From contig JAITVQ010000044.1 of the NCBI GenBank assembly GCA_031285745.1, positions 1 through 41,980 on the forward strand: a stretch of 41,980 bases of DNA. The letters are read 5' to 3'. Of this stretch, positions 1 through 41,980 are shown in pieces. How positions within the stretch are numbered: the first letter of the stretch is position 1; each line of letters begins with the position of its first letter. Origin of the DNA: Puniceicoccales bacterium (lineage in GTDB: Bacteria > Verrucomicrobiota > Verrucomicrobiia > Opitutales > UBA953). The notes beneath the pieces are model-generated. The model ran no database searches. It was not told the origin of the DNA and saw only the letters and a list, made by a program, of their open reading frames with translations. Both the position numbers and the translations under genes were made by a program.

Positions 1-1
1 C

Positions 2-442
2 TATACCGCGATCATGGTGCAGGCGTTGGCCGACCGTCTGGCCGAGGCTGCGGTCGAGTGGCTGCATCGGGAGATCAGGATGAAGCATTGGGGCTACGCT
101 CCCAATGAATCCCTGACGCCGGAACAGCTCATCCATGAGGAATATCAGGGCATCCGTCCGGCGGCAGGGTATCCGGCCTGTCCGGACCACACCGAGAAAG
201 CGACCATCTGGCGCCTCCTTGACGTGGAAAAACGCACGGGCATTTCCCTGACGGAGAGCTATGCGATGAATCCGCCTGCCTCCATCTCGGGGTTGATTTT
301 CTCCCATCCGGAATCGCGCTACTTCAACGTCGGATTGATTGGCCGGGACCAAGTGGAAGACTATGCCGCCCGCAAGGACATGCCCGTTGGCGTTGTCGAG
401 AAATGGCTCGTGAACAACCTGGGCTACGAGCCCGGTCAATAG
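2..442 (+). CDS. metH: Cobalamin-dependent methionine synthase, C-terminal activation domain (partial)
   Basis: This is the last 146 or so codons of a gene that begins left of the window; the frame is open back to base 2 (Y-T-A-I before the first in-frame ATG at 14). MetH moves a methyl group from methyltetrahydrofolate to homocysteine through cobalamin. The part seen here is the AdoMet-binding reactivation domain, which remethylates oxidised cobalamin. Visible signatures are [12 protein letters not shown] (AdoMet-binding loop), [13 protein letters not shown] and [12 protein letters not shown], followed by [10 protein letters not shown], all in the usual order close to the C-terminus. The gene ends normally and is followed by a hairpin shared with the convergent phosphoesterase gene. 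The family assignment is secure; nothing can be said about the upstream domains. Confidence 0.95.
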
Positions 443-450
443 CGTCTTCG

Positions 451-477
451 TTGCCTTGCGGGATTACCGCAAGGCAA
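451..477. terminator. Hairpin between convergent genes metH and the phosphoesterase gene
   Basis: A perfect 11-bp stem (TTGCCTTGCGG / CCGCAAGGCAA) encloses a 5-nt loop in the 42-bp gap between two converging stop codons. Neither strand has a clear T tract after the stem, so it is a weak intrinsic terminator or a transcript-end stabiliser serving both genes. Confidence 0.55.
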
Positions 478-484
478 ATGATGC

Positions 485-1702
485 TCACTTTAGCGGCAGG
501 AAGCTTTGATCCTCCAGCACGGATCCGTCCTTGGCGGATTCGACAACCAGGCGCAGCTTGGTCCCATCCGCGGAGCCGCGAATGATGGTTGCGCCGTCCA
601 TCCTTGGGCCACCCCCGACCAATTGCCCGTAGGGAAACTCGGTATTGGGTGGAATCCAAGCGCGCCGGTGGGTATGGCCGGAGATCACGACCTGCATTCC
701 CCAACGCATTAGCGCATCTCCCCACGCGGCTCGCCCGCGCAGGCTGACGTGGTCGAAACCGCCCTTGTCGTAATCAGGCTGCTCTTCTTTCAGCCAGCGG
801 AGCGGAATATGGCAGAAAACAACACGGTAGGGCGCATCCCGCATTTCCGGGCGGCGAATGACTTCTTCCAGCCAGGCGGCCTGTTCCTTGATCAACGGCT
901 CGAAAGCCGCGACTCCCTGGAAACTTGGATGCGAGTCCGGCTTGTCTTCCCCCGTATCCAGCGCGATCACGGCAACAGGGCCGACCCGGAAGGCATAGAA
1001 CGGACGGTTGCCGGGGAAGTCGACATAGTCCGACATCTTGTTTGACCAGATGCCGCGCACATCGTGATTGCCCCGGGTCATGAGAATGGGCGGGCCTTCC
1101 GCCAGATCCACGCCCTTGGGCGACACATAGAGGCCGGGGATCATGTCGATCCGGTTGACGTTGTTGCTGACATCTCCGTTCCAGAGCAGGAAATCATCGG
1201 CACCGCCGCGTACCCGCGCATGCAGCTTCTGGATTGTTTCCGCATTATCGTGGGTATCGTTCCACACGGAGAATTTTACCGAGGAGGCGGTATCATCGAG
1301 TGTCTTGCAGGTGTAAATCTTGGAGCGGGTTTCCGTGCTGCCGCGCAGGGGCTTGGCCACGGAACGCCAGTAGTAGCGGGTGCCGGGCTTTAATCCTTGC
1401 AGCCGGACTTTTACCACGCGCTCATCATGCGGGACATATCCATAGGCATCGGAGCCTGCCACCTTGCCCAATTGCTCGGTCTCGCCGTATTCCACCCAGA
1501 CCAGGGCGGGGGAGTTGAGCGTCCAGACTACCGTGATACTGTTCTTGGTCGGCGCAAAGACAGCCGGAGTGCCGTTGAGAAAAGGTTTCCCGTCTTCCTT
1601 GCCGGAAGAGTTCGGAGCCGCTCCCAGCGATCCGGTTAAGCCGCCAACGGCGGCGAGCGTTCCTGTGACCCCAAGGGTATTGATAAAATGGCGGCGATCC
1701 AT
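485..1702 (-). CDS. Secreted purple-acid-phosphatase-like metallophosphoesterase
   Basis: The product is a 405-aa exported calcineurin-like phosphoesterase. The start chosen gives MDRRHFINTLGVTGTLAAVGG, an RR-x-F twin-arginine-type leader; upstream in-frame codons would add 30 non-leader-like residues. After the leader an Fn3-like domain (around residues 40-130, ITVVWTLNSPALVWVEYGE) precedes the metal-binding core, as in purple acid phosphatases. The core shows the ordered motifs WNDTHDN, WNGDVSNN, TRGNHD, FCHIPL and GHTHRR, which supply Asp, Asn and His ligands for a two-metal centre. It probably removes phosphate from organic esters outside the cytoplasm. The exact substrate cannot be read from the sequence. 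It diverges from nth across a short gap (1703-1780). Confidence 0.85.
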   Translation of the reverse strand: MDRRHFINTLGVTGTLAAVGGLTGSLGAAPNSSGKEDGKPFLNGTPAVFAPTKNSITVVWTLNSPALVWVEYGETEQLGKVAGSDAYGYVPHDERVVKVRLQGLKPGTRYYWRSVAKPLRGSTETRSKIYTCKTLDDTASSVKFSVWNDTHDNAETIQKLHARVRGGADDFLLWNGDVSNNVNRIDMIPGLYVSPKGVDLAEGPPILMTRGNHDVRGIWSNKMSDYVDFPGNRPFYAFRVGPVAVIALDTGEDKPDSHPSFQGVAAFEPLIKEQAAWLEEVIRRPEMRDAPYRVVFCHIPLRWLKEEQPDYDKGGFDHVSLRGRAAWGDALMRWGMQVVISGHTHRRAWIPPNTEFPYGQLVGGGPRMDGATIIRGSADGTKLRLVVESAKDGSVLEDQSFLPLK

Positions 1703-1780
1703 CTTCCCTAAGACACCGAAAACAGGCGACAGTTTCCACCCCGGCTTGACGGATAACATATTTGTTTTGTGATATCTCCC

Positions 1781-2413
1781 ATGACCAAGCAAGAACGCGC
1801 CAGATATGTCGGAAAACGATTGGCCGAGCTATACCCGGAACCTCCCATCCCGCTTCACCACAAGGATCCCTATACGTTGCTCATCGCCGTGCTGCTTTCC
1901 GCGCAATGCACGGACAAGCGGGTCAACCTGACCACTCCTGCGTTGTTCAAGCTGGCGGATACCCCGCAAAAGATGGCCCGGCAATCGGTTGAGGCGGTCA
2001 ATGCCATCGTCCGTCCCTGCGGGCTGGCTCCGCGCAAGGCCGAGGCGATTGTCGGGCTTTCAAAAATACTTTGTGACAAGCACAAGGGAAAGGTTCCGCA
2101 GACCTTCCCTGAGCTGGAAGCCCTGCCCGGTGTCGGGCACAAGACCGCCTCGGTGGTCATGGCCCAGGCTTTCGGGTTCCCGGCCTTCCCGGTGGACACG
2201 CATATTCATCGTCTGGCGGAGCGCTGGCGGTTGAGTGACGGGTCTTCCGTGGTGAAAACCGAACGGGATCTGAAAAAGCTGTTTCCGGAATCCGAGTGGA
2301 ATGCCCTGCATTTGCGGTTCATCTATTACGGGCGGGAGCATTGCCCTGCCCGGGGCTGCGACGGACACCGTTGTGAAATATGCAGCGTGCTCAACGGCCC
2401 CCGCAAATCATGA
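1781..2413 (+). CDS. nth: Endonuclease III (bifunctional DNA glycosylase/AP lyase)
   Basis: A 210-aa base-excision-repair enzyme that removes oxidised pyrimidines and nicks the abasic site. The helix-hairpin-helix LPGVGHKTA contains the catalytic Lys (about K121), and VDTHIHRLAERW supplies the catalytic Asp (about D139); LLIAVLLSAQCTD is the typical N-terminal core. The ATG at 1781 was preferred to 1769 because it matches the usual N-terminal length; no strong Shine-Dalgarno is visible. The C-terminal cysteines are spaced C-x4-C-x4-C-x2-C (in HCPARGCDGHRCEIC) instead of the classic C-x6-C-x2-C-x5-C of the 4Fe-4S loop, so the cluster may be altered or missing. The last bases overlap the 3' end of the opposing membrane-protein gene. 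Confidence 0.93.
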   Translation: MTKQERARYVGKRLAELYPEPPIPLHHKDPYTLLIAVLLSAQCTDKRVNLTTPALFKLADTPQKMARQSVEAVNAIVRPCGLAPRKAEAIVGLSKILCDKHKGKVPQTFPELEALPGVGHKTASVVMAQAFGFPAFPVDTHIHRLAERWRLSDGSSVVKTERDLKKLFPESEWNALHLRFIYYGREHCPARGCDGHRCEICSVLNGPRKS

Positions 2414-3712
2414 TGCTTCTTCCTGCGGGATGGCCCCGTTGAATAATTCGAGAAACGATCCCAGCACCCAGCGCAATCCGGCATTCTTCACGCCGCCGGA
2501 GAGACCGTATAATTGGGCGAATTTTTCCTCCTGCCCGATGTAGCGCGGGGGCAGGATGAACCGGGTGATTTTTCCCTCCCGCACGGTCGAAAAGAAAATG
2601 CCCTTGGCCACATAGGGCGGCTCGGAAAATTCCACGACTTTTTTCCGGCGGGGCAGGATCAGCCATGGCCGATAGGTGAAGACGATCCGGCCCTTCTCGG
2701 TATCATTGCAGAGCCGGCCATAGGTGCGGGTTTTTGCTCCGCCATGCCTTCCGCAGAAAAGCTTGTTATTGTTTTCCTCCAGTTCGAAACGCAGATGCCG
2801 CAGGGTCAGGAAATCCCAGCAGAATGCCGAGCCGAAGACCGTGAGGCGGAAGGACCACCCGGCGATGAAATAGGCGATGATGATGACCACCAGGGAGACG
2901 ACGGCGGCGATGCGCGGATCGATGACCATGATCCCCAGCAACGAAGCGAAACAAGTGGTGCGAAAGATTTTCAGGGCCAGGTCGATTCCTCCCCAGGGGC
3001 TGAGCAGGATCAGGACATTGATGGTATGCGATGCCATCCAGACGAGAAAGAAGGCGGCCACCGCCAGAACGGAGATAACCGGGTAGAGTATCCAGGTGAC
3101 ATCCACGGCGGCGACAGTGATCGTGGCGAACCCGGCCGTGCTCATCTCCGCTCCCGCGACGGGAGTCATGTTGCCATCGAACCCAAAGGCATCCTGGCCG
3201 ATGGTCTTTACCAGTACGTTGACGGTGCCGGGAATGAAGATCACCGCCGCTACGATGGCAGCGACCTTGTTGGCCACCGCTTCAATGGCATCGAGCGGTT
3301 TCTTGAATCCCGGAGGGAGGATGGTTCCCAGCGATTCCTTGCAGGCGCAAAACAACACCAGGCATAATGCCGGGATGAAAAACCACGGCTGGGAAAACCA
3401 CGGGAGGTTGGCCCGGGTTGCCTCATCTGCGCGCCACCATTTGTAGGCGCCGAATCCGCCCGCCCCGAGGAGAGGCGAAATGGGACTGGCGGTCAGGGTG
3501 GTGATCTCCTGCCCGATGACGTCCCATAAATTGGCTCCCGGAGGGAGGAGTTCACTAATGACTCCTTCAGTCATTGTTTCGGTAGACCCGGAATTCTCCT
3601 CGCTGGCGTCAGCATGCAGAGCCAGACATCCTCCGCCCCATGATATAATAATCAGAAGAAATAGGGAGATGTGACGGGTCAGGATGGAATCTGCTCGAAA
3701 GACTTTATTCAT
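2408..3712 (-). CDS. Polytopic membrane protein of unknown function
   Basis: This 434-aa protein is not recognised. An N-terminal hydrophobic segment (residues about 14-32) looks like a signal peptide or anchor. It is followed by an acidic Ser/Glu/Thr-rich stretch (about 35-50) and then five or six hydrophobic helices between residues about 110 and 310 (for example FFIPALCLVLFCAC, AAIVAAVIFIPGTVNVL, VISVLAVAAFFLVWMASH, VVSLVVIIIAYFIAGWSF). The last 120 residues are soluble and basic (ILPRRKKVVEF, FILPPRYIGQEEKF). The layout suggests an inner-membrane protein with a cytoplasmic C-terminal domain. It is a stand-alone gene, convergent with nth with a 6-bp overlap of stop regions. Function unknown. 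Confidence 0.8.
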   Translation of the reverse strand: MNKVFRADSILTRHISLFLLIIISWGGGCLALHADASEENSGSTETMTEGVISELLPPGANLWDVIGQEITTLTASPISPLLGAGGFGAYKWWRADEATRANLPWFSQPWFFIPALCLVLFCACKESLGTILPPGFKKPLDAIEAVANKVAAIVAAVIFIPGTVNVLVKTIGQDAFGFDGNMTPVAGAEMSTAGFATITVAAVDVTWILYPVISVLAVAAFFLVWMASHTINVLILLSPWGGIDLALKIFRTTCFASLLGIMVIDPRIAAVVSLVVIIIAYFIAGWSFRLTVFGSAFCWDFLTLRHLRFELEENNNKLFCGRHGGAKTRTYGRLCNDTEKGRIVFTYRPWLILPRRKKVVEFSEPPYVAKGIFFSTVREGKITRFILPPRYIGQEEKFAQLYGLSGGVKNAGLRWVLGSFLELFNGAIPQEEAS

Positions 3713-3870
3713 GGTGCTGGATGTTCTGCGAAAGAGGTAGAGTGCGTTCTTTCACGCTTGTCCACCCGTAAAATGGTCCTTGGAAAGAGGATTCCTCTGA
3801 ATGATGTTGAAATCGGATGTTTATACATCCTCCTTGGGAACAAAAACATCTCTTGTCTATCTTACATCTC

Positions 3871-6414
3871 ATGAATTTTTCTCGTACGTCTTTGATTGTC
3901 GGAGCCTGCCTTTTGCTCGCCGGCAACATACTCCATGCCCAAGGCACTGCCGCTGATTACGAGCGTGCCTCCAAGCTGGAGGAGTCCCTCAAAAATACGG
4001 TCTTCAAGGGAAAAATATCCCCGCAATGGCTTCGCGACGAAGCCGGCTCAACCGTGGCGCTTTGGTATCGCAACGAATTGCCCGACAAAAAGGGGGAATT
4101 CATTTTCGTTGATATTGCCAAGGGCTCAAGAGAGGCGGCCTTTGATCATAAGCGCCTCGCTGAAGAGCTTGGCAAGGTTACTGAAAAAACCATCGACCCG
4201 GAAAAACTGCCGTTCCGAAGCATTTCGTTCAGCGATAACCGGGAGATCGTTTATTTTCAGGCGGAGAAAGAGTCGTGGGCTTGGAATCGAACCGCAGGCA
4301 GCCTTGGGAAAGCCACTGGGGAGGAGATGCGGATGCATCGCTCCATTGAGCCGCGGGCCAGCAAGGACGGGGGGACTGGCGTAACCGTCAACTTCATCAA
4401 CACCACCGATGAGGAAATCCAGTGCATCTGGATCAGCACCACTGATGAGCGGATCCCTTACGCAAAAATCAAACCGGGTGCGAATTTCAGCCAGGGAACC
4501 TTTGCCGGGCATGTCTGGATATTTGCCAACAAGGAGGGTGCGGTGATTGACCTGTGCGAGGCATCCGAAAACGAACCCATTTTTGAAATCACCAAGCCCA
4601 AGGGCGCAAAGGTCTCTGCCAAGGTTGATCCCAAGAAACAAAGGCCGAGCGGCAGCAATGCGATTTCCCCCGATGGCAAATGGAAGGCGGAGATTCGCGG
4701 CAACAATGTCTGGGTCAGCGAAACCAAGCCTGCCTCGAAGACGGAAAAATCAGAGTTCCAACTGACCACCGACGGAACCCCAGGCGATGGCTACACCCCG
4801 CATTTCTACTGGTCCTCCGATTCGAAGAAGCTGACCGGCATGCGGATTCAACTGGGGGAGCAGCGCAAGATTTACATCGTGGAATCCTCCCCCGCAGACC
4901 AGCTTCAGCCGAAACTTCATACCTTGAATTACACCAAGCCGGGCGACGTGATCAACAAGCCCCGTCCGCAGTTGTTCGATGTGGAGGCCAGGAAAAAAAT
5001 CCCCGTTTCCAGCGAACTCTTCCCGAATCCCTGGTCCATCGAGAATGTGCATTGGGACAAGGAATCTTCCGGGTTCTTCTTTTGCTATAATCAACGCGGG
5101 CACCAGATCATGCGGGTTGCCAAGGTGGATGCGGCAACGGGTTTGGTGAAATCCATTGTCGAGGAAACCAGCCAGACCTTCATCGATTATTCGCGGAAGA
5201 CATTTCTGCGATATCTCGACGATACCAATGAAATCATCTGGATGTCCGAGCGGGATGGCTGGAATCACTTGTACCTCTATGATGCTGCAAGCGCCCAGGT
5301 GAAGACGCAGATTACCAAGGGCGAATGGGTGGTGAAGCGGATCGAGTGGGTGGATGAACAGGCGCGGAAGATCTGGTTCTTTGCTGCGGGCATCAATCCG
5401 GGCGAAGATCCCTACTACGAGCACCTGTGCCGGGTGGATCTCGATGGATCGAACTTTACCGTCCTGACCCAGGAGGACGGGACTCACTCGGTGGAGATGT
5501 CCCCCGACCGGAAATTATTTGTCGATACCTGGTCACGCGTGGACCTCCCTGCCCGGCATCAACTCCGCCGGATGGAGGATGGCACTGCTGTCTGCGAACT
5601 GGAAACAGCGGATATCAGCAAATTGCTGGCAATCGGATGGAAGATGCCGGAACGCTTTGCCGCCAAGGGCCGGGATGGGGAGACGGAGATTTATGGAATC
5701 ATCGTGCGCCCGTCCAATTTTGATCCCGGCAAAAAATATCCCGTGCTGGAGAATATCTATGCCGGCCCGCACGATTTCCACACGCCCAAGTCTTTCGGCA
5801 GCCAGTTCGGGTATCTACGCCTGGCCGAACTTGGTTTCATCGTGGTGCGGATGGATGGCATGGGCACCAACTGGCGGTCGAGGGCTTTCCACGATGTGGC
5901 ATGGAAGAATTTGGCCGATGCCGGCTTCCCGGATCGTATTGCCTGGTTGAACGCGGCGGCGGAAAAACATCCCGAGATGGATATTTCGCGGATGGGCATT
6001 TATGGCGGTTCGGCGGGCGGGCAGAATGCACTGGGCGCGCTGCTCTTCCACGGTGATTTCTACAAGGCGGCGGCGGCAGACAGCGGCTGCCATGATAACC
6101 GCATGGACAAGATCTGGTGGAACGAGGCCTGGATGGGCTGGCCGGTTGGTCCGGAGTATGCCGAGCAATCCAATGTCACCAATGCCCACAAACTACAGGG
6201 CAAGCTTCTGCTCATTGTCGGAGAACTCGACAAAAATGTTGATCCTGCCAGCACCATGCAAGTTGCCAATGCACTCATCAAGGCCGACAAAGACTTTGAA
6301 ATGTTGGTTATTCCCGGCGGTGGCCATTGCCCTGGTTTCGGTGCTTACGGACTAAGGCGCCATCAGGATTTCTTTGTGCGGGCTCTCTATGGCGAGGAAC
6401 CCAGACGGCCATAG
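3871..6414 (+). CDS. Secreted dipeptidyl-peptidase-IV-like S9 peptidase with a VHL-like insert
   Basis: An 847-aa exported serine peptidase of clan SC, family S9. The start at 3871 gives a clear signal peptide (SLIVGACLLLAGNILHAQG). A DPP-IV-type beta-propeller follows (around 240-590, with SRKTFLRYL and IIWMSERDGWNHLYLYD), then an alpha/beta-hydrolase domain. The likely triad is Ser714 in GGSAGG, Asp787 in GELDKNV and His819 in GGGHCPG. Residues about 170-230 are not propeller-like and resemble the pVHL beta domain: VTVNFINTT, IQCIWI, then PGANFSQGTFAGHVWIF. The protein probably trims dipeptides or oligopeptides from proline-containing peptides outside the cytoplasm. It is monocistronic, with a strong terminator 35 bp after its stop. 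Confidence 0.9.
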   Translation: MNFSRTSLIVGACLLLAGNILHAQGTAADYERASKLEESLKNTVFKGKISPQWLRDEAGSTVALWYRNELPDKKGEFIFVDIAKGSREAAFDHKRLAEELGKVTEKTIDPEKLPFRSISFSDNREIVYFQAEKESWAWNRTAGSLGKATGEEMRMHRSIEPRASKDGGTGVTVNFINTTDEEIQCIWISTTDERIPYAKIKPGANFSQGTFAGHVWIFANKEGAVIDLCEASENEPIFEITKPKGAKVSAKVDPKKQRPSGSNAISPDGKWKAEIRGNNVWVSETKPASKTEKSEFQLTTDGTPGDGYTPHFYWSSDSKKLTGMRIQLGEQRKIYIVESSPADQLQPKLHTLNYTKPGDVINKPRPQLFDVEARKKIPVSSELFPNPWSIENVHWDKESSGFFFCYNQRGHQIMRVAKVDAATGLVKSIVEETSQTFIDYSRKTFLRYLDDTNEIIWMSERDGWNHLYLYDAASAQVKTQITKGEWVVKRIEWVDEQARKIWFFAAGINPGEDPYYEHLCRVDLDGSNFTVLTQEDGTHSVEMSPDRKLFVDTWSRVDLPARHQLRRMEDGTAVCELETADISKLLAIGWKMPERFAAKGRDGETEIYGIIVRPSNFDPGKKYPVLENIYAGPHDFHTPKSFGSQFGYLRLAELGFIVVRMDGMGTNWRSRAFHDVAWKNLADAGFPDRIAWLNAAAEKHPEMDISRMGIYGGSAGGQNALGALLFHGDFYKAAAADSGCHDNRMDKIWWNEAWMGWPVGPEYAEQSNVTNAHKLQGKLLLIVGELDKNVDPASTMQVANALIKADKDFEMLVIPGGGHCPGFGAYGLRRHQDFFVRALYGEEPRRP

Positions 6415-6448
6415 TTTATACCCAAAGTTTTTCTAAGGGTAGAAACAA

Positions 6449-6478
6449 AAAACCTCCTGACTCATCGGGAGGTTTTTT
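6449..6478. terminator. Bidirectional rho-independent terminator
   Basis: A 9-bp stem (AAAACCTCC / GGAGGTTTT) with a 12-nt loop is followed by further Ts on the + strand and preceded by a run of As that gives Ts on the - strand. It lies between the convergent S9 peptidase and PEP-CTERM genes and can serve both. Confidence 0.85.
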
Positions 6479-6498
6479 GCTGAAGAAGCATGGATCTC

Positions 6499-7308
6499 TT
6501 ATTTGCGGCGGCGACGGATTAGCGCCAATGCGCCAAGTAGTCCTGCGGCACCAAGAGCGTAAGTGGATGGTTCAGGAATGACCGTATACTCACCGGAGAC
6601 GGAGACATCTCCAAATAATCCAGATGAGGTGTTGGAACCAGTTCCACTTCCAGTTCCAAAACGCAAGCCGACTTCGACCAAATCTCCAACATCAGCTACA
6701 TTTGCTGTGTAATATCCTACGGAGACGCCACCAATAGAAACCTGAAAATTGTAAATAATGTCATCAGACGTTACTGTCATCACAACGTCTTGCGTTCCGA
6801 GTGGATATGCTCCGGTTCCTACTGTAGAGATATTTTTATTGTCCTCGCTTGAGTAGCCATATACGCGAGCCCAGCTTGCTGTGGCATTTCCTGTTGCTGA
6901 GGCAATTGAGGGATGCCATATTAAATCCAATCGATTTACCGTTGAGCTACCCCATACATATAGTCCGAGATGCCCGGACGTGTTTGAACTTTGGCCTCCT
7001 TTAGCGTAGACACAGTCTTGTATGTTTACCGTCAAGGCACTCGAAGTTAAATCAAAATAAGCTCCTGTTTGACCAGTTATTGTTTCGGCAGTGAACGATG
7101 CGTAAGAAATTCCGCTTCCTGTGATCGCCAACTGTCCGTTTCCATTAACCGAATAAGTAATAGAACCTGATGCCGGGGTGGTTGAGACGCCAGTCATATC
7201 GTCCGTTGCCCAATCATGTGTATAGGAAAACGATGTTGCAGCATGTGAAACAACGGAAAAACTTGCTCCAATTAAAGACGACAATGAGATAAGAGTTAAG
7301 GCTTTCAT
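6499..7308 (-). CDS. PEP-CTERM sorting-domain surface protein
   Basis: A 269-aa exported protein. An N-terminal signal peptide (about residues 1-23, ending SHA) precedes a Ser/Thr/Gly/Asn-rich beta-strand-rich body. The C-terminus is a textbook PEP-CTERM tail: VIPEPSTYALGAAGLLGALA followed by IRRRRK, that is, a PEP motif, one membrane helix and an Arg cluster. Such tails are cleaved by exosortases and the protein is sent to the outer surface or extracellular matrix; no exosortase gene is in this window. The body resembles a jelly-roll or lectin-like fold, but no ligand can be named. It lies 200 bp downstream of the GH2 gene on the same strand and may be part of the same degradation locus. Confidence 0.88.
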   Translation of the reverse strand: MKALTLISLSSLIGASFSVVSHAATSFSYTHDWATDDMTGVSTTPASGSITYSVNGNGQLAITGSGISYASFTAETITGQTGAYFDLTSSALTVNIQDCVYAKGGQSSNTSGHLGLYVWGSSTVNRLDLIWHPSIASATGNATASWARVYGYSSEDNKNISTVGTGAYPLGTQDVVMTVTSDDIIYNFQVSIGGVSVGYYTANVADVGDLVEVGLRFGTGSGTGSNTSSGLFGDVSVSGEYTVIPEPSTYALGAAGLLGALALIRRRRK

Positions 7309-7511
7309 GGGACGTAGCAGGGTGAAAGATGTATGATAAATACAAGTAGGATATTCCCCTTAGCCAATGGGGAAGTTTTCTAATAACATGTAACAGTTCA
7401 CCTGTGTATCCAGTTTGTGCACAGGATATTTTTCAGAGATGACTATGTTTGCGAGAAGAGTTAACCTGCAACAAACATGATCCGTATTTCTTAGCTACCC
7501 TTGGATATAGA

Positions 7512-10500
7512 TCAACGACCTACGCTGATAAAGAAGCTGCCTTCAATCTTGTTTCCTGCCTTGAGCGGGCGGCGTTCCTTGGAGTAGTGGGTTTGGAAAA
7601 ATCCATCCGTGCCACCGGTGTTAAATCCGGCGACGAGGAATTTCACGCTGTCACCATCCACCCAGGCACGGGTGCAGGCAGTGCCGTCGGAGCCGATGAC
7701 AAACGCAGTCGTGCCATTGCTCAGGCTGGCATTATAGATGTGCGCCTTGGTGGAGCGAAAATCATTTGTTCCGAGCGCGTTCGCATCCTGTGCCCAGGAG
7801 GTGCCGGAGAGGTCTTTACCCATCTCCTCGACGACATTGCGCACAACGGGATTGGCCTTGGCGGTACCGGTGGCGCGTCCGATGGAATCAGCGGGTGCCG
7901 TGGTCCAGGTTCCCTTGCCGCTCCAGGAGAGGGTGTCGAAACTGCGTGGCAGCGTGAACACGAGCCCCCACTGGCGGGGGTTGATGTCTTTCTTCAGCGT
8001 ATAGGAATAATTTACCGAGACGATGTAACTCTCTCGTTCTTCACCCGCCGGGTTGTTTTCAACTGTTTTTACAGGAAGGAATGTAAAAGTAACGGCTCCT
8101 TCCGCCTCATCGTAACTGTTTTCCATTTTTACGACGTGCTTCATGAGTTTTACAGTGGGCTGGGCTGGTGCCAGCGGCTGGGTTTCAACACTCAGCCGTT
8201 GCTTCTGGACATTGCTGCAAACGGGTGTGAACGGATCAATGGTGTTGCTTAGCACACTGCCAGCCGGCCCGGAGGCTCCACCCGAACCATTCAATGGAAG
8301 AATCATCAAATCCACGCTGGCAGGAAGTTCTTGGCCAAGATTGGAGGTAAACGACCATTTTCCCGGTGATTTTTTCGCGAAGGCGAAAGAGCCGTTGCGA
8401 GAGATATCAATGGCGATTTCCTTTTCATTCTCGTGCAGCCCGAGCAGAGATTTGTCTGTTGCGGTATTGGGAGTTTTTTTAGGATCGTTCTTTGGAAAAT
8501 AGGCATCCAGCACGACTTCGTGCGCGCTGACAAACCCGCGCGGATCCGTGACAATCAGTTCGAGCGGATCGTAGGGTCCGATGTTATCCGCCGGAATGGA
8601 AATTTTTCCTTTTCCATGTGGAGGAACGAAGGCTTGGACAACCCCGGTCTTGTCGCCGGATTTCCAAGTGATCCGAGCGTCTTTGAGATCAAGGAAGTTG
8701 TATCTGTTTTGCAATTGAATCACGAAGGGTTCACGCAGTTTCCGACTGAGAGACGGATCGGAAGTGCCGAGTATCTTCACCGGAGAATAAGCCTTCTTCA
8801 TGCCATACCATTCCGGCTTCTTGCGTCGCCAGCCGTCGATGGGGCCCCAGTGGCCGTAGCCGCGTAGTTCGCCGTTGGGCAGGTGGAAGACATCGTCAAT
8901 GCCGCTCCAGATGGAGCCGCCAACCAGGCCGGGCTGTTCCCACATCAAATCCACCATGCGGGCGGTGGGGCGGCCCCAGTCCTCGCGGATGAAGGGGTCG
9001 GTGACCAGTTCGCGGCGATTGTAGCATTGGAGGTGGACATATTCACCGAAGATGACCGGACGGGATTCCTTGCTCCAGGAGTCCGGATTGTTTTCACTGG
9101 GATAGTGATAGTTGGCGACATCGGCGGTGTTGCCTCCGTTGTTGAAGCCGCCCCAGCATTGGTCGTGGAACGCGGTTGGCCGGGTTGGGTCGAGCTTCTT
9201 GACGGCCTGGTTCACGCGGTCAAAGAGCGGGGTCCAGAGGGACTCGTTGGCGAGCGACCATTGGATTACGCTCGGGTGCCCGCGATGGGCAACCACGTTG
9301 TCGAGATTGGCTTGGAGGAAGTAGGGGAGGTATTTGGGATCAAGGTGATTCCAGGTTTTCCAGACAGGGCTGGCACCGTGCTTGATCCAGGTGATGGCGG
9401 CCTCGCATTCGACAAAGAGGCCGAGTTCGTCGCAGGCATCCAGAAATTCCTCCGAAGGCGGGTAGTGCGACGTGCGGATGAAGTTGCAGTTACCTTCGCG
9501 ATAGAGGAGAGCGTCTTCCCGGCAGAGCTCAGGCGTCAGACTGCGACCGCGCAAGGGGTGGACTTCGTGACGGCAGACGCCCAGCAGTTTGACGGGCTTG
9601 CCGTTAACGAGGTAAGTATTGCCTTGGATTTCCACCTGGCGAAAACCGATGCGCTGGGTGATGGTTTGCGCAGGCTTGCCGTTGACCAGCAGGGTGGTCT
9701 TCAAGGTGTGGAGATTGGGAGTTTCCGGGGTCCATTGCAACGGATTGGGCGTGAGTATCTCGCACTGGGCCTGGAATCCGGCGATCAAGGTATCATCATA
9801 TTCTTCGTCCATTTTTTTCTCCTCCTCGGAGGGCAATACTTCCAAGATGTGTTTTCCATTGGGGGCAAAAAAATCGTGCCTGAGGGAAGCTCTCATTCCT
9901 TTGACGGGATTCGTCGCAATGCTGGTGTTGATGGTCAGGGTTGCCGATTTGAAGCCTTTGTCGAATTTTACATCCCAAGTTTGATCGGCAATGTTGATGC
10001 GCGGCAGGGCGAACAATGTCACCTTGCGAATAATGCCTCCGACTTGGTGCGCGGCATATTGGGACATGCAGGCGACACTGTCGGCGATGGATTCGGATTG
10101 TACCTTGACGCGAATTTCGTTGGTGCCGACCTTGACGGCTGAGGAGACGTCTAATTCAAATGGGACAAATCCGCCCTCATGGCCACCGATCTCCTGGCCG
10201 TTGACGAAAACTTTGCAGACGGCATGGACAGCGTCAAAGCGCAGACGAACAACCTTGCCCTCCCAGTCGGCAGGCATGTCAAAGGTGCGATAGTATTCGG
10301 CAAAGGCGCGTTTGGGTACGTCGAAACCCTGCATGGCCCATTCGCCGGGAACTTCAATATTCTTGGAGTCCTGCGTGGCGTTGCCGTCGGGAGAGAATTT
10401 CCAGGTGCCGTTGAGGGAGAGGAGCGGTTCCGCGACACCAGCAACAGAGGTTGGGCGAGGGGAGATGCGCGGGATGGGCGTCATATCGACGATATGATCC

Positions 10501-11066
10501 AGTTCCGTTACATCGAGGACGAAGGGTTTTTTCGGAGGGTTGGCCTCAAGGGTGAGCTTGTTGGAACTGTCCGAGAAAACTTCGAGCTTCTGGATGACCG
10601 CGTTCGGACCGGCGGTGGCATTGAACTGGATGACCAGGACGCCTTGGGTTTGCGTGTAGCTGGAAGCAGGTAGCAGCCATTCCTTGACGAGAGGTTTTCC
10701 GTTGGGAAGCACGATGTCGTCTGCGACAATCTCATCGGTGGACTTGAGTTCCAGGATACGCCCGCCGTCGGAAAGAAATGTGCCCCGGATGGCGTATTTG
10801 GCCTGCGGGTCAGCCCCGGCGAGACGAAGCGTCAGGATATCGGCAAAGAATGTTTTCCGGCTGCCGCTGTATCCGGAAGTAACCGCACTCTGGGGATATT
10901 CGTATAGCTCTGGAAGGTTTGCCGGATTTACTCCGCCAGCAGTCGGTTGATCGGCGTCCAGGGTGAAAATATGCTTTAATCCATCCGTAGGCGAAGCTTG
11001 GGCCATGGAGTGAGGAAATGCCCATGCGACAAAGGCGAGCAGGTACAGGCAGAGGATTTTCTTCAT
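7512..11066 (-). CDS. Secreted glycoside hydrolase family 2 (beta-galactosidase-like)
   Basis: A 1184-aa exported retaining beta-glycosidase. Residues 1-24 form a signal peptide. An extra N-terminal region (about 30-190) looks like an accessory beta-sandwich. From about residue 216 the GH2 order follows: sugar-binding domain (LSLNGTWKFS), Ig-like domain, then the TIM barrel (VCRHEVHPLRGR at about 497, FIRTSHYPPSEEFLDACDEL). The likely acid/base is Glu608 in WSLANES and the likely nucleophile is Glu675 in VIFGEY. A C-terminal region of some 400 residues holds further beta domains. GH2 covers beta-galactosidase, glucuronidase, mannosidase and others, so the specificity is open. It is the last enzyme gene of a leftward sugar-acid cluster and probably releases the sugar that the upstream genes degrade. 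Confidence 0.9.
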   Translation of the reverse strand: MKKILCLYLLAFVAWAFPHSMAQASPTDGLKHIFTLDADQPTAGGVNPANLPELYEYPQSAVTSGYSGSRKTFFADILTLRLAGADPQAKYAIRGTFLSDGGRILELKSTDEIVADDIVLPNGKPLVKEWLLPASSYTQTQGVLVIQFNATAGPNAVIQKLEVFSDSSNKLTLEANPPKKPFVLDVTELDHIVDMTPIPRISPRPTSVAGVAEPLLSLNGTWKFSPDGNATQDSKNIEVPGEWAMQGFDVPKRAFAEYYRTFDMPADWEGKVVRLRFDAVHAVCKVFVNGQEIGGHEGGFVPFELDVSSAVKVGTNEIRVKVQSESIADSVACMSQYAAHQVGGIIRKVTLFALPRINIADQTWDVKFDKGFKSATLTINTSIATNPVKGMRASLRHDFFAPNGKHILEVLPSEEEKKMDEEYDDTLIAGFQAQCEILTPNPLQWTPETPNLHTLKTTLLVNGKPAQTITQRIGFRQVEIQGNTYLVNGKPVKLLGVCRHEVHPLRGRSLTPELCREDALLYREGNCNFIRTSHYPPSEEFLDACDELGLFVECEAAITWIKHGASPVWKTWNHLDPKYLPYFLQANLDNVVAHRGHPSVIQWSLANESLWTPLFDRVNQAVKKLDPTRPTAFHDQCWGGFNNGGNTADVANYHYPSENNPDSWSKESRPVIFGEYVHLQCYNRRELVTDPFIREDWGRPTARMVDLMWEQPGLVGGSIWSGIDDVFHLPNGELRGYGHWGPIDGWRRKKPEWYGMKKAYSPVKILGTSDPSLSRKLREPFVIQLQNRYNFLDLKDARITWKSGDKTGVVQAFVPPHGKGKISIPADNIGPYDPLELIVTDPRGFVSAHEVVLDAYFPKNDPKKTPNTATDKSLLGLHENEKEIAIDISRNGSFAFAKKSPGKWSFTSNLGQELPASVDLMILPLNGSGGASGPAGSVLSNTIDPFTPVCSNVQKQRLSVETQPLAPAQPTVKLMKHVVKMENSYDEAEGAVTFTFLPVKTVENNPAGEERESYIVSVNYSYTLKKDINPRQWGLVFTLPRSFDTLSWSGKGTWTTAPADSIGRATGTAKANPVVRNVVEEMGKDLSGTSWAQDANALGTNDFRSTKAHIYNASLSNGTTAFVIGSDGTACTRAWVDGDSVKFLVAGFNTGGTDGFFQTHYSKERRPLKAGNKIEGSFFISVGR

Positions 11067-11121
11067 AAGATTACAGGTTGGGGAGTGTGGCAGAAATAAT
11101 GTCTTCAGGTGAATGTTTTAT

Positions 11122-11913
11122 TCAGACGGAGTCCTGCATCAATGCGGAACGTCCTCCGTCCATGAGCAGGGTATTACCGTTGATAAAACCGCCGTAGGGC
11201 GAGGCGAGGAAGGCACACAAGGCGCCCACTTCCTCCACGGTGCCGATGCGTCCGACCGGGTGCATTTTTTCGGTGCGAACCCGCTCGGCGGCAGGATCGG
11301 GAAAACTGTCAAACCAGGCTTGGTTGCCGGGAGTGTCGATGAAGCCGGGTGCGACGCCGACGGTGCGAATTTCCGGCCCCCATTCGATGGCGAGCGCCTG
11401 GACGAGACCGAGAATGCCGGCCTTGGTGGTGTTGTAGGGAAAACAGCCGGGGATGGTATTATAGGCATGGTTGGAACCCATGACGATGAGCACCCCCGGT
11501 CGGGCTTGTTGCAGGTAGGGTCGAGCGGCCTTGGCGAGACGCCAGTGCGAGGCCAGGTTAAGGTTGATATTGTGCAGCCACTGCTCCTCGGTGCAGTCAG
11601 CGGTGCCGTGGAAGGCATTTTTCCCGGCGTTGGAGACAACGATGTCGATGCCGCCGAGGCGCGAGACGGCTTCCTGGACTATGTTGGCCGGCGTCTCGGG
11701 CAGGGCGATGTCACCGGAAAAATAATGCCCCTGGCGCCCTGCCTCGGCGACGGTCTTTAGGAAACGCTGGGCGCGCGGAGACTCAGCTCCAACGGTGCCG
11801 GTGCCGACGATGTCGCAACCGGCCTGGGCCAGCATTTGGGAAACGCCGAAACCAATGCCGTCGCTGGCGCCGGTGACGATGGCCCGTTTTCCTGCAAGAT
11901 CAATGGGGAGCAT
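11122..11913 (-). CDS. Short-chain dehydrogenase/reductase (probable sugar dehydrogenase)
   Basis: A 263-aa classical SDR. The Rossmann motif TGASDGIG is at residues 14-21, NAG at 95-97, and the catalytic triad appears as Ser147, Tyr160 and Lys164 (YNTTK). It therefore oxidises or reduces a hydroxyl/carbonyl with NAD(P). Between a sugar-acid dehydratase gene and a secreted beta-glycosidase gene, the likely role is oxidation of a free aldose to its lactone, the step before the SMP-30 lactonase; a keto-sugar-acid reductase is the alternative. It starts 45 bp after the dehydratase stop and ends 55 bp before the GH2 start, so co-transcription is likely. Confidence 0.88.
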   Translation of the reverse strand: MLPIDLAGKRAIVTGASDGIGFGVSQMLAQAGCDIVGTGTVGAESPRAQRFLKTVAEAGRQGHYFSGDIALPETPANIVQEAVSRLGGIDIVVSNAGKNAFHGTADCTEEQWLHNINLNLASHWRLAKAARPYLQQARPGVLIVMGSNHAYNTIPGCFPYNTTKAGILGLVQALAIEWGPEIRTVGVAPGFIDTPGNQAWFDSFPDPAAERVRTEKMHPVGRIGTVEEVGALCAFLASPYGGFINGNTLLMDGGRSALMQDSV

Positions 11914-11958
11914 TGGAGTAGCAATTAATTGAGGGGTGAGTGGGGAGGGTGAACGAAC

Positions 11959-13125
11959 CTAGACGTAGAAGTTGCGGTCGATGTTTACTTCCCGGATGCC
12001 GGGATGCCTGGCCATTTCCTCCTCGACGAGATCGACGCCCAGCCCGGGGCGCTCGCTGAGGATGAGTTTGCCGTTTTTGACATCGAATGGATGGGTGATG
12101 ACTTTGTCGCGCCAGGGCACATCGTTGAACATGAACTCGCAGCGGAAGAAGTTCGGGATGCTGGCGCAGACATGAGCGCTGGCGAGCGTGCTGAGCGGTC
12201 CGTTGGGATTGTGCGGGGCGAGCAGGACGTTGTAGGTTTCCGCCATGGTGGCGATGCGCTTCATCTCGCTTGGTCCACCGCAGCGGGTGATGTCGGGCAT
12301 GATGATGTCGCAGGCATGCTTTTCCAGAATGGGCCGGAAGCAGTGGCGGGTATAGTGACGCTCGCCGACGCAGATGGAGACGTTGCCGGGGAGGCGTTCC
12401 CGCAGGGCGCGGAGCGTGTCGGCATTTTCCGGCCCGGCGGGCTCCTCGTACCAAGTCATGCCCAGCGGGGCGAGGCGTTCGGCCATCTTCACGGCTATCT
12501 GTCCGTTGAGCATGGCGTGGGTTTCGATCATCATGTCGAACTCGGGGCCGACAGCCTCTCGCACCGCCTTGGTGACGGCCACGGCGCGGTCCTGCATTTC
12601 GGGCGTAAGCGTGAGGTTCGAGTTGAGGTCTTTTCCGTAAAGGTAGTTGGTATGGGCGAAGGGATCGAACTTGAGTCCGGTAAACCCGGCATCCTTCACT
12701 TTACTGGCCTGGGCGGCATAGTCGGCGGCGGTATGTCCGCCTCCGGTGAACCAGTAGTTGGCGTAAAGGAGAATTTCCGTGCGGTAGGCCCCACCGAGCA
12801 GTTGATACATCGGAACGCCGAGCACCTTGGCCTTGAGGTCGAGGAGGGCCATGTCGAGTCCGCTGATGGCGCACATGGACGCCCCGAAGGGGCCGATCCA
12901 GTTGAGGTCGCGGTAGAGCTTGGTCCAGATGAAGTCGGTGCGCATCGGGTCGAGGCCGATGACGCGCTCCCCGATATGACGGGCGGCTGCCTCGATGATG
13001 GGCGAGCCGGGCCAGTTGGTCGCCTCACCGACGCCGGTATGTCCAGTGTCGGTGTAGACCTTCATCATGGTCCAATTATATTTGGTGCCTTCGACCAGCC
13101 AGACTTTGACGTCGGTGATTTTCAT
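11959..13125 (-). CDS. Enolase-superfamily sugar-acid dehydratase (mandelate racemase/galactonate dehydratase type)
   Basis: A 388-aa enzyme with an N-terminal capping domain and a TIM barrel. Expected catalytic residues are visible: Lys152 in LKFD, metal ligands Glu201 (IETH), Glu227 (YEEP) and Glu255 (GER), a second acid/base His203, and the Asp278/His305 dyad (MPDIT, APHNPNGP). The E-T-H arrangement and HNPNGP resemble galactonate-dehydratase-type members of the mandelate racemase subgroup. These abstract the proton next to a sugar-acid carboxylate and lose water to give a 2-keto-3-deoxy acid. The substrate (galactonate, fuconate, rhamnonate or another) cannot be fixed from sequence. It lies between the lactonase and SDR genes on the same strand. 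Confidence 0.9.
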   Translation of the reverse strand: MKITDVKVWLVEGTKYNWTMMKVYTDTGHTGVGEATNWPGSPIIEAAARHIGERVIGLDPMRTDFIWTKLYRDLNWIGPFGASMCAISGLDMALLDLKAKVLGVPMYQLLGGAYRTEILLYANYWFTGGGHTAADYAAQASKVKDAGFTGLKFDPFAHTNYLYGKDLNSNLTLTPEMQDRAVAVTKAVREAVGPEFDMMIETHAMLNGQIAVKMAERLAPLGMTWYEEPAGPENADTLRALRERLPGNVSICVGERHYTRHCFRPILEKHACDIIMPDITRCGGPSEMKRIATMAETYNVLLAPHNPNGPLSTLASAHVCASIPNFFRCEFMFNDVPWRDKVITHPFDVKNGKLILSERPGLGVDLVEEEMARHPGIREVNIDRNFYV

Positions 13126-13164
13126 GGGGAGAGTGTTTGAAAGAGGGTTGGAAAGAGATGGAAA

Positions 13165-14028
13165 TCAGCCTGGAAGCTGCACTGAGAAAACGCTGCCTGC
13201 CAGCGGCTGCGCGGAAAGGGCCTGTTCCGAAAGTCCGTCGCAGGCTGTCGTGATGAACAGGGTGTGATTGTCATCACCGCCGAAGCAGCAGGAAGTGGGA
13301 CGGGCGGCGGGAACGGGGATGCTTTGGATCAAGTGTCCGCCATCCGGGTCGAAATTCGCCACGGTCCAACCGTCCCAGAGGGCTACATAGAGAGTGCCGT
13401 CGGGGGCAAGGCACATGCCATCGGGATTACCCATGGATGAGGGTACTTTCACGACAGTCCGGCGGGAAGAAATATCCCCGGTGGCGATGTCGTAGTCGAA
13501 GCAGTCGATTTTCTGCGTCATTGTATCGATATAATACATACGACGTCGTGGGACGTCCCAGGCCAGTCCGTTGGAGATGGTGGCCCCGGAGACCACGCGG
13601 GTGAATTTGCCGGAAGAGTCCATCCGGTAGAGCGATGCTGCGCCCGAAGTCAGGTCGTAGGTCAGCGTCCCGGCCCAGAAACGTCCGAAGGGGTCCAGTT
13701 TTCCGTCGTTGAAACGTTCCCCTTTGGCGGGGACAGGAGAGCCGGGAAGTTTGTCCCATTTTCCGGTGGTATTATTGATGAAGCCTATTCCCTCCTGAGT
13801 AGCGGCCAGGAGTGCGCCGTCAGGTTGAACCGCCACCGCGCCGAGATGGGTGTTGCCAGTCCAGATCACTCGTGCGCCCGTGGAGTCGGCGCACCATAAT
13901 TGTCCACGCAGGATGTCCACCCAGAGCAGGCGATGGCGGGGATAATCCCAGACGGGTCCCTCGCCCAGCAGGCATCTTCCGGGAACGAACACTGCCGGTT
14001 TCAATGCAGGCATGGCGGAGGGATTCAT
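13165..14028 (-). CDS. SMP-30/gluconolactonase-family lactonase
   Basis: A 287-aa six-bladed beta-propeller lactonase. The divalent-metal ligands of the family can be placed: Glu23 in LLGEGPVWD, Asn153 in ISNGLAW and Asp203 in NPDGM, with Asn107/Asp108 (RFNDGKLDP) in the substrate pocket. It hydrolyses an aldonolactone to the open sugar acid, the step between sugar dehydrogenase and sugar-acid dehydratase. No signal peptide is seen, so it acts in the cytoplasm. An alternative start five codons in (MPALKPAVF) is possible. It is located 39 bp upstream of the dehydratase gene and 32 bp downstream of the RraA-like gene, consistent with one transcript. Confidence 0.9.
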   Translation of the reverse strand: MNPSAMPALKPAVFVPGRCLLGEGPVWDYPRHRLLWVDILRGQLWCADSTGARVIWTGNTHLGAVAVQPDGALLAATQEGIGFINNTTGKWDKLPGSPVPAKGERFNDGKLDPFGRFWAGTLTYDLTSGAASLYRMDSSGKFTRVVSGATISNGLAWDVPRRRMYYIDTMTQKIDCFDYDIATGDISSRRTVVKVPSSMGNPDGMCLAPDGTLYVALWDGWTVANFDPDGGHLIQSIPVPAARPTSCCFGGDDNHTLFITTACDGLSEQALSAQPLAGSVFSVQLPG

Positions 14029-14060
14029 GGTGAAAAGGAAACGCTTGTCGTGCGGAGGGA

Positions 14061-14750
14061 TTACATGATGCCGAATTTGTCGAATGCCTCACGGGCGCTC
14101 ATGCCGGACTCGATGGCTTTTTTGACAAGCTTTTCCCCGCGGGCTTTTTCCAGGGCGCGGGTGAATACTTCCACCTCGGCATGTCCAGGGATGATGCAAA
14201 CGCCGTCGATGTCGCCGAAAACGATGTCGCCAGGCTTGATGCTGACGCCTTCGATTTCCAAGGGGACGCGGAAGTCGATCACCTTGCCGCGCGGAGCCTG
14301 GTCCTGCGCATAGCGACCGTGGGAAAACGTCGGAAAATTCATGGTCAGGATCCCGGTGGTGTCTCGGCTGTATCCGTCAACCACGGCGCCGACCGCGCCA
14401 AGCTTGGAGGCCCGGGTGGCCATCAGCTCTCCCCAAAGGGCGTAACGCGGCGAGGAGCCAGTGCAGATGTAAACCTCATTGCGTTTCAAGTCGTCCAGCG
14501 CTTCCAGCATCAGACCAAAAGCGCGGTTGAGGATGGGATTCTTGCCGCTGCCGTTTTCCGAAAATACGTCGGCTTCCAGTACGGTCATGGCGCGTCCGAT
14601 GGTCACCATGTCCTCGCGCAAAGGTTGGATTTGGGGCGGGAGAAATTGATGCAGCAACCCCATCTTGTCCATGATGTCACCCACCACGGCAGTGAAGAGT
14701 TCCTGGCGGGCCAGTTGAAAAAGTTCGTCGTCGGTTTTCCAGAGGGACAT
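14061..14750 (-). CDS. RraA-family protein, probable class II pyruvate aldolase
   Basis: A 229-aa member of the RraA / 4-hydroxy-4-methyl-2-oxoglutarate (HMG) aldolase family. The family signature G-x20-R-D is present: Gly107-Glu108 in WGELMATRASKLG and Arg129-Asp130 in DGYSRDT, which in HMG/CHA aldolases position the metal and pyruvate enolate. True RraA regulators of RNase E lack the catalytic Asp, so an enzyme is more likely here. In this cluster it could split the 2-keto-3-deoxy sugar acid into pyruvate and an aldehyde. It is the first gene of the leftward operon, 136 bp from the divergent AraC gene. The older automatic label 'dimethylmenaquinone methyltransferase' should be ignored. Confidence 0.85.
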   Translation of the reverse strand: MSLWKTDDELFQLARQELFTAVVGDIMDKMGLLHQFLPPQIQPLREDMVTIGRAMTVLEADVFSENGSGKNPILNRAFGLMLEALDDLKRNEVYICTGSSPRYALWGELMATRASKLGAVGAVVDGYSRDTTGILTMNFPTFSHGRYAQDQAPRGKVIDFRVPLEIEGVSIKPGDIVFGDIDGVCIIPGHAEVEVFTRALEKARGEKLVKKAIESGMSAREAFDKFGIM

Positions 14751-14779
14751 GGCGATCTTGTGTAAATTATGATAGGTTT

Positions 14780-14794
14780 AGAATAGTATATTCT
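14780..14794. promoter_or_regulatory. Candidate operator between the RraA-like and AraC genes
   Basis: A perfect inverted repeat AGAATA-GTA-TATTCT lies in the 136-bp divergent intergenic region, 30 bp before the RraA-like start codon. It is a plausible site for the neighbouring AraC-type regulator, though AraC proteins often prefer direct repeats. A possible promoter towards the AraC gene is TTGACA at 14814 with TGTAAA/TAAAAT at 14838-14845. Both calls rest on pattern only. Confidence 0.35.
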
Positions 14795-14886
14795 TCTATT
14801 AAGAAAGATGCCATTGACAAAATTGATCTAAGACTTGTGTAAAATGATCCTCGACAAAAGCAGGTTCTTACTGCTAGGCTTCGGCT

Positions 14887-15720
14887 ATGAAGCAGGGTTT
14901 GAAATTCCGCCATGCCAATCGTTCTGCGCTGGGCCAGATTGTTGCTTCCGGACATTTGAGTTATCACAAGGGGATGGAGGGATGGCGCACTTTTGGACAT
15001 TATGCTGTCGCCTACGTCATATCAGGGGAGGGCATCTACGAGGACGATTTGGGAAAAAAGGAGGAGATTGTTCCCGGTAGTGCGATTTTGGTTTTTCCCA
15101 CCCTGAGGCATTATTATCGACCTAATCCGGGGACCACTTGGTCGGAGTATTATCTGGCGTTTGACGGCCCGGTTTTTGAATTGTGGGAAGCGAAGGGCAT
15201 CCTGGATAAATCCACGCCGGTGATTCAGGCGAAACCGGTTGATCAATGGTTGCGGGCGTTTGAATCAATCCTGGGTGCGGATGGTGAAATGGCTTTTCTG
15301 CCGCCGTTGCTCTCCGTTTGTCGTTTGCAGGATGTGCTGGCGAAACTGCTTTGGCAGGGCGGCGCTTCCGTCTCTTCCAGCGCGGACAATGAGTGGGCTG
15401 CGCAGGCCTGCGCCCTGTTGGAATTCGAGCGGGAACGCGAAGGCGATGTGGACAAGGTGGCGGCCAAGATGGGCATTTCCCCGGCAAGTTTTCGGAAGAA
15501 ATTTCTTCGATTGGTTGGCCAGGTTCCGCGTCGCTATGTGGCGGCGAGAATCATCGACCGGGCCTGCGAGTTGATGCAAACAACATCCCTTAGCGACAAG
15601 GAAATCGCGGTCAAACTGGGCTTCTGCGACGAATTTTACTTCTCCCGCCGCTTTAAGCAAATCACGGGTAAAGCCCCAAAGGTCTTCCGCCAAGAGACAG
15701 CCTTTGGCCGGGATGGGTAA
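14887..15720 (+). CDS. AraC-family transcriptional regulator
   Basis: A 277-aa regulator. The N-terminal half is an AraC-type cupin-like sensor (HYAVAYVISGEGIYEDDLG, IVPGSAILVFPTLRHYYRP), the pocket that normally binds a small carbohydrate ligand. The C-terminal 100 residues carry two helix-turn-helix motifs (VDKVAAKMGISPASFRKKF and DKEIAVKLGFCDEFYFSRRF), the second being the conserved AraC signature. It is transcribed away from the five-gene sugar-acid cluster and very likely controls it in response to a sugar or an intermediate. A shared terminator follows 45 bp downstream. The inducer is unknown. Confidence 0.9.
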   Translation: MKQGLKFRHANRSALGQIVASGHLSYHKGMEGWRTFGHYAVAYVISGEGIYEDDLGKKEEIVPGSAILVFPTLRHYYRPNPGTTWSEYYLAFDGPVFELWEAKGILDKSTPVIQAKPVDQWLRAFESILGADGEMAFLPPLLSVCRLQDVLAKLLWQGGASVSSSADNEWAAQACALLEFEREREGDVDKVAAKMGISPASFRKKFLRLVGQVPRRYVAARIIDRACELMQTTSLSDKEIAVKLGFCDEFYFSRRFKQITGKAPKVFRQETAFGRDG

Positions 15721-15764
15721 GTTCCCTCCTGCCTTCTCCCTTATGGTATTACGATAGTCAAAAA

Positions 15765-15793
15765 AAGAGCGAGAGGTGATGCCTCTCGCTCTT
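15765..15793. terminator. Bidirectional terminator after the AraC and first DUF6261-like genes
   Basis: A perfect 12-bp stem AAGAGCGAGAGG / CCTCTCGCTCTT with a 5-nt loop. On the - strand the stem runs into a T run (complement of the As at 15760-15766), a strong intrinsic terminator for the DUF6261-like gene. On the + strand it can stop AraC transcription. Confidence 0.85.
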
Positions 15794-15824
15794 GGGTTTA
15801 GATTAGTATTATTGCAAGGGAGCT

Positions 15825-16607
15825 TTATCCGGCCATCTGCCCAGCCACCTCCATGCTACTGGAAGAACTGGACGCCGTTTCTGTCACCTCCTGTTTTTTT
15901 GCCGCCATCCCGCGCCGTTGTGCCACCGGCCATGCCACGGAGTCAATCCGGGCATTCCACTCGTTCACCAGCGCTGCGCCATTTTCGTCGGTTGGACTCA
16001 ATGCCATGTGTATCTCGATGCTTTTCACCAGCGATTGATAGGCCGCATCCATGGCTTCGCGGGCTAGGAGCACGTTCTTGTCGAACTGGCTTGCTCGCTC
16101 CGACAGACGTTTTGCCTCCAGATTTTTATACGACAGATTGTTTGCCTCCAATTCACTGACCCAATCGGTTAGGCTAAGCGTCTGCAAATCGGCAGAGGCT
16201 CCATCCTGCAAATCTTGGAGCATATTTGTCAGCGAGGCAGTTCTTTCGTTTCGAGACTTCCTCATCAGTGTCCGGTAATGCCAGAGGATGTTGTGCACCC
16301 TGATAGCCGCCTGACATTTGGCCGATTCGAAATGACGCAGATATGACGCTACTGTAGTACGCAGTCCGCGGAATGTCTTGCGACGTTTCTGGTCGAGTTC
16401 CTGAAGCTGCGCTGTGTGGACACTTCTGCGGATGATCTCCAGTGCAGTGTCCAGTTCATCGTAGCGGTCGTTATAGATCTCAACCAAGGCCGAAAAAATC
16501 TCGGACAGGTTATATTCGTTGACCAGTTTTGCTACTTTGTCGTGAAGCCCGAAGTGTTCCTCGTGACGTAAACGCGAAAGCGCAATGGTCTTAATCTTAT
16601 TTCTCAT
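15825..16607 (-). CDS. DUF6261-like helical protein, copy 1
   Basis: A 260-aa protein of unknown function, clearly homologous to the gene at 37796-38572. Shared blocks include RLR-EEHFG, YDELD-ALE, FLRH/YLRH, SADL and AYKNL/SYKNL; overall identity is roughly 35-40% by eye. The family looks like DUF6261, uncharacterised and mostly known from Bacteroidetes. The composition is almost wholly alpha-helical and charged, with no signal peptide or membrane helix. The tail is Ser-rich and ends in Met-Ala-Gly (SSSSSS...GQMAG), like the paralogue. Upstream, 49 bp before the start, lies a small hairpin (CCAATC/GATTGG, 16656-16676), and 180 bp before it begins a 42-bp-period hairpin array. No catalytic motif was found. 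Confidence 0.8.
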   Translation of the reverse strand: MRNKIKTIALSRLRHEEHFGLHDKVAKLVNEYNLSEIFSALVEIYNDRYDELDTALEIIRRSVHTAQLQELDQKRRKTFRGLRTTVASYLRHFESAKCQAAIRVHNILWHYRTLMRKSRNERTASLTNMLQDLQDGASADLQTLSLTDWVSELEANNLSYKNLEAKRLSERASQFDKNVLLAREAMDAAYQSLVKSIEIHMALSPTDENGAALVNEWNARIDSVAWPVAQRRGMAAKKQEVTETASSSSSSMEVAGQMAG

Positions 16608-16786
16608 GATATATGTATTTTTAGTATTATGTGTAGTTTATGATAGTTAATCATCCCAATCGGAATAATTGATTGGTAGTAAGCAGAAGAGGGATTTTCT
16701 GGGAAAAGGCGATGATTTTGTTGATGAAATTGTTAATTATAAGTTGTGCTGGAAGGTTACGGAAGTTTTTGCACCGTGATAGCCTT

Positions 16787-17074
16787 CTCCGTATTGATAC
16801 GGAGCTTCCATTTCACCTAGGGAGGTGTTTGAGAAGTAATACGGTGGCATTAATCCCGGTGAGATAGTTCCGCCGTATGCGTACGGAGACGCCAATTCAC
16901 GAAACATGGGTCTTCTGTCCTAATACGGAGGAGCGATTCCGGCCGGTGAGGTTTGGCCGTATGCATACAGTCATGCTGTAACAGCTGGCATGAGGTTTCC
17001 GTATGGGTACGATGCAAACAAATCAGCTGATTTTGTCCCTCTGTATGTGTACGGAGGAGACTCGTTGCCCGGCA
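16787..17074. repeat. Array 1: seven 42-bp units, each with two palindromes
   Basis: This occupies most of the gene-free stretch 16608-17022 and runs into the end of the next ORF. The first palindrome type (CCGTAT..ATACGG core) is centred at about 16796, 16838 (decayed), 16880, 16923, 16964, 17005 and 17047, a 40-44 bp pitch. Best copies are CTCCGTATTGATACGGAG (16787-16804) and CCTCTGTATGTGTACGGAGG (17038-17057). Between them lie palindromes of unrelated sequence: CACCT/AGGTG (16814-16827), CCGGCCGG (16939-16946), TCATGC/GCATGA (16971-16993), AAATCAGCTGATTT (17020-17033) and TGCC/GGCA (17066-17074); those near 16860 and 16900 are weak. No frame is open through the array. The remaining 16608-16786 is AT-rich leader DNA. 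Confidence 0.75.
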
Positions 17075-17517
17075 GGGAAGGACATCAACTGGTAGGGTGT
17101 GCTGGTGTCGTTGTTGATGCCCATGTTGAAAATGAGGAACGGCGCCTCCTCATACATGCGGGCCTGCCAGAGAGTGTCGGCGTAGTTCTCAAACGCGATT
17201 TTGATGGTGAGCGCCTTGCCTTTGCCCAGCGCGTCGGAGATATCCTCGGAGGACCAGGTTATTTTTTCGCAGGCATCCTTGGATTGCAGTCCTCCGGCTT
17301 GGAAGTAGGCATAATCAATAACCTTTTGCCCCTTGGCGTTTTTGACAAAGTAAAGACCGGTATTGAGATTGAACCCAAGCTCGACCCGGTCGTTTTTCAG
17401 GTAAACGGAGTTGGGACCATCCGCAGTGCCTGTGGCCACAGTGACGTGGTTTTGAGCCAAGGCTGTGTTAAGATAAAAGACAAACAGGAGAAGAAATCCG
17501 AGCAGCAGTTTTTTCAT
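17023..17517 (-). pseudogene. Truncated secreted glycosidase-like gene (N-terminal domain only)
   Basis: The 164-aa ORF begins with a signal peptide (MKKLLLGFLLLFVFYLNTALAQ). A beta-sandwich-like segment (VYLKNDRVELGFNLNTGLYF, then MYEEAPFLIFNMGINND) resembles the N-terminal domain of large secreted alpha-galactosidase-type glycosidases, usually several hundred residues longer. No catalytic domain follows. Family-like sequence stops near SFPAGQR (about base 17065), exactly where hairpin array 1 begins, and the reading frame ends inside the array at 17023. In another frame of the array, PYxYG-like pieces recur every 14 codons but are broken by stops. I read this as a gene cut by insertion or recombination at the array. 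A short functional protein cannot be excluded. Confidence 0.6.
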
Positions 17518-17745
17518 TTTCGGAGGCAGGCTGGGTGAGTAGGCGAGGATGCTTCGTTGGGATGGTTAACGGAAACCTAGCCTAATGCTATTTGCCGCAA
17601 AAGAACATGGATAAAGCCATGAATTCTCTTGTGTGTTTTGCTCGTGGATGAGTGTGAGCTTCTGTTCTGATGATCCTATGGCTCAGCGACGGTGAGACTC
17701 CGGCGATTCCCGTCGAAGATGTTCCTGCGAAGCATCAATAAAATC

Positions 17746-17782
17746 AAGCGGCCAGGCTCCGAAAAACGAACCCTGGCCGCTT
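17746..17782 (-). terminator. Terminator of the grpE-dnaJ transcript
   Basis: An 11-bp stem AAGCGGCCAGG / CCTGGCCGCTT is followed on the - strand by a T-rich tail (TTGATTTTATT). A second, smaller hairpin (TTTCCAG / CTGGAAA, 17789-17807) sits directly after the dnaJ stop. The rest of the 304-bp gap 17518-17821 shows nothing recognisable beyond the likely promoter area of the truncated glycosidase gene. Confidence 0.8.
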
Positions 17783-17821
17783 TGAAAATTTCCAGGCAGG
17801 CTGGAAACTTCGCCATTTTTA

Positions 17822-18970
17822 CTAACCGAAGAATTTCCGGAATTTTTCCGCCCAGCTTTCGGAAACAGGATGCACGTCGTCGCCCGAGGCATGGGCAAAG
17901 GATTCCAGTTTTTCCCGCTGCTCCGGGGTAAGTTTTTTGGGAACGTCGATTTCGATGCGAACCATCTGGTCGCCGCGCTTGCCGCTGCGCAGGTTGGGCA
18001 TGCCTTTATCACGCAGGCGGAAGGTGGTGCCGTTGGAAGTCCCTGTCGGGATTTTCAACGAAGCCTTTCCGTCCAGGGTGGGGACTTCGACATTTCCGCC
18101 CAGGGCTGCGAGCGTGAATTTAATCGGAACCGTGCAGTAAAGGTCATCGCCGTTTCGCTCGTAAAGATCGTGCTCCTCGACGTGGACGATGATATAGAGA
18201 TCGCCCGCAGGGCCTCCATTGGGGCCAGCCGAGCCGTCGCCGCTGGAGCGGAGTTTCATACCGGTATCGACACCGGGGGGGACGCGTTTGGTGAGCGTGG
18301 CAGTCTCGACGGTGCGCCCCTCGCCCTTGCATTTTTTGCAGGGATTCTCGATAACGCTGCCCGAGCCTCCGCAAGTCGGACAGGGTTGCCGGATGGAAAA
18401 GAAACCGTTGGAGCGTACTACCTGCCCCTTGCCGTGACAGGTGGCGCAGGTTTTCCGCTTGGAGCCAGGCTCGGCTCCGCTGCCGTGACAATGGTCGCAG
18501 GCGACATGCCGCCGGTATTTGATGGTTTTTTCCGTGCCCTTGGCCGCTTCTTCCAGGGTAATCTTGAGGTCAAAACGGAGGTCGTCGCCACGTTGATCCT
18601 CGGGATCGGCGCCGCCTCCTCTGCCAAAAAACTCGTCGAAGATGCCACCACCTCCCCCTCCGCCGAACATTTGGCGGAAGATGTCCATTGGGTCGTGGAA
18701 TCCACCTCCCATGCCTCCGGGACCGCCTGCCCGTGGCCCAGAACTCCCCTCGAAGGCTGCTGCCCCGAATTGGTCATAGGTGGAGCGTTTTTGCGGATCA
18801 GAGAGAACCTCGTAAGCGTGGGAGACCTTCTTGAACATCTCCTCGGCAGACTTGTCACCCGGATTGCGGTCCGGGTGATATTTCATGGCCTGTTTACGAT
18901 AGGATTTTTTTATCTCATCGGCGGAAGCGTTACGCTCAACTCCCAGAAGCTTATAATAGTCGTCGGCCAT
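17822..18970 (-). CDS. dnaJ: Chaperone protein DnaJ (Hsp40)
   Basis: A full-length 382-aa type I Hsp40 that delivers unfolded clients to DnaK and stimulates its ATPase. The J domain starts at residue 3 ([13 protein letters not shown]) with HPD at 32-34. It is followed by a Gly/Phe-rich linker ([20 protein letters not shown]), four CxxCxGxG zinc repeats ([32 protein letters not shown]), and the C-terminal client-binding domains. It lies 52 bp downstream of grpE on the same strand, with a terminator after it. dnaK is not in this window, so the DnaK system is split across loci. No CIRCE-like heat-shock element was noticed. Confidence 0.97.
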
Positions 18971-19022
18971 TTTCTTCGGAAAAACTGTGATGCTGAAATC
19001 GGATTGGCAAAGTTATTGTGGC

Positions 19023-19640
19023 TCAGTTTGCCGGTGTTTCACTGCTTTCGGCGGCAGGACCTGTGGAGAGCGTGACGGAGGCCGGGCGGATGAGCCGGTC
19101 ATGGAGTTTGTAGCCGATGCGGAAGACCTCGGCGACATGGTGATCTGGAATGGTCGGGTGTGGCGCCTGGCTGAGGGATTCGTGCAGATTGGGATCAAAG
19201 AGTTCGCCGACTGGATTGATCTCCCGGAGCCCGTGTTGCTCCAGCGTGGTTTTAATCTGGTTGGCAATCATCTTGAAACCATCCGTGACGGGTTTGGCTT
19301 CGGGAAGGTTCTCGGCAGTGGCCAGCCCGATGCCCAAATTATCAAGGATGGGGAGCATGTCTTCCAGCAACCCCTGGGTGGCAAATTTGCGCAGGTCTTC
19401 CTTTTCACGGACCACCCGGCGGCGGTAATTGTCAAGATCGGCCAACGCCCGGGCATAGTGATCCTTGAGCTTGATGATCTCCTGCTCCGCCTTCGCAAGT
19501 TTGTCCTCGATGTCGCTCCCGGGAGCTTTTTCAGCCGTGCGGGTGGCTTCCGCCGAGGTGGCGGAAGATTCAGGTTCTGGAGTGGCAGATGTTTCGGGGG
19601 CGGTGTGGTCGGCAGGTGTCTTGTCGCTGTCAGTCGTCAT
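19023..19640 (-). CDS. grpE: Nucleotide exchange factor GrpE
   Basis: A 205-aa GrpE that swaps ADP for ATP on DnaK. An acidic, low-complexity Thr/Ser/Pro/Glu-rich N-terminus (first 45 residues) precedes a long coiled-coil helix (IEDKLAKAEQEIIKLKDHYA, then DLDNYRRRVVREKEDLRKFA) and the C-terminal beta domain (PNLHESLSQAPHPTIPDHHV, FRIGYKLHDRLIRPASVTLS). The ATG at 19640 was chosen, with an AAGAG just upstream; a GTG nine codons earlier is possible. It is followed by dnaJ, and the upstream AsmA-like gene ends 30 bp before it, so the three may share a transcript. Confidence 0.95.
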   Translation of the reverse strand: MTTDSDKTPADHTAPETSATPEPESSATSAEATRTAEKAPGSDIEDKLAKAEQEIIKLKDHYARALADLDNYRRRVVREKEDLRKFATQGLLEDMLPILDNLGIGLATAENLPEAKPVTDGFKMIANQIKTTLEQHGLREINPVGELFDPNLHESLSQAPHPTIPDHHVAEVFRIGYKLHDRLIRPASVTLSTGPAAESSETPAN

Positions 19641-19670
19641 GTCTCTTTTAAATATTTTTTTAAACACGGA

Positions 19671-20597
19671 TTATTTCTTTTCGTCTTTTTTGTTTCCGCC
19701 CAGCAGGCCGCCAATCGAGTCGGAGATGCCTTTGACGGCTTCATTGGCTTTTTCTCCGGCCTTGTTAATGACTTCCGTGGCTTTTTCCCCGGCTTGGATC
19801 ACGCGTCCGGTGGCTTCGGAGTAGATGCCGTTGAGCGTGCCGATGGCGAGGGCGCCGAGCCCTTTCGAATTGAGAACGGCGTCGATCTTGTCGTAGACCT
19901 TTTCCTTGATATTCTCGTCGGTGATATCGGTAAACTCCAGTTCGAACATATTCTCCGTGTCGGGAATGAGAGTCCCCTCGCTATTGGAACCATCGCCGAT
20001 GATGGCCTTGATGTGGTCCAGCTTGAGAACAAGTTTGTCGATTTTGAAGTGAATGGGCTTGGATTCTTTTTTGTCGGTCGGTTTTTCTTCAGGCTTTGGA
20101 GAAGTATCCTCGGATGCAAAGGCATTCTTGAAATCAAGGACGTTGTTGTCGGTTGCGTACTCGGTGGCCAGTTTTCCTTTGCCGACAAAGGTGAAGGCTT
20201 TCACATCGAGGATCACTTCTTTAACGTGATAGGTGTCGGTGAGGAAGCTGGGAATGCTGACCTCGGCCTTGACCTGGTTAATGTCAATGAAGTCCTTGTT
20301 GTGGAAGCGGGCCGGGTTGGTCAGCTTGATGTTCTTCAGGTCAACCCGTCCTGCGAAAAGGTTGATGTTGTTCTCTCCTACGACAAGGTCAGCGCCAGCC
20401 TTGTCCTTGATGACCCCGGAGGCAATCGCAGGCACCGAACGTCCGGCAATCCAGACACCAAGCGCCAGTGCGAGAATGAGAAAAAGGAGGAATCCCCCAA
20501 ATAGGACAAATAGACACCCTAATGTTTTTTTATAAAAGGGTTTCTTTTCCTTCTGATCCTTTTGGTCCTGTTTTTCCGTTTTTTCTTGTTTGTCCAT
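19671..20597 (-). CDS. AsmA-like single-pass membrane protein
   Basis: A 308-aa protein. The start at 20597 gives a charged Lys/Glu/Gln cytoplasmic tail (about 25 residues), then one membrane helix (about 29-52, LGCLFVLFGGFLLFLILALALG). The remainder lies outside the inner membrane. The segment VDLKNIKLTNPARFHNKDF, then IDINQVKAEVSI and HVKEVILDVKAF, has the alternating beta pattern of AsmA/DUF748-type periplasmic proteins, which form lipid-transport-like beta grooves. The C-terminus is an Ala/Gly/Lys amphipathic stretch (VINKAGEKANEAVKGISDSI). It is shorter than typical AsmA. It sits upstream of grpE with a 30-bp gap. The precise role is unknown. Confidence 0.7.
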   Translation of the reverse strand: MDKQEKTEKQDQKDQKEKKPFYKKTLGCLFVLFGGFLLFLILALALGVWIAGRSVPAIASGVIKDKAGADLVVGENNINLFAGRVDLKNIKLTNPARFHNKDFIDINQVKAEVSIPSFLTDTYHVKEVILDVKAFTFVGKGKLATEYATDNNVLDFKNAFASEDTSPKPEEKPTDKKESKPIHFKIDKLVLKLDHIKAIIGDGSNSEGTLIPDTENMFELEFTDITDENIKEKVYDKIDAVLNSKGLGALAIGTLNGIYSEATGRVIQAGEKATEVINKAGEKANEAVKGISDSIGGLLGGNKKDEKK

Positions 20598-20710
20598 GGA
20601 TGAAACAATGATGAATGAAGCCGAAATAGCAAGCAGGGTACCCGGCGTCAAGCAGGTGACTTAACCTTTTTTATGTTCAGGGGTTTGTTGTCCGGGAATA
20701 TTTCCAATAA

Positions 20711-20743
20711 AAAAGCCCTGCAGCTTGGCGCCGCAGGGCTTTT
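20711..20743 (-). terminator. Intrinsic terminator of the lipoprotein gene
   Basis: A perfect 11-bp stem AAAAGCCCTGC / GCAGGGCTTTT with an 11-nt loop lies 16 bp after the lipoprotein stop codon. On the - strand it runs into a T tract (complement of the As at 20709-20714). Confidence 0.88.
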
Positions 20744-20759
20744 AGGGCTAAATATCGGA

Positions 20760-21263
20760 TTATTCGGCGGCTGGAGGAGGTGCTTCAATCGAGCAGAGAA
20801 TTTCTTCACCAACGGTAAGGGCAGGGATATCCTGCTGGTTGGGGAGAAGTTCGGCAATGATGTCTTCCCCGTCTACTTCGACTACGCGGAGCTTGGCGGC
20901 CTTCTTTTGGTTGGATACGATGAGCATATCCCCGGGAGCGGGCTTGTCCATCCGCATCAGGCTGACAAGGCCGAGGTCGCCGCGAACTTCCTTGATATAG
21001 GCTCTGGCTGGATCTTCAGGAGCCTTGGGTACGACTGGTTCATCGGCGGCAGGCTTGTCTTTTTCCCAGCTATAGGCTCTGGTTTCCACGGGCTGCTGGA
21101 CTTGGGTATCGGGCTTGGTCGCAACAGTGCGGGCAATCGGGTTTCCGGAGCTGCCGGTGTTTCCATCTGTGCTCCAAGGACTTTTTGCCGTGGCGGCGTT
21201 GTCACCTGAAGAGCAACCGGCAAGCACAGCGGCCAGCGCGAGAAGAGAGAGCGTTTTTTTCAT
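20760..21263 (-). CDS. Small putative lipoprotein
   Basis: A 167-aa protein with a lipoprotein signal peptide: MKKTLSLLALAAVLAGCSSG, lipobox LAGC with Cys17 as the lipidated residue. A Ser/Gly/Asn/Pro-rich linker (about 20-85) leads to a small C-terminal beta domain (residues about 88-160, ARAYIKEVRGDLGLVSL, PGDMLIVSNQKKAAKLRVVE, EDIIAELLPNQ). That domain resembles small beta-barrel modules found in other exported proteins of this type of bacterium, but I cannot name a family. It would be anchored in a membrane facing the periplasm. It is monocistronic, with its own terminator, and divergent from hisG. Function unknown. Confidence 0.75.
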   Translation of the reverse strand: MKKTLSLLALAAVLAGCSSGDNAATAKSPWSTDGNTGSSGNPIARTVATKPDTQVQQPVETRAYSWEKDKPAADEPVVPKAPEDPARAYIKEVRGDLGLVSLMRMDKPAPGDMLIVSNQKKAAKLRVVEVDGEDIIAELLPNQQDIPALTVGEEILCSIEAPPPAAE

Positions 21264-21416
21264 GTGGGGGGCGTGAGAAGGGTATTGATGCGTTGTGCAA
21301 AGGTTTTTGGTGCACTTGTGAAGAGCCTAGGACGAAAAAACTGCGCCCAAAGTCAATACCCTTTTGCGGATTCTTTCTTGCCCCCGCCCTTGGGATTTGG
21401 TCTTTCGCTTCCTGCA

Positions 21417-22301
21417 ATGAGCACAACCACCCCATATGTAATGATAGGTCTGCCGAAAGGAAGCTTGGAGGAATCCACGCTGGGCCTTTTTGCCAAGGCG
21501 GGATATCCCGTGACCAAGAGTTCGCGGTCATACAAGCCGTCGTTCGACGATCCGGCCCTTGACGGCCGATTTGTCCGGGCACAAGAGATTTCCCGTTATG
21601 TGGAACATGGATTCTTTGATTGTGGATTAACCGGTTATGACTGGGTCGTGGAAAACAACGCCGATGTGGTGGAAGTCTGCGACCTGATTTACAGCCGGGC
21701 GTCAAATGTCCAAAGCCGCTGGGTGATTTGCGTACCCGAGGCATCCTCTGTCCAGACGGTAAAGGATTTGCAGGGCAAGCGTATCGCCACCGAGTTGGTG
21801 GAAAGTACCCGCCGGTTTCTGGCCTCGCACGGGGTGACTGCCCAGGTGGAATTTTCCTGGGGGGCGACCGAGGTAAAAGTACCCGATCTGGCCGATGCCA
21901 TCGTGGACTTGACCGAGACCGGCAGTTCCATCAAGGCCAACAAGCTGCGGATTGTGGATACCATCCTCAAGACAAACACCAAGTTCATCGCCAATAAGAA
22001 GGCTTGGGAAAATCCGCAAAAAAGGGCCAAGATCGAGGCCATTGCCATGCTGCTTCAGGCTGCGCTCAATGCCAGCACGCTGGTGGGGTTGAAGTTCAAC
22101 CTGCCCAAGTCCGAACTGGAGGTGGTTTCCACAAAACTGCCCGCATTGCGCAACCCGACCATTTCCTCGCTCTCCAATCCCGAGTGGATTGCCATCGAGA
22201 CCATCATCGACCACAAGATGGTTCGCGAAATCATCCCGACGCTCAAGGCCCACAAGGCCGAGGGTATCGTCGAGTATCCACTGAACAAGGTGGTATACTG
22301 A
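21417..22301 (+). CDS. hisG: ATP phosphoribosyltransferase, long form
   Basis: A 294-aa HisG catalysing the first step of histidine synthesis, condensation of ATP with PRPP. The start MSTTTPYVMIGLPKGSLEES gives the normal N-terminus; the longer upstream frame is not HisG-like. Core motifs are GLPKGSLEESTLGLFAKAG, FDCGLTGYDW and the PRPP-binding region around IATELVESTRRFL and VDLTETGSS. The C-terminal extension (about 215-294, VGLKFNLPKSELEVVSTKLP to GIVEYPLNKVVY) is the regulatory ACT-like domain of the long form, which confers feedback inhibition by histidine and needs no HisZ. No other his genes are nearby. An inverted-repeat element starts 6 bp after its stop codon. Confidence 0.96.
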   Translation: MSTTTPYVMIGLPKGSLEESTLGLFAKAGYPVTKSSRSYKPSFDDPALDGRFVRAQEISRYVEHGFFDCGLTGYDWVVENNADVVEVCDLIYSRASNVQSRWVICVPEASSVQTVKDLQGKRIATELVESTRRFLASHGVTAQVEFSWGATEVKVPDLADAIVDLTETGSSIKANKLRIVDTILKTNTKFIANKKAWENPQKRAKIEAIAMLLQAALNASTLVGLKFNLPKSELEVVSTKLPALRNPTISSLSNPEWIAIETIIDHKMVREIIPTLKAHKAEGIVEYPLNKVVY

Positions 22302-22306
22302 CACAA

Positions 22307-22379
22307 ATAAGAAATGAGAAATACGGAATAAGAAACGGCTCCGTGAGCCTTGGCTTATTTTTGATTTCTCATTTCTTAT
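22307..22379. repeat. 73-bp inverted-repeat element between hisG and aguB
   Basis: Two 16-bp arms are exact reverse complements: ATAAGAAATGAGAAAT at 22307-22322 and ATTTCTCATTTCTTAT at 22364-22379. Between them is a short hairpin GGCTC-CGT-GAGCC (22337-22349). The right arm ends 12 bp before the aguB start codon, so it forms the leader of aguB. It resembles a small non-autonomous or MITE-like element, or a long cruciform; no target duplication was identified. Confidence 0.75.
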
Positions 22380-22391
22380 CTCTTATTTCCC

Positions 22392-23261
22392 ATGAAAGAC
22401 TCCGTTACTCTTGGACTCATCCAGCTTGCTGCTGAGAAAACACCGGCAGAGAACCTGAAAAAGACGATTCCTCGCATTGAGGAGGTGGCTGCCAAGGGTG
22501 CGAAGATCATCGGCCTGCAGGAAATGTTCACGACGAAGTATTTTTGCACGACGCAAAATCCTGACCACTTCGATCTGGCTGAACCTATTCCGGGCGGGGC
22601 GATTACCGCCGAACTGCAGGCGGTGGCAAAACGGTTGGGCGTTGTGATAGTGGCGCCGATGTTTGAGGCGCGGGGTAGTGAGGTTTATCACAATACGGCC
22701 GCGATCATTGATGCCGATGGTACCTACATGGGAAAGTACCGGAAAATGCACATTCCGCAGGATCCGGGCTTTGAGGAAAAATTCTATTTTACGCCCGGCG
22801 ACCTGGGATTCCGATCCTGGAAAACCGCGCACGGAACCATCGGTGTGCTCATCTGTTGGGATCAATGGTATCCCGAGGCGGCACGTTTGACCGCGTTGGC
22901 GGGTGCTGAGATTCTTTTTTACCCGACTGCCATCGGTTGGCTGCCCGAAGAAAAACCGACGCTGGGTGTCGCCCAGCACTGCGCCTGGGAAACCGTGCAA
23001 CGCGGACATGCCGTGGCGAATGGCTGCCATGTCGCGGTGACCAACCGGGTGGGGGTCGAGGGGAATTCCGAGTTTTGGGGGCAGAGCTTCGTCGTCGATC
23101 CCTATGGGCAGATCATTGCCAAGGCATCACCGGACAAGGAAGAGGTGCTCATCGCTACCTGTGATTTGAAAAAGCAGCGCGAATTCCGGCGCATTTGGCC
23201 TTTCTTCCGTGACCGGCGCATCGACGCCTACAGCGATATCGCCAAGCGTTTGGTGGATTAG
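22392..23261 (+). CDS. aguB: N-carbamoylputrescine amidohydrolase
   Basis: A 289-aa carbon-nitrogen hydrolase (nitrilase superfamily) that converts N-carbamoylputrescine to putrescine, CO2 and ammonia. The catalytic triad is visible: Glu44 in GLQEMF, Lys118 in KYRKMHIPQ and Cys155 in VLICWDQWYPEAAR. Features typical of the plant-type AguB group are KMHIPQDPGFEEKFYFTPGD, GWLPEE and QHCAWETVQRGHAVANGC. It pairs with agmatine deiminase (aguA) 593 bp downstream to complete arginine-derived putrescine synthesis. An inverted-repeat element directly precedes it, and a repeat-flanked GxxExxY gene separates it from aguA. Confidence 0.95.
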   Translation: MKDSVTLGLIQLAAEKTPAENLKKTIPRIEEVAAKGAKIIGLQEMFTTKYFCTTQNPDHFDLAEPIPGGAITAELQAVAKRLGVVIVAPMFEARGSEVYHNTAAIIDADGTYMGKYRKMHIPQDPGFEEKFYFTPGDLGFRSWKTAHGTIGVLICWDQWYPEAARLTALAGAEILFYPTAIGWLPEEKPTLGVAQHCAWETVQRGHAVANGCHVAVTNRVGVEGNSEFWGQSFVVDPYGQIIAKASPDKEEVLIATCDLKKQREFRRIWPFFRDRRIDAYSDIAKRLVD

Positions 23262-23269
23262 AAAATAAT

Positions 23270-23399
23270 GGACAGGATGACAGGATTTACAGGATGACAC
23301 TAATTCTTACCATATCTTGGCGAATAAAGGATTACATTTGTTTCAATAGATTAATTTGTACTTACCGAAGGCCATCCTGTAAATCCTGTCATCCTGTCC
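23270..23399. repeat. Inverted pair of 26-bp repeats downstream of aguB
   Basis: A 26-bp sequence beginning ATCCTGTAAATCCTGTC occurs at 23374-23399 on the + strand and as its exact reverse complement at 23270-23295. The 78-bp AT-rich centre holds no gene. The unit is internally repetitive (ATCCTGT is repeated within it). The right copy ends 16 bp before the GxxExxY start codon. A third, direct copy at 23827-23852 closes the other side of that gene. Confidence 0.9.
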
Positions 23400-23415
23400 A
23401 ATTTTATTTCTACTA

Positions 23416-23817
23416 ATGGAGCATTCGCAGTTAACAGAGAAAATCATCCATTGTGCATATGCGGTTCACAATGAAATTGGGTCAGGTTTACTGGAGTCGG
23501 TATATGAAAAGGCGATGATGATTGCCCTTCGAAAGTCAGGTTTGGATGTGGCGGCACAGGTTCCTCTCAAGGTATTTTTCCAAGGTGAATGTGGCGGTGA
23601 TTTCTATGCTGATATTATCGTTAACGACACCGTGATCTTGGAACTCAAGGCATGTCGCTCCTTGGCGGCTGAGCACGAGGTGCAGTTGGTCAATTATCTG
23701 AATATTGCCCGAAAAGAAATCGGGCTGTTGATAAACTTTGGCGAATCCAAGGTTGAGGTGCGGCGCAAACACCGCAAATACGAACCCAGTACAAGAACAA
23801 CTGCTTTGGCAGACTAA
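23416..23817 (+). CDS. GxxExxY-family protein (PDDEXK-like)
   Basis: A 133-aa member of the GxxExxY family: the namesake motif appears as GLLESVY near residue 18. The downstream strand-rich region (FYADIIVNDTVILELKAC, then LVNYLNIARKEIGLLINFG) carries a D...E-x-K pattern (Asp, Glu-Leu-Lys) typical of PDDEXK nuclease-like folds. The cellular role is not established. The gene lies alone between aguB and aguA, two genes that would otherwise be adjacent, and is bounded by 26-bp direct repeats at 23374-23399 and 23827-23852. This suggests a cassette that inserted here. Its 3' end overlaps no neighbour; aguA begins 37 bp later. Confidence 0.9.
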   Translation: MEHSQLTEKIIHCAYAVHNEIGSGLLESVYEKAMMIALRKSGLDVAAQVPLKVFFQGECGGDFYADIIVNDTVILELKACRSLAAEHEVQLVNYLNIARKEIGLLINFGESKVEVRRKHRKYEPSTRTTALAD

Positions 23818-23826
23818 GGCTGAAGC

Positions 23827-23852
23827 ATCCTGTAAATCCTGTCATCCTGTCC
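23827..23852 (+). repeat. Third 26-bp repeat copy, abutting the aguA start codon
   Basis: This is an exact direct copy of the repeat at 23374-23399 and is inverted relative to 23270-23295. Two bases separate its end from the ATG of aguA, so the repeat occupies the place where a ribosome-binding site would be; no Shine-Dalgarno-like purine stretch is left. Direct copies on both sides of the GxxExxY gene fit a cassette or recombination boundary. Confidence 0.9.
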
Positions 23853-23854
23853 AT

Positions 23855-24883
23855 ATGATTTCTCCGCGCCAACTAGGATTCCGCATGCCCGCCGAATGGG
23901 AACCGCAGGCTGCTGTCTGGCTCTCGTGGCCTTCCAACACATCACTCTGGCCGGGGCATTACGATCTGGTTCTACCGAAATTCGCCGAGTTTGCCGCCGC
24001 TATCTCCCGCTTTGAACCGGTACGCATCAACTGTGCCAAGCCGCTGCAAACCGTCGCACTCAAACTGCTCAATGAGGCCAAGGCTGACCTGACGGTCATC
24101 ACTCTCTACGACCACCCGACCGACGATGTCTGGTGCCGGGATCACGGGCCGTTGTTTGTAAAAAATGACACTACCGGCGAAGTTGCCATCACCGATTGGC
24201 AGTTTCACGGATGGGGTGGAAAGTTCGAGGCATCCTTGGATAACCAAGTGCCGCAGCGTATCGCGGAGTCTCTGGGGCTGCGCCGGTTTGCCTACGACTT
24301 TGAACTTGAGGGAGGCGGAATTGAACTCACCGGCACCGGACAATTACTCACGACCGAGGCGGTGCAAAATAATCCCAACCGCGCTACTGGTCGCGATGAT
24401 ACTGCTTTCCAAACTGCCCTACGCGAAGGCTTGGGTGTCGATGAAATCCTTTGGATTGGCGAAGGCTTGGCCAACGACGACACCGACGGGCACATCGACA
24501 ACCTTACCCGGTTTTTCAATCCCGAGGGCATGATTACTGTTGTTGAGAATAACAAATCCTCTCCCAATTACCAACCATTGCAGACCAACCTTGAGCGACT
24601 GCGCTCCATGCGTACTCGCTCGGGAAAATCGTTTGATATTGTTGAATTGCCCCTGCCTGAGTCTTTCCAGCTTGCTGGGCGTGATTTGCCTCCCAGTTAC
24701 GCGAATTTCCTTATCGTCAATGACGCTGTCATTGCGCCGATCTATGCGCAAACGGGCGACGATCGGGCTTTGGGTATTCTGCGCGAATGCTTCCCCGGGC
24801 GGAAAGTTGTTGGTATTGATTGCCGGGTGATTCTGATTGAAGGAGGCGCGCTGCACTGCCTCAGCCAGCAGCAACCGAAGTGA
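23855..24883 (+). CDS. aguA: Agmatine deiminase
   Basis: A 342-aa guanidino-group-modifying enzyme that hydrolyses agmatine to N-carbamoylputrescine and ammonia. The start at 23855 gives the usual N-terminus (GFRMPAEWEPQAAVWLSWP). Diagnostic motifs are WCRDHGPLF, WGGKFE, ELEGGGIELTGTGQLLTTE, GLANDDTDGHIDNL and the C-terminal nucleophile Cys335 in GGALHCLSQQQP. It works directly before AguB in putrescine synthesis. The gene begins two bases after a 26-bp repeat, so its original leader may have been replaced. It converges with pdxH, and no clear terminator was seen in the 50-bp gap. Confidence 0.95.
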   Translation: MISPRQLGFRMPAEWEPQAAVWLSWPSNTSLWPGHYDLVLPKFAEFAAAISRFEPVRINCAKPLQTVALKLLNEAKADLTVITLYDHPTDDVWCRDHGPLFVKNDTTGEVAITDWQFHGWGGKFEASLDNQVPQRIAESLGLRRFAYDFELEGGGIELTGTGQLLTTEAVQNNPNRATGRDDTAFQTALREGLGVDEILWIGEGLANDDTDGHIDNLTRFFNPEGMITVVENNKSSPNYQPLQTNLERLRSMRTRSGKSFDIVELPLPESFQLAGRDLPPSYANFLIVNDAVIAPIYAQTGDDRALGILRECFPGRKVVGIDCRVILIEGGALHCLSQQQPK

Positions 24884-24933
24884 CAAGGGAAAGTTCTTCC
24901 CGATAAATTCGGCGAAATACTACCGACGCCAGT

Positions 24934-25569
24934 TTACGGAGCCAGTCGTTCGACTTTCCAATCGGTTCCGTTGCGCGTGTATTGGAATCGGTCGTGCAGG
25001 CGATTGGGTCGGCCTTGCCAAAATTCCACTGTGTCAGGAACCACGCGGAAACCTCCCCAGAAATCGGGTAGCGGGACTTTCCCTTCGACGAACTTGCGCT
25101 TCATCTCATCCAGTTTCTTCAGCAGCAACTGTCGCGAAGAGATAACCTGGCTCTGATGGGAAACCCAGGCGCCCAACTGGCTCCCGTAGGGGCGCGACAT
25201 GAAATAGGCCAGTGACTCCTTCGTACTGATTTTTTCCGTCCGACCCACGATTTGTACCTGCCGCTCCAAGGCCAGCCAGGGGAAGAGCAATGCGGTATGA
25301 GGATGGGCCGCGATGTCATGTGCCTTCTTGCTGGTGTAATTTGTGAAGAAAACAAAACCACGCTCATCAAATGCCTTCAATAATACTGTCCGGCAGGATG
25401 GAATTCCCTCGGGAGACACTGTTGATACGCTCATGGCGTTTGGCTCTAGCAATTGTGTATCGCATGCCTGCTTGAACCACTTCTCGAATTGGGCAAACGG
25501 GGTCGCAGCCATGTCCTCGATTTCGAGTCCGGCCTTGGTGTATTCCTGTCGCAAGGATGAAATATCCAT
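24934..25569 (-). CDS. pdxH: Pyridoxamine 5'-phosphate oxidase
   Basis: A 211-aa FMN enzyme that oxidises pyridoxine or pyridoxamine phosphate to pyridoxal 5'-phosphate. It follows the family order: DISSLRQEYTKAGLEIED at the N-terminus, NAMSVSTVSPEGIPSCRTVL and GFVFFTNYTSKKAHDIA (FMN binding), FPWLALERQVQIVGRTEK, SRPYGSQLGAWVSHQS, PDFWGGFRVVPDTVEFWQG and the C-terminal signature RPNRLHDRFQYTR ending VERLAP. The ATG at 25569 is preferred to an upstream TTG. It is a single gene with no neighbours in cofactor metabolism; its promoter must lie in 25570-25685, shared divergently with the small membrane-module gene. Confidence 0.96.
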   Translation of the reverse strand: MDISSLRQEYTKAGLEIEDMAATPFAQFEKWFKQACDTQLLEPNAMSVSTVSPEGIPSCRTVLLKAFDERGFVFFTNYTSKKAHDIAAHPHTALLFPWLALERQVQIVGRTEKISTKESLAYFMSRPYGSQLGAWVSHQSQVISSRQLLLKKLDEMKRKFVEGKVPLPDFWGGFRVVPDTVEFWQGRPNRLHDRFQYTRNGTDWKVERLAP

Positions 25570-25685
25570 GCCCTGATACAACGTGAACTCTTAGGTCAGG
25601 CAAAGGAAAATGGAGTTTACTGGGGGCTTGTTCGATTTTGTTTCGACAATCTATTCTTCCCTGACCTACTCCTTGTTCAAAAAAC

Positions 25686-26039
25686 ATGAACATCAAAGGC
25701 GCAGAGGGGCTTTCTACAGAAGATATCCGCAAGGAGATTAGGCATGGGGCAACCTTGGTTTCTTACACCTACGTTATTTCTGTGGTATTCATGTCGTTCA
25801 AGCGCAGTAGCGCAGTGTATTTGGTTTCAGCTGGCCAGAGCCCGGTTGTATTTGGGCTTCCTTATGTGGCGCTATCTTGCCTGCTGGGTTGGTGGGGCAT
25901 TCCGTGGGGACTGATTTGGACCATTCAGTCCCTAGCCTGTAATTTTAGTGGAGGTGAGGATGTAACGGATGAGTGGATGTCCGCAACAGGATCACGCCGC
26001 AAGTGGAATGAAAATGTTTCCTGGCAGAAAGTCTCCTGA
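25686..26039 (+). CDS. Small membrane-associated protein, duplicate of the next gene's N-terminal module
   Basis: This 117-aa protein is not recognised as a named family. Residues 1-110 align without gaps to the N-terminus of the following gene: MNIKGAEGLS, then DIRKEI, YVISVVFMSFK, AGQSPVVFGLP, WWGIPWGLIWTIQSL and SGGEDVTDEWM. Two hydrophobic stretches (about 27-38 and 54-85) suggest membrane association. It ends soon after the module, where the longer protein continues into a linker, membrane helix and TPR region. The gap to the next gene is 22 bp, so the two are probably co-transcribed. The arrangement looks like a partial tandem duplication, or the second gene gained a domain. Confidence 0.75.
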   Translation: MNIKGAEGLSTEDIRKEIRHGATLVSYTYVISVVFMSFKRSSAVYLVSAGQSPVVFGLPYVALSCLLGWWGIPWGLIWTIQSLACNFSGGEDVTDEWMSATGSRRKWNENVSWQKVS

Positions 26040-26061
26040 ATTTCCCAATACTCGAAAACGT

Positions 26062-28239
26062 ATGAACATCAAAGGTGCCGAAGGGCTATCCGTCCAGGAC
26101 ATCCGCAGTGAAATCGAAAGAGGGGGCCGGTTAGTCGTTTACCTCTACGTTGTTTCCATTGTGGTAATGAGTTTTAAGCAAAATACGGATGTCCACCTCA
26201 TCAGGGCAGGACAGAGTCCGGTACTCAGGGGACTTCCTTCGACATTAATTTCCCTTGTTTGCGGATGGTGGGGGATTCCGTGGGGATTCATCTATACCAT
26301 AGAGGCTTTCTTTAAGAATCTGAGCGGCGGAGTGGATATTACCGCGGAGTGGATGGCTGCGACATCTTCATTGGAGGCACAATCTGCCGACATGCCTTCC
26401 GTCCCGCAGTCGGAAGGATTCGTCCAGACTTCCCAAGGCATGGGCACAACAGCCACCCAAGCTTCCGGCTCTCCTTCCTACAGGAGGAAGACATGGAAAA
26501 GCTATCTCATCCCGGTCTGTATTCTCGGGGCCATTGTCGTGACGGCGATTTCCGCCCGTCCGCTTTATATGGCGTCGCATCACCCTGTCATTCTTGTCAA
26601 TGGGCTTGATGTTCCTTATGAAGTGACCATCGGGGAGAAAGCCTACACGGTTCCCAACGATAAACCACTGGAGCTGGAGTTGTCGGAAGATGAATATCTG
26701 GTCAGCGCGAAATTCCCCAAAAACTACCAGCCACTGTTTTCGGAAAAAGTTGATTTGCGCACAGATTTTGGATCCCGGCTTTTTGGAAAAAAGATTACCC
26801 TGATTAATCCGGATAAGCTGGCGCTGATTTACCGGGAAACCACCCGTTATTCCGCGACGCCGAAAGCCAACGAAGAAAACTCAATCGGGATCATGCCGAA
26901 TGAAAGCGTTATTCACATGAAGGCTCCTGACTATGTCTTGCGGGATTTTCCTCATTCCATCCAAGTCAGTGACAAGGCTGGCCCGACCTACAAGACACGC
27001 GTAGCGGTATTATCCGGACTGGATGCTTACTCCATGCTTACCACCATCAAGGAGCGCAGTTCATCAGACCGGGCCTCGAAATATGCGTTGCAGGTAGGCG
27101 CATTCCATCCTGAGGATATGGGGGCTGTGGCTCTCGCCGGAATGTTTATCGAACCGGAAGACTCCCCGGCATTTTTCAATCTGCATCTGGATACGAGACC
27201 CATCCTGGTGGATTGGCACCGGATGTATCAGGAATATGCGAAGAAGAAAATGCCCAGGGAGAAATTGGTTGCGAAATACCAAGCCTACCTCGAAAAAGAA
27301 CCGGAAAATGGCGAATTGCTTTACCTCGTCGGGCGGTTGATTCGGGATAGAAAAAAGGCCGATGAATATTATGCCAAGGCTCTTAAGGCGCCTCAACCAT
27401 CGATCTATGTCTGGAATGCCCTTGGTTATGGGAATGCCAGCGATGGCAAGTTTGCCGAAGCCCTGCTGTGTATTGACAAGGGCCTGGCGAGTGGAAACAA
27501 ATCCGCATCATTGCCTGTCATGCGACGAGATATGCTTGTTGCGCTGGGCAGGACCAAGGAGGTTTATGAGGATTTGCAGAAGATTTTTCGTGAAGATAGC
27601 GGAAATTTGGAATTGGCCGAGGCGACTGCTTTGATTGCGGGTTGTTGCGGATACTCCAAGGACAAGGTTGACGCACTAGCTACGGCGGTTGTCAAACATG
27701 TTGACGAATCAGGGGATATAGCGGAAAAAATTCAGAATGCCATTTTAGCCTCATATGCCTATGGAAAAGGAGATATGTATGCCTTTGTCCGGGAATCAGG
27801 CAAAGCAAGCTGGCCAAGAATTATGTGGCAGAATGCGATCTCGAAAAAACAGCATGCCAATGCGGCGAGGCTGATCGAGGATCAGAAGGTATTCGGGGTG
27901 CCTACATCCTGGCTGCTTCTCTATATTATCGCTCAACTTTCCAATGATACCGTTGCTGCGGACGGATATTTTGCCAAGGCTGTTGCGGCTTTGAAAGAAG
28001 ATGATGACTGGAACGATACCTTTACTCAGTCATTGTTAGAAAAGAAACCACTTGATGCGGAGTCTGTGGTATCAAGCCTGGGCTCTCCCTCGGATAAGCG
28101 CGTGTTTTGTTGCGCCTTGGGCCTTCGCTACCCGGCACAAAAGGATGTCTATTTCCGTTGTGCGCGCCAGATGAACTTTGCGCCCGATTTTCCGAAGCTT
28201 CTGTTGGATGAGGTGCTCGCGGTGGACGGCACCAAGTAA
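26062..28239 (+). CDS. Membrane-anchored protein with TPR-like repeats
   Basis: A 725-aa protein. The start at 26062 was chosen because it reproduces the MNIKGAEGLS start of the preceding paralogue. Residues 1-100 are the shared module with WWGIPWGFIYTIEAFF. A Ser/Gln/Thr-rich linker (about 100-140) follows, then a membrane helix (about 146-166, YLIPVCILGAIVVTAISA). A beta-rich domain (about 170-290, VILVNGLDVPYEVTIGEKAY) comes next. The C-terminal half is helical with TPR-like pairs: KYQAYLEKEPENGELLYLVG, DRKKADEYYAKALKAP, WNALGYGNASDGKFAEALLC. It is probably a scaffold at the membrane. It converges with the glycosidase gene, six bases between stops. Function unknown. Confidence 0.8.
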   Translation: MNIKGAEGLSVQDIRSEIERGGRLVVYLYVVSIVVMSFKQNTDVHLIRAGQSPVLRGLPSTLISLVCGWWGIPWGFIYTIEAFFKNLSGGVDITAEWMAATSSLEAQSADMPSVPQSEGFVQTSQGMGTTATQASGSPSYRRKTWKSYLIPVCILGAIVVTAISARPLYMASHHPVILVNGLDVPYEVTIGEKAYTVPNDKPLELELSEDEYLVSAKFPKNYQPLFSEKVDLRTDFGSRLFGKKITLINPDKLALIYRETTRYSATPKANEENSIGIMPNESVIHMKAPDYVLRDFPHSIQVSDKAGPTYKTRVAVLSGLDAYSMLTTIKERSSSDRASKYALQVGAFHPEDMGAVALAGMFIEPEDSPAFFNLHLDTRPILVDWHRMYQEYAKKKMPREKLVAKYQAYLEKEPENGELLYLVGRLIRDRKKADEYYAKALKAPQPSIYVWNALGYGNASDGKFAEALLCIDKGLASGNKSASLPVMRRDMLVALGRTKEVYEDLQKIFREDSGNLELAEATALIAGCCGYSKDKVDALATAVVKHVDESGDIAEKIQNAILASYAYGKGDMYAFVRESGKASWPRIMWQNAISKKQHANAARLIEDQKVFGVPTSWLLLYIIAQLSNDTVAADGYFAKAVAALKEDDDWNDTFTQSLLEKKPLDAESVVSSLGSPSDKRVFCCALGLRYPAQKDVYFRCARQMNFAPDFPKLLLDEVLAVDGTK

Positions 28240-28245
28240 CGGATT

Positions 28246-30588
28246 TTACTTTGAGATGTATACGGGAGTTCTTCCCTTGGCCGGGACGGTGACCTTGACC
28301 TCAATGGTGTAATCACGAGCCAGGGTTGCGTCTGTTTCCCGTGAGCCGGAATCGTCGCCTACACGTACCTTTGCCTTGTCAGTGAGCCCCGTATAGTAGA
28401 GCGGCAGACGAATGGTCCGCGTGATTGGTTCGTTCAGTGGATTATAGATCATGGCCAGTCCGCACATGGACAGTTGTGGATTTACGTGAAGCAATCCATC
28501 CCAGTCTTTGCCATCAGGGCGGCGAAGATGAATCACGGGGCTATCCAGAATGGCGCGATGGGATTTGTAGTAGGAAACCCACTTCGTGACGAGTTCCTTG
28601 GTCTTGTCGGTGTCGTAGAGACGGGGCCCGCGATAGCAGGCTTGGACGCCGGCCCCGAACAGATTGGCCAACCGGGTTTCGTAGTGGTCGAGGTGTTCGC
28701 TGAGCGGCTCGATCGTGGCGGCGGCTCCGCCTCCGTGATACTGTGTGAGCGGAACGAACATGAAGCCCATGGTCGGTGTCTTTTCCCAAGTGCCGTCGAA
28801 GATATTCTGACGCTCAATGATCTCCTGTTGGGCGCGGGGCAATGACCAATTGGTTTCCACGTAACCCATGGGAATTTTGTTTGCGCCATTCAGAAAATGC
28901 CAGTCGGGCACATTCAGGTAAACGCCGTTGGCGCAAGCCCAGCGATAGAAATCACGAATCTTTTCCCACTGTTTCCATTGGGAATCCTTTACGCCTTTAT
29001 GGCCCGTGTGCTCGGTCGAGGCGCAGAGGTCTCCGGGATAGGAGCCGTCGTTCTCAAAAACATTCATCCCGGTTTGTTCGAAAAAGCTTTGGATGGTCTG
29101 GAAATAATCGGTGCCCCATTCGGTGGCCATGCAAGGCGTGGCGCCAAAGCGCGCTCCATCTTTTCGGCTCTTGGCAGGCTGACCGGTGGTCGGGCTAATG
29201 ATCCGGTCTTCGGTTTTCCCGCCCCGGCTGGCCAGCAGCGAATACCCACCGAGAGCGATGCCCTTGGATTTGGCGTATTCGCCAAGTTCCTTCATCCGGG
29301 CAAGGAACTCGGGTTTTTTGTCCAGGATGTTGAATCCGCTGCCAAAGGTCATGATTACCATTTCGAAACCGACCTCGGCGCATTGGTCTATTGCCGCGCG
29401 CACATCCTCGGGCTTGGAGCTGCGGACGTGCATCAGGATGGGGTTTTCCTGCGACCAGGGCGAGGCCAGTTGCCAGAGGCGTTGCTCGGCCAGGCCACGG
29501 CGTTCGCGGTCGGTGCTGTCGCGTAGCAACTCAAAGGCGCGGAAAGATTCCCAAGTCGCGCCGGACTCAATATCGATATCAGGGCCGATGATGGGAGTAC
29601 ATTCCACGCGGGTTGGTTTGTATTGGCCGTAGTAACGAATGCCGGTTTTCTCGTACTCGGGATGATCGTGCACCCAGCGTACGCCGGGGTTGTCCTTCAT
29701 CGCCTCCATGTCACCGCCCATGGCGTAATCGGTTACGACAAAAAGCTGGGTGAAGCGGTCGATGTATTCGCGTGGGGCGTCAGGATAGTTGCCGGGCGGC
29801 TTGTCGTTGACCGACAGCATACGCCATTCACGCGGGGCTCCTGAGTCGATCTTCGGGGCCGTGTCAGCCAAGGCTAGGATTTCCGACTTGAAGCTGTTCA
29901 GGCGAACTGATTTAGCGCTGTCATTGCGCACCTTGATCCATTTACTGATAATGGGAGCCCCGTCGAAGAGTTCGTAGCAAACATCGACGCTGATGCCTTC
30001 ATATCCTGCCGGAGCCTTGTAATTGAAAACCAACGACACTCCCGGCGGTGGCCAGGGTCGGGGCGAGGATAACCAGTCGGGGCTGGTGGGCTTCCAGCCA
30101 AAACGCTCCTTGGTCTTGCCGGTGCTTACTCCGGCGAGTTGAAAAGCCTTGGGATCACTTTGGAGGGTGTCCAGCCAGTCGGACAAAAGAAAGTTCTGCA
30201 CAGGTTGCCCGGTGAGTCCGCCGACATTCACGGTTTTTCCATTCAATACGAGAACCGCCTCGGGGCGGATGGCGCGCAGTTCGCTTTCCCCAGTCATGCA
30301 GTTGTCGAGGCCCACCGTGGCGGCATTGGGTTCAATGCGGAAAACGCGCCGGATGAGACCGTTTTCCAGAAACACGGTCTTGCCGTCATCACTGCGTCTC
30401 ACAGCGGCCTTAAATGGGCGGGAATCAATTATCCAATCTGTTGCAGGGCGCTCACTCGCGGTGGTGTATGAAGCCACTGGTAATTGTTTGACAGTGTTAC
30501 CGATGTCATCGGCTTGCACCGTCGTCAGGGAAATGGCCATAAGAGCAGTAGCGCACGACAGCTTGTTAAGCAGGCTTACACGGGACAT
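28246..30588 (-). CDS. Secreted alpha-galactosidase-like glycoside hydrolase (clan GH-D type)
   Basis: A 780-aa exported enzyme with an N-terminal signal peptide (to about residue 26, TTVQA). Residues about 50-330 form a beta-supersandwich domain (TVFLENGLIRRVFRIEPNAA, then ISVDVCYELFDGAPIISKWI). A TIM barrel begins near 385 (DVRAAIDQCAEVGFEMVIMT). The segment NVFENDGSYPGDLCASTEH places an Asp where GH36-like enzymes carry the nucleophile; YVETNWSLPRAQQEI and LANLFGAGVQACYRGPRLYD follow. The C-terminus is a beta domain. The likely activity is release of alpha-linked galactose or a related sugar; family and specificity need a profile search. Together with the GH2 and GH109-like genes it fits a polysaccharide- or mucin-degrading lifestyle. 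Confidence 0.7.
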   Translation of the reverse strand: MSRVSLLNKLSCATALMAISLTTVQADDIGNTVKQLPVASYTTASERPATDWIIDSRPFKAAVRRSDDGKTVFLENGLIRRVFRIEPNAATVGLDNCMTGESELRAIRPEAVLVLNGKTVNVGGLTGQPVQNFLLSDWLDTLQSDPKAFQLAGVSTGKTKERFGWKPTSPDWLSSPRPWPPPGVSLVFNYKAPAGYEGISVDVCYELFDGAPIISKWIKVRNDSAKSVRLNSFKSEILALADTAPKIDSGAPREWRMLSVNDKPPGNYPDAPREYIDRFTQLFVVTDYAMGGDMEAMKDNPGVRWVHDHPEYEKTGIRYYGQYKPTRVECTPIIGPDIDIESGATWESFRAFELLRDSTDRERRGLAEQRLWQLASPWSQENPILMHVRSSKPEDVRAAIDQCAEVGFEMVIMTFGSGFNILDKKPEFLARMKELGEYAKSKGIALGGYSLLASRGGKTEDRIISPTTGQPAKSRKDGARFGATPCMATEWGTDYFQTIQSFFEQTGMNVFENDGSYPGDLCASTEHTGHKGVKDSQWKQWEKIRDFYRWACANGVYLNVPDWHFLNGANKIPMGYVETNWSLPRAQQEIIERQNIFDGTWEKTPTMGFMFVPLTQYHGGGAAATIEPLSEHLDHYETRLANLFGAGVQACYRGPRLYDTDKTKELVTKWVSYYKSHRAILDSPVIHLRRPDGKDWDGLLHVNPQLSMCGLAMIYNPLNEPITRTIRLPLYYTGLTDKAKVRVGDDSGSRETDATLARDYTIEVKVTVPAKGRTPVYISK

Positions 30589-30716
30589 GCCTTGGGCGAC
30601 AGAATGCCTTGGAGGAAGTTCCTTTTATTTTTCCCCGTTAAATTTCCGTTAAATACCTTTGCTCAATTTGACTTCTTGAGGAACCATTGGCTTAAACTCT
30701 TTTCTCTACCATACTC

Positions 30717-32876
30717 ATGAAATCGTCTATTCCGTTACTTTTTGCATCTGCCATGCTGGCGTTTCCGTTGGGCGCATGGGCCATTACTCCTCCGCCGGAG
30801 ACCCGCCGCGATAATACTGTTGAGATTATGCACGGCGAAAAAATCGCCGATCCCTACCGGTGGCTGGAGGGTAGTGATGCCCCTGAGCTGAAGGGTAAAG
30901 ATGCGGCCTTGGATGCCCAGGTGCGCGCTTGGTCCGAGGCGCAGAACAAACGCACCCGTGCATACCTCAATAGCATTCCCGGCCGGGATGTCCTGGAGAA
31001 AGAGCTGCGGGAATTATTCAAGACGGATTCGCTGAGCTCGCCTGCGGTGCGCGGTGGAAAACATTTTTACAGCCGACGCCGGGGTAACGAGAGCAATAGT
31101 GTGCTTTTTGTCCGGGACGGGAAAGACGGGGCGGAACGCGAATTGCTCAACGTGAACAAGCTCTATCCTGATGGGCGCACCACGCTGGATTGGACGCGAA
31201 TCAGCCGGGAGGGGAAATTGGTCGGTTTCGCGACCTACAAGAGCGGTGATGAGAATTCCACCCTGCGTATTTTGGATGTCGAGACAGGCAAGTGGCTCAA
31301 GGATACGATTCCTGGCAAGGTGCGTAGCATGAGCTGGCTGCCGGGAGGCGAGGCGTTTATATACCGTTGTCTTGGCGACATCGACAATCCCTATTCCGGG
31401 CAGATCAAGTATCACAAGCTGGGTGACGATATTGCCAAGGATAAGCTTATTTTCGAACAGTACAAAACCGGACCACTGGCCACAACCTATGGCCCGAGCG
31501 CTGGGCTTGACCGGGAGGGCAAATGGATGGTGCTTTCCTATTCCACGGGCACGGCTTCCAACGATCTTTGGGTTTGTGATTTCCAGCATTGGCTCAAGAC
31601 GAGTGAGTTGAAAAAGATCACCATTGCCGAGGGCAAGGACGCGACCTTCAGTGCCATCATTCGCGGCGATACGATGTATTTGGAGTCATCCCTGAATGTG
31701 CCTCAGGGGCAGTTGTACAAAGTTGACCTGAACAATCCTGATCCGGCCAACTGGAAGGAATTGCTGCGGGGCAGTGAAGATTCGGTGTTTGAAGGAGCCT
31801 CACTCTCCAAGGATTTCATGATCGTGAATTGGAAGGAAAATGCCCTTCGGCGCATCGAATTGCGTGATCTGGACGGAAAGAGGATTGAGGATATAACTCT
31901 TCCGGGAATCGGCAGCGCCGGGCTCTCCACGGATCAGGAGCATAACGATGCCTATCTGGGATTCAGCAGCTTCAATGTCCCGCCTTCCACTTACCACATT
32001 GATCTCAAAACCCGGGAAAGAACGCTTTATTTCCGCCCCGATTATGACGTGGATTCCGACTCGCTGGTGGTCCGCCAGGAGTTCTTCACATCCAAGGACG
32101 GTACTCGCGTACCGCTCTTCATTGCCCATCGCAAGGATCTGAAACTCGACAGCACGGCCCCCACTATTCTCTACGGCTACGGCGGATTCAACATCGCCCA
32201 GCGCCCGGGCTTCAACTCTTCGCTGATTCCATGGCTCAATGCCGGTGGCGTCTATGCACTGGCCGGTCTGCGGGGCGGCAGCGAGTTCGGCGAACCCTGG
32301 CATCGGGCCGGGATGCTGGAGAAGAAGCAAAACGTGTTCGACGATTTCATTGGGGCGGCTGAATTTCTCATCGAGAAAAAATATACCTCGCCTGCACATC
32401 TGGGCATTCGGGGTGGGTCCAACGGAGGATTGTTAACCGGCGCTGCCCTCGTGCAACGCCCCGATCTGTTCGGCGCGGTGATCGTCGGCGTCCCGCTGCT
32501 TGATATGTTGCGTTACCAGCACTTCCTGATGGCGCGGTATTGGATTCCTGAATACGGTGATCCGGCGAAGAAGGGAGACTTTCAATGGATCAAGGCCTAT
32601 TCGCCCTATCATCATGTCAAGAAGGGCGTGAAGTATCCGGCGACATTGATCGAGGCCGGGGAAAACGACGCCCGCGTACATCCTCTCCATGCTAAGAAAA
32701 TGGCAGCCCGCTTGCAGCATGACACGGCGGGTGATCCTGAAAAACAGCCGATTCTGCTCTGGGTGGATTTCGACTCGGGACACGGTATGGGAAAATCTTT
32801 CGACATGCGTGTCCGGGATACTGCCGATGTCTATCTATTCTTCGCGAAGCAGTTGGGTTTAAGTTTCGGAAAGTAG
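30717..32876 (+). CDS. Secreted prolyl oligopeptidase (family S9A)
   Basis: A 719-aa exported serine peptidase that cleaves short peptides after proline. A signal peptide (about residues 1-22, ending AWA) precedes the N-terminal PPPETRRDNTVEIMHGEKI and DPYRWLEG typical of the family. A seven-bladed propeller (about 80-440) follows, then the hydrolase domain. Likely triad: Ser568 in RGGSNGGLL, Asp651 in ENDARVHPLH and His689 in DSGHGMGK. YGYGGFNIAQRPGFN and ANLRGGSEFGEPWH-like sequence (here AGLRGGSEFGEPWH) are family hallmarks. It is distinct from the DPP-IV-type S9 peptidase at 3.9-6.4 kb. It is divergent from the glycosidase gene and followed by a strong terminator. Confidence 0.95.
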   Translation: MKSSIPLLFASAMLAFPLGAWAITPPPETRRDNTVEIMHGEKIADPYRWLEGSDAPELKGKDAALDAQVRAWSEAQNKRTRAYLNSIPGRDVLEKELRELFKTDSLSSPAVRGGKHFYSRRRGNESNSVLFVRDGKDGAERELLNVNKLYPDGRTTLDWTRISREGKLVGFATYKSGDENSTLRILDVETGKWLKDTIPGKVRSMSWLPGGEAFIYRCLGDIDNPYSGQIKYHKLGDDIAKDKLIFEQYKTGPLATTYGPSAGLDREGKWMVLSYSTGTASNDLWVCDFQHWLKTSELKKITIAEGKDATFSAIIRGDTMYLESSLNVPQGQLYKVDLNNPDPANWKELLRGSEDSVFEGASLSKDFMIVNWKENALRRIELRDLDGKRIEDITLPGIGSAGLSTDQEHNDAYLGFSSFNVPPSTYHIDLKTRERTLYFRPDYDVDSDSLVVRQEFFTSKDGTRVPLFIAHRKDLKLDSTAPTILYGYGGFNIAQRPGFNSSLIPWLNAGGVYALAGLRGGSEFGEPWHRAGMLEKKQNVFDDFIGAAEFLIEKKYTSPAHLGIRGGSNGGLLTGAALVQRPDLFGAVIVGVPLLDMLRYQHFLMARYWIPEYGDPAKKGDFQWIKAYSPYHHVKKGVKYPATLIEAGENDARVHPLHAKKMAARLQHDTAGDPEKQPILLWVDFDSGHGMGKSFDMRVRDTADVYLFFAKQLGLSFGK

Positions 32877-32899
32877 AAGCAGGTACATTCCGGTAATCA

Positions 32900-32931
32900 A
32901 AAAAGCCTCCGCTTTTCAGCGGAGGCTTTTT
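32900..32931. terminator. Bidirectional rho-independent terminator
   Basis: A perfect 13-bp stem AAAAAGCCTCCGC / GCGGAGGCTTTTT with a 6-nt loop, in the gap between the convergent prolyl oligopeptidase and Gfo/Idh/MocA genes. It has T runs on both strands. Confidence 0.92.
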
Positions 32932-32951
32932 GTTGGTTGTTTTCAGAGAGC

Positions 32952-34391
32952 TTACGCAGTCGCAATACCCAACTGCTTGATGCTCTTCCAATCGCCCCGG
33001 GTGAAATCGGGAACGGCAATGGGGGTGCTGCCCGAAGCGACCGACTTTACCGAGAGCTCAATGATGGAACTCCACAACGCAGCATCGTAAACGGTGATGT
33101 CCGGAGTTATTCCCTGGCGGATGCAATCGAGGAGGCGATAGCTCGTTACAAAGTCCATGCCGCCGTGACCGCTATGCTTGGCGCGCTCTTGCAGTTGCTT
33201 CCACAGCGGATGCTGGAATTTCTCCCGCATTGCTTTCAGGTCACTGTCGTTGAGCCAGCTATGGCTGCTTTTGGCGGATAGACCATAATCCCCCGGCTTG
33301 TCCAGCGCGAGGCGGGCCGGATAGTCAAAGAACGTGGCGCCGGTGCCGCTAAGGGCATTGATGCGACTATAGGGACGCGGACTGATTACGTCGTGCTGGA
33401 TCATGATAGTGCGTCCCTTCTCAGTCTTGATGATGGACGTGTTCATGTCGCCGCAGATGTATTTTTCGCCGGTATGTTTGCCGTTGTTCGGCTTTCTTTC
33501 CTTCAGCGTCTTGGTGAGTCCTGACTCAAGTGAACTGACAGAGACGAGATACTTCAACTGGTCGCCGCGTCCGATGTCCATATATTGGCAGACCGGCCCG
33601 AGCCCGTGGGTTGGGTACAGATTCCCGTCCAGTTTCTTGTGATACTCACGCCGCCAGTCACCCTCGGAGCCGAGATGGAAAAGCACCCCGCGCAGATCGT
33701 GGATATAGGCGCATTCCGCATGGGTGAGTTCCCCGAAGACGCCGTTGCGGGCCATGTTCAGGACAAAGAGTTCGGAGGGACCATAGCAGCAATTCTCCAG
33801 GAGGACACAATGCTTCTGGTTGCGCTCGGAGGCATTCACGATGTCCCAGCATTCGTCGATGGTGACGACGGCGGAGACTTCGACAAAGGCATGTTTGCCG
33901 TTGTCCATGGCCTTTACGCACATCGTCGCGTGCCATTCCCAGGGCGTTACGATATATACGACGTCGATGTCGTCCTGCTCCGTTAGTTTTTCCCAGGCAT
34001 TCTCGGAGCCACCATAGACTTTTGGCGTCTTGCCGAATTTATTTTGAATCTTGGTGGCAGCTTTTTCAGCGCGACTTTTGACCAAGTCGCAGACGGCAGT
34101 GACATCGCAGAAACCGGTATTCAGTACGTCATTGAGGAGGGTGTTGCCGCGTCCGCCCATGCCGATAAAGGCGACCCGTACCCGGTCGATGGGCTTGGTG
34201 GTCAGGTTGTAGACAGGCCGTTGTCCAGACGGCCGGGGCCGGGTGAGGCTGATATCGCGGACGCTGCTGTGCAGGTCGCCCCGGGCTCCGTAGAGCGAGG
34301 GTGAGGTAATGCCGGACAGACCCAGGCCCAGCCCAGCCAGAGCAGTTGCCTTGAGGAAGTTCCGGCGGGAGTTTTCAGGTGCGTTTTTCAT
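32952..34391 (-). CDS. TAT-exported Gfo/Idh/MocA-family protein, GH109-like
   Basis: A 479-aa NAD-dependent oxidoreductase-fold protein. A twin-arginine leader opens it (SRRNFLKATALAGLGLGLSG). The Rossmann motif is RVAFIGMGGRGNTL (about residue 74), followed by CDVTAVCDL and the active-site strand VYIVTPWEWHATMCVKAMDN and GKHAFVEVSAV. The segment CAYIHDLRGVLF and YPTHGLGPVCQYMDIGRGD match GH109-type enzymes, which use tightly bound NAD in a redox-assisted mechanism to cleave alpha-N-acetylgalactosaminides. The TAT leader fits, since the cofactor must be loaded before export. Other Gfo/Idh/MocA activities remain possible. It is upstream of the shared terminator and stands alone. Confidence 0.85.
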   Translation of the reverse strand: MKNAPENSRRNFLKATALAGLGLGLSGITSPSLYGARGDLHSSVRDISLTRPRPSGQRPVYNLTTKPIDRVRVAFIGMGGRGNTLLNDVLNTGFCDVTAVCDLVKSRAEKAATKIQNKFGKTPKVYGGSENAWEKLTEQDDIDVVYIVTPWEWHATMCVKAMDNGKHAFVEVSAVVTIDECWDIVNASERNQKHCVLLENCCYGPSELFVLNMARNGVFGELTHAECAYIHDLRGVLFHLGSEGDWRREYHKKLDGNLYPTHGLGPVCQYMDIGRGDQLKYLVSVSSLESGLTKTLKERKPNNGKHTGEKYICGDMNTSIIKTEKGRTIMIQHDVISPRPYSRINALSGTGATFFDYPARLALDKPGDYGLSAKSSHSWLNDSDLKAMREKFQHPLWKQLQERAKHSGHGGMDFVTSYRLLDCIRQGITPDITVYDAALWSSIIELSVKSVASGSTPIAVPDFTRGDWKSIKQLGIATA

Positions 34392-34488
34392 GGTGTGATA
34401 TGTTTAGTGAGATGTATCGGTTGCCTGTGTGTACAAAGCTTCCACCCCTAAATTCCCGGTGGTTTTTAATCCTGACCGAAAAAAATGA

Positions 34489-35961
34489 TTATTTTTCACT
34501 AACGGCTTCTCGCTTGGCATTTTCGTAGGGTGCATTGAGGAAGATCAGCGTGTCCGGGTCACGCAAGGCGTGCCGTTCGACGAAATCGAAGTTGTCGGAA
34601 TAGGTGAGCAATTCGTTGTCCTTTATTTTCCAGCGGGCATTACTGAATCCCATCGGGGCGGTGACGCCGTCGCGGAGAAGCTGGGCGGTGCCGTCCGGGA
34701 GGAAGCGGCGCTCGTAGCGATAGCCGCCGTAAGGATAAAACCAACTGCCGATAAAGTCCTTGGCCGTGGCGTGGAGGATGAATCCCTCCTCGAGCTGCAA
34801 GATGCCGATGTAGGGATGGGCGAGACCGGGTGTTTCCAGCGACGGGGCGTCCAAGGTCGCCTCAAGGGTCCATTGCCCGTTGGAGAAATTGTCCTGGGAG
34901 ACATTCAATCGGAAAACATTGTCCGAGCTGACCCCGGCGGCGGCCCGGGTGAGTCCGGTGTGTGCGTCGCGGGCGATTTCCTGTCCGTCGCGCAGCAAAC
35001 GCACCTGGCTGATTCTGACGCTGCCGGGACCTTGGAATGATTTGAAGATGGCGATGTATTCGGCGGATTTCCAAATCAGGTGCGAGACGTCCGCCGAGAA
35101 TTGCAGAGTCTTGCCGGGCATGGCTTCCCAGCGGAAATCGCGTGTGGGAATGCGCCGGATGAATTTTTCCCGGTTCAGCGGGACGGATTGCGCTTCCCCG
35201 GAAACCGGCATGGCGAGGGCTTGGTTGGCGAAGAGCGAGAGCACCTCCTTGTCCGAGGTGCGTTGTACCTTGATCTCGCCCTCGAAAACCCCGACCTCCG
35301 CGTTGCCGTCATGCGCGACATCCATGGCAAACTCGGTGCCGATGTCGGTGATTTTTCCGTGGGCGTAGTCGACGGAGAATCCGGTGGCGACAGGAGGCAC
35401 GTACGCGACCAGTTTGCCGTAGTCGAGCTTGCCTGTGTTTTGCCCGGTGATCGAGAAGTGACACGGGCCTTGGACTGTAACCCGCACGCCGTTGCCGTAA
35501 GTGACTTCAGCCAGTCCTGCGCGCAAGGCGAGGTAATCAGGAGCAAGGCCATTGTCTGTCAGGCTGGCCGACACCGATTTATCCCAGATAACTCCGACGA
35601 GCCCTGTGACCCGGGCAGCGGTTTGGATCGGTGGAGGCGCTGGAGAAAAGATTTTGGCCCCGAATATGCCCAGACCCAAGACAACTGCCGCTGCAAATCC
35701 GGTGGAGAATGTGGCAAGCCGCCTGTACCAGACGATATTCGATTTTGTCGCCACAACGGGTTTCTCGGGAGAACCGGTTTTCCCGTCAAAGAATGCCTCG
35801 ATCAATGCCGAGTCGTGCACGGAGGAAATGAACCATTCGCGGGCTGCATCGTTGGCGAGCAATGTCTCAAGCTTTGCAAGCTCGGCATCCGAAAGCGAGC
35901 CGGAATCGATCAGCTTGTCGGTTAGTGCGCGCAGTGTCTTTACTGGAAATTCGTTATTCAT
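34489..35961 (-). CDS. FecR-like anti-sigma regulator, copy 1
   Basis: A 490-aa single-pass membrane protein. The N-terminal 80 residues face the cytoplasm and would bind the sigma factor (LTDKLIDSGSLSDAELAKLE, then ANDAAREWFISSVHD). A membrane helix (about 82-104) follows. The periplasmic FecR domain includes ALRAGLAEVTYGNGVRVTVQ and HGKITDIGTEFAMDVAHDG with VGVFEGEIKVQ. The C-terminal domain, from about residue 400 (IGSWFYPYGGYRYERRFLPD), is shared with the second copy at 40004-41527 and ends in a DTLIFLNAPYENAKRE motif. Its start overlaps the sigma-factor gene by 8 bp, so the two are translationally coupled. It probably holds the sigma factor inactive until an outside signal arrives. Confidence 0.85.
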   Translation of the reverse strand: MNNEFPVKTLRALTDKLIDSGSLSDAELAKLETLLANDAAREWFISSVHDSALIEAFFDGKTGSPEKPVVATKSNIVWYRRLATFSTGFAAAVVLGLGIFGAKIFSPAPPPIQTAARVTGLVGVIWDKSVSASLTDNGLAPDYLALRAGLAEVTYGNGVRVTVQGPCHFSITGQNTGKLDYGKLVAYVPPVATGFSVDYAHGKITDIGTEFAMDVAHDGNAEVGVFEGEIKVQRTSDKEVLSLFANQALAMPVSGEAQSVPLNREKFIRRIPTRDFRWEAMPGKTLQFSADVSHLIWKSAEYIAIFKSFQGPGSVRISQVRLLRDGQEIARDAHTGLTRAAAGVSSDNVFRLNVSQDNFSNGQWTLEATLDAPSLETPGLAHPYIGILQLEEGFILHATAKDFIGSWFYPYGGYRYERRFLPDGTAQLLRDGVTAPMGFSNARWKIKDNELLTYSDNFDFVERHALRDPDTLIFLNAPYENAKREAVSEK

Positions 35962-36493
35962 CGGAGTGCTTCAGGCGTTTGGTGATGCAGTGCTTGAGAC
36001 GAAATCGAATGCGGGAGAGTGTCTTGTGGATGGTGTTGGCCGCTTTCTGGATATCTGATGAAAGGGCAGTAAGATTTTTCTTCTGGAAATATTTTAATCG
36101 CAACAGCGCCAGGTCACCTTCGGGCAGCAACTCTAGGCAGACTTTCAGGGCATCGAAACGGCGGTCGGCATGTTCGCCGAAGGCATCGGATTCTCCGGCG
36201 ATTTTTTCAGTCAACTCCTCGGAGAAGCAGACTTTTTTTTCCCGCTGCAGGTCACGCCGCTTGGCGAGAACCTTGAAACGGGCGGCGCTGAATGCCCAAG
36301 CCCGAAAGTTGGTGCCCGGTTGGAAGTCGGCCCGGCGTTCCCAGAGAAAAAGCATGGTATCCTGCAGGATTTCATCCGCCAGGGCCTGATTTGGGAAAAG
36401 CGTCAGGACATAGGCGCTTAGTCCATGCCGGATCGAATCGATTTCCCGGGAAAATTCGACTTCGTTCAGGCATTGTGGTGATGCTTCGGGCAT
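35954..36493 (-). CDS. ECF-type RNA polymerase sigma factor, copy 1
   Basis: A 179-aa extracytoplasmic-function sigma factor. Region 2 is visible as LSAYVLTLFPNQALADEILQ, DTMLFLWERRADF and NFRAWAFSAARFKVLAKRRD. Region 4 is CLELLPEGDLALLRLKYFQK with a helix-turn-helix in SSDIQKAANTIHKTLSRIRF. It overlaps the FecR-like gene by 8 bp. The upstream region 36494-36647 is gene-free and must hold the promoter, possibly autoregulated. Targets are unknown; the PEP-CTERM gene 220 bp upstream is one candidate. Confidence 0.92.
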   Translation of the reverse strand: MPEASPQCLNEVEFSREIDSIRHGLSAYVLTLFPNQALADEILQDTMLFLWERRADFQPGTNFRAWAFSAARFKVLAKRRDLQREKKVCFSEELTEKIAGESDAFGEHADRRFDALKVCLELLPEGDLALLRLKYFQKKNLTALSSDIQKAANTIHKTLSRIRFRLKHCITKRLKHSDE

Positions 36494-36647
36494 GTCTCGT
36501 TCCTAAGACATACCAAACCGGGAAATGTCCTGACAAAAAAATGGATTTATTTGGAAAAAATGGGGCCGCCAGCGCTCCCAGTGAGGAATTCCCGGTTTCT
36601 ATCAGTTGCTTTATGCAGCTATTTCAGGGAAGCATTGGATAATAAAA

Positions 36648-36672
36648 GGCCTCCACCTTGTGAGTGGAGGTC
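36648..36672 (-). terminator. Terminator of the second PEP-CTERM gene
   Basis: A stem of CCTCCAC / GTGGAGG (extended by one more outer pair after a mismatch) around a 7-nt loop; on the - strand it runs into TTTTATTAT. It lies 43 bp after the PEP-CTERM stop codon. Confidence 0.8.
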
Positions 36673-36714
36673 TCGATGAAGAAGAACCGAGGAATTAGCC
36701 AGAAAGCCAAGAAT

Positions 36715-37554
36715 CTAACTGTGCTTGCGACGGCGAACAGCCAAGGCGACTCCCAAGGCCAACACTCCGCCTGCCAGTGCGTAGGTGGAAGGTTCGGGGA
36801 TGGCTTCAATACCAATGGCTTGAATGGAAGCCTTAGTAGCGGTTCCGGAATATGTCACTGTGACATCCGTGTCTGACGCCACAAAGTCAAGACGAGTAAA
36901 TCCCTGCAATTCACTAACTGAACTTCCGTAAAATCCCTTGGCGGCAAGTGAATCGCTGCCAACTGTTGGAGTCAGGTCTCCTACGAGAGTTGATACCGAG
37001 CCAACGCCATTGGTTACGAACATGGAATAGGCATCAAGTGTATTAACTCCAGTAATCGTAACTGTCTTTTGATTGTTGTTTCCATCTCCACTATTTCCGC
37101 AGAGCAGGAAGATGGAATAGCTCTGATCCTTGATCAACCCACTGAGGGTGACGCTGACGGATGTACAGCCAACAAGGCCATATTGGCCAATTATATTGGC
37201 ATCGGTCATTCCTGTATAGGCATTCCATGCTGCCATGGCGTTGGTGTCAGCACCTATAGCCAATCCTGCGCCATATCCAGTTTGCGGATTCCCAGGGTTA
37301 CCACCGGTTACTGCGGCAGAGATTGTGTACGAGGTTGCGGCACCGTTTATATCGTATAACAAGCCGGTTACTCCGCTGACATCCGCACGTCCTGTTTGGG
37401 CGAAATAGTTGTAAGCCGTAGGTGTATCTGTGGCTCCAGAACCGGGGTTTGAGACACTTGCCCAAGCTTGTCCGAAGTTAACCAACACCATGGCGGCATT
37501 GGCACTTGCGGCCAAGCTCAATACGGAAGCTGAGATAAGAAGCAGTTTTTTCAT
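36715..37554 (-). CDS. PEP-CTERM sorting-domain surface protein, second gene
   Basis: A 279-aa exported protein: a signal peptide (MKKLLLISASVLSLAASANA), a Gly/Ser/Thr-rich body with predicted beta strands (YSIFLLCGNSGDGNNNQKTV, VSVTLSGLI), and a C-terminal sorting tail IPEPSTYALAGGVLALGVAL followed by AVRRRKHS. The tail would be processed by an exosortase elsewhere in the genome. The body is unrelated in sequence to the first PEP-CTERM protein. It lies upstream of an ECF sigma/FecR pair on the same strand, with a terminator between them. Confidence 0.88.
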   Translation of the reverse strand: MKKLLLISASVLSLAASANAAMVLVNFGQAWASVSNPGSGATDTPTAYNYFAQTGRADVSGVTGLLYDINGAATSYTISAAVTGGNPGNPQTGYGAGLAIGADTNAMAAWNAYTGMTDANIIGQYGLVGCTSVSVTLSGLIKDQSYSIFLLCGNSGDGNNNQKTVTITGVNTLDAYSMFVTNGVGSVSTLVGDLTPTVGSDSLAAKGFYGSSVSELQGFTRLDFVASDTDVTVTYSGTATKASIQAIGIEAIPEPSTYALAGGVLALGVALAVRRRKHS

Positions 37555-37707
37555 GAGATATGTTATTAAAAGAGATTTTGCTGTCGGAAGGCCGGGTGAA
37601 CACGCGGTTAGGTGTTTTTAAACAACCCTCCGTAGTAATGTTCGCGAAATCCGATATTTTCTGACATTTATTTTTAAGAAGACTTATTGCTCATGGCTAA
37701 AACAAGG

Positions 37708-37776
37708 AAGGCACTGGAATGAGCCCTTGCCATCAGGCGTTAATTACCTGACGGCTTGGGTTGTCTCCAGTGCCTT
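37708..37776. terminator. Long two-layer hairpin after the second DUF6261-like gene
   Basis: An outer 11-bp stem (AAGGCACTGGA 37708-37718 / TCCAGTGCCTT 37766-37776) encloses an inner stem GCC-A-TCAGG / CCTGA-C-GGC with one mismatch. The whole 69-nt structure lies 19 bp downstream of the DUF6261-like stop. It may be the terminator, but it is unusually long and lacks a good T tract on the - strand, so a processed RNA end or a small structured RNA is an alternative. Confidence 0.6.
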
Positions 37777-37795
37777 GTGTTTTGCTGACGGTCTT

Positions 37796-38572
37796 TTATC
37801 CTGCCATGCCCGATGAGCTTGAAGAATCGGCTGTTGTTTCCTCCAGCTTGTTCTTTTGGGCGGCCATGATGCCGACTCGCTGGGCGACCAGATGATTGTA
37901 GTAATCAATCTTGTCGTTCAGGCGAAACACCAGACTGACCATGTTTTCATCCGCAGGCGTTAGTAATCCGAGATTGTTTAGCTCCCGGACCACGGCTTGG
38001 TAGGCGGCGTCCGCCAATTCGCGGGCTTCGTCCACCTTCTTTGCCGGATGCCGGATTTCTCGTTCCTCGGTGCGCGAGTCTTTCAGGTTTTTATAGGCCT
38101 GATTATGCGTCTCCAGTTCGGTCATCCACGAGGTTACCCCGAGCAATGTCAGGTCGGCGGACACCTGATCCCGCAGATCGCCCAGCATGTGGGTAATCCC
38201 GTATGTTCTTTTGTCGCGGGACATATGCGCCAAGTTTCCGTAGTGCCGAATGATGGCGATGACCCGCTCGGCCGCCCGGCGCTTGGGCGTTTCGCTGTGC
38301 CGGAGAAATCCCCGCACTGCCGAACGCAAGCGCCGGTAGGTGTAGAGCTGCAACGCATCTGCTTCCTTCACTTGCTTGGTGAAGGCACTCTGGCGGACGA
38401 CCTCCAGGGCATCGTCCAGTTCGTCGTAGTGTCCTTGGTAGATGGCCAACAGGGACACGAATGCCTCCGACAAGCTATAATCGCTGGTTACTTTGACGAA
38501 TTCGGCGTGGAATCCGAAGTGTTCTTCATTACGCAGGCGGGTGAGCCGCACATTTTTCACTATATTTTCCAT
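37796..38572 (-). CDS. DUF6261-like helical protein, copy 2
   Basis: A 258-aa paralogue of the gene at 15825-16607, with shared blocks RLRNEEHFGFHAEF, HYDELDDALEVVRQS, FLRHSETPKRRAAERV and AYKNLKDSRTEERE. It is predicted all-helical, cytoplasmic and charged. Like the first copy it ends in a Ser run plus a Met-Ala-Gly tail (SSSSSGMAG). A hairpin CTGCCA/TGGCAG (38611-38627) lies 39 bp before the start codon, comparable with the small hairpin before copy 1. Further upstream come a 137-bp MITE-like element and then a second 42-bp-period hairpin array. The family is uncharacterised; I see no enzyme motif. Confidence 0.8.
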   Translation of the reverse strand: MENIVKNVRLTRLRNEEHFGFHAEFVKVTSDYSLSEAFVSLLAIYQGHYDELDDALEVVRQSAFTKQVKEADALQLYTYRRLRSAVRGFLRHSETPKRRAAERVIAIIRHYGNLAHMSRDKRTYGITHMLGDLRDQVSADLTLLGVTSWMTELETHNQAYKNLKDSRTEEREIRHPAKKVDEARELADAAYQAVVRELNNLGLLTPADENMVSLVFRLNDKIDYYNHLVAQRVGIMAAQKNKLEETTADSSSSSGMAG

Positions 38573-38748
38573 ATGCTAACCTTTCTTTTATTATTCTGTT
38601 ATATTTGTCCCTGCCAATTGGTGGCAGAGATCAATGAAACATTGGAATAATGTTTATTTAAATGTCGAGGTGTTTTTTGTAAATTCATTCAAAAATCTAT
38701 GTGATACGTCGACGGGGTTGAGCTGTACCATATTACCGGAAAAGAGAG

Positions 38749-38885
38749 CCACGGATAAAACGGATAAGATAGAGGATAAAAGGATGGGGCGATTATTTTG
38801 TCTGAGTAGCCATCATTTCCGTCTTTTTCTCTCTTCATTGCTTTTTAACATCCGTGTTATCCTTCTCAAATCCGGATATCCGTGG
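38749..38885. mobile_element. MITE-like element A (137 bp)
   Basis: Bounded by 9-bp terminal inverted repeats CCACGGATA / TATCCGTGG. Internally it carries GGATAAAAGGATG-type repeats at the left and their loose complement (TTATCCTTCTC) at the right, and no ORF. A relative of the same length and terminal sequence lies at 41537-41669. It sits inside the 833-bp gene-free stretch between DUF6261-like copy 2 and the next sigma factor. The flanks 38573-38748 (DUF6261 leader with one hairpin) and 38886-38975 hold nothing else that I can name. Confidence 0.7.
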
Positions 38886-38975
38886 TCTATCTGTCTTGAG
38901 CGGACTTTATGTAACCAACTCTGGAACTGGTATTTTTGCCGGAAGCGAATGGGGCAAGTGCAAAAAATGAGCCCT

Positions 38976-39290
38976 TTCCGTTGCTGACGGAAGCATGAGG
39001 ACCATTGAAGATGGTCCCGTCGTCAGCGACGATGCTATGAAAGCTAATGGAGATGGCTCTTCCGTCAGTGACGGAAGCATGATCTCCAACGGAGTTGGCC
39101 TCTCCGTCAACGACGGCGATATGAACTCCAGTGGACTTGGTGTCGCCGTCAGTGGCGGCGGAATGAAATCCAATGGAAATAGCCCTTCCGTCAGTGACGG
39201 AAACATCATCTCCAACAGAGTTGGTCCTTCCGTCAACAACGGCGGAGGCTTTGCACTTGGTTTTGACACCTCCGTTCACGACGAAAATGA
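38976..39290. repeat. Array 2: eight 42-bp units, each with two palindromes
   Basis: The first-type palindromes are centred at 38984, 39024, 39068, 39110, 39152, 39194, 39236 and 39278, five of the seven intervals being exactly 42 bp. Best copies are CTTCCGTCAGTGACGGAAG (39059-39077), CGCCGTCAGTGGCGGCG (39144-39160) and TTCCGTCAGTGACGGAA (39186-39202). A second palindrome lies between each: ACCATTGAAGATGGT (39001-39015), CCAACGGAGTTGG (39086-39098), TCCAGTGGA (39127-39135), TCCAATGGA (39169-39177) and CCAACAGAGTTGG (39212-39224). The last two units are decayed. Three reading frames happen to stay open because 42 is divisible by three; I do not read them as genes. After the array, 39291-39405 is the leader of the sigma-factor gene. 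Confidence 0.85.
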
Positions 39291-39405
39291 CCCCTATGCT
39301 AGAGGTGATGACAAATCTCCTGTCTGCCCTGTCCGGACTGGGTTTCTGCTTTGAGATTCCTGTTGCGGTTGGGGATATTTCCTTCATCTCCTCGGGTTTC
39401 TTCTC

Positions 39406-39990
39406 ATGGGGCAGGATATTCCTCCAGGCAGTCCGGCGACATGGCCGAATAGCAAGAGGTCAGGTTTAGGACCCGGCGGGTCGCCCGACATCGACACCGT
39501 GTTGAAGGAGCTGTGGACGTCGATGCGCACCTATGCCATCGCCCTCGCGGGCGGCAATCTGGCGGCGGCCGACGATATCTTGCAGGAGAGCATCATTTGC
39601 ATCTGGGAGAAACGGGATGAGGTGCCCCAAGTCAAAAACCTGAAAGGGTGGGCGGCCCGGATTGTCTATTTCAAGGCGCTGTCTTTTCGCCGAGATCATT
39701 TTGACAATGCCTTGGTCGGATTCCCCGAGGACATCATGGCGAACATTGCCGAAGCCATTGAGCCGATGACCGACAATACTGCCGCGCGCGTGGAGGCGCT
39801 TTCCTATTGCGTGGAAAAGTTGACCCAGGAGGAGCGGTTTCTGCTGTTATCCTACTTTGAGGAATCGCTTCCGGTGACCAAGCTGGCTGCCCGCTTGCGC
39901 AAGACCGAGGACGCCATCTACCAGCAGATCGCCCGCCTGCGCCGGGCCTTGCGCCGTTGCGTGGACATAAAATTCAACCTGATAAAATAG
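39406..39990 (+). CDS. ECF-type RNA polymerase sigma factor, copy 2
   Basis: A 194-aa sigma factor. Region 2 appears as MRTYAIALAGGNLAAADDIL, QESIICIWEKRDE and NLKGWAARIVYFKALSFRRD; region 4 as CVEKLTQEERFLLLSYFEES with the helix-turn-helix VTKLAARLRKTEDAIYQQIA. The N-terminal 35 residues are not conserved-looking and the start could lie further in. A FecR-like gene begins 13 bp after its stop. It is a paralogue of the pair at 34.5-36.5 kb, on the opposite strand. The 42-bp hairpin array ends about 115 bp upstream. Confidence 0.9.
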   Translation: MGQDIPPGSPATWPNSKRSGLGPGGSPDIDTVLKELWTSMRTYAIALAGGNLAAADDILQESIICIWEKRDEVPQVKNLKGWAARIVYFKALSFRRDHFDNALVGFPEDIMANIAEAIEPMTDNTAARVEALSYCVEKLTQEERFLLLSYFEESLPVTKLAARLRKTEDAIYQQIARLRRALRRCVDIKFNLIK

Positions 39991-40003
39991 CCGGATATTG
40001 CCT

Positions 40004-41527
40004 ATGACTTCCCCGCAGAAAAACCACCTGCCCGAGATTCCTCCGGAATTTTATATCCTGGTGGAGCAGAAATTTGCCGGGACGGTTTCACCGGAAGGCC
40101 AGCAGGAACTGGAGGAATGCTTGCGCCGGTCTCCCGAGGCGCTGCAGTACTATGTGTCCCAGTGCGAGATTGCCGGATCGTTGCCCGAGGCGCTGCATAT
40201 ATATCAGGAGCGGGCGGCCCGGCAGGAGAAATTGCCTGCCCAGACCATCGCCTTTTCCCGTTACCGTTGGGCGGCTGTCGGAGCCATTGTCGCCGTAATA
40301 CTTTGTGGTGTGGCGGTGGCCGTTTTTCAGAGAAATTTCCTGTCCACTGACAACAATAACTCTGTGGCTAAGACTGTTTCCGATGCCCCGGTCTGCCGGG
40401 TCTCCAATGTCCTCGGCGCGTCTTTCAAAAATCAGCGGATCGAACTGAAAACCGAATTGACGGCCTCGGAGTTTGCCATCGACACGGGCGTGGTCGAATT
40501 GACCTTCGGACAGGGGGCGCGGGTGTTGCTGGAAAGCCCGGCCTCGCTCGTCATCATCAACGACAACTCCTGTCGCCTGCTCCGTGGCAAGGCGGTGGTC
40601 GATGTGCCGGATTCCGCCAAGGGGTTTGTCATGGAAGGCCCGCGTGACCGGATTATCGACTACGGGACGCGGTTCGCCGTCGATGTCGCTGGGGATGGTG
40701 AACGCACCCTGCTCGGGGTACTGAATGGCATCGTTGACCTGGAGCACAACAACAGCACGGTGCGGCTCTTCACCAACTACGCCATTGAGCGGCAGGGCGA
40801 GCAAATCAAGTCGGTGCCTTTCGACCGATCCGCCTTCCTGACGGAAATGCCCACGCAGGAGTTTTTCTGGAATCTGAATGGACTGCCTTTCGACGAGATC
40901 AGGACCCTGCGCTTTGAGGTGACTCCGCTGGTCAAGACACCGGGAGATATTCATGTGATCTTCAAATGGATGTCCGGGGAGAACGGGCTGCTGGTGAAAA
41001 ACCTGCGCTTGGAGCGTGACGGCGTCGCGATTGTTTCCTCGGACGAGCGACGCCGGGCGGGCCGCTATATCGGCTATAGCTATGGCAACATGTTCCCCAT
41101 AAACCTGCCTTCGGACACACCGCTGCCCGGCAAATGGGAATTGGTCGTCGAGGGGACTTGTACCCGAAACAACAATATCCAGAAAGAGGGAGATACTGCC
41201 ACCTCGGAAGGGATATTCTCCTTTGAGAAGGGGCTGCTGACCAATGTTACCCCGGAGGAAGTGGTGGGGCGTTGGGAATTCTCCCACGACAACCAAACCT
41301 ATATCCGGGAGTTCAAATCCGATGGTACGGCCACGATGACCGTGGATGGAAAGTTGCGGGAGATTCCTCCTGAGATCACTCCCCAATGGACGGTGAAAGA
41401 GGGCGTGGTGACCATTGAGTTTCTCAATGGAGGCAAGGCGTGGATTCCGGAAAAAATGGTTCTCCGAGACAAAAACACCCTTATCTTTCTCAGCCATCCC
41501 TACCGCAATGCCCAGCGAATGGAATAG
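40004..41527 (+). CDS. FecR-like anti-sigma regulator, copy 2
   Basis: A 507-aa single-pass membrane protein. The start at 40004 (ATG) was chosen over a TTG six bases upstream. A cytoplasmic N-terminal domain (about 1-85, EIPPEFYILVEQKFAGTVSP, then EECLRRSPEALQYYVSQC) precedes a membrane helix (87-109). A divergent FecR domain follows (VVELTFGQGARVLLESPASL, then DRIIDYGTRFAVDVAGDG). The C-terminal domain (about 415-505, VVGRWEFSHDNQTYIREFKS, ending NTLIFLSHPYRNAQR) matches copy 1. It probably restrains the sigma factor encoded just before it. A MITE-like element begins 10 bp after the stop. Confidence 0.85.
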   Translation: MTSPQKNHLPEIPPEFYILVEQKFAGTVSPEGQQELEECLRRSPEALQYYVSQCEIAGSLPEALHIYQERAARQEKLPAQTIAFSRYRWAAVGAIVAVILCGVAVAVFQRNFLSTDNNNSVAKTVSDAPVCRVSNVLGASFKNQRIELKTELTASEFAIDTGVVELTFGQGARVLLESPASLVIINDNSCRLLRGKAVVDVPDSAKGFVMEGPRDRIIDYGTRFAVDVAGDGERTLLGVLNGIVDLEHNNSTVRLFTNYAIERQGEQIKSVPFDRSAFLTEMPTQEFFWNLNGLPFDEIRTLRFEVTPLVKTPGDIHVIFKWMSGENGLLVKNLRLERDGVAIVSSDERRRAGRYIGYSYGNMFPINLPSDTPLPGKWELVVEGTCTRNNNIQKEGDTATSEGIFSFEKGLLTNVTPEEVVGRWEFSHDNQTYIREFKSDGTATMTVDGKLREIPPEITPQWTVKEGVVTIEFLNGGKAWIPEKMVLRDKNTLIFLSHPYRNAQRME

Positions 41528-41536
41528 TCAGTGAGA

Positions 41537-41669
41537 GGAACCACGGATAAAAGGATGAAGAGAAGGATAAACGGATGTGAACAATTCCTTTACCGTAGCG
41601 TCGGCGACGTAGTGTTATTCTCTCATTTATCTTTTTTATCCCTGCTTTATCCGCGTAATCCGCGGTTCC
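41537..41669. mobile_element. MITE-like element B (133 bp)
   Basis: The terminal inverted repeats are GGAACCACGGAT / ATCCGCGGTTCC (11 of 12 pairs). The left end carries CGGATAAAAGGATG and the right end TTATCC-type complements, as in element A. A central perfect hairpin CGTCG-G-CGACG sits near 41600. There is no ORF. It follows the second FecR-like gene directly and may act as its transcript end. Confidence 0.7.
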
Positions 41670-41869
41670 TTCCTTGTTCTTTGTCTGGATGATTAAATCG
41701 AGCTTGATTGCCATAAAGTTGTGATGAATTCTAAGGCAGTATTAAGGAAAAGTTAATAAATAGGTAAAAATACCTAAACACTGGTTGGCGGCTGTTTGTT
41801 GACAGAGCAGAAAGTAAAAAGGTGATTTGTGAGCAATGAGATTCATAACATGCTTAATATTAATTATAG
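41670..41869. other. AT-rich gene-free stretch beside the transposase
   Basis: No gene was found. A perfect inverted repeat TAGGTA-AAAA-TACCTA lies at 41761-41776. The last 70 bases before the transposase stop should include the terminal repeat of the IS630-type element, but only one end is in the window, so it cannot be delimited. Confidence 0.5.
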
Positions 41870-41980
41870 TTAATCCTGTAAATAATTGGACGTGATAATG
41901 GCGTCGCTAAGAGAGAGGTAAGCATGGTTTCGCCAGAAGCGTTTCAGGTTGGCCCAGAGTTGTTCGATCGGGTTGAGGTG
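41870..41980 (-). CDS. IS630-family transposase, C-terminal end (partial)
   Basis: The - strand reads from the window edge as HLNPIEQLWANLKRFWR, then NHAYLSLSDAIITSNYLQD and a TAA stop (41870-41872). The HLNPIE-x-LW-x-LKR signature contains the last acidic residue of the DDE catalytic triad in IS630/Tc1-mariner-type transposases, which insert at TA dinucleotides. The first part of the gene lies beyond the right edge, so intactness cannot be judged. Confidence 0.88.
   Translation of the reverse strand, partial: HLNPIEQLWANLKRFWRNHAYLSLSDAIITSNYLQD

What the first reader, a model, noticed from the sequence alone, without database searches (positions are those of the whole stretch)
15825..39290. 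DUF6261-like gene plus hairpin array: a recurrent two-part unit
Both DUF6261-like genes (15825-16607 and 37796-38572) are read leftwards, each has a small hairpin 39-49 bp before the start codon, a strong hairpin after the stop, and a 42-bp array upstream at 180 bp and about 400 bp (about 265 bp if MITE-like element A is subtracted). The arrays share period, half-unit pitch and the CCGT..ACGG palindrome core, although their sequences differ. This could be a protein that binds or processes structured arrays, loosely like REP palindromes with their RAYT proteins. The function is unknown and the protein has no visible HUH or other catalytic motif.
Basis: partly seen in the sequence, partly recalled or inferred. 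Interest (0 to 1): 0.92.

Follow-up and report, generated by a model that had tools for sequence, protein, structure and literature searches.

The report
Helical protein with private palindrome arrays
A bacterial protein family of unknown function usually sits, in two distant bacterial groups, just downstream of its own array of short palindromic DNA repeats, and in the genome studied most closely relatives of those arrays are scattered elsewhere, which points to an undescribed kind of protein-plus-repeat system.

Summary
Both genes are PF19775/DUF6261; both arrays beat 1000 of 1000 shuffles. The window's genome has 16 DUF6261 matches, some cut by contig ends. Of 128 collected loci with at least 600 bp upstream, 101 have an array of period 40-44 bp within 1.2 kb upstream and 9 of 118 downstream; ordinary genes of two of these genomes have one upstream in 28 of 240 and 13 of 208 cases (same threshold, 0.47). 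The period is mostly 41 or 42 bp (119 of 140 array calls), while paralogous loci of the own genome have unlike array sequences. The arrays show no gene-sense wobble sign of RNA, unlike the covarying 5'-leader hairpin, and array 2 is not coding. For 6 of 7 arrays searched in the own genome, relatives lie on contigs without DUF6261. 20 stretches of DUF6261-free Bacteroidales had none. Best reading: an undescribed protein-plus-dispersed-repeat system, REP/RAYT-like in layout, with a helical non-HUH protein that probably binds its arrays as double-stranded DNA. Binding, spreading and benefit are inferred.

The parts
15825..16607 (-). DUF6261 gene 1 (260 aa)
   Evidence: PF19775 E 2.2e-32
15765..15793 (-). 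terminator-like hairpin after gene 1
   Evidence: 12 pairs then T run; z -6.3
16656..16676 (-). 5'-leader hairpin of gene 1
   Evidence: RNA fold; covarying across 14 paralogues
16761..17085 (.). array 1, period 42, core CCGTA..TACGG, weakly conserved
   Evidence: lag 42 identity 0.48, 0 of 1000 shuffles; no dispersed relative found
37796..38572 (-). DUF6261 gene 2 (258 aa)
   Evidence: PF19775 E 2.8e-28
37708..37776 (-). long hairpin after gene 2
   Evidence: RNA fold z -7.9; not flagged as a terminator by the scan
38611..38627 (-). 5'-leader hairpin of gene 2
   Evidence: RNA fold; covarying across 14 paralogues
38911..39306 (.). array 2 element: about seven 42-bp units plus edge sequences shared with dispersed copies (outer edge ACCTCTAG near 39306; inner edge near 38911, shared with only some copies)
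   Evidence: TRF, shuffles, relatives in C261, C200, C117, C160, edges compared

Best explanation
DUF6261 genes and the palindrome arrays upstream of them form one two-part unit. Shown: the association in two groups of bacteria; the 41-43 bp period with one strong palindrome per unit in a good part of the arrays and, in some, a second one half a period away; unlike array sequences at paralogous loci; array relatives elsewhere in the own genome without the gene; a covarying hairpin in the gene's 5' leader; no coding signal in the one array family tested. Inferred: the helical DUF6261 protein, probably as an oligomer, binds its own array as double-stranded DNA, with sites about two and four helical turns apart on one face. 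The dispersed arrays are further targets of the same paralogue, which makes the system a repeat-plus-protein partnership laid out like REP/RAYT, perhaps selfish, perhaps regulatory or chromosome-organising.
For: Upstream array in 101 of 128 loci (threshold 0.47; 96 at 0.5), and in 31 of 34 genomes at least one locus with an array on either side (0.47), against 28 of 240 and 13 of 208 control genes at 0.47. Same genomes compared: G609 10 of 12 DUF6261 loci against 27 of 240 genes, own genome 7 of 13 against 10 of 208, at 0.5. Lags 40-44 make up 129 of 140 array calls in a scan of lags 25-60 over the DUF6261 loci, a narrow range round four helical turns. Palindrome arms 2-7 bases from the centre are the most conserved columns (0.76-0.84). 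GT 127 against AC 185 mismatches, so no gene-sense G-U excess, whereas the leader hairpin, a positive control, has 20 G-U against 3 A-C. Dispersed relatives for 6 of 7 arrays. No arrays in 234 kb of 20 DUF6261-free Bacteroidales genomes. Differences spread over all codon positions.
Against: No binding data. The fold search gave nothing significant (best E 0.14) and no DNA-binding fold stood out, from a model of mean pLDDT 68 built on 3 sequences. Among 12 pairs with at least 74% protein identity, 5 have arrays that resemble each other hardly more than chance (0.64-0.72), which argues against strict sequence reading by the whole protein. The aggregate palindrome signal is moderate: median best phased score 0.54 against 0.47 in column-permuted arrays, and the half-pitch site (0.36-0.44 paired) is barely above a quarter-pitch control (0.34-0.42). 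Palindromes at a fixed pitch could equally be RNA hairpins; over all 136 arrays A-C exceeds G-T 341 to 207, so an RNA from the opposite strand is not excluded. Within-array covariation is no better than shuffles. 24 of 128 loci lack an array on either side at 0.47. In 100 kb of a Prevotella nigrescens replicon with one DUF6261 match in the search made only one weak array call (lag 44, 0.51) was seen, so dispersal is not universal.
Confidence: 0.4

Rival explanations
1. The arrays act as RNA: transcribed into chains of about 20- or 40-nt hairpins that DUF6261 binds or processes, as in TIGR-Tas or in type III toxin-antitoxin systems.
For: Array upstream of the gene, several tandem units, locus-specific repeats; TIGR arrays have this layout and some clades carry palindromic stem-loop arrays (PMC12045711, passages). 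Arms conserved and about 3 central positions less so, as in a loop. A-C over G-T excess on the gene-sense strand (341 to 207 over all 136 arrays; 185 to 127 over 86) would be G-U on the opposite strand.
Against: No G-U excess on the gene-sense strand; the A-C to G-T ratio (1.46) is near that of a shifted control (1.26). No hypervariable spacers (least conserved linker columns still 0.50-0.52 identical). Period confined to 41-43 bp. Arrays dispersed without the gene. No Nop family listed in Pfam for 30 proteins.
Confidence: 0.28
2. The arrays are mobile repeats moved by some other machinery, and DUF6261 genes merely use them as regulatory DNA or travel with them.
For: Copies of array 2 with a shared outer edge, 79-88% identical, lie on contigs without DUF6261. 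Arrays mostly end upstream of the gene's leader (a TTGACA-like block, though the promoter scans of the window were near chance).
Against: 20 sampled stretches of genomes without DUF6261 have no such arrays. The association spans proteins under 25% identical and arrays of unrelated sequence.
Confidence: 0.18
3. DUF6261 is the toxin or effector of a type III toxin-antitoxin-like module, with the array as RNA antitoxin.
For: Repeat array upstream of a single gene, hairpin between them, many copies per genome, one copy near conjugation genes.
Against: The leader hairpin of the own-genome copies is not followed by a T run (alignment); no type III toxin family listed in Pfam; arrays occur without the gene.
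Confidence: 0.08
4. The arrays are coding: 42 bp is 14 codons, and one frame reads through array 2.
For: Open frame of 166 aa over array 2; frame 0 open in three copies.
Against: Differences between three copies fall about equally on the three codon positions (14/21/17, 23/23/15, 17/17/20); units of 41 and 43 bp, common elsewhere, would break the frame.
Confidence: 0.02

Closest known systems
REP/REPIN elements with RAYT (TnpAREP)
   Same: One gene with palindromic repeats beside it whose relatives are dispersed, mostly between genes; repeats differ between systems; tandem copies occur (PMC8266576, passages).
   Different: RAYT is an HUH/Y1 nuclease, usually described as one or few per genome (recalled); DUF6261 is predicted all-helical, without a Pfam transposase match, with 16 matches in the own genome and at least 12 in several others, and in the own genome paralogues have unlike arrays; units are mostly 41-43 bp.
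TIGR-Tas (TasA type)
   Same: Tandem units with alternating repeats, upstream or downstream of a small protein gene without nuclease, repeats private to each locus, some arrays palindromic (PMC12045711, passages).
   Different: No Nop match; no 9-nt hypervariable spacers; arrays also dispersed without the gene; no gene-sense wobble signal.
Type III toxin-antitoxin (ToxIN)
   Same: A repeat array partnered with one gene (PMC8860590, abstract start in search listing; upstream position recalled).
   Different: No known toxin family; palindromic arrays; dispersed copies.
PF19775 (DUF6261)
   Same: Both window proteins are members.
   Different: Pfam calls the function unknown, and no partner array was found in the searches of papers made here.

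Membership tests
PF19775 DUF6261 | profile match over the curated cut-off | tested here: met
   112.6 and 99.2 bits against cut-off 27
RAYT / TnpAREP | HUH motif and catalytic tyrosine (Y1 transposase) | tested here: not met
   No transposase family listed for 30 DUF6261 proteins (HMMER's filters drop most matches above E 0.1); all-helical model. The HUH letters were not searched for as a motif.
RAYT / TnpAREP | repeats beside the gene with dispersed relatives | tested here: met
   6 of 7 arrays searched, in one genome
RAYT / TnpAREP | conserved GTAG-type tetranucleotide before the palindrome | not tested
   no dedicated search made
TIGR-Tas | Nop domain | tested here: inconclusive
   no Nop match listed in Pfam; fold searches silent, but the model is weak and divergent Nop domains may escape
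TIGR-Tas | two alternating repeats separated by variable 9-nt spacers | tested here: not met
   in the average over 71 arrays the least conserved linker columns are still 0.50-0.52 identical and no hypervariable block is seen; single arrays were not tested one by one
TIGR-Tas | array transcribed and cut into 36-nt RNAs | not testable with these tools
   needs small-RNA sequencing
Type III toxin-antitoxin | endoribonuclease toxin of the ToxN/CptN/TenpN kind | tested here: not met
   no such family listed in Pfam scans
Type III toxin-antitoxin | RNA repeat that neutralises the toxin | not testable with these tools
   needs experiment

The most novel reading that the evidence does not exclude
DUF6261 and its arrays are a new class of genome-resident address system: many paralogues per genome, each an all-helical, non-HUH protein that recognises its own family of palindromic arrays phased at about four helical turns, with further arrays of that family scattered between genes, so that one genome carries many parallel sets of protein and address. 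The arrays keep pitch but change sequence quickly.
Probability: 0.32. Interest if true: 0.95.

Novelty: categorically new. Interest (0 to 1): 0.82.

Why it matters
A family of unknown function, present in 32 of 295 sampled genomes of the order that holds a Bacteroides sp. MAG, gains a physical partner and testable hypotheses. If the paralogues read different palindromes at a constant pitch, they are natural orthogonal DNA or RNA binders, and the dispersed arrays a genome-wide set of sites. If instead the protein reads shape or spacing, the fast replacement of array sequence becomes the puzzle to explain.

Tried and rejected
Coding arrays: an open frame exists, but differences between copies of array 2 do not favour third positions. 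RNA hairpin test on the arrays: 86 of 136 arrays (best seed with at least 7 of 9 pairs) gave WC 1528, GT 127, AC 185, other 440, against a control shifted 10 bp (GT 254, AC 319), so no gene-sense wobble signal. The unfiltered version on 136 arrays gave GT 207, AC 341 and an earlier phased version GT 87, AC 107; composition alone predicts a ratio of about 1.1, so the unfiltered A-C excess is not fully explained. Within-array covariation: 156 compensatory pairs against 145 +- 16 in shuffles, no signal. Half-pitch palindrome in the aggregate: barely above a quarter-pitch control. Fold searches: no PDB match at E<=0.001; VIA Z 10.3 to an invertase inhibitor four-helix bundle is in the range that the tool calls common for helical bundles. 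Shared neighbour genes: the largest group covers 8 loci in mixed orientation and position, none recurrent. Viral contigs of IMG/VR: no confirmed relative; two records of the phage collection have one. PDB sequence search: nothing below E 0.5. PHROGs and NCBIfam: only weak matches (E 0.03 or more).

Rows dropped: duplicate loci (L017, L019-L033, L044, L057, L059) and sub-threshold L037 left 135 of the loci that my profile found; 7 of these had under 600 bp upstream and were left out of the 128; L039 was also left out of the array statistics as near-identical to L038. The 135 loci are not all DUF6261 genes of these genomes: one search scored at most 12 candidates per genome and cut its list, and besides the loci that it handed out I fetched 80 listed matches of my choice (two of them repeated loci already held). 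Column conservation uses 71 of 136 arrays (at least 7 of 9 pairs, 4 or more units), and its units were picked by identity within about 10 bp of the centre, so only the contrast inside that window and the values outside it are informative. One G609 control stretch was shortened, and own-genome control contigs were chosen, to leave out known DUF6261 loci. One search used a mistyped structure (one dot too many) and was redone.
Full report
THE THING ITSELF. Two genes of the window, 15825-16607 and 37796-38572, both leftward, belong to Pfam DUF6261 (E 2.2e-32 and 2.8e-28). Each has an array of 42-bp units upstream. Array 2 is found by TRF; both exceed all of 1000 shuffles. In gene sense, array 2 alternates CCGTC..GACGG with TCC..GGA palindromes, and array 1 centres on CCGTA..TACGG. 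Each gene has a leader hairpin and a hairpin after its stop.

THE OWN GENOME. The genome gives 16 DUF6261 matches in 299 contigs; four are partial, at contig ends, so the true number may be slightly lower. Of 13 copies with at least 780 bp of upstream DNA, 11 have a lag 42 or 43 peak of 0.45-0.66 over 168 bp; the highest of 30 random sequences was 0.41 over all lags. By the detector it is 10 of 13 at 0.47 and 7 of 13 at 0.5. L005 and L013 have none. Array sequences of paralogous loci resemble each other at most 0.65, with a null of 0.56-0.62; the pitch is what they share.

OTHER GENOMES. DUF6261 is sporadic: apart from the own genome, 1 of 37 relatives, and 3 over cut-off (4 with a match) of 386 genomes drawn from the phylum. 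It is found in 32 of 295 genomes of the order of a Bacteroides sp. MAG. No tool named the window's phylum; that it is not the phylum of Bacteroides I infer from 3 of 386 against 32 of 295. I collected 135 distinct loci, not all that exist. Of 128 with at least 600 bp of upstream DNA, 101 have a lag 40-44 array within 1.2 kb upstream at threshold 0.47 (96 at 0.5), 9 of 118 have one downstream (7 at 0.5), and control lags 31, 32, 34, 35 and 37 give 3 (1 at 0.5); 31 of 34 genomes have at least one locus with an array on either side at 0.47; 24 of 128 loci have none on either side. A scan of lags 25-60 over the DUF6261 loci gives 40:3, 41:60, 42:59, 43:7 and 11 at all other lags. Distant copies with arrays include one in another species of the genus, several in other families of the phylum, three of these with the array downstream, two of the three with the same score and probably copies, a copy near conjugation genes in Prevotella nigrescens (41-bp units right upstream of the gene), and two gut contigs labelled phage.

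BACKGROUND. Arrays are not confined to DUF6261. In G609, a single-contig genome of the Bacteroides order, 394 kb without DUF6261 held 29; in the own genome 343 kb held 11; in 20 stretches of DUF6261-free genomes of the Bacteroides order (234 kb) none; in order relatives of the window without DUF6261 (315 kb) 9, from three stretches, but there 85 others occur at other codon-multiple lags, in apparently coding, GC-rich DNA. Even in the array-rich genomes an ordinary gene has an array within 1.2 kb upstream in only 28 of 240 (G609) and 13 of 208 (own genome) cases at 0.47; at 0.5 it is 27 of 240 and 10 of 208, against 10 of 12 and 7 of 13 DUF6261 loci of the same two genomes, and 0 of 156 genes in the DUF6261-free set. 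These controls are samples, not whole genomes.

FAMILIES OF ARRAYS. Of 11 dispersed array calls in the own-genome sample, 4 match one particular DUF6261-adjacent array (0.79-0.94; null at most 0.63 over all 11), 4 are intermediate (0.67-0.71; two of these overlap in L253) and 3 match none. Array 2 of the window, searched in the own genome, has relatives of 79-88% identity in C261, C200, C117 and C160, and shorter ones in C265 and C56. Other DUF6261-adjacent arrays gave relatives at E<=0.001 on 15 (L009), 7 (L014), 2 (L002), 2 (L011) and 7 (L008) other contigs, the weaker of them 64-70% identical; array 1 gave only matches of 18-26 bp at E 0.068 or worse. None of these contigs is among the 15 that carry DUF6261. 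Several relatives sit at contig ends, where a gene could be missing from the assembly; others are well inside contigs, such as C261:2043 of 13753, C160:8654 of 28182 and C265:29892 of 47889. In G609, of 30 dispersed arrays only one clearly matches an array of the 12 sampled DUF6261 loci (0.84), one more is at 0.71, and two pairs match each other (0.82-0.87). Copies of array 2 share an outer edge, ACCTCTAG, and some an inner edge of about 63 bp. Flanking genes of the dispersed arrays that I scanned are ordinary or without a Pfam match (10 scanned; list), and DUF6261 has no recurrent neighbour.

ANATOMY OF A UNIT. Over 71 arrays, conservation relative to the main palindrome's centre is 0.76-0.84 in the arms (2-7 bases out), 0.60-0.66 at the centre, 0.50-0.52 in the linkers 11-12 bases out, and 0.57-0.61 at 14-18, where the arms of a second palindrome about half a period away would lie. 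Strong palindromes number 191 against 40 in one set of shuffled arrays. The aggregate is less clean: median best phased score 0.54 against 0.47 for column-permuted arrays, and pairing at the half-pitch site (0.36-0.44) is barely above a quarter-pitch control (0.34-0.42). So one palindrome per unit is well supported in a good part of the arrays, and a second only in some. Arrays turn over: among 12 locus pairs with 74-94% protein identity, 7 keep a similar array (0.78-0.95) and 5 do not (0.64-0.72) (in L091/L081 the kept array lies further upstream in one partner). In L088/L077 one palindrome (GTCTA..TAGAC to GTACTG..CAGTAC) has been replaced in the printed units while the other (CTGCA..TGCAG) and the 41-bp period stayed.

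DNA OR RNA. The 5'-leader hairpin of 14 own-genome copies behaves as RNA: all 9 pairs show changes on both sides, 88.8% of cells paired, covariation score 0.744 against 0.409 +- 0.044 with 0 of 500 shuffles reaching it, and 20 G-U against 3 A-C cells. The structure was derived from the same alignment, which favours it. The arrays show no gene-sense G-U excess; they lean the other way, which composition explains in part, so an RNA from the opposite strand is not excluded. There is no within-array covariation. Together with the narrow 41-43 bp range, close to four turns of B-DNA, this favours recognition as double-stranded DNA; that step is inference. Array 2 is not coding.

THE PROTEIN. The model (3 sequences, pLDDT 68, pTM 0.57) is all helices, with a confident core at about residues 61-170. 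No PDB match at E<=0.001. The most conserved positions over 126 sequences are R75 (Q in this protein), D72, A101, R184 and L153 in window-protein numbering. All of 30 proteins scanned match DUF6261, and no other family reached E 0.001.

LITERATURE. One paper of the library holds the word DUF6261 (search listing only) and none PF19775. Searches for palindromic or hairpin arrays (of the last, 10 of 27 hits were listed) showed no description of these arrays. The closest layouts are TIGR-Tas (PMC12045711, passages) and REP/TnpAREP (PMC8266576, passages).

VERDICT. It works like a REP/RAYT pair in layout and a little like TIGR-Tas in array design, but fails a defining feature of each as tested here. 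What the protein does to the arrays is open.

Noticed in passing
L034:430-1200 (G300:C27): The DUF6261 gene of G300 lies beside a CRISPR-like array (repeats of about 37 bp with spacers), with its own array on the other side.
   Followed up: no
L044:5780-8842: In a Bacteroides sp. MAG a 1020-aa ORF with a GLGGTGGK stretch near its start follows DUF6261 directly; it may be tubulin-like (recalled motif).
   Followed up: no
L256:9830-10783: The annotated start of the Prevotella nigrescens DUF6261 gene lies inside the upstream array; an ATG at 9968 in the same frame fits better.
   Followed up: partly
window 38755-38890: A palindromic MITE-like stretch with ATCCGTGG ends lies between gene 2 and array 2; similar sequence stands upstream of L006.
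   Followed up: no
L173:627-1958 and L252:3431-4810: Arrays in G609 and in the own genome each lie downstream of related amidohydrolase genes (56% identical), which may be chance or a shared site.
   Followed up: no
window 39406-39990: A sigma-70 region 2 ORF on the + strand starts just beyond array 2.
   Followed up: no
L257, L258: Two records labelled Bacteriophage sp. from human faeces carry DUF6261 with a lag 41-42 array; they may be bacterial contigs.
   Followed up: partly

Follow-up and report, generated by a model that had tools for sequence, protein, structure and literature searches.

Palindromes or tandem repeats tied to a particular gene are known from several systems. RAYT (TnpA-REP) genes are linked to palindromes, each paralog having its own palindrome type, and these palindromes are also dispersed intergenically. 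In the type III toxin-antitoxin systems ToxIN, CptIN, and TenpIN, tandem repeats lie directly upstream of one small gene. In parC/ParR, tandem and helically phased sites lie upstream of the gene whose product binds them, and centromeres of this type work with a ribbon-helix-helix DNA-binding adaptor and a filament NTPase. The arrays described here lie beside genes of the DUF6261 family, whose function is uncharacterised and which is reportedly mentioned by name in one published paper; in the literature that was searched, a DUF6261-linked array is nowhere described. They are like REP/BIME-RAYT in that the palindromes are gene-linked and paralog-specific, and the intergenic dispersal of REP is found for the L009- and L007-type dyads but not for the array with which this work began. 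They are like type III toxin-antitoxin loci in being tandem repeats upstream of one gene, and like parC/ParR in being tandem, helically phased sites upstream of a gene. We know of no partner NTPase for DUF6261. The BrickBuilt MITE, whose intergenic tandem repeats are dispersed in a Bacteroidales genome, has a 23-nt unit and terminal inverted repeats (PMC4596501), and it was rejected as a match because the unit is not 41 or 42 bp. The same paper describes the 464/PgRS elements of Porphyromonas gingivalis, which also belongs to Bacteroidales, only as direct repeats of 41 nt that stand in tandem within a MITE-like element (PMC4596501). By that description, the 41-nt tandem period is shared with the DUF6261 arrays. 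To our knowledge, 464/PgRS has no link to DUF6261.

The window is a stretch of 41,980 nucleotides from a Puniceicoccales bacterium (contig JAITVQ010000044.1 of assembly GCA_031285745.1, positions 1 to 41,980), the genome of which is called the source genome below. Its palindrome array (16785..17079, without strand) consists of dyads on a 21.0-bp comb, with CCGTAT/ATACGG-type dyads every 42 bp and weaker ones midway. An earlier note on this DNA had described paired palindromes kept in register at a spacing of 40-44 bp and had called for a shuffled control at 21-bp pitch. The pairing and the register proved to be non-random. A comb with a pitch of exactly 21.0 bp and 0 indels fits the array, the centres running as 16795.5 + 21k to 17068.5, and with 13 teeth it scores 60 of 104 pairs, a score that 0 of 500 dinucleotide shuffles reached (mean 36.9, sd 2.2, maximum 45). 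Thus the periodicity in the earlier description stands but its looseness does not. Among alternative pitches of 16-26 bp in the array region, the top score was 51 at 24.0 bp and the remainder scored 44 or less. The CCGTAT-type dyads of the 42-bp register pair at 7, 3, 6, 5, 6, 4, and 5 of 8 positions (sum 36), and the in-between register pairs at 2, 3, 4, 4, 4, 7, and 3 of 8 (sum 27) against a background mean of 2.0; the probability that 7 random window positions reach a sum of 27 is 1.4e-4. Of the five in-between palindromes that had been named, CCGGCCGG and AAATCAGCTGATTT are exactly in register, whereas CACCT/AGGTG, TCATGC/GCATGA, and TGCC/GGCA are off by about 4, 2.5, and 1.5 bp, respectively.

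A second array lies at 38974..39309 (without strand), where CCGTCANTGACGG-type dyads alternate with CTCCAN(N)GGAG-type dyads on a 21-bp comb from 38984, with a comb score of 72 against 37.5 +/- 2.3 in shuffles. Tandem Repeats Finder (score >= 30) called a 42-bp array at 39049-39235 within it and did not call the array at 16785..17079. The 42-kb window has no third comb of comparable score, and no second copy of the array at 16785..17079 was found.

The gene linked to the first array (15825..16607, minus strand, 260 aa) has the array on its 5' side. The earlier note had called this gene DUF6261-like, and its product does belong to DUF6261 (PF19775, E 2.2e-32, 112.6 bits against a curated cut-off of 27). 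The second array is upstream of a second DUF6261 gene (37796..38572, minus strand) whose product is 47% identical to the first (E 9e-62). In a Pfam scan of the linked gene and five other window genes, the linked gene gave DUF6261 only, and neither an HUH transposase nor a Cas protein was found. A CRISPR array was rejected because the whole 41/42-bp unit repeats in most arrays and no Cas protein is among these six genes. Between gene and array is a putative promoter/leader (16608..16712, minus strand) with a TTGAC/TCGAC-like box followed by a stem-loop, CCAATC-N9-GATTGG, ahead of the ATG (16656..16676, minus strand). When 14 source-genome paralogs were aligned, box and stem-loop were found just 5' of the gene in all, and between array and gene where an array exists. 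Because of this promoter-like box the arrays of the source genome are placed upstream of the likely promoter. The leader stem-loop (16656-16676; L001-L014) is kept with changing sequence, with sense-strand T.G pairs in some paralogs, and unlike the array it may be a real RNA element. On the far side, a 164-aa ORF with a signal-peptide-like start (17023-17517, minus strand) runs into the array and terminates inside it; a secreted-protein gene may have been cut here by the gene-array unit.

Homologous loci were examined in two sets. The first set had 82 unique genes from the source genome, one relative, 13 Bacteroidales/Bacteroidetes loci, and copies in nine genomes, and 5 of these were excluded because their upstream DNA was too short. 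Of the remaining 77 upstream regions, 65 were above the maximum of 20 shuffles, and the best lag was 41-44 in 64 of the 65. Once this result was known, a validation set was drawn from the order to which G098 belongs, and 16 of its 66 loci were dropped as duplicates or for having no usable start. Here 44 of 50 regions were above the maximum of 50 shuffles, with a lag of 40-43 in 41 of the 44; the lags were 41 (20 regions), 42 (19), 40 (1), 43 (1), 45, 62, and 66. Background tiles of 700 nt exceeded 20 shuffles in 12 of 99 cases and did so with a lag of 40-43 in 1 of 99. Thus the pattern is general to the family, and a significant array, as judged against shuffles, is absent from 12 of 77 genes in the first set and 6 of 50 in the validation set. 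The source genome itself has 16 DUF6261 matches, with 11 of 13 testable upstream regions above shuffles, and its arrays differ in dyad sequence from locus to locus, one sequence per paralog. The family is patchy, being present in 2 of 95 genomes comprising that of the window and its relatives and in 21 of 198 from the order of G098; the copy number per carrier ranges from 1 to at least 18. Seven of eight same-genus genomes have no PF19775 match, and the eighth, G002, has one together with its own 41-bp array. At L071 (G100:C160) the best 42-bp array is downstream and not upstream of the DUF6261 gene, and the arrays of L035 and L036 are preceded on their upstream side by long GA microsatellites.

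The geometry of the window array recurs throughout the family. Dyads with at least 7 of 9 pairs numbered 500 in the 77 upstream regions against 219 per shuffle, and their centres were 41 bp apart 34 times (0.6 expected) and 42 bp apart 77 times (1.6 expected); distances of 21 bp and 63 bp each occurred 10 times (0.7 and 0.5 expected). Chains of at least 4 dyads were found in 42 of 127 upstream regions and in 0 of 381 shuffles. When symmetry was measured in 105 non-redundant intervals of such chains, the sole other rise was at the half period, namely, at 20.5 bp in 41-bp arrays (mean 3.31 of 8) and at 21.0 bp in 42-bp arrays (3.43), with about 2.0 elsewhere. The dyad centres are 0-1 nt in most arrays, which follows by construction from the best fit. 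At 93 loci outside the source genus the median array span is 280 bp and the median distance to the ATG is 62 nt. The exact pitch of 20.5/21.0 and 41/42 bp is helical phasing and is relevant to DNA-bound proteins. The earlier observation is sound and larger than its locus. Gene and array make up a unit throughout a protein family; its helical geometry is fixed while its sequence drifts, and self-complementarity is retained as the letters change.

The in-between sequences had been called unrelated. Within the window array they do differ from one another, but across arrays the half-sites share base preferences, a loose motif TTKCG-N-A read towards the centre of the dyad. One profile per array was aligned on the dyad centre, and arrays with proteins of >40% identity were removed; 25 remained of the 43 with even centres and 17 of the 20 with odd centres. 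With distances given in bp from the centre, even-centred half-sites prefer T at 8.5 (T:A 14:3) and at 7.5, either T or G at 6.5, and then C at 5.5 (C:G 16:1); further in they prefer G at 4.5 (G favoured 11:2) and A at 2.5 (A over T 13:1). Odd-centred ones prefer T at 8 (ratio 14:2) and C at 3 (ratio 9:0). The CTCCGTATT half-site of the window array agrees at 7.5, 5.5, 4.5, and 2.5. The more alike two proteins are, the more alike their half-sites: similarity goes from 0.31 at 10-30% protein identity through 0.40-0.42 at 30-50% and about 0.6 at 50-70% to 0.76 above 80%, although co-inheritance of neighbours alone could yield this rise. The window protein and that of L002 are 64-65% identical, yet their half-site similarity is 0.37.

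Arrays of some types also occur away from DUF6261 genes. The L009-type dyad is found 37 times in the source genome, in arrays on 15 contigs, on only one of which a DUF6261 gene was detected. A reversed control pattern of this dyad occurs 0 times in the source genome, and the dyad itself 0 or 1 times in each of 8 same-genus genomes. The L007-type dyad is on 4 further contigs of the source genome. The satellite copies that were examined are intergenic and flanked by ordinary genes. In G273, which is one contig, the L175 array has two relatives, 87 and 90% identical, that are intergenic with no DUF6261 within about 1.5 kb. In the L009-type arrays (91 units, 15 arrays) the information was 1.34 bits in the arms, 0.34 in the 3-nt centre, and 0.43 in the spacer, and sparse symmetric positions flank the mid dyad; the 42-bp step of this profile was imposed by the search, so its spacing is no evidence. 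Because the arms are conserved and the centre and spacer are not, the satellites seem to be under constraint and not in decay. In the source genome many satellite arrays (L117-L134) are at contig ends; since the draft assembly breaks there, the number of satellites is probably underestimated.

The AF2 models of two DUF6261 proteins are all-alpha (pLDDT 83 and pTM 0.49 for the product of the gene at 15825..16607; pLDDT 87 and pTM 0.55 for the other). Neither has a confident PDB match, the best Foldseek E values being 0.05-0.07, and the best VIA results (Z 10.3 with rmsd 6.0 over 197 residues, and Z 9.5 with rmsd 9.2 over 189) are in the range of unrelated helical bundles. The search for a solved relative gave a best E of 0.44, and no recognised DNA-binding domain or fold was seen, a result compatible with a fold that such comparisons miss. 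The conserved residues are R75, R183, D72, and R167, with no clear catalytic set. The median pI of 128 DUF6261 proteins is 6.0, slightly acidic where a basic value might be expected of a DNA binder. Taken together, the modelled folds and the pI data neither show nor exclude DNA binding. Fifteen members gave weak matches only to known defence or phage families (best E 0.009 in PADLOC and 0.0019 in PHROGs), PADLOC gave no match for the window protein, and no relative was found among viral contigs; both a known family and a phage origin were thus rejected. Most source-genome paralogs have serine-rich C-terminal tails (ASSSSSS-like), which the Bacteroidales members of alignment A2 do not have.

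We consider it very probable that the arrays are phased protein-binding sites that act at the DNA level. The earlier note had favoured hairpins or cruciforms, and not a simple binding site, as the target of selection, and on this point it is not supported. Selection of the palindromes for their ability to extrude as DNA structures, regardless of their letters, would suit the retention of pairing while letters vary between arrays, and the mutual differences of the in-between dyads in the window; it is very improbable in view of the position-specific base code and the conserved arms, the helical pitch, half-arms of only about 8-9 bp, and the score of mid segments unlike all others of their own array, which was 2.45 against 1.90 (n=11; none >=5). 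An array that acts as RNA, as a repeat antitoxin or leader RNA of the type III toxin-antitoxin kind, is improbable too. The order of array and gene resembles that of ToxIN, and a TAnnTTTG box is upstream of the array in several Bacteroidales loci; with the strict Bacteroidales promoter motif, hits at 93 loci were few, 5 in the array-gene gap, 5 within 100 bp upstream of the array, and 1 inside it. However, sense-strand mismatches, counted as cells and not as independent events, were G.T 47 against A.C 39 in the primary dyads, where G.T is not above A.C and there is therefore no sign of selection for RNA pairing, and G.T 8 against A.C 28 in the mid dyads, a bias contrary to that expected of a sense RNA. 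Also, none of 8 loci had an Rfam match, RNA has no need of an exact helical pitch, and, unlike type III toxin-antitoxin loci, those of DUF6261 have no ToxN, CptN, or TenpN match (in Pfam, for the linked gene of the window), near-loopless dyads, and, in the source genome, an array upstream of the likely promoter. As for a decayed protein-coding repeat, a 42-bp unit is divisible by three and one reading frame is open in some arrays, but the window array has stop codons in all six frames and 41-bp arrays are as common as 42-bp arrays (20 and 19 of 44); its probability is negligible, in agreement with the earlier view that the array is not under selection as protein.

If the arrays are DNA sites, the question is what binds them, and we put the chance that the linked DUF6261 protein is itself the binder at about even. 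It is unlikely that another host protein binds the phased dyads, with DUF6261 serving as a co-factor or being a regulated passenger off the DNA. The acidic-side pI and the lack of a recognised fold would fit it, and the geometry of the dyads does not by itself tell what binds them; on the other hand, a single host protein would not readily produce a separate dyad sequence for each paralog in one genome, and within the genus the array type is found together with DUF6261. Quite unlikely is a mobile repeat like REP/RAYT, in which the array is dispersible, DUF6261 promotes copying, and gene-less arrays are non-autonomous copies. Satellites at many intergenic sites of the source genome and two in G273, several contig ends inside satellites, and the range of gene copies per carrier speak for it. 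Against it, Pfam gives DUF6261 and no HUH transposase, no universal catalytic residues are evident, defined ends or target duplications are not established, and the arms of the copies look to be under selection; the strict 41/42-bp helically phased arrangement of the dyads is a further difference from REP/RAYT.

Returning to DUF6261 as the binder, gene and 41/42-bp dyad array would form a two-part unit. As double-stranded DNA the array would be a row of protein sites, with dimers on dyads of about 18 bp, and every four helical turns would carry a strong dyad and a weak one. All dyads would lie on one face of the helix and could pack, presumably cooperatively, into a nucleoprotein strand. Each paralog would recognise its own version of the loose half-site, inner bases being free to vary, and the bound protein would regulate its own gene and mark satellite arrays elsewhere in the chromosome, perhaps for autoregulation together with chromosome organisation or array maintenance. 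The boldest form of this proposal, which we hold only tentatively, is that DUF6261 is a new class of sequence-specific DNA binder that lacks any known DNA-binding fold and evolves its specificity fast, the 20.5/21-bp dimer pitch and the outer TTKC contact staying fixed, and that each paralog coats its own array and satellites as a filament and so creates many mutually independent centromere- or boundary-like addresses in one genome. DUF6261 loci differ from parC/ParR in being chromosomal (in the complete genome G273), in having many divergent paralogs per genome, and in an all-alpha model that does not appear ribbon-helix-helix-like.

For the uncharacterised DUF6261, the array that accompanies almost all copies, exact in helical geometry and particular to each gene in sequence, is a specific and testable clue. 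If DUF6261 proteins bind the arrays, they are a natural library of matched protein-DNA pairs in one geometry that would help to show how DNA specificity evolves, and the satellite arrays would then point to a role across the chromosome, of which no description was found. Even with another binder, the arrays make up a new class of repeat linked to a gene. At five satellite loci (L120, L123, L126, L130, and L133) a co-directional ORF begins about 180-210 bp beyond the end of the array, the start codons being assigned mechanically, and possible regulation of the downstream ORFs by these arrays is a lead to follow.

Follow-up and report, generated by a model that had tools for sequence, protein, structure and literature searches.

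A 42-bp palindromic array beside a DUF6261 gene and an apparently undescribed array-plus-protein module in two bacterial phyla

The window analysed here, a stretch of 41,980 nucleotides from a Puniceicoccales bacterium, contains an array of eight 42-bp units that lies about 0.4 kb upstream of the start of a DUF6261 gene (Table 1). The array is also adjoined by an ECF sigma factor with a FecR-like protein downstream of it (39406–41527), and no Cas protein was recognised among the neighbours. A second ECF sigma factor/FecR-like pair is found in the window at 34489–36493, and an ECF sigma factor is likewise preceded by an orphan array remnant (L133). The two DUF6261 proteins of the window score 99 and 113 bits against the Pfam cut-off of 27, which places both in PF19775. 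DUF6261 proteins of this genome, here those of both window genes, have a poly-serine tail at the C terminus (SSSSSS with a few more residues). The second of the two genes has an array in the same placement as the first. This array, presumably the first one implied by the initial annotation, is genuine, but faint.

Table 1. Features of the window, and the locus of a second array-linked protein family (last row, in that locus' own coordinates).
Feature	Position	Strand	Remarks
42-bp-unit array, eight units	38974..39290	.	A palindrome (core TTCCGTCAGTGACGGAA) alternating with B palindrome about 21 bp off
A palindrome, unit 1	38976..38992	.	centre 38984
A palindrome, unit 2	39018..39034	.	centre 39026
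A palindrome, unit 3	39060..39076	.	centre 39068; TTCCGTCAGTGACGGAA
A palindrome, unit 4	39102..39118	.	centre 39110
A palindrome, unit 5	39144..39160	.	centre 39152; CGCCGTCAGTGGCGGCG; two compensated pairs and T-G
A palindrome, unit 6	39186..39202	.	centre 39194
A palindrome, unit 7	39228..39244	.	centre 39236
A palindrome, unit 8, degenerate	39270..39286	.	centre 39278; read from sequence
DUF6261 gene (PF19775, 258 aa)	37796..38572	minus	Pfam E 2.8e-28; nearest gene left of the array
Second DUF6261 gene	15825..16607	minus	Pfam E 2.2e-32; array 16767-17053 upstream
Weaker 42-bp array, different theme (CCGTATGCGTACGG)	16767..17053	.	lag 42, identity 0.48
P0001-family ('HAKNVANF') locus, genome G427	L193:4060-4419 and 4426-5193		

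According to TRF, the main array is the sole strong one in the window, with a period of 42 at 39049–39235 and a score of 139. Its autocorrelation over 126 bp gives an identity of 0.68 at lag 42, a value reached by none of 2000 dinucleotide-block shuffles, for which the maximum over lags 30–60 is 0.47. The initial annotation had counted eight units with five exact 42-bp intervals; we find the eight units, and all seven intervals are exactly 42 bp. The compensatory changes quoted there are also present: between TTCCGTCAGTGACGGAA (39060–39076) and CGCCGTCAGTGGCGGCG (39144–39160), two T-A pairs are replaced, one by C-G and the other by G-C, and a third pair becomes a T-G wobble. The B palindromes described as alternating with these do exist, although they are weaker and far less regular than the A palindromes, and B (CCAACGGAGTTGG) shows no covariation.

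A reading that we consider unlikely, but that deserves careful weighing, is that the arrays are transcribed and that DUF6261 binds the individual units as hairpin or dual-repeat RNAs, which would make the system a catalysis-free analogue of TasA/TIGR with a guide or scaffold role. Compared with its shuffles, the window array folds much more stably (z = −6.8 for the plus and −8.5 for the minus strand), which is in line with this reading; however, any palindromic DNA, whatever its origin, folds well on both strands. An Rfam scan of the window returned no structured RNA family above the gathering threshold. The covariation was calculated for 28 units, taken from four array copies of the window genome and the window's own array. 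The score of the A palindrome is 0.262, compared to 0.189 ± 0.022 for shuffles (0 of 500 reach the observed value), while the number of pairs changed on both sides, a measure less sensitive to relatedness, is 3 compared to 2.0 and not significant (117 of 500). The covariation proposed for the A palindrome is thus borne out by the score and not by the pair count. Over 54 arrays, compensated double changes are in clear excess (109, compared to 63 ± 12 in shuffles; 0 of 100), which again favours RNA. Template-switch mutation can, however, yield compensated changes without selection on pairing.

If the arms paired as RNA, G-U would be tolerated on the transcribed strand, and one would expect more G-T than A-C mismatches. 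In the arms of 64 DUF6261-linked arrays there are 69 G-T and 68 A-C mismatches, with no heterogeneity between arrays (p 0.51); earlier versions of this count gave 41 vs 56 and 43 vs 40, and the genome-wide arrays of the Bacteroidales genome G610 give 41 vs 26 (p 0.09). There is thus no clear strand signature, overall or per array. The strand-symmetric mismatches and the B palindrome without covariation make the RNA-hairpin reading weak. The self-complementarity with compensatory change described in the initial annotation is partly supported, and the missing strand-specific wobble argues against selection having acted on an RNA hairpin. The arrays of two 90%-identical proteins are informative in this respect, as they carry CTACA/TGTAG and CTGCA/TGCAG, respectively, with both arms changed in all units. 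Such a joint change would follow if both half-sites are recognised by the same protein surface. The unit-by-unit compensation, which is seen to a lesser degree, could stem either from template-switch mutation or from genuine pairing. On balance, the module probably works via double-stranded DNA and not via RNA hairpins.

We now turn to the linkage between array and gene. The window genome has 16 DUF6261 matches, most of which adjoin an upstream array of their own with a differently worded palindrome (e.g. TTCCGCGTTTCGCGGAA, TCTGACGTGTCAGA and CTTGCGTTTTCGCAAG), and the lone DUF6261 gene of a congeneric genome is preceded by units of the form GCTCNNNNNGAGC. The upstream regions of 111 DUF6261 loci, drawn from the window genome, from other genomes of its phylum and from Bacteroidales, were scanned at lags of 30–60, and an array was called when the best lag was 40–43 with at least 50% identity, the calls being dependent on this threshold. 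An upstream array with a period of 40–43 bp is present at 86 of these loci and one with another lag at a single locus, compared to 4 of 104 loci at lag 41 or 42 in the downstream control (Fisher 1e-31). The distribution of DUF6261 is patchy, with matches in 2 of 38 close relatives (window genome included), 5 of 388 genomes in the phylum and 32 of 295 Bacteroidales genomes, and MAG contamination may touch the odd genome in the sample. A direct search of named genomes gave no DUF6261 match, and a profile search gave one Bacteroides MAG.

The upstream array is missing at five of the DUF6261 loci in genome G407 and at a few loci elsewhere. The G407 loci L030, L035, L036 and L033/L034 encode diverged DUF6261 proteins, and several of the diverged genes in this genome are instead preceded by short TTAGTTG-type tandem repeats. 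At another locus (L029, G302), an apparent CRISPR array lies directly upstream of the DUF6261 gene and replaces the 42-bp array. No DUF6261 relative could be confirmed in viral contigs, and there was no match among viral models and no meaningful one in PHROG; the plasmid search and the PADLOC models of known anti-phage defence gave no match either. An unverified 6.3-kb 'bacteriophage' record, MT837725.1, contains a DUF6261 relative (24% identity) whose gene is preceded by a weak 41-bp repeat, and is possibly a bacterial scaffold.

Of 388 units, 349 are either 41 bp (172) or 42 bp (177) long. This bears on a further reading, to which we assign a very low probability, namely that the array encodes a protein of 14-residue repeats. 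That 42 is divisible by 3, and that the plus frame 38995–39354 and the minus frame 38887–39387 are both open, could be taken in its favour. However, open frames across the array follow from palindromes on both strands, Pfam matches neither translation, and nearly half of the related units are 41 bp, which breaks the frame and refutes the repeat protein for the array family.

The arrays are not confined to DUF6261 genes. At least four further good copies of the window-theme array, together with remnants, are found at intergenic sites of the window genome without DUF6261, and they match the window array unit by unit; whole arrays have been copied as blocks without the gene. One mosaic array (L132:4893-5300, G000:C265) has two window-theme units followed by units of the theme GGTTTACACTGAAGATGG, which also adjoins a different DUF6261 locus (L017). 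The first 400 kb of the single contig of G610 (C1:1-400000, L134–L153) contain 27 arrays, all with periods of 41–44 bp, corresponding to about one per 15 kb. They occur in all intergenic orientations, and some orphans carry the theme of a gene-linked array. Several of the 27 arrays are flanked by DUF6261-like proteins (e.g. 242893–243657, 262236–262976 and 361717–362511) that are perhaps too diverged for the Pfam model. Inspection by eye of about 450 kb sampled from same-phylum genomes without DUF6261 revealed GC-rich or coding-like repeats only and no palindromic arrays, and arrays do occur in two small samples of Bacteroidales in which DUF6261 has no match.

These dispersed copies raise the question of whether the arrays are selfish or otherwise non-adaptive repeats that grow through slippage and the correction of quasi-palindromes and disperse between genes, with DUF6261 as a passenger or a helper of the spread, as for RAYTs and REPINs. 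We find this improbable. The orphans in all orientations, their density in G610 and the block copies without a gene are what it would lead one to expect, and template switching could account for compensated changes unselected for pairing. On the other hand, a 41–42-bp period shared by unrelated sequences in two phyla and next to two protein families implies a constraint beyond slippage. DUF6261 is moreover intact in most copies and has no recognised nuclease or transposase domain.

The second protein family came from one of the two samples without a DUF6261 match, where an unannotated protein of 255 residues, called P0001, adjoins the array. Of 198 Bacteroidales genomes, 20 have a member of this family, and at 23 of its 29 loci a lag-42 array lies directly downstream, with none upstream (Fisher 2e-10). 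Its arrays consist of direct repeats, with a length of 21 bp in 141 of 151 units, and are palindromic in only 1 of 22 cases. Such arrays, non-palindromic yet kept in the 21-bp register, count against the RNA reading. Both families have an internal tandem duplication (E 7e-5 for DUF6261 and 6e-8 for P0001), and structure models predict both to be all-helical. Homology between the two was considered and is not supported. Fold searches gave no significant match to a solved structure for either family, and neither contains a recognised DNA-binding domain. In the array-linked genes, DUF6261 alone scores above the Pfam cut-off, with no recognised nuclease, transposase or Y1 HUH domain and no Pfam match for Nop or Transposase_20.

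In the average over 26 arrays, the identity between units peaks at 2–7 bp and 14–18 bp from the A dyad and has troughs at about 10–11 and 20–21 bp. This amounts to four conserved half-sites per 42 bp, roughly one per helical turn, a unit of 41–42 bp being four turns of B-DNA. The sites are thus in phase with the helix, both in the 41–42-bp and the 21-bp units, with roughly a turn from one half-site peak to the next. Phasing alone would also permit units that span three or five turns (31 or 52 bp), but a search for such spacings found none.

The half-site per turn, the duplicated proteins and the 21-bp units of the P0001 family make a two-domain monomer per two turns the simplest model. We accordingly propose that two-domain helical proteins coat private arrays of double-stranded DNA with one monomer per about 21 bp, an interpretation that we hold with slightly less than even confidence. 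The window array would be the private array to which the adjacent DUF6261 protein binds, each monomer covering about 21 bp, that is, two turns. Head-to-head and tail-to-tail packing of the monomers could explain why dyads alternate every 21 bp or so, and several units together would seed a cooperative filament along a single face of the helix. Formed beside the protein's own gene, such a filament might lead to autoregulation, and formed at orphan arrays to local silencing, insulation or positioning. The apparently unrelated P0001 proteins would use the same 21-bp register head-to-tail, giving direct repeats.

In support of the double-stranded DNA model we count the DUF6261 linkage, the 41/42-bp units, the half-site profile, the strand symmetry, the protein duplications, the all-α models, the 21-bp repeats of the second family and the arrays of the same theme in trans. 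Several observations speak against it. Pairs of DUF6261 proteins that are 76–82% identical can have unrelated palindromes, a faster change than that by which most operators evolve, and the excess of compensated changes between units of one array is unexpected for operator sites. Neither family has a recognised DNA-binding domain or a fold match, the 31- and 52-bp spacings are not seen, there are loci with no upstream array, such as the five in G407, and tandem duplication alone could fix the unit length.

The main finding is the gene linkage, the sister arrays and the 21-bp register, all of which were beyond the reach of the initial annotation. DUF6261 with its private 41–42-base array apparently constitutes an undescribed and common array-plus-protein module; a search of freely accessible papers turned up nothing on what DUF6261 does or on arrays of this kind. 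A broader proposal, which we put forward tentatively and as less than probable, is that these arrays belong to a class of systems not recognised before. At least two two-domain helical families, unrelated to each other, would each have private arrays kept to a constant 21-bp register, which is inverted in the case of DUF6261 and direct in that of the P0001 family. The arrays, numbering up to hundreds in a genome, would act in trans as filament addresses or, if transcribed, as guide RNAs. Such systems would be common among Bacteroidales, with scattered occurrences in a second phylum. The module represents a large unexplained genome content, in two phyla and about a tenth of the sampled Bacteroidales genomes, with at least a dozen genes and about 290 arrays in one genome, the latter figure extrapolated from one 400-kb stretch. 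If the proteins indeed bind double-stranded arrays with a fast-changing private specificity, this would be a new chromosome-marking or silencing system, and if the arrays are transcribed, a new RNA-array system.

Among known systems, TIGR arrays have several units up- or downstream of the gene at a fixed spacer length, the repeats are constant within a locus and differ between loci, and the commonest associated protein has no nuclease (PMC12045711). The likeness in layout, with several two-part units at fixed spacing beside a small non-catalytic helical protein, per-locus repeats and an array on either side, is an argument for the RNA reading. The TIGR period and the tigRNA are, however, about 36 bp and 36 nt, and UG/CCA boxes surround variable spacers of about 9 nt, whereas the arrays discussed here have a period of 41–42 bp, two dyad-symmetric half-site pairs per unit, linkers that are often conserved (up to 99% between units in some arrays), dispersed orphans and no strand-specific pairing. 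The Nop domain is missing by Pfam and by fold, which counts against the RNA reading too, and neither a PDB fold nor a sequence match places DUF6261 in TIGR-Tas. REP/REPIN-RAYT systems similarly have many intergenic palindromic repeats with a related copy beside one gene, but REPs are paired hairpins and not regular 41–42-bp arrays, each paralogous DUF6261 gene has its own array theme, and DUF6261, the only Pfam family above cut-off, is not a Y1 HUH transposase, which argues against membership.

Iteron-, parS- and parC-type arrays are also helix-phased repeats beside the gene of a presumed binding protein. They differ in that up to a dozen or more DUF6261 paralogous loci with private sequences occur per chromosome, the window arrays adjoin no replication or partition gene, and the DUF6261 fold is unmatched. 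Finally, CRISPR shares the palindromic repeat and the constant-length linker, whereas the units of a DUF6261 array have linkers in common, in part or in full, the period is shorter and no Cas protein is recognised alongside; the window array, with shared linkers and with DUF6261 and an ECF sigma factor as neighbours, is thus set apart from CRISPR.
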